This document shows positions 1 to 64,000 of a stretch of 64,000 bases of DNA, one piece after another; the stretch's first letter is position 1; each line of letters opens with the position of its first letter. The stretch spans positions 8,191,730 to 8,255,729 of the forward strand of contig CAIIXF020000007.1 of assembly GCA_903813345.2 (NCBI GenBank), read 5' to 3'. The notes under the pieces were generated by a model that saw nothing but the letters and a program-made list of their open reading frames with translations, did not search any database and was not told where the DNA came from. The position numbers and the translations under genes are program-made. This DNA comes from Owenia fusiformis (taxonomy: Eukaryota > Annelida > Polychaeta > Sabellida > Oweniidae).

Positions 1-1012
1 ACAAAGGTGGTTGGCATTTTACTTTGCTTTGCTTGCTCTACGAGTAGTCAATAAATATAAAGCCATATGGTGAGAATGTCTACACATTGGCGCAATTTAG
101 CCAGACAGTCGTTTGCTCCACGCCAGACCCTGGAACACGATGAAGCCTCTCGTAAGTGAAAGTTTAGCTTACTTTTATTTCTCTTTTTATTTCTCTTAAT
201 GGATAGATGATTGAGTTTTGATATAAGTAGGTTCGATGAATAAAAAACACAATAAAGTCACTTGGCAAATTGTTGTAAATATAAGACTTGGCATTGATCT
301 TGATAATTTAATTAATTGATTGTCTTGGAAGGTCCATTATACTGTATGGCTGAACAGTATGCTATAAACTGGTGTCTTTGTATCATTGATTAAAATACAC
401 AGGAGTGTCTATGTATTTTCAGAGCAGTGTCTCCAAAGCAGTGTATTTGTGTGCAGTGACAGATTTCTCGCAAAAAAAGAAATCATGTGATAGCTGAATT
501 TACATAGATATTGAGAAACTTGTAGAAGAAAGGAGTTTGAATGGGGAAAGCAGAAATCGGTATCGTACGAGAATGTGCTACCGAAAGACAGACCATATCT
601 AACTACAAAAACACAGTTTTCTAGATCAAGCAATATGCATACATTGATTTGGAGCATAATTAGTTCGCACCATTTTAAAGATAGAAATATAATGTTACAT
701 CATGTACAATGCAATGTAAATATATTTGTTTAGCAGTATACAGGATTGGCCAAAACATAATAATCCTATCTATATCCATCAAAATGTTTCATCATATTTT
801 TTTAGTATTGAACATCATGTCATTGTTTTTGAAAATGATTTTAAATACACATCTAAAGAAATTTAAAATAAAGTATAAAAAACGTTAAAGCTGTTTATGT
901 GCACTTTTTTCTAACTTGTGTTAACGTGTATATTCAGTTTTAACTCCCGTTTATGCCTGGGTTGATGCCCAATTCACAAAACAGCGTCTACCAGTCCTCC
1001 TAAATAAGCAAA
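1..1012. other. Intergenic, no supported gene
   Basis: AT-rich. At the left edge a TATA-like box (near 55-62) is followed by ATGAAGCCTCTC and a GTAAGT donor (140-157), which could be the first exon of an upstream transcript, but no second exon can be joined to it. Confidence 0.4.
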
Positions 1013-1313
1013 AATATGCATATTTTGTGCTGCATATGATCATAAAGCAATGTCAAATATACCGATCTTGGCTCCATATATGATAATGTAGTTAGTTTAT
1101 ATTCTTGTGCATGTCTCAATATAATCACATGCTGCATATCACTTATCTCAAAATATGCAGGAATACTCATGAAAAATGGCGTATATGCAGATCATATGCA
1201 AATATAACCAGTGTTAATTTCTATATATATCTAGTATACTCAACTGCTTATATTTGTCTATCCCAAATAAGCAGGTATATGCAGTTTCTGCGCTGCATAT
1301 AATCACAAGTAAA

Positions 1314-1640
1314 CAGCAAATATGCAAAGTATGTCTGAATATAAGCAAATATACTCAGTGACAGTACCCGTATATTCAGTCAGTATTCTCTGTGGATGTT
1401 TGTTATATGCAAATGTACGCAGCAAATATGCAAGTATTGCTGAATATAAGCAGTTGTAATAAGTGACAATACGCGTATATGCAGTCAGTATTCTCTGTGT
1501 ATGTTAGTTATATGCAAATGTACGCAGCAAATATGCAAGTTATGTCTGAATATAAGCAGTTGTAATTAGTGACAATACGCGTATATGCAGTCAGTATTCT
1601 CTGTGTATGTTTGTTATATGCAGCTGCATATATTTGTGTT
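1314..1640. repeat. ~106-bp tandem repeat, three units, TATGCA-rich
   Basis: CAGCAAATATGCAAG-type unit starts at 1314, 1420 and 1525. Each unit carries GTCAGTATTCTCTGTG and most carry ATGCAAAT, the POU octamer. A wider stretch (1013-1690) is also dense in TATGCA and ATGCATAT. Confidence 0.85.
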
Positions 1641-2400
1641 CCATATATGCAGTTATTGTCTGCGTTCTGTCAGTGATGATTACTGTTTATAACATGCAAT
1701 TCGAAGCAAATAAACACCAGAATTGCTCGTTATTTGCAAGCAATATTCGTTTTTTTATACAGCCACCTGGTGGTGAAACTGGTAACTACCTACTCGCATT
1801 TGGGTAATTGAGACGTCTGATTGCTTAATCCAGCGATCGTTTCCCGTCATTACATTACAAAGGTATGGTGGTGGGCAGATGAAATGAGTCTGTATTGATC
1901 CAATTAATATGTGATAGATTAAAGTGAGAGGAAAAGCAACTTTTGAGAAATCGAAATTATTTGATACCATTCGCACAGACATTCAATAGGCTAGTTTTTT
2001 ATTCATTTCATTCCTATCCAACATCAATCATTCGTGACTTTTGATGAAGTGAAATCAACTCAGGCTTCATGATCTTGTGAAACTTCAATAAGGGATCGCA
2101 TGTTTTCAATAACGCAATGCGATTAGGTAGATGACATTTTCACCACCAGGTAGCTCGTTCGGGTCAGATAGCATGGCGGGTATAGTAAAAAGTTCCCTTT
2201 AACTTAATCCCGGGAACTTAATTTACATCTGTTTTAGTGGTTCAATTTGAATATTTAATGACGCAAATCAAGATTATTTCTACTTGCATCTTGTCTATTA
2301 ACGAAGGTGTTTTATTCCCATTATAGAAAAATGCAAGAACCATGAAGTATATTAAATCTTAATAATCTAGGAAATGTTTGGGATGGAGGGGGGGATCTTA

Positions 2401-3535
2401 TATCTATGTCACCACCACAAGTAGAGACATTTGTCTCCAACTTTTTTGTGAACAATCGATGATTTGGCGGTTGGTGTTCGGCGTTCGGCATCTGCAACAA
2501 AAAGTAAGCATATAGGCGGATTAATAGTACTTTGTTAATGATTATTATAGGTTATGCATGTTGTGTCATCTGAAAGTATGCATAGGCGTAGTTAGGGAGA
2601 TGGGTGCGACCCCGATAACCAATAAAATAAAAATAGAACCATTGGATAGAAGCAGAATATAGCTTTAAAATGCTTTTTATTGAAAGCGTCTAGCTCAATT
2701 TTGAAGGCAGTTGCATGAGTTTTTGTAAAATTCAAAACAAATCTTTAAAAAAATGTTTTTGCCTTGCTTATGCCACGATCGCCCCTCGGGTAACCTGACT
2801 GAAAGCTGCCTACGCCCCTGCTGTGTAAAAAACTCACGACTTTCTGCTGGGAAGAGCGTCTGAGGACCAATATGATGCTAGCTTTTCCTATTTTAATTTG
2901 AAAATTGAGAAATCGAATCATTATCTGGTCAGAGAGTGTAATGCATCGTACATGTACATGTACAATGTCCAGTTAGAACTGATAATTTGATCTCATTCTG
3001 GGAACTTGTAGATTTTTGGGTCAATTTGAAGCAACTTGCAAAAACGTTGGGAGCGGTTGCCCCGCTCCCCCCCCCGGCCTACAATCCGTTAAATCATGCA
3101 TTGTTTCACCATTCTGATCACTTTTCGCATTTTTTTTTGCCAAAACTGTCAAAAGTTACTCTCCTTGGTAATACCCCCCCCCCTCCTTGGAAAAAACTGG
3201 CTACGGGCAAGACAGTACATACAGTACATGCACGACGCATGCAATACATTCATCGGGGTACCCTGGCTTAAGTTTAATGCATATTTGCAGCCGATGAAGA
3301 AAAAAGATTAAGAAAACACTTTTAAGAATTCAAATACCCTGTCTGTGCCAGAAAGAGGCGGTTAATTAGTATTTGTTTCGTATAGTTACTGATCAAAGAT
3401 GTCAAATTGTAGGAATCATGCAAATAATGACCGATCAGCCCAGTTTTTAAAATACCAACCGCCGAGCTCCGAACACAAAACATCGAACACCGTCAACAAA
3501 AAGTTGGAGACTATATAACAATATGTCATCTGTGT
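2401..3535. repeat. Inverted pair of a dispersed repeat
   Basis: The segment at 2401-2505 (TGTCACCACCA, TCTCCAACTTTTTTGT, GGCGGTTGGTGTTCGGCG) recurs in reverse at ~3435-3535. Further copies are at 33366 and 57425. Between the arms are the 240-bp element at 2581-2820 and two poly-C tracts (near 3066 and 3174). Confidence 0.6.
2581..2820. mobile_element. MITE-like element with GGCGTAG ends
   Basis: Starts CATAGGCGTAGTTAG and ends CTGCCTACGCCCCTG, imperfect 15-bp inverted ends. A shorter relative at 11925-12037 shares both ends and internal sequence (TTTTTGTAAAATTCAAAACAA, GCTTATGCCAC, GACTGAAAGCTG). No clear target duplication. Confidence 0.55.
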
Positions 3536-3967
3536 CACCGATTCTGGCGATGACATAATAATAACCCTTACATCCTCCCATGGATATACGAGCAGTTTTA
3601 TATCCAGTCTATCAGAGGCATATTAATAATTTTTCATTTGACTTTATATGCCTCTTTAATAATCATAGACGTCATCCTCCCGGTCAGATTATTCCTGGTC
3701 AATCATCATGCTACATGCAGATATATAAGCCACATAGGTATGAGAAAATAACTGTCACAAGAAATGAAAACAAGAATTTTGGAAAGCAACTATAAGTCAA
3801 AAATTAAAAATATATTTTAACAAAAAAGCAACACAATAAAACGTTGAAAACGTCATTGATTAAAGAAGCACAAAAAGTAACTAGCTTAATTAAAATAATC
3901 AGTTTTATCTATAATCGTGCTTTATCTGCATGTAATTTTGCAAGAGTTTGTCCCCGTCTGCTAAGGT

Positions 3968-4430
3968 GAGCCCTGTTTACACTACACGCGACATTTCAAG
4001 ACGTCTTAGCTAAAACGTTTTAGTAAAACCATGTTGAGCTTACACCACCATTTTCAAGACGTCTTATGAAATATGATTGAGTTTACACCTGTTTTTCTAA
4101 AACGTCTTAAAGATATGTAGGCATTGTAAACTTAAAAAAGCAGTTCAACACTTGTTGAAGGATGGTTCAGTCAACATAGCTTTTCGTTCGTTCAACGCAA
4201 CGCATATAAAACCGGACTAAGAGGTCTTAGCTAAAACCGATGGATTTACACTCCCTTGTAAAACGTTTTAACGCTAAGACGTTTTGTCTATCACTAGTGT
4301 CCTAAAACTTTTTAGCTAAGCACTCTTAGCCGAGAGCTCTTGAGAAAATCTGGATTTACATTACATTTGTAAAATGTTTTAACGCTAAAACGTTTTGGCC
4401 AAGACGTCTTAGGGCTCTAGTGTAAATCCA
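3968..4430. mobile_element. Palindrome-rich MITE-like element
   Basis: Begins GAGCCCTGTTTACACTA and ends in the inverted TAGGGCTCTAGTGTAAATCC. Inside, AAACGTTTTA and AAGACGTCTTAG recur in both orientations several times, so the whole could fold back on itself. No coding capacity. Confidence 0.6.
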
Positions 4431-4440
4431 AGAAATAGGG

Positions 4441-6108
4441 TTAAGGCACACGTTTCTTAAAAAAGACTTGTACGTGAAAGTAGTTCTTTAAATAATTATT
4501 TCTCCTATTTGTACTGTTTACTTGGCCGATTGAGTATAAAGACATACGGAAAACAGTCCCAAGTGAATATGAGAGTGGAACAGTATTCCCCGGGAACGAA
4601 ATAGTACACGCTCGGGTACAAGTTCTTTTAAAAACGTGTAACTTAACCTTCTTATCAAACAAAGCAAAGGAAATGTAATTACATCGTGGAATCAAGAGCC
4701 TTTACTATTTTTGGAATATGAAGACTCTCTCTTGAAAGCATTCTAGTGCATGGCTCTGATAAATCAGAATGCTAGCTCTAATGAATTTAAAATATATAAA
4801 CTTAAATACAGTACGCAAAATGCCTATCTAAAGATTAATTATTCGAAATGAATGTGGAGCTCGCCATCAAAATTGCCATCATCACCGTCAACAGACCTAC
4901 GCCAAATATTTATGAATACCTGGAAGATAAATTGAACCCTTAATTATTAACTTTTAAGTGTTAACAATAAAACAAGAAACTGCATGCATAACATGAAGTA
5001 TAAACACCCGGGTATAAACGCATTGTTGGTCGCCGAGGTAGCGTTCGTCAATTCAACTGACGGCTGACATATTCACCAACTAGGCTAATTCATGTCCAAC
5101 TCATTTAATTATGAATAGTGACTGGAGATTCCTCCATTTATGTTTAAATGGCTTAAAAAGTAGGTTAAACAACCAGCCGTCATCCGGCAGGTGAATTCAA
5201 CTCATTTATCTCATGAGTAGTACCTGCCACTATAAGTAATTGAGTTTACCACTGATAAAAAGTAGGTTAAACCACCAGCCGGCAACTGAATTCATGAATG
5301 CAACCTTAGTTCTGAAAATTATTTCTGAACTGTTTCTGCTGAATCCCATGATGCGTTTTACACCTTTCCTCGAGTGAAGACCCCCGCCCTTCTTTACGTT
5401 GTGCCTTCCTCGCATGTGTCCATGTATAACCCCAAAATTCACATGTTCCGCATGTCTGCAGCATTCCATTCATAGAAAGAACCTGTAAAAAAGAATATAA
5501 TATTTAGCAGATGAGATATCAAACGGTAACTGAGACATCAAATGTTTCAACCACGGGCCTATGGTGTTAAAACTGTATCAAAATTGGACCGTAACACATA
5601 GAATAGCGTTTAGCAGAATACATACACAATCCGTGTGATTTCATACACGGTTTGTTCGAGTTTGCACACTTTAAGCCTATGTTTGTAAAATCACACTTGT
5701 ACATGCGTGTTTGTGTATGCTTTGTTTAAAAAAGGGCCGGGGTTAAACATTGTACTTGCTTAAAATCATATAAGGTGGGGCATGCAGGCTAAATTAATAT
5801 GGGACGGGTATATTAAAATTATTAGATTAGGCTATTTCATTATTATGTGGACTTAAAAATAATGTTTGAAGTGAAAAAAATTATATTTTCGTATATTTCT
5901 GTTTGATCTGAAAAGAATATCGAAATGTATCATTGCATTACACAAATTCAACGACCAATCAGATAACAGGAGGACTTTCCCGGTATATTCAAACTTCAGA
6001 TTGAATTAATTTCGTCGAAAATAATTAGATTGGCCAGCACAATCGCAAAATTAACACTGAAAGAGGGGGATTTGGGACTTCAACTTTGGTAAGTAGATGG
6101 GTATATAT
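4441..6108. other. Intergenic, little structure
   Basis: No supported gene. A ~25-bp segment (AAAAAGTAGGTTAAAC followed by ACCAGCC) occurs at ~5155 and ~5261, a local direct duplication. Confidence 0.5.
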
Positions 6109-6118
6109 GTGGTGAAAC

Positions 6119-6423
6119 CAAGGAGGATTGGCTCCCAGAGTGCACCACCGATATTCTGTCCCATATATGGGTATGTCGTAATACAAAATTCGAATTCAAA
6201 CAGCCGCCATTTTGTTCACTTCAACATTTAAATCGTGAATTTTGGTCTTATTTCCAAACGAAAAATTCCAAAACTCACAAGAAATGATCGAGATATTGGT
6301 TCGAATCTTTTGAACTGTTTATTTTGAATTTATAGTCGGTTTTAATTTCAGAAAATAACGACATTTCGACGTTTTCATTGTTGGAAAATATCGAGTTTCG
6401 ATCCTGGGAGCCAATCCTCCTTG
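6119..6423. mobile_element. 305-bp MITE with perfect 20-bp TIRs and 9-bp TSD (Mutator-like)
   Basis: Left end CAAGGAGGATTGGCTCCCAG (6119-6138) is the exact reverse complement of the right end (6404-6423). Both sides are flanked by the 9-bp direct repeat TGGTGAAAC (6110-6118 and 6424-6432). A 9-bp duplication is typical of Mutator-like elements. No coding sequence inside, so it is non-autonomous; intact ends suggest fairly recent insertion. Confidence 0.88.
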
Positions 6424-6432
6424 TGGTGAAAC

Positions 6433-8280
6433 TCAATATGCAAAAAAGTCCAGAGGGGTCTTGATTATGCTATCCTATGGCATAGAGCCTATTTAACTAT
6501 TCTGTCTCTATCGATGCATTATACTCGATCGGCACCAGTATAAACACCTCAAATATCCCTTATTACTTGCCCCTGGCCTTCCTTTGAGTTGACATACAGG
6601 GTATTCGGGAAAGCCCGGACGCGACAATAATTATTATCCTATGATTGAAACAGGGAAATCAAACTAACAAGGTTAATTAATTGAACCTCAAGAGTGCATA
6701 TACCAAGGGCGTTACAATACCCGGGAATTTATCGGTTCGTGCAGTACTTGTTTGTGATAGCGCCCTCTGTAGGTCACTGTGCTTATAGCCTACAGTAATA
6801 CGGGGTAGGAAATCAGGAATTCGGTCAGTTTCTATCCGTCGATTTCGCTATGAATTGAAGCAAGTGTGACCACTTTATCCACTTAACTAATTTGATAATT
6901 GATTAAATCTTTAAACAAAATCGATAAACACGTTATACACTTCCTATCTCCTTAGAAATTAGCATGTATTTATGGATTGTGTTTTCGAACAAGGCTCGAC
7001 CCATAAATAGGGAAATCCTTATGCTAATTAGTATGACGTCATATTTTCCTGGGGAATCCTAGATTTCAAAGCCTCAGTCTGTTATTGTGTCAAATGTAAA
7101 CGCTCTTTTGCAGACAGAAAATTGACAGATTAGCTTTTAACTTTCAGCTTTGATGTTTAAATATTCTGTATTTCTACCGGACTTCTTGCTGAATATCATA
7201 TAATGTTACTTGATTTGGACCATTGCCTGATTGATCATTCTGAAATTTTGATTGTGATTCATGACTGATTGGCAAGAAAAATAATTCCTATTGTTTTCCA
7301 GCGAAGTCAAAATGTTACAGCATGAGTTATAATGTCGACTTTGCATCATATTAAATTCATCTAGTGATTAGAAGTCCATGCACAAACATACACATAAGAG
7401 ACAAACACACCCTGGCTCCAGGCCGTGGATGGAAATATAAAACTATTTAAGGCACAAACTGGTATTAAAGGTGCAATAATTAGTGCAGAGGGGTCATTCA
7501 ACGATCATGGACCAGTGTCAAAATATATTTAAGTTTGGATATTTCATCAAGACTAACATATATTTTTATTATCTACAAAGAAACCCCCTAGATAAACATT
7601 AGTTTACCTGATATTCCTCTTGTAACATGGTGGATCTTAAAACATAAAAGTGGAAGTCCCCTTTTTGAAGCTTTGAACTGAATTTACACTTTTTAATGCT
7701 GAAATTGATAATTTATCCATACATTTTAAGAAAATAGGTATGTTAAAGAAGATGTTAAACCAAATGTTGCCTTGATAGCTCAGAAAAAATGAAAAAACTT
7801 TCCTATTTTCTCTACAGTCCTTATTGCCCCTTTAATAGACCGATGTGTAGTGTCTGCCATGTATTGAAGGTAAACCAATCTGCATTATTAATGTTTCTTC
7901 TATCAATACATGGATTGTGCAATGGAAAAGCAATGGCACAATCAAAAATGTGCATATCAATCGTGAATATCTCTCGGTTCAAAGCTTATTTCCAACAGAA
8001 TCGTGTCAAAATATGTGTCTGAGTAACAGTTATACATTATAAGATCGCAAACGTTTACCAATTATCAGCCGAATGGCTCATTTTCAACGAAATGTCCTTA
8101 AGACAACAGCCCTGGGTCGCGCCTGAGACCAAAAACTATTTCAAATAGCCCTCCCCTAATTATATTGGATAATCACATTTATGTGTGCGCGCGCAGCTCA
8201 TCTACTGAACGAAACGCCACTTTCCGCTGAAATCACCGGGTATTGATCTTTCCCTTGCATATACTATAATATTTATAACG
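6433..8280. other. Intergenic, no feature seen
   Basis: No exon, repeat or RNA gene that I can support; the short ORF at 7789-8022 has no recognisable product. Confidence 0.5.
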
Positions 8281-8286
8281 TCATTG

Positions 8287-8391
8287 TCCAATTTGGATAT
8301 GTCAATCGAATGACGTCATTGTTATAATGATCTGATGACGTCACACGCAAAACTACTGAAGTGGAAAATGGCGGAACATCAAGGACAAGAC
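8287..8391 (+). promoter_or_regulatory. CRE-containing promoter and candidate first exon
   Basis: Two perfect TGACGTCA palindromes (8311-8318, 8336-8343) and a CCAAT box (near 8287) precede an ATG at 8368 in good context (GAAAATGG). The frame reads MAEHQGQD up to a consensus donor GTAAGT at 8392. CREB/ATF-type promoter with a first exon is the simplest reading, but no downstream exon keeps the frame, so the transcript may be noncoding or the gene decayed. Confidence 0.4.
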
Positions 8392-8783
8392 GTAAGTTAA
8401 GATTTTGATCTATTTATAGTGGTCCTTGTCACTTATTATCTATTTCTTTATCAATAAATACCTTTGACTTTGAAGTTATTTGTAAAACCATCGTAAATCT
8501 AAAATATTTCAACCAAGGGTCCGTACAAATTCAGGCACCTGATTATGGAAAACCTCAGTGGGTCTCTCGCAATTTGTTTTACAATGCAACAACATTTACC
8601 AAGGATGGAATGATTTCATGCAAGACCTGTGTTCCAAAGAGACGTCTTTGACATCATGGATCATAGATGCACCATTCACATCCAATGGACATTAAACCTA
8701 AACAATCTTGTAAATAAAAACTATTCTCTGCATTCAGCATGTAGCCTATGCATAAGCTTACACATATTTCTTTATTTCTGTAG

Positions 8784-10500
8784 ACAGTTACATGAAGACT
8801 TGGCAGAGCTAGGACTTTGGTGCAGGTGAAGGTCACGTAGAGAGATTATCTCCAATGAAATCGGTAAGTATAGGCTATACTTGTAATATTGAATATCTTT
8901 CAAGTCACGTCAACAATTGAGACTTTAAGCAATGCACATAAAATTGAACGGGAAACCTGTACGTATAAATCGCCCTATACAAATGCATGTAGTTTTCTCA
9001 CATAAAACAATCGTTCGGCACAGTGTTTACTTAGTCCGTTGCTTAGACTACACATCATCGTGTACTATGCCATTGATAGTTATACAGCTGGTTTTCTATG
9101 CTACACATTAAACATGCTCGTTTCGTAAGATATTTGAAACTAAAACATGTATGACATACATCATTTCCTTCAGAAAGCATTATACTACTAGTATGCATCG
9201 AAATCAAAATTGCCAGCATAGTATTCAAAAGACATGAGTATAATGATTCCCGTTGCCACCAACGTGAAATTGCAAATCTTCCGTTCTAAACACAGATCTG
9301 AAACTGATCGGGTATCTGAAAATTCAGAGGCTTTGCGTTCACGGTTACGTTGTGAAAAATTCGCTAGCTTAAACTCTCAAATAATGCGTTGCATTATCCT
9401 GCTGCAAATAAATGACGTTACTAGAATCAAACCAGTCAGTTCTAACACTTATCATTTGATTCAATAATGTGAGCTCATGTGTTCGGTGTTTTTACCGTAA
9501 TTGAAAATCCAGTACAATGCATGTTATTGGCGTACGTACATGGTAGATCTTTTATATCCATGTAAATAAGTACGGTATATAATTTGTGAATGTCACAGTA
9601 TTCTATTTTTATTTTGATTGCAGTTGATCTTCAGAGGAACTTCTTGGGAGACAGAACAGACATGTTAGGGGAGAGATAGAATAGATCTGACCAAAATGAC
9701 CCTTGTGCTTTGGCTAAGAAGTGAATCGACCTGTTTAGGATAGCAGAGGAAACATTTCGAAGGTTCGCGCGTATATTAATTAAAAATAACGTTATAAATT
9801 ATACTTGGTGAACAAAGTACATTGCGCCATCTGGCCATAAATCATAGAATCTCGGTCTTTATTCTTAAATAAGTCTATACTCATTGTTCCAAGTTTTGAT
9901 AGCGATCTTATTTGAGTATATTTTGAAGATTCAATGTTTAAATTCCAGGTACTCCAACATATCCAAGAGCACAGTCGGATAATCTACTGGCAGCAAGGAA
10001 GGCTAGAGAGAGCAGGTGAGTTGTCAGTGAATATACTAGTATTCGCAGGTTTTATCATCACCAAGCCAATTCTAATTTTAAGAAAGTTATTTCACATAAT
10101 TCCCATATTATTAGCTTCGAGGTTAAATGAAGTTTTCTTGAATCTTAAGATCTGGGGTTTATTAAACGCCAATCAATACGTTGAACGTCTTTTTTTTCGG
10201 ATAGCTTCTTGCGCAAACCTTTGAAAGATGCATAATGAAAATATGAACACATACTTAATTTATATTTTTTACCATTTCAGGAAATCCTGCACAACAAACG
10301 GTGACTTCCTCTGATGAAGCTGTATAAATAACATGGACAATTGATGCAACTTTTTTATATAGTTAATAATCATTTTCAAATGTATTTTACAATATTGTAA
10401 TATATTTTATGCTTAAAAATGTTACACTCGTGTGTTTCTTTCATTTCATAGATGTTCTGATTATTAAAATAACACTACAGAAAATACAAATAAAAACTCT
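8784..10500 (+). ncRNA. Possible spliced transcript downstream of the CRE promoter
   Basis: Segments with acceptor- and donor-like borders: 8784 to 8825 or 8861 (TTCTGTAG before it, GTAAGT after the longer form), from 9624 (TTGCAG), 9949-10015 (TTCCAG, then GTGAGT) and from 10281 (TTTCAG), with AATAAA near 10488. Frames break at several joints, so if transcribed it is more likely noncoding or a relic. No homology recognised. Confidence 0.25.
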
Positions 10501-10867
10501 CTCGAATATTAACAGTTAACGTACATTGAGTCCTGACAAGACAAGCATTGGATTTATAAGAGTTGGCATTGTGATGCACAAATATGTATGAACAAAATAG
10601 TTGAAAGGAAATGATGGTACACGAACCAATAGTAGCAGTAGCTCATAACATAGGTATATCTTTGTCAGATGTCATAGAAATGGTAAAACGTAGAATAAAA
10701 TGATTCAAAACATGATTTGATTTTTGACAGCCTCTAATATTAATTCGAATGTGCAAGTTATAAGAATAAAAGGGAAATATGCTTAATGATTTGGGGTGTA
10801 AAAGTGAAACTTTTAAAGCATAATTATAATTATAAACTGGATGAAATCCTAAATTATCCTGATCCTA

Positions 10868-11043
10868 TAAAACGGCGCTGTACGGTACCGTTCAAGAAAC
10901 AACGTTGTACAATACTGTTCAAACAACGTTGAACGGCGCTGTTTCTCAAACAACGTTGTACAACACTGTACTCGAACGACACTTGTCAACGTTGTTCAAA
11001 CGACGTTGTACAGCGTTGTTAACAACGTTGTACAGCGTTGTTA
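10868..11043. repeat. Cluster of CAACGTTG palindromes
   Basis: About six copies of (A)ACAACGTTGTAC or close variants in ~150 bp, interspersed with GGCGCTGT and CAGCGTTGTT. Each core is self-complementary and neighbouring units are complementary to each other, so the stretch could extrude as a cruciform. Confidence 0.75.
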
Positions 11044-11924
11044 GATGATGATGCGGATTGGGGGTGTATGTGATCTTGCACTTACTCAAAGGTGAAACCA
11101 GAAATTACAAGTGAACGGATCAACCCTAATATGGAACAAAAATGATTGAAAATAAAATTTAAGTGAGAAAAAATGAGTTAAAATTGCAATTTGCATTATA
11201 GCATGCTTTTCCATGTCTATTTCGCTAATTCCAAAATGTTGACTTTACTCTCTATAATTATATGGAGGTCGATGATCAGATTTGAACCTCTTTTCTTGTT
11301 CAAATTATAGTGTTCATACTAGTGTCGTGAAATACTGTAGGCTAGTAAAGTAGCTAACATGATTCAATTAGAAATTTTCCTTAATCAAGATTTACACTTT
11401 TTAAGTGTTGAAGCTGACGTTGTAAAAATTGAATTGCGAGTGACTCCCTTTGTGTACATTTGGTATTTGTATTTGAATTCATGATTATATTTTGTAAATG
11501 AAGTGGTGACATCTTTAACACACTCATATAACTAAAGTTCGATTAGAAATTTGTTTGAGGACTATCTAAAATATCATCACTATATAAATCCCATTTATAT
11601 TTTTTATAATGAGATAAATAAATATGTACTAGATAGATTGATCTCCACAATTGGTTGTTTCGATTCATTTCTTCAGTAGCGATGCTCCCGGGATATATTC
11701 TCAGTATTAGTTGGTCGTTTGGAGCATATATTGGCGACATCTTTCAATTTCCAACAATATCGCGTGTAAATCAAAGCTATTAATTGAGAAAATGTTTCAC
11801 TAAAAACATAAACATAAGTAATTAATTAGAGGTAAAAAGTGCAAATCTCTAAAAATCTCACGAAAAAAACGAGAATTTGTGAGATTTCAAAGCTATTTAG
11901 AAACATCTCTATTACAATATCATG

Positions 11925-12037
11925 CATAGGCGTTCATAAATTTTTGTAAAATTCAAAACAACTTAATCTTTTTTGCGTTGCTTATATGCCACATTCACAC
12001 CCCCTGATCTGATGACTGAAAGCTGGCTACGCCCCTG
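11925..12037. mobile_element. Second, internally deleted GGCGTAG-type MITE-like element
   Basis: Begins CATAGGCG and ends GCTGGCTACGCCCCTG, sharing internal TTTTTGTAAAATTCAAAACAA and ACTGAAAGCTG with 2581-2820, but about half as long. Confidence 0.5.
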
Positions 12038-13836
12038 TCATTATTGTGTCTTTCTGAAACTAACAATAATGTGTTCAAATCCTAACTTGCGATCGCGACG
12101 GTTTCAATAACCAATCAACCATACTTAAATACATGGACAATTTACACTGGACCGTCAAAACCCGACGTCAGACACACCAAGTATGAAAGACACGTGAAGA
12201 AAATGCCAGACACGAGAATAATGAGACACGAATCAAGAAACACACAACTTGAATTGAGACACCAGTCGGTAACAGAGGCGCAACTGTATTTAGATCGACA
12301 ATATACCATTAAGTTGAAAACAACGTAAATTGATATTTCATTTAATTCAGTAATATGGAAATATTCTACAGTTCCATAAAATTGATTACTTCGAATTCAA
12401 GGCTCATCATTCGTTACATTTTCAGTCACCTTTCATCAATTTTTCTAATTGCTTGATGTGTTTATTGTTGCCGTCTTAATATGTGATGTAAAGGAACCCC
12501 GTTGTTTGTATATGCAAGTTTATCTCAAATTCATAATTACTCGGTAAATCGTAAACATATCCAATTATAGTGGATGATGAATTAATCCTTATGGACAGTA
12601 ACCGGGATCATCCCCACGTGCTCTGGTCCTGTGATTGAATAATCTTTCATACTATTCCATGTACTTATCCTATGCAAGCATTAATTAATATCAAATTCCC
12701 AAATAAAAAGCTAATTATCGTTGTATGACATCGCAGCCTCAGTTTTATAAGTTTTCTTCCTCGAAATTGCTAGTTGCGAAACAGAAAAGTACACCAAACA
12801 TCAAAATGGCTGATTTTGTTTTGTTGAGACATATTACCAAAAACACTGTAATACCTCACTCGATCCCACCATCATCCGAAATAGTATTAAACACTATGTT
12901 GATTAAAAAGTATGAAGATGGCGAAGAGGCTTGAAAAAGAGCTTGCGTGCATGATAGAACAGAGACTAGTCTTATGGCTTGATTGTCCAATCTTTTGGGA
13001 TTTTGTTTCTGGGAATGAATATTGCGCGCAAGTTCAAATAGCGTAATCCCGTAGCAGAAAATCACACCTTCCGATCCCAACATGTGAAATTAAAATGAAG
13101 AAGGGAATAATTATTCCTCTGCATGATGCTTCTTCTATGAAAAAACAATATTTCGTTTGTTTATTAAGCTCTTTGTCTTCTTGGTATACTGTTAAAAATG
13201 TTCCTACAGTTGTATGTGAAAAAAGTAACATCAACAATTCTTATGCAATGTTAAAAATTTTTGAAACATGAAAGGTAGTAGGCCTATTATGAAACATATT
13301 TATGCAATTTTACGCAGGGATATTGAAATGTTATGTGTTGGTAAAACAATTTAAAATCGTTTTTGAATAATGTAAATAGAATTTAATATGTAATAAATGT
13401 TTCACCAATCAACTAGTATTTATGTCATCCTTAAATAAATATGCATATAAAATATGAATATTGCAAAAACAAACAGGATTTCACTGAGGTCAGGAGAAAA
13501 ATTAATAGCGACCTTACGTCAGCTAAACGTAGGCAAATACAGGTAGGGAGTCGGGACGCATTGACATTTAGAGGGTTTGAAGGGTCTGAACTTATTTATT
13601 CCCCTCTTGTTATAAATAATTGTCGAATAAACAACTAATAAAAAACTAGTTATAAATATATTTCGAGAGTAGTATAAAAAGACACACAGGGGTGGCGAGC
13701 CATTCGAAACAATTGTTACTTTCAATAAAAATCTGATACCGTTTTATTTATTGTTGCATATCGCATATGTTGAGAATCACTTGAAGTTAAGTTTACAAGT
13801 ACAAATCGCTATTGTTCTTCTGGTAAACTCTTTCTG
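12038..13836. other. Intergenic, upstream of the mucin gene; no gene seen
   Basis: AT-rich. Short ORFs on both strands (12725-12934, 12856-13237, 13441-13725) overlap each other and show no conserved protein features. An AGACAC motif recurs several times at 12170-12265. Confidence 0.5.
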
Positions 13837-13932
13837 ATTGGTCAAGACTAAGGACTTGACATTGGATAAGTCCCCGATGCTCTTCACGATATATGAAGCA
13901 ACTTGAAGAAGTCCGTCACAAGGAGCATGTAA
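13837..13932 (+). promoter_or_regulatory. Candidate promoter and 5' leader of the mucin gene
   Basis: A CCAAT-type box (ATTGG, 13837-13841) lies about 50 bp before a TATA-like ATATATGAA (13889-13897), a spacing typical of metazoan promoters; transcription would begin near 13920. An in-frame stop (TAA, 14007-14009) precedes the chosen start codon, so the ATG at 14040 begins the frame. If transcription starts near 13920, the leader contains an ATG directly followed by TAA (13927-13932), a minimal start-stop upstream ORF. A stronger TATAAAA (13673-13679) farther upstream is an alternative. Inferred from motifs only. Confidence 0.35.
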
Positions 13933-14039
13933 AACAGAGGAGCAGATACATTAATAAGGCTCCAGTAAAGATTGCCGAAAATTAAATAGCTCCATCAAGA
14001 TCTTGGTAAAGGACACATTCCGCAGTGCTGGAGGTGCCT

Positions 14040-14984
14040 ATGAGCATGGCACTACAACGTGCCTTCACGAGATTAGTTATTTTTGTATATATTGTTACAG
14101 TATGTTTTGCTAAACCAAGGTAAGTTATTTTCGATTCGGATATGTCTTTAGTTTGAAAAAATAAATCAAAAAGTTTGTTTTAGAATAAAAGAACGTAATA
14201 TTAATGAATCACGTCTTTAAAATGATAGACTATTTAGTAGGTTAAAGGAAATGCATGCTCTATCTTTTAAGAAATCAAAACACTAGCTTATCATGATATA
14301 GGGCCGCAAATGTCTCCTCAAAAGAGTAATGTTTAAGTATCTAATGCTGAGTACAATGTAAATGAAAAATCTGTCAATTGTCGTACATTTGGAGTCTTCG
14401 TTGAAAAAGTTTACAGAATCTCGAATATTACATCTTTCGTTCAAATTTGATGAGTATAATTATAACTTGGGTTGGAAGTGTTTTTTTAAGTCGAATTTAT
14501 AAATATATAATTGAACTCAACGATTTTTCTAGCTTACTTTTGCATATTGTCGCAATCGAAATTAAGAATGTGCCCTTCCTTAAATAGTGCTCAAAAATAG
14601 GAGGTAAACTTTGATCAGTACAAAAAAACAAAATAAGCAGCAAAATAATTATTTGTCCAATATATTTCTAATGAAGACAGTTTTTAACTTTCAATTCAAA
14701 CACTTTCTTATTCTTATGGAGTTCACTAAATGAGAAGCGTAACAGACGCCGTATTCCATAAATATAAGTATCAATAGGACATTCCTCGAATAGAAATGAT
14801 CGTACGAAGGATGCAAATGAAATAAATGAACATAAGATTCTCACAAAGGAATTTTTGTCGTGTAAATATATACATATTTGTTAACTTATTATCTTTACAT
14901 TGTTCAATTCTATTTGCAGATCTGAAAATGTTGATTTCGAGCATAGACAACATCGTCGTCATAAGAGGGACGTTCAAGAAATAA
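14040..14984 (+). CDS. Exons 1-2: signal peptide and short propeptide with furin-type site
   Basis: Exon 1 (14040-14119) encodes a short basic start ([11 protein letters not shown]), a hydrophobic core ([13 protein letters not shown]) and a likely signal-peptidase site after CFA, then donor GTAAGT. The second ATG (14046) has a better Kozak context (A at -3, G at +4) and may be used instead. Exon 2 (14920-14984) reads [22 protein letters not shown] followed by D (residues 39-44) fits a furin/proprotein-convertase site, giving a propeptide of under 20 residues. Both exons are spaced far from the rest, as for many secreted proteins. Confidence 0.8.
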
Positions 14985-17900
14985 GTGAGTCTGTTAACTT
15001 ATTAATGCATGCTTTCTCAATATTTCATTGGAAATCGTAATGCCAGGAACGTCGCATTGTGAGATCCAGAGTCCCTACCACCCCTCTTGGGCTGATGTAG
15101 AATGTATTTGTTGTCATGATATTTTGGGGGTTTGATTTGCAAAGTATATGTACCATATTCTCTGTAACTTCACGTATGGCAATTTTTTCTTGCCAAGAAT
15201 GCCTTATAAGCAACATCAGCACGCATAGGTGGGATCCACATTTCCTACTATCCCTTTAGATTGAGACAGACTGATGAATCAAAATGGGAAAGTCGTATAA
15301 TTTGCTGTTGTTTTAACTTCGCTTCTTTGTAAAGAGCCTCGTCCCGACCCCTATGTAACTAACATTCTAAATAGCACATTGTCTCTCTCTTAATCAAGAT
15401 AAGAACTGTCATTCTAACGCAATGATTACAGTTTAGAACAATGATTAAAATTCAATTTCTTTTCCCGGTTTTCACTTTGACATGAGTATTATTTACGAGC
15501 GAGGTTAACTCGTTTTTGGCATATTTGTTTAGTAAGCTGGTTTGCCTAATTGGGGGACTGGTTGTATTAGGGGGACGAGATTATCGATCCTGCATTTGGA
15601 TTATCCCTAGTTATTAGGGATTATCTCACGATCCGTTTTCCGGTGCGCATATGGTATATGGCATATGGTGTCGGAAGTTAATCGTCATTAAAATTAGTAT
15701 CACGTACATGGCTTTAAATTTTTGTTTTGAACATTTCTAGATATTAATGAATAATTTGACACAAATTTGATCTTTTATGGTTCCTTTATTACTTATGAAT
15801 ACGTATTTTAAAATACCTTAGTACATAAAATAAAACGTATATGGTCACTCTGTTAAAAACAGACTAAGTGTCATCATGCTATGGTTCGTCAAAATGTGCG
15901 TTCTATTTTTTTGAAGTGCCATAGGCAAATGGGACATAAAATGGATTTTTATGTTTTTGTGATCCCGATGTACTTCTTTGGTTAATCCACCCCTGTATGT
16001 AAATAGCATACATGATTTTTCTTTTTTATCAATTTATTTAAATTCCAAAACAAAATCGTCTTATTTATTCAGAATACTTCTTTTTCATGTTATTAATTTA
16101 TTTCTTATATAAACAATTACAATCGATTTAGCTAATTGCCAAGGTTTTACAACATTAGCGGCAATAATATACATATGTATGCAAATATTAGATATAAAAT
16201 AAAAAGGTTGTTTGGGTTTTTATATTCCAAAAATCCTGAAGGTTGTTTGATCTTTTGGGCATGTGATTTGATAAAAGGCTCCAGGGGACTTTTTGGATTT
16301 TAACAGTTCAGGAAAACGATTTTAACTACATTTCGGAATGATGTAATCGCCAATTTCGCAATCAAACATAAAACGAATATAATGTATTTCTTTAAAAGTG
16401 TGAAAAGTCGTGGATAATATCAAAATAACATTACTCGGGCTTTTCCATATAACTAAATTTTATTGAAATGAAATATAATGAAATTTTGGCAGGACCCCTC
16501 GATTTGGATCGTCAAGAAAGATAGGCATTTCAGCGAAGTCATTAGAATATAGTTTGCGGTGCGAAAAAGTGTTTTACACTCGAGGCCCCCTGTTGTTACA
16601 TCAGTGACAGCATCTACTTGTTAAAGTGCGACCGTATCATCTTAATCAAATATGCGACGCCATTTTGACTGTCAACTAATTCCAATATGACCATTATCAG
16701 GTTGTTGTCTCATGAACAGGGTCACTGCCAAGTATTGTATCCCTTTCATTTTGCCCAACGTGTTACCACAACCTTTGGCTTCAACCTCGACATCAAAAGA
16801 ATGTTTGTCCAAATTGTTGAATTTTTTATTGTTCAATAGAAATATAAACAAAATTAAGTCCATTGTTAAAAGTCAACCAAAACCATACATCATATCTCAA
16901 GAATGACAACTAGATACTTGTAAATGTTGAAATGTAACTTAACTTTGTCATATGTGTGATTGTGTATGCATACACCAAATCAAAAATTTTGGTTGACGTC
17001 AGCGTAACTATAGAAAAAAGTTTGAAACAAAATATAAAGCAAAGAACTTTACTTGCACTTATTAAATTAACATTTTTAATTTGATATACATGTCAAGGCA
17101 ATTGAATTGATACTTGGTACTTGGTCTCACGTAATGGATCACGTAATTACGTGTTTACACCAATCGTGTTTTAAATCACAATACTGACAACTATTGTGAA
17201 ATATATACGTCATACTAATAAATCAATCTCAAACCAATAGAGAGACATAAATCGTAACATTTCTTAAGTACAAAAATTACAACTGAGACAACTAAGGAGT
17301 ATAATATTATTTGTTTAAGAATGTTGCCCGAAACATACAATTGCAGTACTTGATAAAATAGGTCGCACGTACCATCCTTCATCACACAATGGCCAGTTGG
17401 CTGTCTAAATGATTTAGAACTTCGTTTGATCTATAAACTTCTACCATATTAGACTGGTCGCAAATTAAAAAACCCTTATTGCACAACCTACTTAACTGAA
17501 GATGAATGCTCCTTGCTCCCACTCTTTCTTCAGACTTTACTAACTTGACAACGGTCAAAATGTATTCTGTTCTTATAGGCATGTCATGACCGTCCTTAAA
17601 TATTTGGTACGCGAGTGGAATCTCAAAGTATTAAAATCTCCTAAATTCGGCCACTTACCTGTCACCAACATTTAGGAAAGTGCAAAAAGTACAAATTGCC
17701 CATTTTTATTACATATGCCATCTCATTGATACAGGGAGGAAAGCGAAGCGAAGATCGACAATACTTTCCCCGTTCCCAAACCAGTCGCCAAAGTATATAA
17801 ACGACCCAAAGTTGCGACAGAACAATCTTTGTCCCAATAAAATTCTGATATTAATGTTTGTTCTGGTCCTAATCTGATTTAAATTAAAAACACATATTAT

Positions 17901-20900
17901 ATAACAACAACAAGACGACGAATCATTTTATTATTAATTGTTAAACTGTTTTTGTTTCTTTGTTTTTCAGTAAGGGGACCAGATCAAGGACCTCGTAAGT
18001 ATATTTTACCATGATATTAAATGATTTCCCGAAAATAGGTATAACGAGAGGGGCTTTGAGCGAAATAAAATGTGAGTTGAAATTAACTGTAAGTTTCAAT
18101 AAGTTACTCTAGATTTGGTCGTAATTTTTGTTGCTCTTGTAGATAACATTTTAAGAATACATGAACTAAATATTAATTTTACAATATGTGCAAATTTAGG
18201 TCACATTTTAAAATACATGAACTAAATATTAATTCTACAATGTCACGTGCTTATAATCGTCATTTCTTTAAAACATCTCGAAACGCCAACCATATCTTTA
18301 GTATTTTGTCACTTACATATTTGATAAGATAAGTTGTCTATTCTTGTATCGATATGTTATTGTAAAGTCGTCTTAGATACATAAAACCATAACAATGAAG
18401 GTATTTTACCATGTTAACATGATCGATTTTGAACAACCTTTCTAAAACAAGAAAAACATACATGGACGAAAATGAGTTACATGTATCGTTTTGTTATCAA
18501 CCTCTGAGGCACTTCAGATATTTCTATCTTTGCAAAATAGTAATAAACATGTTGATTTTTTAGAATGTAACATAAATCATATATTTGAAGTAACCACTGG
18601 CAAACAGCTATGAAATATTGGACTTGAAACAATAGTTTCAAAATACTTAAAGGCCACTTCTATAGGGTGTAACGATCTTACCATGGAACAATCCCATGTG
18701 ACGTCATTAGAGTCAATCTGACCTAAAAACGTGAAAAACATGCGGCTATTTTCATTTCTTAGTGTTCCTGTTCCTATGATGAAACTGTTTGTGTAAGCTT
18801 CGAGTTGTAAAACAAACACTCAATGATTATTTTGATATAAATTATACCGTCTTTATATGCCTTTAAAAGAACTAGATATATTTCGCTATTTATTCCATTC
18901 CTGTGTACTCTGGTTTAGATTAATTATAATCCTACCTCAAATTTGCTATCACCAAACATAGTGCCAAATATGAAAACCATCTTAGAACAAAGCATGTTAT
19001 AATTGAATTCCTTAAACGTCCCAATATTCGAATAGATATATATTCGAATAGATATTTATAAAGTGGATACCATTGGACACAGCTCAAATTATGAATTATA
19101 CATTTGAGATTTATACTTGTAAAACACAAATACTCCGTATCACGAGGTAGTTGCCACGTACGAGAACAACTCTATTAGACTAGCCTGGGACTATGTCATA
19201 TATCAAATACCCTTTTTATATTTTAATATTTGTAAAATCTGTCTCCGCCCAAGAGGTTGTCAACCTGGCAAGGTCAATGCTTAATACAATAAGTATTAAT
19301 TTGCACACTTATATTTTGACACTTTCACACTATAGCAAGATGTACTACCCTTGGTCAACATACAATTGTATTCAACTACCGTTCTTATGCGAAAAAATGA
19401 GTGCATTTCTATAAAAAAAATTAACAAAATACATGAAATTAATAAAATCATGAAATTTCTGCATTTGCGTTTATTTCAATTCATAAAAACTTTTCGAGGA
19501 CATTATTTTGCAAGAATATTGTGACATAATGCACTCATCGAGGTGTTACACGCATCTGACTTCTTTGACATTCTGAAATTGAAGATAATGCAAAGCTCAT
19601 GTTAGCCATTGTATTCATATGTCAAATTTCAAGATATAAGAACCATTTTGTGCCGTTCTCAATACGTTTTTCGATTGGCCCATAGTGTTAATAAATATTT
19701 GATTTCTTAAAAAATGACACAGTTTAAAATTGAGATACATTAAAAAATTGACAATACTTCAAGAACGCATTTTACTTTACTTCTTACAACTGCCCGGTCT
19801 ATAATATTTTGAAATATCAATTTTTATCTCATAATGTCAAAGACTCGATGTATCTCAGAAAACAAGTACCCAATACATCGATACTAATTATTTGTAAATA
19901 AGGGAGTTACCCAGGGGTCCACTTTTAATTAATGACAGACATAAGAATATTTACAAATATTGGAGTAATGTGCTTATTTCTTTCTGTGAAACATTGTCAA
20001 TGCTGCTGAGTTCACTGAAATATTCAGCTGAAATATCACAGTGTAATCAAGAACACGGACACTAAACAATCAACTCTTCACAAATGTTTATGAATATAGT
20101 GCATCTAGGCTTGTTAGTTTTACTAATCATTTAATGTCCAAACAAACTATGAGTGCGGTCATTTTAATAACACCCATCTGTGTTTGTGTTATGGAATATT
20201 TTGATACATGAACCACTTAGTAAGATCAGCAATGTAAGCGTGAGATTCCCGTTTAAGATAAAGGTATCCCTTGCATTCATGAACATAACTGGGATTAAGC
20301 TGCTATTCTCTCCCCAAACTTCAACTTAAATAATTACCAAAAAATGGATCTAGTATGTTTTGCATGTCTTTGAATCCTTTCAAAGAGTTATTGCTTGAAT
20401 GATGTTTTGGCCTCTCTCATTCATTCAATGGCAATCTGTAAAAAGCAATGCTCATCCAAGTGATGGAAGACAAAATAAAAAACAATATATTTTTGTATTT
20501 TTTCAGAAACTGGATGTTTAGATCCCCAGTCTCCCTCTAATGGAAGAGTTCAATGCGAAGACGACGGGTGGGATCTGTAAGTTTATGAAATTATATTTTT
20601 AATCTATGTTTATCATTAATCTAGTATAAGATAATTATAGAATAATCTACAATAACATTTTCCTACACGTTGCAATGCAACTGCATCCGAACAATTAAGT
20701 ATAATTGTATTGTAAGCGAAACGCAACAATAAATAACTCTATAGATATATTGACGTTAGGTACCCTATAATATCCACTTGAACATTTCTTTTCCAGAATC
20801 TGTACAGGGACCTGTCTCAGTGGTTGGTCTTTCCCAACGAGGGAAGACTCGATCCAGTTGATCTGTGATCACTATGACGGGAGCTGGCAGAATGATGCCA

Positions 20901-23900
20901 ATTCGTATCCTGCTTGTGTTCGTAAGTAAAAATATATTCATGCAGCATTCTCTTAGTACTACAGTAATTCAAACGAGAATATTCGTAATTTGATTCATGA
21001 CATGACGTCATTTATTCATACAGAATTCCCTTAGTACTAATTCAAACTTAGTACTATACAAGTTTCCAAATTCAATTTCTAGCATGACGCCTTTAATATT
21101 GAATTGTAATGGTTTATTCTTTAACCCAATACATCGAATCTTAATCTATTCTCATTTCTCATCATTGTATGTAATTTTGACTTGCTTCATGACGTCATTA
21201 AATGATAGCTCTAGTGTTCCTTTAAATACCTGCATGCTTTCCTAAACTAACATTTATTTTATTTTAGCACACTGTTCGCTACCATGTCATAATGGAGGTC
21301 GATGCGTGGCACCTAACACTTGCACATGTCCAAAAAACTTTAGGGGCAATACATGTGAATTCCGTAAGTGGCCTGATACGTGAGAGTATAGCATAGATGA
21401 TTTCAGTCACAAGAATACAATAGTACACAATACCTCCATGAGAAAAGAAAGGATATTCCAAATTTTATCATTTTATGTATGGGCTAAATCTACCCTACCT
21501 TGAAATCATATTTCAAAGAAAATCTTTGAAGTTAGTAAGCAATTTTAATCCACATTTCTGAATGTAATTTTGTTCGTGGAATTCAAACCTGTTCTCATTT
21601 TTACATATTTTTGATATTTTACGATGAAAATCAAAATTACCTAGTCTATTAAAATAGGTCGGATATTTTTCGGATTATTCGGGGGGGGCAATTTTTGAAG
21701 GAAAATGTTCTCATCTCATGTTCAGGAGAAAGTTGTCGGCAAAATGATTTCCTAAATTTCTTTAAAGTAAAATAAATAAGTAATTGCCAACAAGTAGCTT
21801 TATCAAAATATCTAAAAATGGTTTCATGATATCAATGACCAATATTATAATACTCTACTTTCAGCCATCGATGCATGTAGCATAACTGACCCTCCTGCAA
21901 ACGCTAATGTATCCTGCACACATGACAACACCATGACCAGGTGTTATGTCTCATGTCAGAAAGGCTACCGCTTTGAGACGCCCCCTGCAGATGAATATAG
22001 TTGTGATATAGATGGGGACTGGTCCCCAACCTCAAACATGCCAGATTGCGTCCCTGGTAAGTCATTTTTAAACCCTTGTTAGCAAATGTTTTATACCTTA
22101 CATTTATCGAGAATATGACAAAATAAATAGCACCTGTTCTTCTTGACGCACAAAGTAAAAAGCTTATTGTCGAATTTCTTCTTGGGATGTTCTCTTGGTG
22201 ATTAATTGGAATCATGATAATCAATATAACATTTTATCCTTTTACATTTTATCCTTACAATTACAATGATTAAATGTGAAAGATGCAGGTAGTAAATAGA
22301 AGTGCGCAAAAGAAAATAAACACTGTATTATATTTGCAGAGGTCACTATCATTCCTGGAACCAATGTCATTCCAACATTTGTGCCTGTCACAGAAGCCCC
22401 TCCACCGCCTTTCGAAGAGCCATACTGCGCGACATGGGGCCAAAGTCATTACAAAACATTTGACAGTCGATATTATGAATTTAGCAGTCAATGTACATAT
22501 GTTCTAGCAAGAGACTGCGGATTAAACACATTTGATATTCATGTTGTTAATGACAAATCATGCACGGCTAATGATAAATGCAGTCGAGCAATTAAGATGT
22601 ACGTTGGTGAATCAGTGCTGGCACTGTTTAGAGCAGAGAATGGCCCAGTTGTGACATGGAACGGCGATGCCGTCTCAATACCAAGTTCAGTTGCTGGTAT
22701 AATTGTTGAACAAATTGCAGATTATATTTATGTAAGGACATCATTGGGAATAAAACTACGATGGGACAGTTGGGAAGGTATTTATGTGGAGCCTAATGAT
22801 GATATGATTGGGAAAATGTGCGGACTCTGTGGTACTTACGATGGCGACAGAAGCAATGATTTCACCTCAATTGACGGTAATGAGATGAGACTGGCAGATG
22901 GCTTCGCAGAAAGCTGGAAGATGGAAAACTTCGACGGTAATAAATTTGACGTTGTCCCTTGATTACAAGTATACAAAAGAGTAAATCATCGGGGAACACG
23001 CCTGTCTTTATTATTAAACATCAGGCCGATCATTTTGATTTAAATTTTAATTCCAAGCATCACTCTGAAGACTTAATTCGGAAATCTCATTTTTTAACTA
23101 GGACATAATAAGCTGAGAGAGAAGTAACATTCTTTATTAGATTGAAAACTTTTCGATAAACAAATCGAGACACTTCTAAACGTTTACTGTAACAGGCTAA
23201 GTGGCGGATCATCTCACCTGTCACGATTGTTATGTACCATTTTATATTCATACTTCCTGGTGGAAAAATAAAGAATGAATAGAAAACATATACTAGTATT
23301 TACAACAGGTAAGGCAAAACCCATATCAAAAATTCATACTATGTTATATTGTCCGTTTTAAGATTCTTGTCGAGATGTTGTCCATCCTGATTTATGCGAC
23401 CCTTCAACCCAAAGCGGTTCAATGAGACTGCGAGATGCCCAGTCCCGATGCCGTTTCCTTCTTGAGCCTCAATTCACAGCTTGTTCAGAGGTATAACCTT
23501 TTTTCGTCTTCTTGTGAATGAGAGCATGTTTTAACTTGATTTATAAAGGTTTTTCTCAAGGAATACACTAGTACTATTTTCAAAGTATGTTCATTCCAAT
23601 AGTGAATTAAAGCGCATTTTGGGGAGACACACGATCGAGCGACTGAAATTGCCTAATTTCAGGGTCTTTGTCTTATTTACTTCGTGTCCATGGAAAATAT
23701 GCATTTATGATTAATATTCTGGAGTCACGACGTTTGGATAGTAAAACGGTGGACTTGCTTTCTATTTTAGAAATTGGACCCAACACCATACATCTCTGCT
23801 TGCGAGAAGGACTACTGTAGTTGCAATTCTACTGAAAGGAGCGACTGCCCTTGCAACAGCTTTTCTGAATATTTCAGAGCATGCGCACGCATTGGTATCA

Positions 23901-26900
23901 AGAAAGTTCCAAACTGGAGATCAGGCCAAACATGCCGTAAGTATCGTCGTACCCATATAGACCATGTAAACCCAAATATTAAAGAATCAGGTCGCCATTT
24001 GATATAAATTCTTTTACTGAATCATAAAATTATTATAGCAAACCATGAATATTAGTTTGCATTGTTTAGGTTTTTACAAATACATTATCGAAAATATATT
24101 TCAAGGTCGTCATTTTTATTGCAGCAATTAAATGTCCATTCGGGCAAAACTACGACCAATGTGGTACATCATGTCCTAAAACGTGTGCCAACACGCTAGA
24201 TGCTTGTATAGGGGAACACTGTGTAGATGGCTGTCAGTGTCCAGCAGGACATGTTGTCTATGGAGACACTTGTCTGAAGCCAAATGAATGTCCTTGTGTT
24301 TACCAAAGGAAGGAGTTTAGTAGTGGTAGCATCATTGCTCAAGATTGCAACACTTGGTAAGTAAGATTTCGGGGGAACCTTGAAAAAACAGGACATATCC
24401 TACAATTTTATTCCTTTTTGATCAACATTTCAAGTCGCGTGATGATCGTAGGCATGTTCTGATACCCCCCTTTTGCTTTACAGTAAATGCAAATCCGGTA
24501 AATGGGAGTGCACGAAGCTTGTATGCACTGCAATGTGTTCAACAAGTGGCGATCCACATATCAAAACATTCGATGGCAAACGCTACAATTTCATGGGCAC
24601 CTGCTCCTACTACCTATTGTTCGATGAACAATACAAGATTATTGCTGAATACGGCAAGTGTGGCAGTTTGGAGTCTACCTGTACAAAATCTGTTGTCATC
24701 AAGGTCGGAAGTATCACCGTTCAGCTGAAGACTCATAAAGCGGTCCTCATCAATGGCGTAGAAATCGCTGAGAGACCACAGAGGTTACCGGGGATAAGGA
24801 TACAAGAGGCGACGTCCATATTTACACTGGTAATCATTAGCCATTTACCGCCCAGCCCAAGTGCCATATGTATTATACCGCCGGTTTTTGATGACATCAT
24901 AAATTGATTGAAGTAACTTGATTGATAATCCAATTAGTTTTAATACAAAGGTAGTTATAAATTATATAAAAAGTCACGGTGGCGCTAACCTTTTATTGTT
25001 AGTACAATGACACTTTGAAACATGGTATTATTTTCAGGTTCAACTAGACAATGGGATAAGAATTCACTGGGACAGTCAGTCAAGAGCTTACATCTATGCT
25101 CCTCCGGAATTCAAAGATAAGACACTTGGTTTATGTGGTACATTTAATGGCAACCAAAAAGATGACTTCACAACAAGAGAGGGTGATATTGAGTTCAATT
25201 CAGTTGACTTTGGAAACAAATGGAAGGTTGAGTACTTGTGTAATAATGTCGTTGACCCCGTAGCCGACCCATGTGAGATCTACACCCAACGAAAACCAGT
25301 CGCAATCACAGAATGTGCTAAACTGAAAAGCGAACTATTTGCTGGTAAAGAAATATATCTTCTACATGCATGAAACCAAAACGAAACTGATGTCACCCAA
25401 AAATGACATGTTAGAGTAGTTGTTCGAATCTAGCCTTATCATTATCACTCATAGACGATCATGTAATGTCCACGTCGTTGTTGTTAGAGTCACGTTCTTA
25501 ATATTTAACTTAGAGATTCAATTACAGAACTATCATTCATTCGTTACTTGGACTTTCTTTCAGATTGCCACGATGTTGTCGCTGTTGATACATTTTACCA
25601 AAATTGTATGTATGATGTGTGTGAATGCACTGGCTCTCTGGCTGACTGCCTTTGTCCCACCCTTGGTACATACGCCGATGAATGTGCCAAGATGGGAGTT
25701 CCAATGCAATGGAGACAATTCGTTACACCATGTGGTATGTATAAAATTATAGAGTTTGAGTTATTGGTTTGAATGATTGTATTTATTTTCTTGTAACCTA
25801 TTCACAGTAATAGTTTTTGATATTGTCTTAACAATTTAATCCGTCGCCCCGTGTTTTACCTTAACCCCTATTGGTATCCTGACAAATCAATTCTTGGGAG
25901 TTTCCATGACGAGTCACTATTTTTTCAGCCGTAAGTTGTACAGGAGGACAGACATACCAGGCGTGTGCGAGCCCATGTGGCCGCACGTGTAGAGATATCA
26001 ACATAAACCCAGCCTGTGTCGAGGTATGCGTTGAAGGTTGCAACTGCCCAGCTGGAAAAACTCTCAGTGAGAACAACGAGTGTATTCCCGTTGATGAATG
26101 TCCGTGTATTTTTGATGAGAGGGAATATGAGAGCGGATTTATTACAATCAGAGGAGAGGAAGTCTGGTAAGTATTAAAAATAGTGGTCTGGATAGACTTG
26201 GTTAATAGGTGGCGATTGCGCATGAGGGATCAGCTTAAAAAGTGTCAAGCAAAATATTGCTGATTCATCCATCATAAGTGCACCCTCTTGAAGTAATATA
26301 AGTCTTGATATAATTGAAAGCTGCTCTCAATTTCTGATTCGGTCTTTAAGTTCATATGGATTATTTCAGCCAATGTATTGGTGCACAGTGGAAGTGCGTA
26401 CCAAAGACAGACCAACACGACCCGGAAAAGATTCCACCAATCTGCCCGGAGCACATGGTTTATTCGGATTGTGTGCCAAATTGTCCAAAGACTTGCTCCA
26501 GCATCCAGTCTGACGATTGTGACCAGGTACACTGCCAAGCAGGCTGCCAATGCGCGGATGGTTACGTCATGGATGACTCGAGTCGTGTCTGTGTCAAAGA
26601 AGAGGAGTGTCCATGTATGCATGGTGGAAAGAGCTTCAGAGAGGGTGATACCATTACAATGGATTGCAACCTCTGGTAGGTTAATATTATATTCTGTCTT
26701 CCCTTAACTGTTGAGCTTTCCAAATGAGAAACGTCTGGATTGGAAAGACACAGAATGATTGTATCTGTATATGTAGCATGGTCAGAAGTCCCCGCAAATA
26801 AAAAAAGTCGTTTGTTAAGAATGCCTTGTACACACACTTGTTGAATGTTGAACGAATATAATGAAGTAGAAAGTGTTATAAATCATTGTCACCTATTACT

Positions 26901-29900
26901 TAATTCCACAGCACCTGCCTTAACAGACGTTGGACCTGCGAGACAAAGCCATGTCCGGGAATATGCACCAACTGGGGATCTTCCCATCATATCACATTTG
27001 ATGGGAGCGAGTTTCAGTTTGCCGGCACCTGTGAATATGTGATGGTAGCTTCAGCCGCATCGAACAATTACAAGTTTATTGTAACGACTGAGAATGTGGC
27101 CTGTGGTACCAGTGGCGTCACGTGCACAAAGTCTGTCAAATTCAGCCTTGGCACCCCAGGTAAATTGGTAATATTCTTGAAGTTGATTGGTTTAGGTCCT
27201 GGTCACATGTGGTGTGATGGTGATTGTTTGGATTGATGGTTGAAACAGCCATTTTAACGTTGTACAGAAGAAATCGATGTTGTACGAAATTTACATCTCA
27301 TCCTTGACAGTTTGATAACCATTTATGAATAATTTTGGGCATGTTTTGTAAACACATATTTTACAAGTAGGAATACTATTTGTTGATCACAGTAGAGAAT
27401 ACATCATTTATATAATATTTAAATAATGTCAAAGACTTTAACTACATATCTCAAAAATGTATTTGGCATTAAACAACATACTAATCTGACATTGCAGGAA
27501 CCAGCAGTTACGTTGAAATGCAGCTCATAAGAGACCGAAATATTGTCGTGCCTAGCAACGCACCATTTAGCGTCCAAGAAGTCGGTCTATATGTGTTTGT
27601 GGTAACGGACATTGGCGTGACCCTCATGTGGGATAAAGGAACACGGCTCTACATAAGACTCGATAGCAGACATTCCGGAAAGGTAAATGCACCATACATT
27701 ATGTACACGTCGTCATAGTTTCCGAGCATACAACTCAAATTTGGCAAAACCTTTCTTGGCTTATAACACTTGTTTAGGAGAAATACTAGACATGTGAAAA
27801 GATATTTGTATACAAAATTTACTATATTACATTAAAACATATAAAGAGATGACTCCAATGTTTATACATGTATGTTAGATTGATTGAATATACCTTTGTA
27901 CGGATGTATGGTGCAACTGCTGACCATTTACACTATTTGCTCAGGTTGAGGGTCTTTGTGGCGACTATAATGGTGACGAGTCAAATGACTTTACTCCTCC
28001 AAACGGCGGCATGCCTCTGACGAAACCAGAGGACTTTGGTGAAAGTTGGAAGGTGCACAGTTATTGTGAAAAAGCTACTTCCGTCCCCGGAGCCTGTGAG
28101 CATTCACCGTACAGAAAACCATGGGCCCAGAAAGAGTGCGGTATTATCGCCGGTGATCTTTTCGCTGAATGCCACGGAGAAGTACCATACCAATCCTATT
28201 TGGAAAGGTGAATAGTATTTTCAAATGAAAAGTGTGCTACAAGGAAAACTAAAGAGCAGTATAACAAAGAAAATGAAAATTCAAGAGTACAATCGGTCAT
28301 GAAGAAAACAAATTTCACGTTGTTCTGACAATGTCCCAATATACAAAGAAAAAGTAACATCCCTTCCCCAGTATTCTAAAGGTGTACCAAATGCTATGGA
28401 AAATGACTTACCTATAACGTTACCTATACAAACCTCTGAAAAGCACGAAGTCGTTCATATGGTCAAACTCTTTATATGACACTCACCAATTGTCTAATTG
28501 ATTCTGTTTCCATTTGTATCATAGATGTATTTATGACACATGTGCCTGTGATATGGGAGGGGACTGCGAATGTCTTTGTACCGCCATAGCTGCATACGCT
28601 CAAGAATGTACACTGAAGGGAGTTGAAGTTCGCTGGAGGTCACAAGAACTATGTCGTAAGTAACTTAGTCTCTTTGGAAACACAATAGAACGTGATCATG
28701 GTAATATCCTTAAATTATACGCTGTGCTTAGTAGGCTCCGAACGACAGGCCAAGAAAGAGTACTTACAGCACTATACATACCTACAAAACTTAATTTTGA
28801 CGTTGTCTTCATTATGTGTAGTTGCCGTTCGTTGCTCATTACTTTCTACATCTTCTAAAATATGTCTATTTTATAAACATTTAGCTATGCAATGTGAAGA
28901 CTGTATGGAATACCAACCATGTGTGAGTCTTTGTCCACCTCGAACCTGTGAAAACAGAAATGAATACGACTCCATTTTGAGCACGTGTGATGACATCATG
29001 TGTGTAGAGGGGTGCGATTATACACCTTGCCCCCCAGGCCAAATATTCCTGAACAATACTCATCCACCCAAGTGTATCCCCGAGGTTATCTGCAGATCAA
29101 CTTGTATTGTCAATGGTAAAGAATACGTTGAGGGTCAGCCTATTACCGATCCAGCCGTCTGTGACCCATGCCAAGTATGGTAAGTTGAGATTTCAATTTT
29201 CCATACATTTACTCATACATACAGAACATAAATGTTATCTCTACGCTTGGCTCTGGGATATCTTAACTGTGATATGTTTTCGTTTTAGCTTTTGCGAAGG
29301 TGGCTACGTCAAGAAAACTGGAACACCATGCTCTACAGTCAGTAGACCTATTACAACTGGTCCAACCGGCGTAACCATTACACCTACTGGTATAACCAGA
29401 CCAAGCACCGGACTGACGGTTACCATCACCGAACGTCCACCAACTGGCTCCCCAACTGTCGGCACCGGGACCACAACTGTCGGCACAGGCCCAACTACTC
29501 CACCCCCAAGTGCAACAACGCCAAAAGTGGGAGTTACCACAACACCAACGACTGTTACTACATTCGAGCCGGTCTGTTTGGAAGATGGATGGACCCAGTG
29601 GATGAGTAGCTTTATCCCTACACCACTGAACCAGGGAGATCTGGAAACGTATCCTAATTTGAGAAAAGCCTACCAATTCTGTAGCTTTAACGAAATTACA
29701 GCCGTTCAATGTAGAGTCATTGGTACAAACACAATGGCTGACTACTCCGGTCAAACCGTCACCTGTAGTATGGATAACGGTCTTATATGTTACAACAAGG
29801 ACCAGGAGGCAAACACATGCTATGATTATGAGGTTAGGGTATATTGTGAGTGTACAGAGGCTACTACACCTGTTGTACCACCGAGTGGCGAATCGACCAC

Positions 29901-32900
29901 ACCAAGTGAGGTGACGACCCCTGGTGGCACTCTACCACCGGGTGTCTCTACAACAGCTTGTGAATATTGGAGTGAATGGATGAACGCCTACACACCCGAC
30001 GATGAAGGTTAGTATGCAACCTTTCAGTTAATAGCATGTATGACATTTCATCTAGATATCAACGCATTTTGTTTGTACGTTTCTCATTGGTATTCTCGTA
30101 TTATAGGTGACAAAGAACTTCTTCCAACTCTTAGAGGCTTTTATGACTTCTGTGAAAGCAAATACATTTCTGAGGTGAGATGTCGAGCTGCTGAGTCACA
30201 AGTACCTTCTGAGTTTACTGGCCAAGATACACAGTGTGGAGTGGAAGTTCCTGGCTTCAGATGCAGTAACGATGGTACACCTGACGGAACTTGTCTGGAT
30301 TACGAAATACAAGTGAAATGTGAATGTACGGTTCAAGGTACAACTCCAGGAGGGGAGGGTACCACACCAGGAGAGGTCACTGGAACACCTAAACCAAAAA
30401 CCCCTGGTACTGAAGAAACACAGGGACCAACTGGAGCCACAACTCCTAAGCCAACTGGCCCAACTGGTCAACCACCAACAGGCACCCCAGGTACTGGTAC
30501 ACCAGGTATTGGATCAACTGAAACACCAAAAACACCAGAAACACCAGTCACCGGTACGCCAGGATCACCAATTACTGGATCAACTGAAGGACCTGGAACA
30601 ACAGAGACTGGTACACCAGGACCCAGCACACCGGGTACGGGTGGCACAGAATCAACTGGAGCAACAACTCCACGACCAACTGGCCCAACAAGCAAACCTC
30701 CGACAGGAACGACCCCACGTGTGCCAGAGTGTGAGAGGACAGGCTGGACCGAGTGGATCGACACAGACAGTCCTACTACTGGGGCAGGCGATATTGAGAG
30801 TGTAACTGATATCATCAATACTGTAGATGGTATGTGCCCACAAGATATGGTCTCTGCAATTCAATGTAGGGATGCTAATACCAAGGATGGGGTAGGTCTG
30901 ACTGATGATTCTGAAGTAATCTGTACAATCCAAGATGGTCTCGTGTGCTTAAGCAGCAAACAGGCTGATGGTCAGTGTGAGAACTACGAAGTGAGATTCT
31001 TCTGCAAGTGTACAGAGGAAAGTAAGTATTGGTTCTTTTTAAAATTACATATTATTGCATTTGATTAATGAGCTTTATGATCAGTTTAATGAAATAATGC
31101 ATTTAATTGTCTATAAATATTGTTACCAATCATTAAGCATCCCCTCCATTTTTGCACTTTGAATCTTAATTACCTTCATCGATTGATAAGTGCACAGATC
31201 CTTTGTTTGTCACCCCTACAGATCTGGTCATGGCTTTAAGTTCTAGAATTGTTCTCGTGTAATAGTACCGTATATGGGTATGTGTTGCCTCTTGGGATTC
31301 CTGATTTGCATTATGTTATTTTCCTATAATTTAGTTTGTGACAAACCAATCATATCTGAGGATGGCAATATTGAGGATAGTCAGCTGAGTTCAACAGGAT
31401 ATTGGGGCACTGATCCAAGACACGGACCCCAGAGATCAAGACTGGACACCGTCCTAGGCCCAGGGGGATACGGTGGCTGGACTGCACGAGTCAATGACCA
31501 GGAACAATGGATCAAGGTAACATACTCATAATTAAACATTATTTAATTAACCTGTCAAGTGTTTCACTGTTGTATCAGAGAGTTAAATAACACAATTACT
31601 AAATCGTTCAGATATACAGGGTGGGCCAAAAAAAACCAATACCCAACTTTAAATCAGAATGAAAATAGCTATGTTCAGTATGATACATTGATTTATATAT
31701 CATTTTAAAGGTAAACCATTTTCGAACAAATTGGTATATAACAATATGTCATGAAATCAATATTAAAGTTTTATTATGCTTATTTGGGAGGCCGGGTCGG
31801 TATTTAAGGTATCTAGATTTTAGGGAGAAAATAGTAAATCTGCGGAATAATGTTAATTTTTTATTTATAGAATATCATTCAGTTAGGTGAATACAAGCTT
31901 GTATATTTGCACATTGTGTGACTAAACTTATTGTTTATGAATTTCAGTGTTGTTTATTATCAATAAGTACTCAATAAGGGGTCTGTTAAAAGACATTAAA
32001 CGGATATGTGACAAGGATTTATTTTCCAACAAGACATTGCCTCGTACTATAGACCAAAGGAGACATTGGCATTTCTTTGCAAACAAGGTGTCAATTTGAT
32101 TGATCTCAATGCTTGGCCACCCAACAGCCCCGATGCTAATGTGTTTGATTACCATACATGGAGCCATCTCGAGGAAATGGTACAATCAAATGCATCCAAT
32201 AAACAGCATTGATGAGCTGAAACAGAATCCTAAAGTGCTGAAATGAATTGTAACAGAAATCTCTCAAGAAGGCTATTAATAGATTGCGCTACCACTTGAA
32301 GCTTATTGTTGATGCAGAGGGGAGGGGGTAGGGGTATATTGAGCAATTGTTAAAATTCTTTAAATAAACAAAGTGTAAAATCTTATTAAACAATACTGAA
32401 ATTGATAAACAATAAATTTAGTCACACAATGATGCAAATATCAATATCCAAGCATGTTTTCACCTAACAAAAGAATGATATTCTATAAATAAAAAATTAA
32501 CATAATTCCGCAGATTTACTATTTTCTCCCTTTAATCTGGAGACCTTAAATAGCAACCCGGCCTCCAAAATAAGTATAATAAAACTTTAGTATTGATTTC
32601 ATGATATAGTGTTATATACCAAATTGTTTGAAATTGTATAACCTTTAAAATGATATGTAAGTCAATGTACCATATTGAACGTAACTATTTTTATCCTGAT
32701 TTGAAGTTGGGTATTGGTTTTTTTTGGCCCACCCTGTATATATAAAACTGAAAAATTATTTTAGATCTTCGTGGTGCAAAGAAAGTGAAACTACGCCAGC
32801 AGTAAAACCTTCAATAATGAAAATTCAATGTATGTAATCATACTCATTGTATATCTGCTGCATTTGAATTTCCAGCATACGTTCATTAATTTGATGCTTT

Positions 32901-35900
32901 TGTTTAAATAAAGGTTGATTTCGGAACACCAATAGAGGTTGCAGGGTTGGTCACACAAGGTCGCTCAGATAAGCCCGAGTGGGTGAAAAGCTACCGAGTC
33001 ATACTGAGTGATGACAACTGTGAAAACTTCTTTTATATGACCACTGAAGATGGCACAACCCCAAAGGTAAAATATCCATTTAAAGTGGTTTATGCATTAA
33101 TTTACTGTTAAGATACATGAGAATCTATAGATTAATAATTGTCGTTTTGATTTAGATTTTTGATGCAAACCTTGACCAGAACACCCAAGTAAAAATCATG
33201 TTCGATAACATCCCTACGACACGTTGCATTGGAATCAACCCCATAGATTGGCATAGCGCTATTAGTTTACGATGGGATGTACTGGGATGTAGGCAGCCAA
33301 GTAAGTGATGAACCATTTTATCTTCACATTTAATACTAATATTGCTATAAGGTTACTCTGATTTTTATGTCACCACCAAAAAGAGATAATATATTGTTAT
33401 GGTCTCCGTTTTTGTGACGGCAGTTGGTGGTTGGCGTCTGTAACAAATTCTTAGAGTTCCAATAATTTAACAAATACTGTTTAGACTGCCATCATTTTTT
33501 CTAAATCATCGTCGAGTTCTCAGAAGTTTAAATCTGACTTTATGTTTGAAATTTGACCTTCCAATGTCAAAAAAGGTCTTCTTTTGACTCGCTCCAAATT
33601 GACCAAATGTTTTTTTCAAAATCATCTACAAGTTCTCAGAAGCTCAAATCTGACTTTAGATTTGACCTTCAATGACCTTCTCAAGGTCAAAAAGATCTTT
33701 TTACAACTTGCTTCAATCTGACCAAACTTTTAAAAATTCATTTACAAATTCTCGCAAGCTAGAATCTGACTTTAGATTTGAGATTGATGACCTTCTCAAG
33801 GCCTTGTATAGGTATAACCTTTCAATCTATTTTAATTTTTATAATAATTCCTATTTGATAAGGTACACCTGGAACTCCTGGAACAACAGGCACTGAACCA
33901 ACTGAAGGAACACCAGGAACAGGAACCCCGGGTACTGAAAAGCCACCAACTGGTACTACACCAGCTGAAGGAACTGGGTCAACTGGAACAACACCAACTG
34001 AAGTAACTTGGTCAACTGGACCTCCAGGAACTGGAACCCCGGTTACCGGGACACCACCCACTGGACAGCCACCAAGCGGCACTCCACCAACTGAAGGCAC
34101 TGAACCAACTGGAACAACACCAACTGAAGTAACTGGGCCAACTGGACCTCCAGGAACTGGCACACCAGGGCCTGGGACACCAGGAACTGGAACCCCAGTT
34201 ACCGGGAAACCGCCCACTGGACAGCCACCAAGTGGCACTCCACCAACTGAGGAAACTGAGCCAACTGGAACAACACCAACTGAAGTAACTGGGCCAACTG
34301 GACCTCCAGGAACTGGCACACCAGGGCCTGGGACACCAGGAACTGGAACTCCAGTTACCGGGAAACCGCCCACTGGACAGCCACCAAGTGGCACTCCACC
34401 AACTGAGGAAACTGAGCCAACTGGAACAACACCAACTGAAGTAACTGGGCCAACTGGACCTCCAGGAACTGGCACACCAGGGCCTGGGACACCAGGAACT
34501 GGAACCCCAGTTACCGGGAAACCGCCCACTGGACAGCCACCAAGTGGCACTCCACCAACTGAGGAAACTGAGCCAACTGGAACAACACCAACTGAAGTAA
34601 CTGGGCCAACTGGACCTCCAGGAACTGGCACACCAGGGCCTGGGACACCAGGAACTGGAACCCCAGTTACCGGGAAACCGCCCACTGGACAGCCACCAAG
34701 CGGCACTCCACCAACTGAAGGCACAGAGCCAACTGGAACATCACCAACTGAAGAAACTGGGCCAACTGGAACTCAACCAACTGAGGCTACACCAGGGACT
34801 GGAACAGCAGGGACACCTGGAACAGGAACACCAATTACACCTCCAGTTACTCCAGAACAAACTACACCCAGATCAACAATACCAGCTAGTTGTTACGAAC
34901 ATGGTTGGACAGAATGGATGAACATCGACCACCCGGTGGTGAAATATCCTTTCGAAAATAATGGTGATGGTGATTATGAGCTCATTTCTGAGCTAAGGTA
35001 TTACTACGGATTTTGTGCAAAGCCAGACACAATCCAATGCAGAGTTGCTGGGTCCAATTCGATGTGGCACACGTCTGGCCACAATGGTATTGTATGCGAT
35101 CTGACACAGGGATTGATTTGTTTGAATGCTGCACAGGACTCCAAGATATGTGAGGATTTCGAAATTAGATTCTTCTGTGACTGTGAAGGTAATTTTGAAT
35201 ACTAAATTACACTGAATAAGGTCATATGAGTTTGTTTGGTTAAGAATAGTAGATCACAAAAGGAAACACAATATAAACAATTTTGTTAAAATCTGTACAC
35301 TTTATATTAAGTTACACACAATTACATGATTTTGATTTTTAGAGCCAACTGGAACCACACCAACAGGACCGATTCAAACTACTCCTGGTGCAACAGTGAG
35401 CCCAGTTACAACGGGCGTACCACTTACTACATGGGCTCCAATGTGTATAAAGACAGGATGGACTGACTGGATGAACTCCATAATGCCAAACAACAAGGGA
35501 GAATATGAAAGCATCCATAATTTGAGAACGAAGTTCCAATTCTGTGCCGATCCAGTTGCAATTGAATGTAAGGTGGCTGACACTGATATTCATTTTTACG
35601 AGGCTGGACAACAAGGTGTAACGTGTGACATCAACAGAGGTTTAATCTGTGAGCATGGTATGCAAGCACAAGGACAATGTTTTGACTATGAAGTCCGAGT
35701 TTTCTGTATTTGTCACCCGTCTACAGAGACTCCATCTACAACTCCAGGAACTGGTTCAACAGAGGAAACTGGACCAACTGGAACTCCAGGAACGGGCACA
35801 CCTGGGCCTGAGACACCAGGAACTGGAACCCCAGTTACTGGAAAACCACCCACTGGACAACCACCAAGTGGCACTCCACCAACTGAAGGCACTGAGGCAA

Positions 35901-38900
35901 CTGGAACAACACCAACTGAAGTAACTGGGCCAACAGGACCTCCAGGAACTGGCACACCCGGACCTGAGACACCGGGGACTGGAACCCCAGTTACTGGAAA
36001 ACCTCCCACTGGACAGCCACCAAGCGGCACTCCACCAACTGAAGGAACTAGGCCAACTGGAACAACACCAATTGAAGGAACTGGGCCAACTGGACCTCCA
36101 GGAACTGGTACACCTGGACCTGAGACACCAGGAACTGGAACCCCGGTTACCGGAAAACCACCCACTGGGCAACCACCAAGTGGCACTCCACCAACTGAAG
36201 GCACTGAGCCAACTGGAACAACACCAGCTGAAGTAACTGGGCCAACTGGAACTCCAGGAACTGGCACACCTGGGCCTGAGACACCAGGAACAACTGGAGC
36301 CCCGGGGACAGGAAAACCACCTACTGGACAGACACCAACTGGTACCCCACCAACAGAAGGTACAGGTTCACCAGGTACACCTGGAACTCCTGGAACTGTA
36401 CCGACCGGAACACCAGGAACAGGATCACCAAGTCCATCAACACCAACCAAGCCGGTTACACTTCCATACGAATGTGAAGTTGGTTGGACTGAATGGATCA
36501 ACATTGACAACCCAACAACTGGAAATGGAGACCAAGAAATTCCACAGTCTATCCCCGGCTACCCACAGACATGTACACCAGTCGGTGTGGAGTGTTATGA
36601 TGTTGAAACTGACAGGCCATCCTTCACCACGGGCCAGGATGTAACATGCCAAGCAGAAACAGGATTGAGTTGTATAAACTCTGCAACACAGACATGCAGA
36701 GACTACAAAGTCCGATTCTACTGTTTGTGTGAGTAATTTTACAATTTCAAATTGGTTTTGTTTTGTAATTATTATGTTTTGTGACATAAAGATATATAAA
36801 GTGTTGAAACCTATTTAACGAGTTAACTACCTTTCTAAATGTATGTTATATAACTTGTGCATGAATGTCTATTTTTGCACTAGACTTAGCCTTTGTTTAA
36901 TCAATATTTCAACAGGTCCAACACAACGCCCATCTACCACTGCTCCACCAACAACAACAGGTCCAAGTAGGATAACACCATCTATAGGAACTGGAACTGG
37001 ACCAACTAGAACACCAGGTACCGGACCTACTGGGACACCTGGCACGGGACCAACTGGAACACCGGGAACTGGATCAACTGAGGGCACACCTGGGACTGGA
37101 ACACCAGTCACAGGTCCCACTGGAACACCCTCAACAGAAGCTCCTACGACAGGGCCAGGAGAAATCATAGCATCACCTATCCCTCCTAAGTGTACTAGCC
37201 ATGGCTGGACTCGATACTTCAACAGTGATAGCCCAGATAACTATAACCAAGGAGATTATGAGACCATAGAGAGACTACGAAAGGCCTTCCAATTTTGTTT
37301 CGATGACCAGATAGTTGGTGTTGAATGTGTTATTGCTGGAACAGATGATCCAGCTCATACCACTGGTCAAGTAACTTCATGTACACAAGAGTCTGGATTT
37401 GTTTGTCGTGACGAAGATCAACCCAATGGTGAGGTCTGTCTTGACTATGCTGTCCGCTTCTTCTGTTTCTGTACGCCTCCAACTGAGGTACCAACAACAC
37501 CACCACGTACAGGACCAACTGAGGGAACTGGTACACCAGGAACCTCACCACCTGAGGGAACTGGCACACCCGGACCTGAGACACCTGGAACTGGAACCCC
37601 AGTTACTGGAAAACCACCCACTGGACAGCCACCAAGTGGTACTCCACCGACTGAAGGAACTAGGCCAACTGGAACATCACCACCTGAAGGAACTGGGCCA
37701 ACTGGAACAACACCAATTGAGGGAACAGGACCAACTGGACCTCCAGGAACTGGCACACCAGGGCCTGAGACACCAGGAACTGGAACCCCAGTTACTGGTA
37801 AACCACCCACTGGACAGCCACCAAGTGGTACTCCACCGACTGAAGGAACTAGGCCAACTGGAACATCACCACCTGAAGGAACTGGGCCAACTAGAACAAC
37901 TCCAATTGAGGGAACAGGACCAACTGGACCTCCAGGAACTGGCACACCAGGGCCTGAGACACCAGGAACTGGAACCCCAGTTACCGGAAAACCACCCACT
38001 GGACAGCCACCAAGTGGTACACCACCAACTGAAGGGACACCAGAAACTGGAAAAACTACTGAACCAACGGCACCTGCACCGACAACACCAGGTACGAAAT
38101 TATAACAAAGATTAATTAATTGTATCTAAAGAATCACTTAAGTACTGATTGGTTAAGATCTTTCTAATTTCCAACCTTATTTAATTTAGGTGAGTGTCCA
38201 GATGGACTAGAGTGGTCTGAGTGTGCGTACAAGTGCAACCAGTTGTGTAACTACTTCATGGGAACATGGACCATCGAAGAGGTCTGTGAAAAGGAAGACA
38301 ACTGTGTTGCATCTTGTAAACCACCAGTTGAATGCAATGAATCAGAGAGATACAGGGATCCAAATACCTGTGTGGAACCAATCCACTGTACTTGTAGAGA
38401 CCTGGATGGGAACGAAGTACCGGTAAGTCTTTAATTACATTCTATTTAATTGGCGTATATTCTCTCAATTAAGAAATTTGTCCTAAATACATGAGTACCT
38501 TCAAATTATCTAGTTGCTTTCTTGATATTGACTTGAAAGTGCATTGTGATTTCATCCATATGTATGTCATAGCGAGTATACTGGATGTACTACAGTTGTG
38601 ACACTGGTATCTCATAAAAACTTATTTGAGAAAATATTAAGTTTTGGTAACCATTCATTCAGAAACATAACAACGTTAATCACATAATATTTGCTCTATA
38701 TGCAAAGAGAGTTGAAGTATGACGACTCTAATGAATATGTTGATTTTTCCAGAATGGCGCAGTCTGGGAGGTTGACGAATGCACAGAGTGCATGTGTTGG
38801 GATAACAGTGTTAATTGTGCAACAACTCCTGGTTGTGTGCCGTCTACAACTCCTGCACCAACCACACAAGCGACTACCCCTGTAGAAACAGAGCAGCCAA

Positions 38901-41900
38901 CAACAGGTTTGGCATTTAACACAAACGGAGTCAAATACATTGACAAACATGTAAAATTAGTTATTTTGATCGTAATTGAAGCACGCCAAATATCTAAATG
39001 TCTAGTTGAGATGTATTCTAAAAACTAAGTAATATTCGAATCGGAGGATGTATTCATTTACTTTCGTTATTATAGACCTGTCAACTAACTCGTTTCATTT
39101 TAGTTGGAGTCTGTGAGGAGCCAATGGGACTTGAATACGACACAATTATTAAGGACTCCCAGATCACTGCCTCATCAGAGTTCGATTACAGATATTCTGC
39201 ACCAAGAGGACGTATCAATACTGAGCCTGAGGATGATTTGGCCGGAGCATGGGTACCAAGGTAAAAATTTACATCCAATACAACACACAGAACAAGGTTG
39301 CAATTGTGAATATGAAAAGAGCAATATATTGTTTCATCTGCGATATGAACACTGAGCACTGAGTGCTTGTTAGAAATGCGAATTGACTGGTACATCAAAT
39401 ACTCAGATAATAACCTGCTTGGAACTTATCAATCGTTAATGTTAATTACTATTGTTTTATTACTTTTAAATTCTAAACATTTTGTTTATTTAGATTCAAC
39501 GAACCAGGCCAATGGATTCAGGTTGATTTTGAGGAGCCTACTCTTATATCAGGAGTTGTGACCCAGGGTAGAGAAGACCAACCCCAATGGGTACAATCAT
39601 TCATTGTACTGATTAGTGAAGATGGCGTCAATTTTACTCCATACACTGATTACCCAGGAGAACTAGCTAAGATATTCCCAGGAAACACAGACCAAAATAC
39701 ACTGGTTAAGAACCCATTTAATCGCAATATTATCGCCCAGGTTATCCGTATTCAGCCCGTAACATGGGAAGACGCCATTGCCATTAGGTTCAATGTACTT
39801 GGTTGTGCGGAGAAAACAACACCCTTACCTGGAACAACCGGAACTGGAACTCCAGGAACTGGGACCCCAGGTACTGTAAAACCAACCACTGGACAACCAC
39901 CAAGTGGCACTCCATCAACTGAAGGAACTAGGCCAACTGAGGGAACACCAGGAACTGGAACTCCCCCAACTGAGGGAACAACAAAAAGTAGCACAAGTAA
40001 AAAATGCCTCATATGCTCATAAGAACACATGTATCTAACGATATAATTTATTTGATAGTAATGATGATGCACTGTGACTTTTCAAGAGATTTCAGAAAAT
40101 ATGAAGTATTTTTACAAATGAATGATAGTAGACACTGGTTTCTTGTTTTACAATAGTAGATGAGGCTTTTCAGACGGTCGTCCCTAGAGCTTAAATTCAT
40201 TTGATTGTGAGAAATATAATTTTATCCACAAAAGCAATATCATTAAAATTTTGTTTGGTAATTTCAAAATTTTATTTTTTATTTTGAAAAAATAATGTAA
40301 TGTATTTTACTAATTATCTAGATGTGATATCACACCCATATACACAGAGTAATCAATTTTTCTGTCTATTCACTAATATTGGCATTAACATGTTTTATTT
40401 AAAAGACGTTTACCTCGCCTGTTGAAAGAATAAGAAAAGCAATAAACTTAAAAACAGAATAGACAATTTTCATTTTCGTTGTGTTATACCATAGACCTGT
40501 TATCTAACAATGTCTTGTTTTAGTTGGAGTCTGTGAGGAGCCAATGGGACTTGAATACGACACAATTATCAAGGACTCCCAGATCACTGCTTCATCAGAG
40601 TTCGATTACAGATATTCTGCACCAAGAGGACGTATTAATACTGAACCGGAGGATGATTTGGCTGGAGCATGGGTACCAAGGTACGTAAAAGATTTAATTT
40701 GAATACAACAAACGTCATCAAGGTTCTAAATATGAAAAGAAACAAATACTGTCACAGGGTTGATGTGTTAATTGCTAAAAGCAAGTACAGATTGAAACCT
40801 TTATAATTTTTTATATTTTAAACGTTTTGTCTATTTAGATTCAACGAACCAGGCCAATGGATTCAAGTTGATTTTGAGGAGCCTACTCTTATATCAGGAG
40901 TTGTGACCCAGGGTAGAGAAGACCAACCCCAATGGGTACAATCATTCATTGTACTGATTAGTGAAGATGGCGTCAATTTTACTCCATACACTGATAACCC
41001 AGGAGAACCGCCTAAGATATTCCCAGGAAACACAGACCAAAATACACTGGTTAAGAACCCATTTAATCGCAATATTATCGCCCAGGTTATCCGTATTCAA
41101 CCCGTAACATGGGAAGACACCATTGCCATTAGGTTCAATGTACTTGGTTGTGCGGAGAAAACAACACCCTTACCTGGAACAACCGGAACTGGAACTCCAG
41201 GAACTGAGACCCCAGGTACTGGAAAACCAACCACTGGACAACCACCAAGTGGCACTCCATCAACTGAAGGAACTAGGCCAACTGAGGGAACACCAGGAAC
41301 TGGAACTCCTCCAACTGAGGGAACAACAGAAAGTAGCACAAGTAAAAAATGCCTGATATACTCATAAGAACACATGTATCTAACGATATAATTTATTTAA
41401 AAGTAATGATGATGCACTGTGACTTTTCAAGAGATTTCATAAAATATGAAGTATTTTTACATATGAATGATAGTAGACACTGGTTTCTTGTTTTACAATA
41501 GTAAATGAGGCTTTTCAGACGGTTGTCCCTAAAGCTTAAATTGATTTGATTGTGAGAAATATAATTTTATCCACAAAAGCAATATCATTAAATTTTTTTA
41601 TGGTTATTCTAAAATTTTATTTCAAAAATAATGTATTTTACTAATTATCTAGATGTGATATCACACCACCCATATACACAGAGTAATCAATTATTCTGTC
41701 TATTCACTAATATTGGCATAAACATGTTATATTTCAAAGACGTTTACCTCGCCTGTTGAAAGAATAAGAAAAGCAATAAACTTAAAAACAGAAGAGACAA
41801 TTTTCATTTTCGTTGTGTTATACCATAGACCTGTTATCTAACAATGTCTTGTTTTAGTTGGAGTCTGTGAGGAGCCAATGGGACTTGAATACGACACAAT

Positions 41901-44900
41901 TATCAAGGACTCCCAGATCACTGCTTCATCAGAGTTCGATTACAGATATTCTGCACCAAGAGGACGTATCAATACTGAGCCTGAGGATGATTTGGCTGGA
42001 GCATGGGTACCAAGGTACGTAAAAGATTTAATTTGAATACAACAAACGCAATCAAGGTTCTAAATATGAAAAGAAACATATACTGTCACAGGGTTGATGT
42101 GTTAATTGCTAAAAGCAAGTACAGATTGAAACCTTCATAATTTCTTATATTTTAAACGTTTTGTCTATTTAGATTCAATGAACCAGGCCAATGGATTCAA
42201 GTTGATTTTGAGGAGCCTACTCTTATATCAGGAGTTGTGACCCAGGGTAGAGAAGACCAACCCCAATGGGTACAATCATTCATTGTACTGATTAGTGAAG
42301 ATGGCGTCAATTTTACTCCATACACTGATAACCCAGGAGAACCGCCTAAGATATTCCCAGGAAACACAGACCAAAATACACTAGTTAAGAACCCATTTAA
42401 TCGCAATATCATCGCCCAAGTTATCCGTATTCAGCCTCTTACATGGGAAGACACCATTGCCATTAGGTTCAATGTACTTGGTTGTGCGGAAAAAACAACA
42501 CCCTTACCTGGAACAACCGGAACTGGAACTCCAGGAACTGGGACCCCAGGTACTGGAAAACCAACCACTGGACAACCACCAAGTGGTACTCCACCGACTG
42601 AAGGAACTAGGCCAACTGGAACATCACCACCTGAAGGAACTGGGCCAACTGGAACAACACCAATTGAAGGAACTGAGCCAACTGGACCTCCAGGAACTGG
42701 CACACCAGGGCCTGGGACACCAGGAACTGGAACCCCGGTTACTGGGAAACCGCCCACTGGACAGCCACCAAGTGGCACTCCACCAACTGAAGGAACTAGG
42801 CCAACTGGAACATCACCACCTGAAGGAACTGGGCCAACTGGAACAACACCAATTGAAGGAACTGAGCCAACTGGACCTCCAGGAACTGGCACACCAGGGC
42901 CTGGGACACCAGGAACTGGAACCCCGGTTACCGGGAAACCGCCCACTGGACAGCCACCAAGTGGCACTCCACCAACTGAAGGCACTGAACCAACTGGAAC
43001 ATCACCAACTGAAGAAACTGGGCCAACTGGAACGCCAGGAACTGGTCCAACTGAAGAAACTACAGTGACTCCAGGAACTGGCACTCCAACAACTACTGGA
43101 CCCTCATTTACAATCAAAGCAGAGTGTGAATGGTCTCCATGGGTCAGCGTTGATAACCCAGGAGTCGGAATTGGTGATCTTGAAACGATTGAAAAACTCA
43201 AAGAAAAGTATGGAATCTGTGAAAACATTGTTGACATCAAATGTCGTGTTAAAGACACAGACGTGCCATATGATGCAGCAGGACAATCTATGGTGACATG
43301 TGATATCCACAATGGACTGCGTTGTTATAACAGAGAACAAATGAGTGGGGCATGCTATGACTACGAAGTCAAAGTCCTCTGTTGGGATCCAATGTGTCAA
43401 AGCAGTAAGTCTCTCTTATGTGAAAGTATAATATATTGATATATCAATTCAATTTTCAATTCAATTCACTTTATTTCAAATGTTTCAGATACAGTATTTC
43501 ACATTGACATGAAAAGAAAACCCGTGGGGTGTAAAAATATATATATTTTAATAAATTTATATTTTATTTGCTAGAAATAGCATTATTTTCATTTATATCG
43601 CTTGGTATATCGCCTTGTTATGCATGTAAAGAAGAGTAAAGAAAGTTACTAGTATCTCAGATAAAAAGGTCTTTCACCCTATTGTCTCTTGATGGTATTC
43701 AATCTACTTGCATATGATACTATTATACTTGGTTTTTTCAGCTGAGGCACCTAGCGTTACTCCAACACCACCAACATCTCCATCTACACCACAAACGGAA
43801 ACGCCACCTACATCTCCATCTACACCTGCTACAGTGAAGATAACCTCTACACGTATGTTTATCTCTCATTATTCAACAATTCGCCCTGTAATGTGCAAAG
43901 TGATGGCAGCCATGCCTCACGCAGCAGTTCTTGTGCAAACTTGAACCTTTCCTCACTATGATCCCTAAAGAAGTAATTTGAAATGTTTCTTTTCTAGCTG
44001 CCTGTCCACCAGGACAAGAATGGCAATCGTGTGCAATCAAGTGTAGCCAGATGTGTGAATTCTTCCAAAGTGAATGGATCATCCGTGAAGTGTGTGTCGA
44101 CGATCCTAACGATGACACTTGTGTCCCAGGGTGTAAGCCTGCAGTGGACTGTAATGATTCAGAGTTCTACAGAGATCCTAATACTTGTGTCCTGCCCATA
44201 CATTGTACATGTAGAGACCTTGATGGAAATGAAGTTCCGGTACGTTTTTTATAGTTAACTATTTCATACATGTTCTTGCTATTTAGTAAATTGATAACTA
44301 AATGATTCAAATGTGTTTATGTTAAATTCAAAGCTGGTATTGTAAATCTGGATAGAGATATATTTCAACTCAAATGTTAACAGTTTACAATTTGTTTTGA
44401 GTGAAACCTCTTTACTAAAACGATGATCATGGAGCTACTTTTGATATTAAATACTATTTTCAGAATGGTCATATATGGAAGACTGGGGAGTGCGAGACGT
44501 GCATGTGCTGGAACAACGAAGTAAATTGTGTAACTGAGGATGGTTGCACAACACAGCAACCACCCTCGAGTACACCAGGCACAGGACCAACTGAAGGAAC
44601 ACCAGGAACTGGAGTAACTGGAACACCAAGCACCGGTACACCAGGCACTGGACCAACAGGAACACCAGGCACCGGTACACCAGGCACGGAATCAACTGGT
44701 ACACCAGGCACTGTACCAACAGGAACACCAGGCACCGGTACACCAGGCACGGAATCAACTGGTACACCAGGCACTGGACCAACAGGAACACCAGGCACCG
44801 GTACACCAGGCACGGAATCAACTGGTACACCAGGCACTGTACCAACAGGAACACCAGGCACCGGTACACCAGGCACGGAATCAACTGGTACACCAGGCAC

Positions 44901-47900
44901 TGTACCAACAGGAACACCAGGCACCGGTACACCAGGCACGGAATCAACTGGTACACCAGGCACTGTACCAACAGGAACACCAGGCACCGGTACACCAGGC
45001 ACGGAATCAACTGGTACACCAGGCACTGTACCAACAGGAACACCAGGCACCGGCACACCAGGCACGGAATCAACTGGTACACCAGGCACTGTACCAACAG
45101 GAACACCAGGCACCGGCACACCAGGCACTGAATCAACTGGTACACCAGGCACTGGAGCAACTGGAACACCAGGCACCGGTACACCAGGCACTGAACCAAC
45201 TGGTACACCGGGTACCGGGCCAACTAGCACACCAGGCACTGGGCCAACTGGAACACAAGGCACTGGTACACCAATTACTGGGCCAACTGTCCCTCCTACC
45301 AAAAAGGTTCACCCAGAATGTTATTGGACCGATTGGATAAACACTGATGCTCCACAAACAGGAGGCGGAGACCTGGAGACAATCATGAGAATCAGAGCTA
45401 GAAATGAGTTCTGTCCAAATCCTATAATAATTGAATGTCGTGAAGTAGCCACTAGAAGGGAGTCTTCAGCTACAGGCCAAAAGGTTACCTGCTCGACAAT
45501 GTTTGGCTTAACTTGTCTCAATTCTGACAACCCACCAAATGGATGCAGTGATTATGAAGTTCGATTCTTCTGCCCATGTGCCAGTAAGTCACCCCAATAC
45601 AATGATATTTGAAGAAATCTCCAAAATTAATGTAAAGTAAAAAATATGTCTTTGAATCTACAAATATTACTATCAAATTAAAATAAATTATTAATTCTAT
45701 ATTTAGGTTCACCAAAACCAACAGTACCTGTGTCTGGAACACCTGGAACTGGAACACCGGGCACTGGCACAACAGGCACTGGACCAACTGGAACACCAGG
45801 TACTGGACCACCAGGAACTGGACCAACTGGAACACCAGGCACCGGTACACCAGGAACTAGACCAACTGGTACACCAGGCACTGGACCAACTGGAACACCA
45901 GGCACCGGACCAACTGGAACACCTGCACCAGGCACCGGTACACCAGGAACTGGACCAACTGGAACACCAGGCACCGGCACACCAGGAACGGGACCTACTG
46001 GAACACCAAGTACTAGTACACCAGGCACTGGACCAACAGGAACACCAGGCACCGGCACACCAGAAACGGGACCTACTGGAACACCAAGTACTAGTACACC
46101 AGGAACTGGACCAACTGGAACACCAGGCACCGGAACACCAGAAACGGGACCTACTGGAACACCAAGTACTAGTACACCAGGAACTGGACCAACTGGAACA
46201 CCAGGCACCGGCACACCAGAAACGGGACCAACTGGAACACCAAGTACTAGTACACCAGGAACTGGACCAACTGGAACACCAGGCACCGGAACACCAGAAA
46301 CGGGACCAACTGGAACACCAAGTACTAGTACACCAGGAACTGGACCAACAGGAACACCAGGCACTGGTACACCAGAAACGGGACCTACTGGAACACCAAG
46401 TACTAGTACACCAGGAACTGGACCAACTGGAACACCAGGCACCGGTACACCAGGAACTGGACCAACTGGAACACCAGGCACCGGTACACCAGGAACTAGA
46501 CCAACTGAAGAAACACCAGGAACTGGAAGCCCACGACCAACTACACCTAAAAGCACGGGTTCAACAGGAATACCTACATTACCTCCCTCTTGTGAAGAAA
46601 CTGGCTGGACTGAATGGTTAAATGTGGACACACCTTTAGGAGGAACTGAAGGTGGAGACTATGAAACTATTCCAGCTCTGAGAAGAGAGCACGTCTTCTG
46701 TAGCAAGATGGAACTTGAACAAATTGAATGTAGAATCACTGACACTGATGTTTCATCGTCTGCTGGTGGGCAAATTGTTTCGTGTGATAAACTGAAAGGT
46801 TTACGATGCAAGAATGCTGACCAAGGTGGTGGAGTTTGCTTTGATTATGAAGTTCGATTTTACTGTAAATGTAGAGAAACAACAGCAGCACCACCAACAA
46901 CTGCACCTTCGGGTCCACCAGAAACAACGCCAAGTGGTACTGGAGAACCAAGTTCAACACCAGGAGTAACAGGTGGACCAGGCTCAACACCCGGAATAAC
47001 AGGCGAACCAGGCTCAACACCCGGAGTCACAGGTGGAACAGGCTCAACAAGACCAGGTGAGCCAGCGACACCTGAAGTCACAACTGGAACAGGAAAACCT
47101 GGATCACCACCAACTGAACCACCGACTGGACCAACTGGTCAACCACCAACCACACCTGAAGAGATTACTGGTAGACCTCCAACTGGAACCCCAAGAACTG
47201 AAACACCGCCAACTGGCGAAACTGTATCGCCCACTGGCCCAACTGGTCCTGTTTTCCTCTGTGGATGGACTGACTGGGTGAGCTCAAATACTCCTAACAA
47301 CGAAGGAGAGGCTGAAATACTTGACAACATTCGTAAGACGTACAGTTTCTGTGAAAATAGTGATATCACTGCAATTGAATGTAGAGATGTCCTTACTAAA
47401 ACACCACATGATCAAGCCGGGGATAAGGATGTCGTCTGTGACATGGAGTATGGCGGACTGATGTGCATCAATGCTATCCAAGAAGATGGAAATGTTTGTA
47501 ACGACTATGAAGTGAGGGTTCTTTGTGAGCCGATTGGATGTAAAGCAACTACAGTCGTAGCCCCTCCCTCTAGTACTCCACGTGTATCAACCAGTGGTGA
47601 GCCTGAACTTTTTTCATTTGAAACAAAGTAATAATGAATAAATAGTAGTAAAAACAAAACAGTATAGCCACACGTTAAGTCATTTACTAAACAAAATCTA
47701 AACAATGATGTGTTATTCGAGTGGAAAACAATTCACTGGCTATCAGCACCGGAAGAGTGGTTTCCTAAAGAAATCAATATATCGTATTTAACCTTTATTT
47801 TCTGTAGGTCCAACAACTGTGGTGACTACTCCAAGTCCATTCCCAACGACAACTGCTCCCGAGTGTTTCTACAATGGCGCCTTTTACCCACCTGGTACCA

Positions 47901-50900
47901 TCGAGGAAGGACCATGTCACAAGGTTGTTTGTACAGATGATGGTGAGATCATATCCGGGGAATACTATGACAGACCTGGATGTGGTGAAAAATTTTCTAC
48001 TACACCTGAGACAACTGTACCACCGACTACCGTTCCATTGGGTTGCTTTTATAATGACCAATTCTACGCACCAGGAACAACAATTGAGGAGAGTGTTTGT
48101 CATATAGTCATTTGTAATGAAAATGGATTTATAATCCGTGGAGATTATTTCAACAAACCAGAGTGTGAAGGAATTACAACTCCACCTCACCCTCCATCAA
48201 CAACAGGACCCACCATTCCTGAAGGAGGCTCGACACCTGGTGTGACAGGAGAACCAGAAGTTTCAACACCTGGTGTGACAGGCGAACCAGGAGTTTCAAC
48301 ACCTGGAGTGACAGGAGAACCAGGAGGTTCAACACCAGAAGTGACAGGCGAACCAGGAGTTTCAACACCAGAAGTGACAGGCGAACCAGGAGTTTCAACA
48401 CCTGGAGTGACAGGTAGACCAGGTGTTTCAACACCAGAAGTGACAGGCGAACCAGGAGTTTCAACCCCTGGGGTGACAGGTAGACCAGGAGGTTCAACAC
48501 CTGGAGTGACAGGAAGACCAGGCTCAACACCCAGTGGCACAACTCCTGAAACTGGTACAACACCAGAAGAAGAAGGTTGTTACTACAATGGAATTTTTTA
48601 TCCACCTGGGTCGACAATTGAAGAGAGTGAATGTCACGCAATTATATGTAATGAAAATGGTGATGTTATGCGTGGAGATTACTATGATAAACCAGGATGT
48701 CTACCAATAACAACACCAATTCATCCACCAACAACACCTGAAGTCACAACACCAGGCGTTACAGGTGAACCTGGTTCAACACCTAAAGGAACAAGTGGAC
48801 CAGGAGTCTCAACTCCTGGAGTGACAGGTAGACCAGGAGGTTCAACACCAGAAGTAACAGGCGAACCAGGAGTTTCAACACCTGGAGTGACAGGTAGACC
48901 AGGAGGTTCAACACCTGGAGTGACAGGCGAACCAGGAGTTTCAACACCTGGAGTGACAGGTAGACCAGGAGGTTCAACACCTGGAGTGACAGGCGAACCA
49001 GGAGTTTCTACACCTGGAGTGACAGGTAGACCAGGAGGTTCAACACCAGAAGTGACAGGCGAACCAGGAGTTTCAACACCTGGAGTGACAGGTAGACCAG
49101 GAGGTTCAACACCAGAAGTGACAGGCGAACCAGGAGTTTCAACACCTGGAGTGACAGGTAGACCAGGAGGTTCAACACCAGAAGTGACAGGCGAACCAGG
49201 AGTTTCAACACCTGGAGTGACAGGTAGACCAGGAGGTTCAACACCTGAAGCGACAGTTGGACCAGGAGGCACATCCCCAACACCGCCAACACCACCGACT
49301 ACAACACCTGGGGGATGTTATTACTATGGACAATATTATCCACCTGGTAATAGACATAAATTGTACTACAAAATAAACCAATAGGCTTCGTAACTGCTGT
49401 TACCTTAAACTGCTAGTCTTTTTAAATATTAGCAGATGTTGAAGCGTCTCATAAAATGTCACATTTCACATAAGTAAAAATATAATTCATTAAAGTGAAT
49501 AGCTTGAACCTGAAATAACAAATGAAACAAATGAACTCTCTTATTGTGAAGTAGCAATCACCCACTCTGATCAGGCAGAACACAAAACCAAGAAATAAAG
49601 TCATCGGAAATATTCCAATTTATTTTTCCATTGATTTTCAACAATGAAATGAAGAAATACATAATATAGATGTGTTGTGTTTATTTTAGGCTCGACTATT
49701 GAAGAAAACCTTTGCTCAGGCGTCTACTGCGACGAGAATGGCAACATTCTTATTGGTGACTTCTTTGACAAACCAGAGTGTAGAGAACCAACAACAACAC
49801 CTCCGACACCAGAAACCACAACTCCCAAAGGATGTGAATATAATGGATTCAGCCACGCTCCTGGTAAGTGAGGTTTCCGCATAATTTAGAGCATGTGGTC
49901 ATATATATTACTTCCAAGAGTATAAAGCTTCGCATTAACAACAACAAGGCTTGATTATAGTTTACAACAAGTGTTTACGTTTATTTGGACATTTCAAATT
50001 CATTTGTAAATAATTAAGGTTATAATATATGTGTAATAAATCTATATTGTTTGTCGTGTTGTAATTACTGTAAAACACAAGTGCATATAACGTGTACCAA
50101 GAAATCCCAAAGTAACCTAGCCCTTACACTACCACAAATCGGCTAGTTTGTTACAATATTATAATTATTCTTAATTCAGGTAGCACTATAGAGGAAGGAC
50201 CCTGTCATATAGTTATCTGTGACGAGAATGGACAGATTATTATTGGTGACTTCTTTGACAAACCTGGATGTGGACCATCGACAACAGCAGGTATGCCATT
50301 GTGGGATCCACAGCCTTTACTATCCTTTTGGAATAGTTCAGACTGTGGGATACTGACTGTAATAAATGTTTCCTTTAACCCTTAAAATGTACAGACCAAT
50401 TAAATTATTTACAGAGTTCTATTGACCATGAGTATCATGGGAAGGCATTACTTGCAGTTGCATGATTACATAAGCAGACAAAGCCTAATGAGTGTGACCA
50501 AACACAATTCCCTCCCAAATAATCCAAGTGTTGACATTTGCATGATAATTATTGTTTAAAATTCTAAATTGGAAAACAATAAGAAAAAAGAAGTATGTCA
50601 ACATTATCATAGTTATTAATTTTCAACATAAAAACAATATCCATCAAGATAAATAAAAGTTTTCCACATAATGAATTCATTGAATTAAAGTTTACAAAGG
50701 GGAAAACAGGACGGTGCATTCTTAGGCACTAATTTATTCCTCCATATACACTGATTTACTTGGAGAATGCACTGGCTAGGAACATGTTCTGCCTCATGAT
50801 ATATCAGAGTCTCTCAAAAGCGTTAGGTAAAGAGAGACTCTGATAAATCAGAATGCAGGTATGCAAAGAATATGAAAATTACAAAAAGTAATTCTAGTTT

Positions 50901-53900
50901 TACTTGACTTGATAATAATTTAAGGAAGTGTACAAGATTGAGATATATCAATTAAAGATGACGTTACCCATTTCCAAACGGAATTATTATTTCCTTAAAT
51001 TGTAACATGTTTGTCTGATCCGGCCCGACAAGAGACTATTGATTTTGAGAATGGAATTACTATATTGAAAATTCACGAACTCGATAAATGCATTTCTGTT
51101 AAAGGTACTACACCAAAGGAAGAGACACCAGGACCAACAACACCCGCAGAGACTCCCAGAACACCAACGACTACTCCCAGCATACCTACTCCCGGAAAAG
51201 GATGTTTTTACGAAAACCAGTACTATACACCAGGTAGGTCTTCCTTTATATTCCTCTCCAGCTTTTTTGAATTCATAATTGAGGTTTATTGTATGCATTA
51301 TTACTGCCATGACTGTTTCAGTCCAAAATATGACATATATAACGTTAAGACGAGTAGGCCTATAAATTATATTATCTTACTCTGGTAATGGAATTACAGT
51401 GAGGTATTTAGACCATTGCGAGGGGAATTCTATAATCTTTGTTCTGTGCACAAACTGAATCCTTAATGATTAGTTTTGTTCCTTAGGACACATCATCGAA
51501 GAGGGAGAATGCCATGTTGTTTATTGTGACGAGAATGGTGAAATTGTTATCGGTGACTTCTGGAGCAGACCTGGCTGTAGACCAACCACACCAGGTAAAC
51601 ATGAACATACGTAGACTTTCTTTGGTGTCTTTTTGTTTTGTATACCATAATTGTCAGATAATGCAAATGTCCTTGTGTTTTCTGAAAATATCTATACAGT
51701 TGACGATAATCATCGCGTCGGTGTAAATAATTCTGAAATGTAGCAAAATAACATATAAGCTCTCATTTCCTTTTCAGGTGCTACAACCACTACACCTGCT
51801 ACTCCTTCAACAGAGCCAGCAACTACACCAACACCTGCCACAACCCCACCATCCACCTTTGAACCCATCTGTGTAGACGGATGGACAGAGGAGATGAACG
51901 TTGACAATCCAGACAGTGGGAACGGTGGAGACATTGAAACCATTGACGAACTTCGACGAAAATATCAATTCTGTGACGACCATATGATTGAAGAGGTGAA
52001 ATGTTACGTAGCAGATACAAGTTTAGACTACACTTTTATGGATCAAGTTGTTAGGTGTGACCTCAACGGTTTATCATGCTGGAATGGTTACCAGTCCATT
52101 GGCGTTTGTTTTGACTACAGCGTCAAATTCCGATGTAACTGTGGTCGTACTGAACCTCCTTCAATACCAACTGAAGGCTTCACCACAGGAGGTACAGGAG
52201 TGACCAGTGGAGAGACAACTGCTCCCACGGGACCAACTGGAGCAACACATGTAACAGGAGGTACTGGTAGCACTGAGGGAGGCACCGGAGCAACATGGTT
52301 GACTGGTGGAACAGCCACTCCAGGCACTGGTACACCCGGAGTGACTGGCACTGCAGGTACAACTCCAGGATACACAACAGGAGGAACGCCAGGAACACCA
52401 AAAGTATCAACGACAAAAAGAACTGGAACTCCAGGTGAAACAACAGCCCCTATTGTTGAAACCACTCCCAGCACAGGAGAGAAGACCACCCCAAGCACAG
52501 GAGAAACTACACAGGAGACAACACCAGGTGTAGGAGAAAAGACAACTCCAGGTGAAGGGGCAAAGACAACTCCTGGTGTAGGAGAAAAGACAACACCAGG
52601 TGTAGGAGAAAAGACAACACCAGGTGAGGTAGAGAAGACAACACCAGGTGAGGTAGAGAAGACAACACCAGGTGTAGGAGAAGAAACAACTCCAGGAGTA
52701 GGAGAAAAAACAACTCCTGGTGTAGGAGAAGAGACAACTCCTGGTGTAGGAGAAAAGACAACTCCTGGTGTAGGGGAAAAGACAACTCCTGGTGTAGGAA
52801 AAAAGACAACACCGGGTGTAGGAGAAAAGACAACACCAGGTGAGGTAGAGAAGACAACACCAGGTGAGGTAGAGAAGACAACACCAGGTGTAGGAGAAGA
52901 AACAACTCCAGGAGTAGGAGAAAAAACAACTCCAGGAGTAGGAGAAAAGACAACACCAGGTGAGGTAGAGAAGACAACACCAGGTGAAGGAAAAGAGACA
53001 ACTCCTGGTGTAGGAGAAAAGACAACTCCTGGTGTAGGAGAAAAGACAACTCCAGGAGTAGGAGAAAAGACAACACCAGGTGAAGGAAAAGAGACAACTC
53101 CTGGTGTAGGAGAAAAGACAACTCCTGGTGTAGGAGAAAAGACAACACCAGGTGTAGGAGAAGAAACAACTCCAGGAGTAGGAGAAAAGACAACACCAGG
53201 TGAGGTAAAAAAGACAACTCCAGGTGAGGTAGAGAAGACAACACCAGGTGTAGGAGAAGAAACAACTCCAGGTGAAGGAGAAAAGACAACTCCAGGTGAG
53301 GTAGAGAAGACAACACCAGGTGTAGGAGAAGAGACAACTCCTGGTGTAGGAGAAGAGACAACTCCAGGTGAAGGAGAAAAGACAACTCCAGGTGAGGTAG
53401 AGAAGACAACACCAGGTGTAGGAGAAGAGACAACTCCAGGTGTAGGAGAAGAAACAACTCCAGGAGTAGGAGAAAAGACAACTCCAGGTGAGGTAGAGAA
53501 GACAACACCAGGTGTAGGAGAAGAGACAACTCCAACCACAGGAGAAAAGACAACACCAAGCACTGGTGTAGAAACCACACCTGCCCATACATCGGCTCCA
53601 ACACCATCCAGTATTCCTACAATAAGCCCTCAGTGTCTTGAAGACGGCTGGACTGATTGGATGAATTATGACAAACCTGACAAAAACAACAACAATGGTG
53701 ACTTTGAACTCATTGCTTTATTAAGAAGACAGTATCAATTCTGTTCAAAGTCAGAAATAACTGAAGTGGAATGTAACGTTGCAGATACTTCTCTGCCAAG
53801 CAGTCTGAGTGGCCAAATTCTGCTTTGCGACACCAACAATGGATTGATCTGCAGAAACAAAGACCAAGAAGGTGAGGACTGCATGGATTACAGTGTGAGA

Positions 53901-56900
53901 TTCTTCTGCAAATGTGCGGAAACAACACCTGCACCAACAACTCTTCCTACTGCAACAACACCAGGAGGTGAACAGTCAACACCATATACTGGACCGCCAG
54001 GTGCAACAACACCAGGAGGTGAACAGTCAACACCATATACTGGACCACCAGGTGCAACAACACCAGGCCCTGGAGGTGAGACAACTCCAGGTGTCGGAGA
54101 AAAGACAACTCCAGGTGTAGGAGAAAAGACAACACCAGGTGAAGGAGAAAAGACAACTCCAGGTGTAGGAGAAGAGACAACTCCAGGTGTAGGAGAAAAG
54201 ACAACCCCAGGTGTAGGCGAAAAGACAACTCCCGGTGTAGGAGAAGAAACAACTCCAGGTGTAGGAGAAAGGACAACACCAGGTGTAGGAGAAAAGACAA
54301 CCCCAGGTGTAGGCGAAAAGACAACTCCCGGTGTAGGAGAAGAAACAACTCCAGGTGTAGGAGAAAGGACAACACCAGGTGTAGGAGAAAAGACAACCCC
54401 AGGTGTAGGCGAAAAGACAACTCCCGGTGTAGGAGAAGAAACAACTCCAGGTGTAGGAGAAAGGACAACACCAGGTGTAGGAGAAAAGACAACTCCAGGT
54501 GTAGGAGAAGAAACAACTCCAGGTGTAGGAGAAAAGACGACCCCAGGTGTAGGAGAAAAGACAACCCCAGGTGTAGGAGAAGAAACAACTCCAGGTGTAG
54601 GAGAAGAGACAACTCCCAGTGTAGGAGAAACGACAACACCAGGTGTAGGAGAAAAGACAACACCAGGTGAGGTAGAGAAGACAACACCAGGTGTAGGAGA
54701 AGAAACAACTCCAGGTGTAGGAGAAGAAACAACTCCAGGTGAAGGAGAAAAGACAACACCAGGTGAGGTAGAGAAGACAACATCAGGTGAGGTAGAGAAG
54801 ACAACACCAGGTGTAGGAGAAAAGACAACTCCAGGTGTAGGAGAAGAAACAACTCCAGGAGTAGGAGAAAAGACAACACCAGGTGAGGTAGAAAAGACAA
54901 CTCCAGGTGAGGTAGAGAAGACAACACAAGGTGTAGGAGAAAAGACAACTCCTGGTGTAGGAGAAGAGACTACTCCCGGTGTAGGAGAAACGACAACACC
55001 AGGTGTAGGAGAAAAGACAACCCCAGGTGTAGGCGAAAAGACAACTCCGGGTGTAGGAGAAGAAACAACTCCAGGAGTAGGAGAAAAGACAACTCCAGGT
55101 GTAGGAGAAAAGACAACTCCAGGTGTAGGAGAAGAAACAACTCCAGGTGTAGGAGAAAAGACAACCCCAGGTGTAGGAGAAAAGACAACCCCAGGTGTAG
55201 GAGAAGAAACAACTCCAGGTGTAGGAGAAGAAACAACTCCAGGAGTAGGAGAAAAGACAACACCAGGTGTAGGAGAAAAGACAACACCAGGTGTAGGGGA
55301 AAGGACAACACCAGGAGGAGAGCAAACAACTCCAGGTGTAGGTGAAAAGACAACTCCAGGTGTAGGAGAAAAGACCACTCCAAGCTCTGGCGGTGAGACA
55401 ACTCCTGGAGGTGAACAGTCGACTCCAGGCACCACGGGTAAGTTAATTTTTAACTTGGTTAGGATTTATAGAGAAAAAATTATAAACATTATGTCTGACA
55501 TATGTTGCTGACATTACTTCATTAACTCACCATTTTGCTACCTAAACTTTTCTTACAGTTGAAGTTTGTCGAGAGATCATGGGAATAGAAAACGGACTGA
55601 TCACTGATGACATGTTCAGCGCATCCTCTGAGAAATCTCCCGAGCATGCTCCAGAGAGAGGCAGGCTGAACTTGGAGACTGACGGTGTTGGCGCTGGAGG
55701 ATGGACGCCCGCTGAATCTAACATAAACCAATGGATTCAGATTGACTTCCTGGAGCCAAGGATATTAACAGGAGTTACGATCCAGGGTAGAGATGGTGTA
55801 CCAACTTTCGTGACATCATTTGAAGTTATATTTTCATATGATGGACTCACCTGGACCAAATATGAAGAAACACCTGGTGTCGCCAAGGTACTGAATGCCA
55901 TCTGAGATTTTGATAAATAGTATTTAATGATTAAACATGTAGTTCTGATTAGCATTTTTGTATTTTGTAGTTAGTTTAGCTTTGGTTAATTTTTGTATAT
56001 TGTGCACCTTAGTGACTAAAATGTCATTGTAATGACATTAGAGAGTCTATAAAATATATATATACTTGTATATAATGTGCTGCGTGCATGGTTTAGAGTT
56101 GAAAGATCCACTCTTTCGGTCTATTGCTATCCAATGTGATCGTATTACACAAACAATGAGAAAAGTACATGTAAATGACAACAATCCCCAGTGGACTAAT
56201 AATTCTTTCGCGCGGTAATACAAATAAGAGCGATCCATTCAGCAAATTATTGTTTTTCGTATTTTAGGTGTTCCCTGGTAATACCGACAACGAAACTCCA
56301 GTCACTAACTGGTTCTACAAGCCCATCCGTGGCCAGTTCATCCGAATCGTGCCCCTCACTTGGAACCAAGCTATAAGCATCAGGCTGGAGATCCATGGCT
56401 GTTACGAACCATACCCAAGTATGTAAATGTTGCAATATTACTATGAATTACCATTTGCTTAAATTCCACACAGTTGAAAGCTGGTACCTTACACTAACTT
56501 AAGAAATATAGGATTTGATAATATGTTATATTAAGAATAATGATTATATATTCTTTCAATGTAAAATACATTTTCCCTGGAATTTTAAGAATCGTACAGA
56601 ATTGCTTGTTACACTGTTTAATTCAAAACGGAATTACATATTTTCAGCCAAACCTACAGGTACAGTTCCAACAACCACACCAGCTGTTACCACTCCAAAA
56701 ATCACCACACCAGGATCCACTACCACAACTACACCGTGGACAATGCCACGTAAGTACATTTTCAACTTTCATTTTATTCCAAAATTAGACAAATAATTCT
56801 CACTCAAGTATTGTCAAGAGTAGGCACAATAAATTGAACATTAGTGGCGATACAAGGTTTGCATGCGTGACATAATGGAGGTGGATTTTTGGTTGATGAA

Positions 56901-59900
56901 GTTCGTATGATGATCCATTTGAATAAATCCACCAGTCACTGTCTTACTGACACCATTTATACTTGGTCCCTGCATTTAGTTCGCACAATGTGCAGTACAT
57001 CTCCATTTGGTTTACTTGGAACGAACACCTAGTACTCATTGTAGCTCACCTCACTCATCCGTGCAATGGCGATTCACTGTGGTTGGGCCATTGATCATTT
57101 ATCTGATTTGTATTTAATTCTAGCCATGGAATGTGTTGAGTTTGAAGACTGGGTTAACACTGGGGCTGTGTCCCTGGAGGGTGACCTTGAACCTATAGAT
57201 GCAATCATTAATGTAACTCCCAACTGCCAGAACCCCATTGCTATACAGTGTAGGAAGGCATCGTCGGACAAGACACCACACTACAAGACTGGACAGGTAT
57301 ATTCTAAATAACTTGTCATTGTAATGTTAGTAAATGAATACTATGTTGGAACTAAATAATGATATGATATGATCGAAATAAGCAATGCAATGTAAAAGAC
57401 ATGATGCGATAGGATAAATGTTTTTATGTCAGCACTAGAAATGGTGATATCTTTTTTGTTGACGGCGGTTGGTGTTCGGCGTCTGTAACGAATGTAACAA
57501 ATGGCAGGTGATGACATTTTACATGTTTTGCATGTTTTACTTGCCTTGTTCTATGATATCTTGATACACATATATGAAAGTCTAACGATGTTATGTTATG
57601 TTATGATAAGTGATAAAGTATCATATAAGGTGTATTCATTTGTTACAGGTTGTTAGCTGCAACTTATGGGAAGGTCTATCGTGTAGACACGCTGACCAGC
57701 AAAACCAACCATTCTGTTACGATTATGAAGTAAGGCTAGGGTGTCTCATGCAAGTACCTGAATGTTGTAAGTAAATCAAGAATTTATAGAAGTGTTTATC
57801 ATCTGGGCTCTCTCAGTTCGAAGCCAATGAGAATTAGGTTATTCCGTAGTTCTACGTGTATCCATGGCGATAGCCGCGGTCCCTTTACCTTGATCGCAAG
57901 GACGGATAAAGGTCTGAAATATCAAAATGACATGTATGAAAGATGAAAGCCTGAGAATGAGCCTTCGGATTCTTAGGTTGTAAAATATCATACTTGCGCT
58001 CATTGAATTATGTCTGCCAAAAAATAGCAATATGTGCCATCTGACGAAATATGGTGTAGTATATTAAAGTCTGACTACTAAGAGTACTATTAATACATTT
58101 TGTTTTTTCAGTACCTTCGACTGCCACTCCAGGAACTACACCTACCGGTACTCCACCAATTGGTACCACACCAGCCAATGTGGATGTTTGCGAGAACGTC
58201 ACTGAGATTTCAGGCTGCCCTGCCTCGTGCCCTGAAGGCAAGTTTTGCGATGGTAAAGACTGCGTGAGCAGAATTGACTGCCCTTGCGTTATCAACAATC
58301 GATATGTTAAGGTAATATCTTTATTCTCTCGTTGCCATAGAAACTGATGACCATCATATTTTATGAAACGTTTCATATGATTCATTTTCATTACATTTAT
58401 TTCGATGGAAATACTGGCGTTAAAATGCAATAAAATTCGTCAACACATCATTGCATAAACTAGATACTATTGTACCAATGAACTAATTATTGCTAATTAA
58501 TCAAACCATCAAATCAAACCATTATTTCACAAATCTAATATCGCTATGAATACAACACAGATCATACAAAATTTGATGACTTAATTGATTCCAGCCTGGA
58601 GAGTTCTTTGAAACTGAGAACTGCGAGACGTGTACTTGTTTCAATGGCCAATTGAAATGTTATCCCAAAACAGAATGTCCACCTTGCCCCGATGGACAAA
58701 TGCCCAAACGAGACCAAGAGACACAATGTCAATGTACTTGTCTTCCGTGAGTATATTCATTTATTTAAGTTGAATTCAAGATCATATACATGACGTAAAA
58801 ATGGGTTTTTACTATAATCAACATTTAATCATAAAAAACACATCGAAATGGTTGATTTTACAGTTATACGACAGATAGAATACAACATGAAACCATACAT
58901 CAAAAAATGCCCAAAAACGTTCAACTTTCTTTTGACTAAAAGTCTCTTAATTCTCCAGTTGTGTTGATGGTGGATGGATGTGTGACAACTTTGAGTGTAT
59001 TCCACCTGAAGCAAGATGTGATGGTGTCATTGACTGCACTAATGATGAGTACGACTGTGGTAAGTCATTGTACCAACCATATTGTATTATATATGCTAGC
59101 CTAAGTACTGAAGCTTCTTCTATTATGACGTTCGGTTTATTTATAAAAACAAATATACTTTTTCTGCATTTGGTTGATTCATTTTGAACTAATTAATGCA
59201 TGGCTCTTGTTTTAGCAAGCACAACTGCAGCACCAACCACTACTCCACCGGTGTCGACTAGAAGCACTCCTTCGGGTACTGGAACAACTCCATCTGGTGT
59301 AGAGACAACACCTTCTGAAGGAGAATCCACGCCCTCTAAAGAAGAGACTACACCTGAAGGTGAGAAGACCACGCCCTCTGGTGTAGAGACTACGCCCTCT
59401 GGAGTAAAGACAACACCTTCTGGTGAGAAGACCACGCCCTCTGGTGTAGAGACCACGCCTTCAGGAGTAAAGACAACACCTTCAGGTGAAAAGACCACGC
59501 CCTCTGGAGGAGAGACTACACCTTCAGGTGAGAAGACCACGCCCTCTGGAGTAGAGACTTCACCTTCAGGTGAGAAGACCACGCCCTCTGGAGTAGAGAC
59601 TACACCATCTGGCAAGGAGACGACTCCAGAAGAAGGCAAGACAACTGGACCACCATCAGTGTCTGGCTCCACACCATCTGGCGAGGTGACAACACCATCA
59701 GGAGAGAAGACAACCCCATCAGGAGAGAAGACAACACCCTCAGGTGTAGAAACAACTCCAAAAGAGGAAACTCCGGGTACAATCAAAACTTGTCCCGTAT
59801 GTCCCACATTGATAGTGCCAGTTCTTAAACCTGGTGAAGTGGCTGTCATTAAAGAAATCCTCGGTGGGTGTTGCGAAGAGTATGAAGTCATTTGTAAACC

Positions 59901-62900
59901 TGATACGTGTCCCGAGGTTGACATCATTTGTGAGGCTCCAAAGAGAGTATATTCCATAATAGGAGAATGCTGCCAGGGCTTTGAATGTAAATGTCCACCT
60001 ATTGATGAATGTAACGTTACACCTGAACCGGAATGCCCACCTGGCTACCAGACCGTACAAAGGGTGGATGAATGTGGTTGTGTTAGCTACGAGAACTGCA
60101 GTAAGTAAATCAAATGAATCTAGTGTGTTGTTTTTCATCCCAAATAATTGTTTCAAACAGATATATATTTGACTAAATGGCGCTTTGAATTTATTAAGGA
60201 AAGGGCTCATTTCATAATGATAAGAGCTTCTACTTTAAAATGTGTTTGCGCCATGTTGTCTCAGCCGTATCTTTGTGAACCGACATTAAAGTTTAGCCTT
60301 CACAAAATTCATCTGGGGTTTGTCATTGCGATTCTAAATATCAGTATCAACATTTTACATTCTCTAGTCTTCTCTTACACATTAAAACAAAGGACAGACG
60401 AAAACGTGTAAAAATATTAAATTTCTACATTTAAGAATTATATTTGACTCACTTTAAACTGTGTTATTTCTTGACTTTTAGCTAAACAATCAGTATGTAT
60501 CATCAGAAGCACATATACATACGACGAAGAGGGCAACCAAGTTCCAAGACCAGAGCCTATTACCATTGTCAAGCAGGTAAGAGTTCATTTATAAATAATT
60601 TGGGAATATGGTCGTGGTGCAAATGGAGTCATGGTATAATCAGATTAATTTTAGGTTAACATGGAATGACAGGGAGGTGCCCCGACATCAATATATAATG
60701 CATGAGGCTTTGAAAATAAAGAATTCTTGAATATTATATGTTTAAACAAATTATTTTTATTTATACTTTTGTAGCCTGGAGAGACGTGGGACGAGGGAGA
60801 TTGCAGGAGCTGTGAATGTACAGCTAGTCCATCTGGCATCCCTGGTGAATACGAACCACTATGTTCTGAACAGACATGTCCCGCCCCACCACCAGTAAGT
60901 TCTAAAGACTGAATACATTTGTAGTCATTCAATGATTTAGTTTTGATTTTCCATTAGCGCTTGCTCGCTAGACCTTGACAATTGTATGAACCAGTTGCTA
61001 CTTATATACATTCAAACAGTTATCCATAAAAGTGATGAACTGAATAGTACATTTTGTTTAATCATATTTTTCTAGCACCAATACGTCATTCTTTGTTATA
61101 ACATTTTTCTGTCCTGACGTTTAGGCATATGACCTTGGAGATAAGATTCCCGGGGAATGTTGTAGACCACTTGTGAAGAATCGATGTATCATCAGGATTG
61201 ATGGTGAAGACGAGACATTCAATGTAAGTTCTTGCAATCACTTTGATTCAACTATTGATTCATAGCATTGATATTTAGAATGACTTTTCAAAAGCATTTG
61301 ATAAGGTTTGCTTATTATTTTATTTAGTAGTTAAAACTAATCTTAGTACAATTTACTATTCATTATTGTGAAGCTAGACCTGTGGTGTAATTTGGTATAT
61401 CTAAAAGTGGAATAAAACGTGTCTTCTATTATTTTTAAATATACTTTTATCTCATGGAACTAATCTTTCATACTCGGCAATATGTTTGAATTTTGATTTG
61501 GCTAGACCCTGACAGGAAATTTTGTTATTTCATATCTTAATTCTGCCATGAATTTTTTATTTTTATAAAGGTTGATGATGAGTGGAGTAACCCAGACACA
61601 CCTTGTGTATCATACAAGTGTGTCCGTAGTCCCGATGGAGATGCCATTGTTGAAACAGCCACCGGACTCTGCTGTGTCGTCAACGGCATATCATATCAGG
61701 TGAATATGAACGGGATGTCTAAAAGTATTTTCAAAGACGGGTTTTATTAAATCCACCAAACTCTGTTTGTTAGAAGTCATAGATGGTTTGGGTTCGTCAA
61801 CGCCCGATCATTAATCAGAACATAAATCTTACATATCAAGCTGTATATAACTTTAAGCTATGATTCTATTTCTTTACACACCTTGTACATGACAATTACA
61901 TATTTATGGAACAAACATTTGAAAGAAAGTAGAGATCAGACTATTGATGATTACAAAATGATTGCAGCCTGGTGAGATGATCCCATCAAACAGGACTTGC
62001 TATGAGGCTATCTGTGATGCTTCTGAGCATGGAGCCCTTGTAATAGAGTCTACCATCAACTGTGTGCCACCAAATAGGACATGTGCCCAGGTAAACTCTC
62101 AAGTTTGATTATTTACCATTTTTAAGTTGGAACAAGTATTTTAGTGGGCAGTGAATCGAAATACAGATTATACTCACGTGTAAAGCGTCATGTATGACAA
62201 ATTAATGAGAAAAAGTATTATGACCTGTACCCATGATAACCTTTCAAGTCTGATTAGTTGCCATATAGTGTGCATCCTCCTAAGCAGGTGTCATATTCTG
62301 GATTTTGAAGCCCTGTGATCGGAGGATGTATAGTGTGCAGTAAATCAAAATAAAGACTATGCTCATGTGGAAACCGGATTGTATGACAACTTATTGATGA
62401 AGTGGAGGCTTAATTTAATAAATAGCTTTAATTCATGTTTCTTTGTATATGTTGCAGGGTGAAGATCCTGTTGATGAGAGTGGATGTTGTAGGAAATGTA
62501 TACCCAGTAAGTTTAATTTTTGGTCAATACACTTGGGTTACCGTTTATACGGGTCACAACAGATTACAATTGTGTGGAAGTTTACTTGATTTAATTAATT
62601 CACGTTATTGCAGGAAATAACAAAGGGTTAATGTTATCTGGGTAGGTAATATTATCTACGATTAAGCAGATCATATATTTGGTACTGAAAAATTGAATTC
62701 GATCAATAGCATACACAGGATCAACGTTGATATTGTAATAATCAATCAGTACCTAACATTATATAAATTTATGTAGAACACCTGTAGAATATATTGCCTC
62801 AATCTGTAAATCTTGAAAACTGAAACAGACCGATATATCTTAAACACCTTTCTCTTCTTCAGGTGAACCAAAAGTATGTGATACCTGTAGACCAGTTCTT

Positions 62901-63194
62901 GTGTTTGGACAGCCTCAGGATTCTATTGGCTACCTGACTTCCGAAAAACAAGGAATGCTTTGCTCAAATAAGGATGTTGTTGACGGATTCTACGAGTGCT
63001 CTGGATTCTGCGACTCGCGCGCACAATACTCCACGTGGACAATGGCGTTCGTTAATGACTGTGATTGTTGCCAACCAAGAAAAACTGAGAGTAAATTTAT
63101 TACATTGACTTGCGATGATGGTTCAACCATAACAAAGAGCTACCAAGTCCCAAGCGAATGTGGTTGTGGCGCATGTACCGGTGCAAGGAGATGA
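14040..63194 (+). CDS. Giant secreted gel-forming mucin-like protein (63 exons, ~8,534 aa)
   Basis: Spliced CDS read from GT-AG sites and domain continuity. Exons: 14040-14119, 14920-14984, 17971-17994, 20507-20576, 20797-20921, 21268-21363, 21865-22056, 22340-22936, 23363-23490, 23771-23936, 24125-24356, 24484-24829, 25038-25344, 25564-25734, 25929-26166, 26370-26675, 26912-27159, 27498-27682, 27945-28207, 28525-28655, 28885-29179, 29289-30007, 30107-31021, 31335-31516, 32914-33066, 33156-33300, 33863-35188, 35343-36728, 36916-38091, 38190-38422, 38753-38906, 39104-39260, 39494-39996, 40524-40680, 40839-41341, 41858-42014, 42173-43404, 43742-43852, 43998-44239, 44464-45583, 45707-47596, 47808-49346, 49690-49863, 50180-50290, 51105-51233, 51487-51594, 51778-55437, 55559-55887, 56268-56418, 56648-56749, 57124-57296, 57649-57766, 58112-58311, 58595-58746, 58959-59059, 59216-60100, 60482-60576, 60775-60894, 61125-61223, 61571-61699, 61968-62090, 62458-62506, 62863-63194. 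The sum is 25,605 nt (divisible by 3). Order: signal peptide, sushi/EGF, three VWD-C8-TIL units, PTS repeats with 14 WxxW and 5 discoidin domains, LDLa-like, VWC-like region, CTCK. The family (gel-forming mucins, VWF) is secreted and disulphide-multimerised; that role here is inferred. A split into two genes cannot be excluded without RNA data, but phases match at every junction. Confidence 0.88.
14985..17970 (+). other. Intron 2 (about 3.0 kb), no feature seen
   Basis: AT-rich sequence without a supported exon, repeat or RNA gene. Short ORFs on both strands (for example 16672-16906 and 17382-17582) show no recognisable protein and no splice logic. It may hold enhancers, but nothing in the sequence shows one. 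Confidence 0.6.
17971..17994 (+). CDS. Exon 3: 24-nt microexon
   Basis: A polypyrimidine tract and TTTTTCAG precede a 24-nt exon ending at donor GTAAGT. It joins in phase between exons 2 and 4 and encodes IRGPDQGPQ at its junctions, a short linker after the furin-type site. Its length is a multiple of three, so skipping it would keep the frame; this is the least certain of the N-terminal exons. Confidence 0.6.
18146..18243. repeat. Local direct duplication in intron 3
   Basis: The segment ACATTTTAAGAATACATGAA followed by CTAAATATTAATT occurs at 18146 and again, nearly unchanged, at 18203, about 57 bp later. The rest of intron 3 (17995-20506) shows no feature I can support. Confidence 0.6.
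20507..20921 (+). CDS. Exons 4-5: sushi-like (CCP) module
   Basis: Two exons (20507-20576, 20797-20921; residues ~57-121) read [15 protein letters not shown], then a stretch containing [21 protein letters not shown] and YPACV. The cysteine pattern and the GxW near the end fit a sushi/complement control module, divergent because of an extra cysteine pair (CTGTC). Such modules mediate protein binding. It stands before the EGF and second sushi modules, an N-terminal extension that VWF and vertebrate gel-forming mucins lack. Confidence 0.7.
21268..21363 (+). CDS. Exon 6: EGF-like domain
   Basis: A single phase-1 symmetric exon (residues ~122-153) encoding [18 protein letters not shown] and [12 protein letters not shown]. 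Six cysteines in EGF spacing and the CxNGGxC core are diagnostic. The calcium-binding D/N-x-D/N-E/Q start is absent, so it is a non-calcium EGF module. Confidence 0.9.
21865..22056 (+). CDS. Exon 7: sushi (CCP) domain
   Basis: One phase-1 symmetric exon (residues ~154-217) with four cysteines, [27 protein letters not shown] and PDCVP. The order C-x-C-GY-C-GxW-C is the standard sushi signature. Confidence 0.85.
22340..22936 (+). CDS. Exon 8: linker and first VWD domain (D1)
   Basis: After a Pro-rich linker ([14 protein letters not shown]), a VWD domain starts at [20 protein letters not shown] (residues ~246-405). It keeps the KTFD motif, the CGLCG motif ([11 protein letters not shown]) and the downstream calcium-site pattern [13 protein letters not shown] in the D1 and D2 domains of VWF is needed for interdomain disulphide multimerisation. 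The exon ends at a GTAATA donor within ENFDG; reading on would meet a stop at 22960, so the splice is required. Confidence 0.9.
23363..23936 (+). CDS. Exons 9-10: C8 domain 1
   Basis: Exons 23363-23490 and 23771-23936 (residues ~417-514) encode [29 protein letters not shown], then [13 protein letters not shown] and [10 protein letters not shown] ending NWRSGQTC. This is the C8 pattern that follows each VWD domain in VWF and mucins (P...ACxxDxC...Y...C...W). Confidence 0.85.
24125..24356 (+). CDS. Exon 11: TIL domain 1
   Basis: Residues ~515-592 read [20 protein letters not shown], then [20 protein letters not shown] and CLKPNECPC. Trypsin-inhibitor-like cysteine-rich pattern with the typical C-x-C-PxG and the C-terminal ECPC, followed by a VWC-like tail (QDCNTW) that continues into exon 12. 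Confidence 0.88.
24484..25344 (+). CDS. Exons 12-13: second VWD domain (D2) and start of C8-2
   Basis: Exons 24484-24829 and 25038-25344 (residues ~592-809). [19 protein letters not shown] is the hallmark VWD start, including a GDPH tetrapeptide. Later motifs are [19 protein letters not shown] and [15 protein letters not shown]. The first cysteine of CGLCG is replaced by leucine (TLGLCG), unlike D1. The exon 13 end begins the C8 domain ([10 protein letters not shown]). Confidence 0.9.
25564..25734 (+). CDS. Exon 14: C8 domain 2
   Basis: Residues ~810-866: [20 protein letters not shown], then [26 protein letters not shown] and TPCG. Complete C8 second half following VWD2; the exon is phase-1 symmetric. 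Confidence 0.88.
25929..26166 (+). CDS. Exon 15: TIL domain 2
   Basis: Residues ~867-946: [38 protein letters not shown] and [12 protein letters not shown]. Canonical TIL after C8-2. Confidence 0.88.
26370..26675 (+). CDS. Exon 16: TIL domain 3 (D' equivalent)
   Basis: Residues ~946-1048: tail of the preceding VWC-like segment ([10 protein letters not shown]), then [38 protein letters not shown] and [13 protein letters not shown]. Standing between the second and third VWD domains, it occupies the position of D' in VWF and gel-forming mucins. Confidence 0.85.
26912..28207 (+). CDS. Exons 17-19: third VWD domain (D3) and start of C8-3
   Basis: Exons 26912-27159, 27498-27682, 27945-28207 (residues ~1048-1280). 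[18 protein letters not shown] opens the VWD domain; [16 protein letters not shown] and [16 protein letters not shown] follow. CGLCG is reduced to EGLCG. The GDPH motif is absent (GSSH). The end of exon 19 ([18 protein letters not shown]) begins C8-3. Confidence 0.9.
28525..28655 (+). CDS. Exon 20: C8 domain 3
   Basis: Residues ~1280-1323: [39 protein letters not shown] and LC. Ends at donor GTAAGT, in phase with the TIL exon that follows. Confidence 0.85.
28885..29179 (+). CDS. Exon 21: TIL domain 4 with VWC-like tail
   Basis: Residues ~1324-1422: [35 protein letters not shown] and [18 protein letters not shown], ending DPCQVW at the splice. This completes the D3 assembly. The open frame upstream of 28885 (from 28692) is intronic: a clear TTTAG acceptor precedes the first TIL cysteine. 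Confidence 0.82.
29289..30007 (+). CDS. Exon 22: first PTS segment, WxxW domain 1, start of WxxW 2
   Basis: After [15 protein letters not shown] comes a Thr/Pro/Gly-rich segment (about 80 residues), the first likely O-glycosylated stretch. WxxW domain 1 (29575-29856) starts [15 protein letters not shown], continues [18 protein letters not shown] and [13 protein letters not shown] second short PTS segment leads to WxxW 2 ([15 protein letters not shown], from 29959), which is split by a phase-1 intron after its first 18 residues. WxxW is a known C-mannosylation motif in mucin Cys domains. Confidence 0.88.
30107..31021 (+). CDS. Exon 23: rest of WxxW 2, PTS, WxxW domain 3
   Basis: Completes WxxW 2 (to 30327; [26 protein letters not shown]), then a PTS segment rich in TGTPG, then WxxW 3 (30730-31012; [27 protein letters not shown]). 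Donor A/GTAAGT at 31022. WxxW 2 is the only intact copy interrupted at this early position. Confidence 0.87.
31335..33300 (+). CDS. Exons 24-26: discoidin (F5/8 type C) domain 1
   Basis: Exons 31335-31516, 32914-33066, 33156-33300 (residues ~1967-2126). [59 protein letters not shown] and [19 protein letters not shown], ending LGC. This is the discoidin fold pattern: initial C, QWIQVDF, VTQGR, W, final C. Members bind carbohydrate, phospholipid or matrix proteins. Three exons here, against two in the other copies; the first intron carries a mariner-like insertion. Confidence 0.9.
31617..32736 (+). mobile_element. Degraded mariner/Tc1-superfamily element with very long inverted repeats
   Basis: Starts CAGGGTGGGCC (31617) and ends GGCCCACCCTG (32736), each flanked by TA, the Tc1/mariner target. 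The two ends are imperfect inverted repeats of about 350 bp (31617-~31970 and ~32385-32736). Between them a plus-strand frame (32024-32212) encodes [13 protein letters not shown] and [17 protein letters not shown], matching the C-terminal catalytic half of a Tc1/mariner transposase, with 37 residues between the two visible acidic residues (DD37D-like). The N-terminal half is missing, so it is non-autonomous. Confidence 0.88.
32024..32212 (+). pseudogene. Transposase C-terminal fragment (mariner-like)
   Basis: A 62-residue remnant ending at TGA, with QQD and SPDxNxxDYxxW motifs of the DDE/D catalytic domain. No start codon, no upstream catalytic Asp and no DNA-binding domain remain. It lies inside the inverted-repeat element in a mucin intron and cannot be active. 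Confidence 0.8.
33301..33862. repeat. Intron 26 with dispersed-repeat copy and ~110-bp degenerate tandem units
   Basis: Positions 33366-33455 match a dispersed family (ATGTCACCACCA ... TTGGTGGTTGGCGTCTGTAAC) also seen at 2401, 3435 (reversed) and 57425. Then three degenerate units of ~110 bp run from ~33510 to 33800, each with a version of GTTCTCAGAAGCTCAAATCTGACTTTA and GACCTTCTCAAGGTCAAAAA. Confidence 0.65.
33863..35188 (+). CDS. Exon 27: PTS repeat array and WxxW domain 4
   Basis: One 1,326-nt phase-1 symmetric exon. It has no methionine before 34918, but the frame is open throughout. The PTS part repeats a 52-residue (156-bp) unit at 34111, 34267, 34423 and 34579, nearly identical, with core motifs [17 protein letters not shown] and [18 protein letters not shown]. 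WxxW 4 (34891-35184) reads [30 protein letters not shown] and [12 protein letters not shown]. Confidence 0.88.
34111..34734 (+). repeat. 156-bp coding minisatellite (4 units) in exon 27
   Basis: Successive GGAACAACACCAACTGAAGT starts are at 34111, 34267, 34423 and 34579, exactly 156 bp apart, encoding a 52-residue unit. An older diverged copy precedes the array (~33955-34110). Confidence 0.92.
35343..36728 (+). CDS. Exon 28: WxxW 5, PTS array, WxxW 6
   Basis: Phase-1 symmetric. WxxW 5 (35444-35712): [46 protein letters not shown] array follows with the same 156-bp unit as exon 27 (for example starts at 35945 and 36101), with PGPETPG instead of PGPGTPG. WxxW 6 (36473 to the splice) starts [14 protein letters not shown]; its final Cys codon is split across the intron (T at 36728, GT at 36916-36917). 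Confidence 0.88.
36916..38091 (+). CDS. Exon 29: PTS, variant WxxW 7, PTS array
   Basis: Short PTS, then WxxW-type domain 7 (37191-37472): [45 protein letters not shown]. The second Trp of WxxW is Tyr here (WTRY), removing the C-mannosylation motif. Then a PTS array with a 189-bp (63-residue) unit, starts 37746 and 37935; it is the 52-residue unit plus an 11-residue insert ([11 protein letters not shown] type). Confidence 0.88.
38190..38906 (+). CDS. Exons 30-31: TIL-like plus VWC-like pair, copy 1, short PTS
   Basis: Exon 38190-38422: [50 protein letters not shown]. Exon 38753-38906: [20 protein letters not shown] and NCATTPGC, then a short Thr/Pro tail. It resembles a TIL domain with its VWC-like extension, but with an extra inserted segment. 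Exons 39-40 carry a second copy with the intron at the same place. The last donor is weak (GTTTGG at 38907) but is the only one that keeps phase with exon 32. Confidence 0.78.
39104..39996 (+). CDS. Exons 32-33: discoidin domain 2 (tandem copy A) and PTS tail
   Basis: Exons 39104-39260 and 39494-39996. [77 protein letters not shown]; then a TGTPGTG tail. A complete F5/8 type C domain. Its intron (233 bp) is longer than those of copies B and C, and its loop reads DYPGELAK against DNPGEPPK in the others, so it is the most diverged of the three. Confidence 0.9.
40524..41341 (+). CDS. Exons 34-35: discoidin domain 3 (tandem copy B) and PTS tail
   Basis: Exons 40524-40680 and 40839-41341; the same domain, exon lengths (157 and 503 nt) and splice phases as copy A. 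Reading past the donor at 41342 meets a stop within ten codons (SKKCLIYS), so intron retention would truncate the protein. Confidence 0.9.
41858..43404 (+). CDS. Exons 36-37: discoidin domain 4 (tandem copy C), PTS array, WxxW 8
   Basis: Exon 41858-42014 and the first part of 42173-43404 repeat copy B almost exactly. Instead of ending after the short PTS tail, exon 37 continues into two 189-bp PTS units (starts 42693 and 42882) and WxxW 8 (43127-43398): [37 protein letters not shown]. Duplication of the cassette therefore ended inside a PTS-coding region shared with exon 29. Confidence 0.9.
43742..43852 (+). CDS. Exon 38: short Thr/Pro/Ser exon
   Basis: A 111-nt phase-1 symmetric exon with acceptor TTTTTTCAG and donor GTATGT, encoding [20 protein letters not shown] and more of the same. 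It is richer in serine and poorer in glycine than the big arrays. It can be skipped without frame change. Confidence 0.75.
43998..45583 (+). CDS. Exons 39-40: TIL-like/VWC-like pair copy 2, PTS array, WxxW 9
   Basis: Exon 43998-44239: [50 protein letters not shown]; exon 44464-45583 opens [20 protein letters not shown]. This mirrors exons 30-31, with the intron at the same codon. A PTS array of a 63-bp unit follows ([14 protein letters not shown] type), then WxxW 9 (45320-45579): [26 protein letters not shown]. Confidence 0.88.
44635..45200 (+). repeat. 63-bp coding minisatellite in exon 40
   Basis: GGTACACCAGGCACTG starts recur at 44698, 44761, 44824 and onward every 63 bp for about eight units, encoding a 21-residue Thr/Pro/Gly unit with a single Glu. 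Units are almost identical, implying recent expansion. Confidence 0.92.
45707..47596 (+). CDS. Exon 41: PTS array, WxxW 10, PTS, WxxW 11
   Basis: A 1,890-nt phase-1 symmetric exon. First a TGTPGTG array with a 78-bp (26-residue) unit; WxxW 10 (46591-46872): [30 protein letters not shown]; a different PTS segment ([10 protein letters not shown] type) that anticipates the repeats of exon 42; WxxW 11 (47260-47541): [24 protein letters not shown]. Donor GTGAGC at 47597. Confidence 0.9.
45985..46440 (+). repeat. 78-bp coding minisatellite in exon 41
   Basis: GAAACGGGAC recurs at 46063, 46141, 46219, 46297 and 46375, exactly 78 bp apart. The unit contains [19 protein letters not shown]. Confidence 0.92.
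47808..49346 (+). CDS. Exon 42: three four-cysteine modules, PTS arrays, start of a fourth module
   Basis: Three ~41-residue modules with four cysteines: 47864-47983 ([20 protein letters not shown]), 48044-48169 and 48578-48700. Consensus C-x-Y-N-G-x-F-Y-x-P-G-s-T-I-E-E-x-x-C-H-x-v-x-C-x-E-N-G-x-i-x-x-G-D-Y-y-x-k-P-x-C. Two PTS arrays separate them (48232-48530, 48771-49260) with an 11-residue repeat, [11 protein letters not shown] alternating with [11 protein letters not shown]. The exon ends inside module 4 ([11 protein letters not shown]) at a phase-1 donor. Confidence 0.87.
48232..49260 (+). repeat. 33/66-bp coding minisatellites in exon 42 (two blocks)
   Basis: Blocks 48232-48530 and 48771-49260 repeat a 33-bp unit. 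In the second block the units pair into a 66-bp dimer in which a Glu-bearing (TGEPGV) and an Arg-bearing (TGRPGG) unit alternate. Confidence 0.9.
49690..51594 (+). CDS. Exons 43-46: four-cysteine modules 4 to 6, each split by a phase-1 intron
   Basis: Exons 49690-49863, 50180-50290, 51105-51233, 51487-51594. Module 4 spans 49316-49781, module 5 49833-50271, module 6 51203-51578. Each is cut after xPG: exon ends in FY-x-PG type sequence, next exon starts [18 protein letters not shown] or a close variant. Thr/Pro linkers join modules. Module 5 has a degenerate start ([11 protein letters not shown]). All exons are phase 1-1. Confidence 0.83.
50804..50843. repeat. Hairpin in intron 44
   Basis: TCAGAGTCTCTC (50804-50815) pairs perfectly with GAGAGACTCTGA (50832-50843) across a 16-nt loop. 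The adjacent TCTGATAAATCAGAATGC also occurs near 4755, so it may be the edge of a dispersed inverted-repeat element. The rest of the intron (50291-51104) shows nothing else. Confidence 0.6.
51778..55437 (+). CDS. Exon 47: variant WxxW 12, long 8-residue repeat array, WxxW 13, second array
   Basis: A 3,660-nt phase-1 symmetric exon. Domain 12 (51870-52142): [46 protein letters not shown]; the second Trp is Glu (WTEE). Array 1 (52518-53560) is about 40 copies of [24 protein letters not shown]. WxxW 13 (53634-53915) is intact: [29 protein letters not shown]. Array 2 (54079-55385) is about 50 more copies. Thr-Thr-Pro supplies O-glycan sites, PGVG resembles elastin, and Lys/Glu alternate at a fixed position. 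Confidence 0.9.
52518..55385 (+). repeat. 24-bp coding minisatellites in exon 47 (two arrays)
   Basis: The 24-bp unit reads roughly ACAACTCCAGGTGTAGGAGA followed by AAAG or AGAG. Arrays run 52518-53560 and 54079-55385, separated by WxxW 13. Units mix three main types (GVGEK, GVGEE, GEVEK) in higher-order blocks repeated within each array. Confidence 0.93.
55559..56418 (+). CDS. Exons 48-49: discoidin (F5/8 type C) domain 5
   Basis: Exons 55559-55887 and 56268-56418 (residues ~7483-7642): [78 protein letters not shown]. Closer to a typical F5/8C domain than copies A-C. Its single intron matches the second intron of discoidin 1, not the intron of copies A-C. Confidence 0.9.
56648..57766 (+). 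CDS. Exons 50-52: Thr/Pro exon and degenerate WxxW 14
   Basis: Exon 50 (56648-56749) is a 102-nt Thr/Pro exon. Exons 51-52 (57124-57296, 57649-57766) hold a diverged WxxW-type domain: [45 protein letters not shown] and [10 protein letters not shown]. The first Trp of WxxW is Phe (FEDW). It is the only WxxW-type copy with an intron in its second half. Confidence 0.82.
57425..57492. repeat. Dispersed-repeat copy in intron 51
   Basis: GTTGACGGCGGTTGGTGTTC and GGCGTCTGTAAC match the family at 2401, 3435 (reverse) and 33366. Confidence 0.6.
58112..58746 (+). CDS. Exons 53-54: TIL-like and VWC-like pair
   Basis: Exon 58112-58311 has a Thr/Pro start, then [40 protein letters not shown]; exon 58595-58746 starts [18 protein letters not shown] and continues [12 protein letters not shown]. 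The exon boundary falls at K/PGE, the same position as in VWC segments of SCO-spondin-like proteins and of exon 58 here. Residues ~7774-7890. Confidence 0.78.
58959..59059 (+). CDS. Exon 55: LDL-receptor class A-like module
   Basis: [20 protein letters not shown] followed by [10 protein letters not shown] fits an LDLa module: cysteine spacing, CIPxxxRCDG, and the acidic calcium cluster with NDE in place of SDE. It is followed at once by a PTS exon. Residues ~7891-7924. Confidence 0.82.
59216..60100 (+). CDS. Exon 56: final PTS array and start of the cysteine-rich C-terminus
   Basis: The first two thirds repeat a 7-residue (21-bp) unit, TTPSGVE alternating with TTPSGEK (~59281-59760). Then a cysteine-rich segment: [65 protein letters not shown]. 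The paired CC and CxC elements resemble the region preceding the cystine knot in VWF, SCO-spondin and hemocytin. Confidence 0.88.
60482..62506 (+). CDS. Exons 57-62: VWC-like cysteine-rich tail
   Basis: Exons 60482-60576, 60775-60894, 61125-61223, 61571-61699, 61968-62090, 62458-62506 (residues ~8220-8424). Motifs: [74 protein letters not shown]. These are VWC-like repeats (PGExW...C..C.C, then CC) with most introns at phase 0. An alternative acceptor at 61074 was rejected because its frame hits a stop. Confidence 0.83.
62863..63194 (+). CDS. Exon 63: C-terminal cystine knot (CTCK) and stop
   Basis: Residues ~8425-8534: [73 protein letters not shown]. The CxGxC-like element (CSGFC), the CxCC cluster and the final CxCxxC are the CTCK pattern that drives disulphide dimerisation in VWF and gel-forming mucins. 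Confidence 0.92.
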
Positions 63195-63600
63195 TGAGCC
63201 TCGCAATAGATCTAAGAACGTTTATAAACAATCATTCAATACTCAGTACTAATTTATAAATTTACTGTACAAAAAAATCTGAGATTTAAAAATGGAATCA
63301 AAGCGGAAGACATACATAGTGTAAAATCAAAACATTGTTTTAAGAGGTTTTAATTGTATAATTTATTTTATGTCTGTACAGCATAATACATGCACAATAT
63401 AGGGTTATCTCATAGACCTTCATCTATATTTCTATCACTTGACTATCAGTTTTGAAAAATATGATTCAGTTTAAAATTCTAAAGTTTAAAGATGCCATTT
63501 TATTTTTATATATATTATTATAGTAGCTGTATAGGCTTGTCAGATTCTCCCCAAGATAAAAATAAAGAATAAAGAAATATAAACAAATGTTACGCTGTAG
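63195..63600 (+). promoter_or_regulatory. 3' UTR with poly(A) signals
   Basis: AT-rich sequence after the stop codon. Two overlapping-spaced AATAAA hexamers lie at 63561-63566 and 63568-63573, giving a 3' UTR of roughly 400 nt. No other coding sequence is seen before the SINE-like repeat. Confidence 0.7.
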
Positions 63601-63660
63601 TTAATGTTGCTATCATAGGTGTAATAACCTTCGATAACAAGTCGCTACTACAGTCTCAGC

Positions 63661-63760
63661 TGTAGTGGCTAGCCCTTATGGCTGAGGGGTAGAGCATTTG
63701 ACTCTGAGAGAGGTCCTGGGTTCGATTCCCGTACGGGACATCGAATTTAGCACATTCTCT
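63661..63760 (+). repeat. tRNA-derived SINE head or tRNA pseudogene
   Basis: A perfect Pol III A box (TGGCTGAGGGG, 63679-63689) and B box (GGTTCGATTCC, 63719-63729) stand 40 nt apart, as in tRNAs. The D arm and T loop are recognisable, but the anticodon stem is broken (TTTGACTCTGAGAGAGG) and the acceptor arms pair poorly. It is therefore more likely a SINE or pseudogene than a working tRNA. The sequence after it, to 64000, shows nothing I can name. Confidence 0.65.
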
Positions 63761-64000
63761 TTCGAGTCTAGTATCTGGCTCGGTAGACTACAACTCTCCG
63801 ACGGACGTGCCAAAGAGTCGTTACCAGAAAATAGCATTTTGCATAGACGTTTTAGAAATAGATGAACATTGGGCCAGAAACAGTTTTACCCAAAACTGGG
63901 GGAACAGCAGAAGAATACTTTTATCAGGCTCGTTGAAGTATATAACTCTTGCTCTTGTGAGAAAATGAAAAGGACGTTTAATTTGAAATCAAACTCAGTT

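Follow-up and report, generated by a model that had tools for sequence, protein, structure and literature searches.

The vertebrate gel-forming mucins MUC2, MUC5AC and MUC5B have the D1-D2-D'-D3 order, linking cysteines in D3, CysD (WxxW) domains within PTS stretches and a C-terminal cystine knot (CTCK). Hemocytin/hemolectin also carries a CTCK. In insects, as far as the descriptions in PMC4015701 and PMC9643190 go, this protein combines VWD-C8-TIL units with discoidin domains.

The Ciona protein Ci-GFM1 is an invertebrate gel-forming mucin scaffold of 2,880 aa, with D4 present, a PTS stretch of just 50 residues and an additional ligand domain, which binds chitin (PMC6109156). Section 9 of that paper gives 13 domain types, and neither discoidin nor CysD is named among those listed there. 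A 2022 paper places the association of CysD with PTS in the deuterostomes, according to the relevant passage (PMC9169620).

The gene described here was found in a stretch of 64,000 nucleotides from the annelid Owenia fusiformis, called the window below (contig C7, 8191730-8255729). It shares with the vertebrate mucins all the features mentioned above, the linking cysteines by alignment. Unlike them, it has five discoidin domains, a sushi/EGF head, and TIL/VWC modules plus six small cysteine-rich modules in the arm; no D4 was found, and its PTS is rich in glycine. It has 14 CysD domains, compared to seven in MUC5B and nine in MUC5AC, as counted in PMC9169620. It resembles insect hemocytin in the association of VWD-C8-TIL units and discoidin domains, but adds CysD domains and long PTS stretches, and the discoidin domains are interleaved with CysD (the comparison with hemocytin is by description only). 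The likeness to Ci-GFM1 lies in the scaffold, the linking cysteines (putative in the window protein) and the added ligand domain: the chitin-binding domain of the Ciona protein is a precedent for a ligand domain on a gel-forming mucin scaffold. Our preferred reading, which we consider probable, is that this is a single gene for a secreted gel-forming mucin, whose chains polymerise through disulfides and whose glycosylated arm includes discoidin domains.

A dynamic programme that scores splice sites and codons gives, on the + strand, a chain of 62 exons from 14040 to 63194, which adds up to 25,572 nt and encodes 8,523 aa uninterrupted by any stop. Its parts are the following.

14040..14119, + strand: exon 1, start and signal peptide (hydrophobic ATG exon with donor; start imposed)
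14920..14984, + strand: exon 2, short propeptide with the furin-like site RHKR|DV (translation; exon chosen by hand)
20507..22056, + strand: exons 3-6, sushi-like, EGF-like and sushi domains (Pfam for EGF_2 and the second sushi; cysteine pattern for the first sushi)
22340..24356, + strand: D1 assembly, with VWD, C8 and TIL (Pfam; PDB)
24484..26166, + strand: D2 assembly, with VWD containing GDPH (24548-24559), C8 and TIL (Pfam; PDB)
26370..26675, + strand: D' (TIL' and E'; three TIL stretches in the segment; PDB)
26912..29179, + strand: D3 assembly, with VWD, C8, TIL and putative equivalents of the intersubunit cysteines (Pfam; alignments)
29289..31021, + strand: end of D3, first PTS, CysD 1-3 (Pfam, genome profile search, alignment)
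31335..33300, + strand: exons 23-25, discoidin (F5/8C) domain 1 (Pfam, 71.9 bits)
33863..38091, + strand: exons 26-28, PTS repeats (units of 126, 156 and 189 nt) and CysD 4-7 (repeats, CysD alignment)
38190..38906, + strand: TIL-like and VWC-like pair (TIL 19.8 bits, below the cut-off)
39104..42485, + strand: exons 31-36, discoidin domains 2-4, near-identical, with short PTS linkers (Pfam, copy comparison)
42486..43404, + strand: rest of exon 36, PTS (189-nt units) and CysD 8 at 43125-43382 (repeats, alignment)
43742..44239, + strand: short PTS exon and second TIL-like module (translation; TIL 24.2 bits for a cut-off of 24.5)
44464..47596, + strand: VWC-like module, PTS (63- and 39-nt units), CysD 9-11 (repeats, alignment)
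47808..51594, + strand: six short cysteine-rich modules of about 42 aa (VWC/Fn1-like, weak) and PTS (33-nt units) (translation; weak Pfam)
51778..55437, + strand: exon 46, CysD 12-13 and a long PTS of 24-nt units (repeats, alignment)
55559..56418, + strand: discoidin domain 5 (Pfam, 97.9 bits)
56648..57766, + strand: PTS and CysD 14, the latter split by an intron (Pfam, 70.4 bits)
58112..59059, + strand: TIL/VWC-like module and LDLa-like module (VWC 22.3 bits for a cut-off of 27.6; LDLa 20.6 for 24.1)
59216..62506, + strand: last PTS and cysteine-rich VWC-like C-terminal stretch (repeats, Pfam)
62863..63194, + strand: last exon, C-terminal cystine knot and stop (PF00007, 27.8 bits for a cut-off of 24)

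The first half of the protein thus reads signal peptide, propeptide, sushi-like, EGF, sushi, D1, D2, D', D3, CysD 1-3, discoidin 1, PTS with CysD 4-7, TIL/VWC, discoidin 2-4, PTS and CysD 8; it continues with TIL/VWC, PTS with CysD 9-11, the six cysteine-rich modules with PTS, CysD 12-13 with PTS, discoidin 5, CysD 14, TIL/VWC/LDLa, PTS, a VWC-like stretch and the cystine knot. The domain order, the open chain and the homology of D1-D2-D'-D3, CysD, F5/8C and CTCK to the known domains are what the sequence shows.

The codon table of the programme was trained on forward exons picked by eye. Left free, the programme starts the chain at 13454 and ends it at 63685, and at a higher intron penalty it returns 15040-63194; the 62 exons were obtained by imposing the start at 14040 and the end at 63194. 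The second exon preferred by the programme at high intron penalty (17975-17994) was replaced by hand with 14920-14984. Between 8 and 20.5 kb, no hydrophobic ATG exon other than exon 1 has a good donor at the thresholds of this analysis; a further ATG of the same frame lies at 14046. In the chosen run, 59 of 62 exons are identical at all four intron penalties (8, 10, 12 and 14). Those in doubt are exon 2 and two long exons, 27 and 46; both long exons are split by a short intron in the run with the lowest penalty. In bases 100-63000, 2.5% of the GT and 2.2% of the AG dinucleotides exceed the median splice scores of the model. The reverse strand scores 1,976, compared to 4,243 for the forward strand, which is a partial control since the codon table is forward-trained. 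There are 23 rows of tandem repeats in the window; 21 of them fall in exons of the model, and each of these has a period divisible by three, although the rows overlap and do not amount to 21 independent tests. The first-pass annotation, made by a model from the letters alone, had proposed an open chain of 25,605 nt and 8,534 residues which gathers mucin, discoidin and CTCK modules; the chain is indeed free of stops at the length obtained here, and the mixture of modules is confirmed by both the splice programme and the domain matches.

Tandem repeats are also seen in non-coding DNA, with a 105 bp unit at 1314-1622, upstream of the gene, and a 116 bp unit at 33494-33801, in the intron before exon 26. 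A comparison of the window with Rfam gave no family at its gathering score.

We hold it very likely that 14040-63194 is one gene, which would be read as a single transcript. The single chain scores 4237.3, compared to 4212.4 when it is split at 31068/31274, and 14 units of this gap are the start-and-gene penalty; the margin is modest and does not settle the question alone. The split would correspond to two genes, or to two promoters: the first product would be a D1-D2-D'-D3-CysD3 protein which ends at 31068, the other a second secreted protein starting at 31274 or 31280, with discoidin domains, 11 CysD and the CTCK. Besides the small difference in score, this arrangement has in its favor a hydrophobic peptide located before exon 23 and in frame with this discoidin exon, which scores 3.1, compared to 3.0 for the signal peptide of exon 1, and which is the most hydrophobic of the six in-frame ATG extensions found at 61 acceptors. 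But 7 out of 166 acceptor frames that the model leaves unused also have a hydrophobic ATG extension, compared to 1 of its 61 acceptors; one is thus expected by chance. Moreover, the space between the two genes would be only about 205 bases, there is no AATAAA or ATTAAA in 27831-31531 whereas 32 of the 61 introns contain one, and the first product would be devoid of the dimerisation knot. We therefore regard two genes as improbable. Hydrophobic ATG exons with a donor occur at similar densities along the gene (20 starts in 20.5-62.8 kb) and upstream of it (6 in 13.9 kb).

Other partitions were discarded. When the gene penalty is set to zero, the optimum (+1.4 units) is a cut at 28663/28887 with a tiny frame at 63862; it was rejected because it separates C8 from TIL inside D3. 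Gene bonuses of 20 or 60 shred the region into many tiny frames and are uninformative.

The first-pass annotation counts as a refutation of its single mixed gene any transcripts that stop after the D3 region and before the discoidin or CTCK exons. Such transcripts would not undo the association of CysD with discoidin: the two kinds of domains alternate along the chain, and no single gene break separates them.

The D1-D2-D'-D3 block (about 1,180 residues) aligns in one stretch with MUC5B (657 bits), MUC5AC (649 bits), VWF (612 bits) and MUC2 (608 bits). The alignment to MUC5B spans residues 3-1181 of the query, with D1, D2, D' and D3 in order. FCGBP has a higher total (693 bits), but it comes from eight separate stretches. 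Within MUC2, the D3 segment is closest to D3 (221 bits, compared to 112 for D1 and 117 for D2).

MUC2 forms its D3 dimers through two cysteines, C1088 of C8-3 and C1130 of TIL-3, both of which are missing in D1 and D2, as reported in the relevant part of PMC6739602. Likewise, the alignments place an extra cysteine at each of the two linking positions in the D3 of the window, and at neither in its own D1 and D2. The first one is aligned with the cysteines of MUC2, MUC5AC and VWF. The second one pairs with the cysteine of MUC5AC only, across a gap and with low column confidence; it faces a tyrosine at the last aligned position of MUC2, and the alignment to VWF ends one residue earlier. At the other end of the chain, the knot matches the CTCK of VWF (4nt5) with an E-value of 8.6e-7, CDCC here corresponding to CSCC in VWF. 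The linking cysteines of the VWF knot are C2771, C2773 and C2811; the partners of the first two are present, and that of the third is a candidate shifted by two residues. In Ciona, all five such cysteines are retained, which section 9 of PMC6109156 uses as an argument for polymer formation.

The motif GDPH occurs once in the whole chain, in D2, at the position given above. It is a known site of autocatalytic Asp-Pro cleavage in VWD domains, and MUC2 has it in D4, as described in PMC10880436. The predicted autocatalytic cleavage in the window protein would thus take place within the part that templates assembly. Only three VWD domains were found in the window, with no fourth one and no D4 assembly. 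Since D4 is present in MUC2, MUC5 and VWF but absent in MUC6 and MUC19, it is not defining for all gel-forming mucins. The absence of D4, and of a VWA match in the segments scanned, speaks against the protein being von Willebrand factor itself.

Pfam was run on 20 segments, which include a minor part of the PTS, 3 of the 14 CysD and one of the near-identical discoidin copies 2-4. It recovered three VWD, three C8, TIL, one sushi above the cut-off, F5/8C, WxxW and the cystine knot. The genome profile search and the alignment each count 14 WxxW domains in the window. The six cysteine columns are invariant in all 14, W-x-x-W is intact in 11, and 12 of them lie within one exon. One CysD was compared to a CysD of MUC5B and gave an E-value of 3.4e-15. 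The chain contains long stretches rich in threonine and proline, which are candidates for O-glycosylation; in 17 sampled stretches (3,584 residues), the composition is 30% Thr, 23% Gly, 20% Pro and 5% Ser.

The mucin reading relies on the homology of the D block, the putative linking cysteines, the CTCK, the 14 CysD, the PTS, the F5/8C domains and the repeats that keep the frame. Against it stand the modest margin of the one-gene score, the low-confidence pairing of the second D3 cysteine, the absence of D4, the shifted candidate for the third linking cysteine of the VWF knot, and a PTS rich in glycine and poor in serine. Much of what the first-pass annotation had listed is recovered, namely the three VWD-C8-TIL units, the 14 WxxW and five discoidin domains and the CTCK. 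Its interpretation, one chain of mucin-type CysD and PTS with discoidin and CTCK, is supported, and its suggestion that the protein may gel is well supported by the D block and the predicted linking cysteines; the membrane binding that it also proposed is weak.

A different reading is that the gene is the hemocytin/hemolectin of the worm, a product of blood cells which serves in clotting or in the aggregation of bacteria and in which the mucin-like parts are secondary. Drosophila hemolymph lacking the discoidin domain of hemolectin failed to aggregate bacteria, as reported in the corresponding part of PMC4015701. If the one-gene model is correct, VWD-C8-TIL, discoidin and CTCK are together in one chain, and the window is the only place, among the scored matches in the genome, where VWD and F5/8C are found on one strand within 100 kb. 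However, the 14 CysD and the long PTS are mucin hallmarks, and the discoidin domains are scattered through the arm. Hemocytins are not known to have CysD and long PTS. We consider this reading unlikely and keep that of a gel-forming mucin.

The genome search covered 498 Mb in 525 contigs and gave 78 scored matches for VWD, 50 for WxxW and 149 for discoidin (150 of 152 VWD candidates and 150 of 269 discoidin candidates were scored). Among the scored matches, the pairs VWD and WxxW, VWD and discoidin, and WxxW and discoidin occur on one strand within 100 kb only in the window. At 150 kb, one more neighborhood with VWD and discoidin on the same strand appears among the scored matches (C6:27.14-27.27 Mb), while within 100 kb, on opposite strands, they include VWD with discoidin at C2:31.4 Mb and VWD with WxxW at C4:1.41-1.50 Mb. 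Matches to the full WxxW profile (1-88) were obtained only in the window, for 12 of its 14 domains. The 36 WxxW matches found elsewhere all start at profile position 21 or later (at least 21), which an intron could also cause.

On the - strand of C10, at 28.49-28.63 Mb, there is an array of 21 WxxW matches, which start at profile position 21-32 and do not have the N-terminal W-x-x-W part in that exon. The C4 neighborhood combines four WxxW matches of the - strand (1.43-1.50 Mb) with adjoining VWD matches of the + strand (1.41-1.42 Mb). At C1:55.42-55.49 Mb, the VWD matches are inside single open frames of 8,849, 7,135 and 1,952 residues; these VWD genes are giant and apparently intron-poor.

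The five F5/8C domains are located at 31335-33300, from 39104, from 40524, from 41858, and at 55559-56418. The structures nearest to copy 2 in the PDB are those of FVIII, FV and neuropilin. In FVIII, particular loops form the hydrophobic spikes that enter the lipid membrane; at the positions of these loops, the alignment of copy 2 is shortened or polar. Since the spikes of FVIII are not conserved, membrane binding is unsupported, and lipid-binding discoidin domains were set aside. The proposal of the first-pass annotation that the protein could bind glycans or membranes thus survives in part: it is reasonable to suppose, given these domains, that some ligand is bound, such as a glycan, collagen or a bacterial surface.

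The discoidin copies 2-4 are 91-98% alike over the 503 nt of their second exon. Copies 2 and 3 have exons that match at 151 of 157 and 492 of 503 positions, yet introns (233 and 158 nt) that are unalignable (91 matches, 67 mismatches and 75 gap columns). On the contrary, copies 3 and 4 have a common intron (153 of 158 positions), and the second exon shows 42 differences between them over 503 positions, of which 34 are in the PTS linker. This suggests that copy 4 arose from copy 3 by a tandem duplication of 1,334 bp, and that copy 2 was subject to homogenisation limited to the exons. The ratios of silent to changing codons between copies are 9:7, 12:19 and 12:15 (219 codons each, PTS linker included). 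There is no excess of silent changes, so the differences between copies do not prove that the protein is under selection.

The high similarity of the discoidin copies and the very repetitive nature of the locus could point to an artefact, either a pseudogene or a chimera of the assembly. But no stop interrupts the 8,523 codons, the repeat periods keep the frame, the copies do differ, one of them having an altogether different intron, and the window contains no N. An artefact is extremely improbable.

In the head of the protein, the second sushi domain is clear (PF00084, 22.8 bits for a cut-off of 20.7). The first one has no Pfam match and was recognised by its cysteine pattern only, and EGF_2 is near its cut-off of 22.1, with 19.0 bits in one Pfam run and 22.5 in another. 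The sushi/EGF N-terminus and the complement-type modules announced in the first-pass annotation therefore come down to one clear sushi domain, next to an EGF which is also found in two SCO-spondin-type genes. The LDLa-like module is seen as announced, but below the Pfam cut-off (see the list). For three of the six modules of 42 aa, AF2 gave a model with pLDDT 78 and pTM 0.46. Foldseek returned 288 matches to this model at E-values up to 10, the best ones being MUC2 D3 (0.3) and the VWC of CCN3 (1.5). Because none was at or below 0.001, these modules are labelled as weakly VWC/Fn1-like.

The two SCO-spondin-type genes were assigned by eye. They are on C7, at 30.93 and 35.74 Mb, and consist of an EGF and D1-D2-D'-D3 head followed by LDLa, as well as TSP1 in the first gene. 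They share with the window gene, and with SCO-spondin, the N-terminal EGF and the D1-D2-D'-D3 order, so that the EGF head looks like a family trait and is probably old in the family. In these two regions (50 and 40 kb), the kept tblastn matches include no CysD and one weak F5/8C match (E-value of 0.001) on the other strand. In the first gene (C7:30.93-30.98 Mb), a stretch with many LDLa-like repeats of about 121 bp can be seen by eye, at about 29.5-33.7 kb of the joined stretch.

The window gene could then be seen as encoding an SCO-spondin-like or adhesive matrix protein and not a mucin. The common head, read by eye and not by Pfam, goes in this direction. So do the adhesives: the limpet protein P-vulgata_3 has VWD, TIL, C8 and LDLa, and separate sea-star adhesives, among them Sfp, have VWD or FA58C, according to the sections on these proteins (PMC7333891 and PMC9382459, respectively). 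These adhesives are secreted like the product of the window gene and share VWD and TIL or FA58C with it, partly in different proteins, and WxxW goes unmentioned in the main texts of the two papers. In the chain, however, CysD and PTS dominate, there is no TSP1 in the 20 segments scanned (most of the PTS lies outside the scan), and LDLa is represented by one weak match. We find an SCO-spondin-like or adhesive protein very improbable.

A gel-forming mucin with discoidin domains could work as follows. The signal peptide would be removed and the short propeptide possibly trimmed by furin. The CTCK domains would join the chains tail to tail, and the D1-D2 beads would template head-to-head disulfides between D3 domains. 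The Thr-rich PTS stretches may be O-glycosylated and swell, while the 14 CysD domains may serve as docking points between beads or as cross-links between chains. As for the five discoidin domains and the small TIL, VWC and LDLa modules, they would be the hands which hold ligands and fix the gel to its target; bacteria, glycans, collagen, tube material and particles are candidates. Judging from the sequence, the polymer, the gel, its ligand and the tissue in which it is made can be proposed at this level only. Such a protein would be a natural example on which to design a gel that carries its own binding domains.

The presence of 14 CysD among PTS in a protostome is counter to the placement of this association in deuterostomes, as it is stated in PMC9169620. 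Among the open-licence papers listed in the literature searches, none was found to describe a gel-forming mucin combined with discoidin domains, and none contained both terms WxxW and FA58C. Gel-forming mucins as such are already known, and other animals may well have the combination with discoidin. It might be that the architecture is ancestral to bilaterians, a polymerising D1-D2-D'-D3/CTCK protein with both CysD and discoidin, from which vertebrate mucins lost discoidin and arthropod hemocytin lost CysD; we regard this as quite unlikely. If it were true, a single parent gene would be the source of both mucus gels and hemolymph clots. Should there be orthologues with the same order, one could directly test how the mucus-forming and the clot-forming members of the VWD proteins parted, and the window gene may shed light on the relationship between mucus and clotting proteins.

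Finally, a cluster of homeodomains is present on C1, at 17.97-18.47 Mb. One homeodomain is followed by KLTGP, which we take to be the Lox5 parapeptide of spiralians; two have Ubx-like tails and one is of the Post2 type (these names were assigned here). A Post1-type homeodomain is located apart from the cluster, at C1:56.85 Mb. These Hox genes identify the genome as that of a spiralian with near certainty; a search for COX1 gave no match. The corresponding passage of PMC9977687 places the Hox cluster of O. fusiformis on chromosome 1, with Post1 downstream of the cluster.
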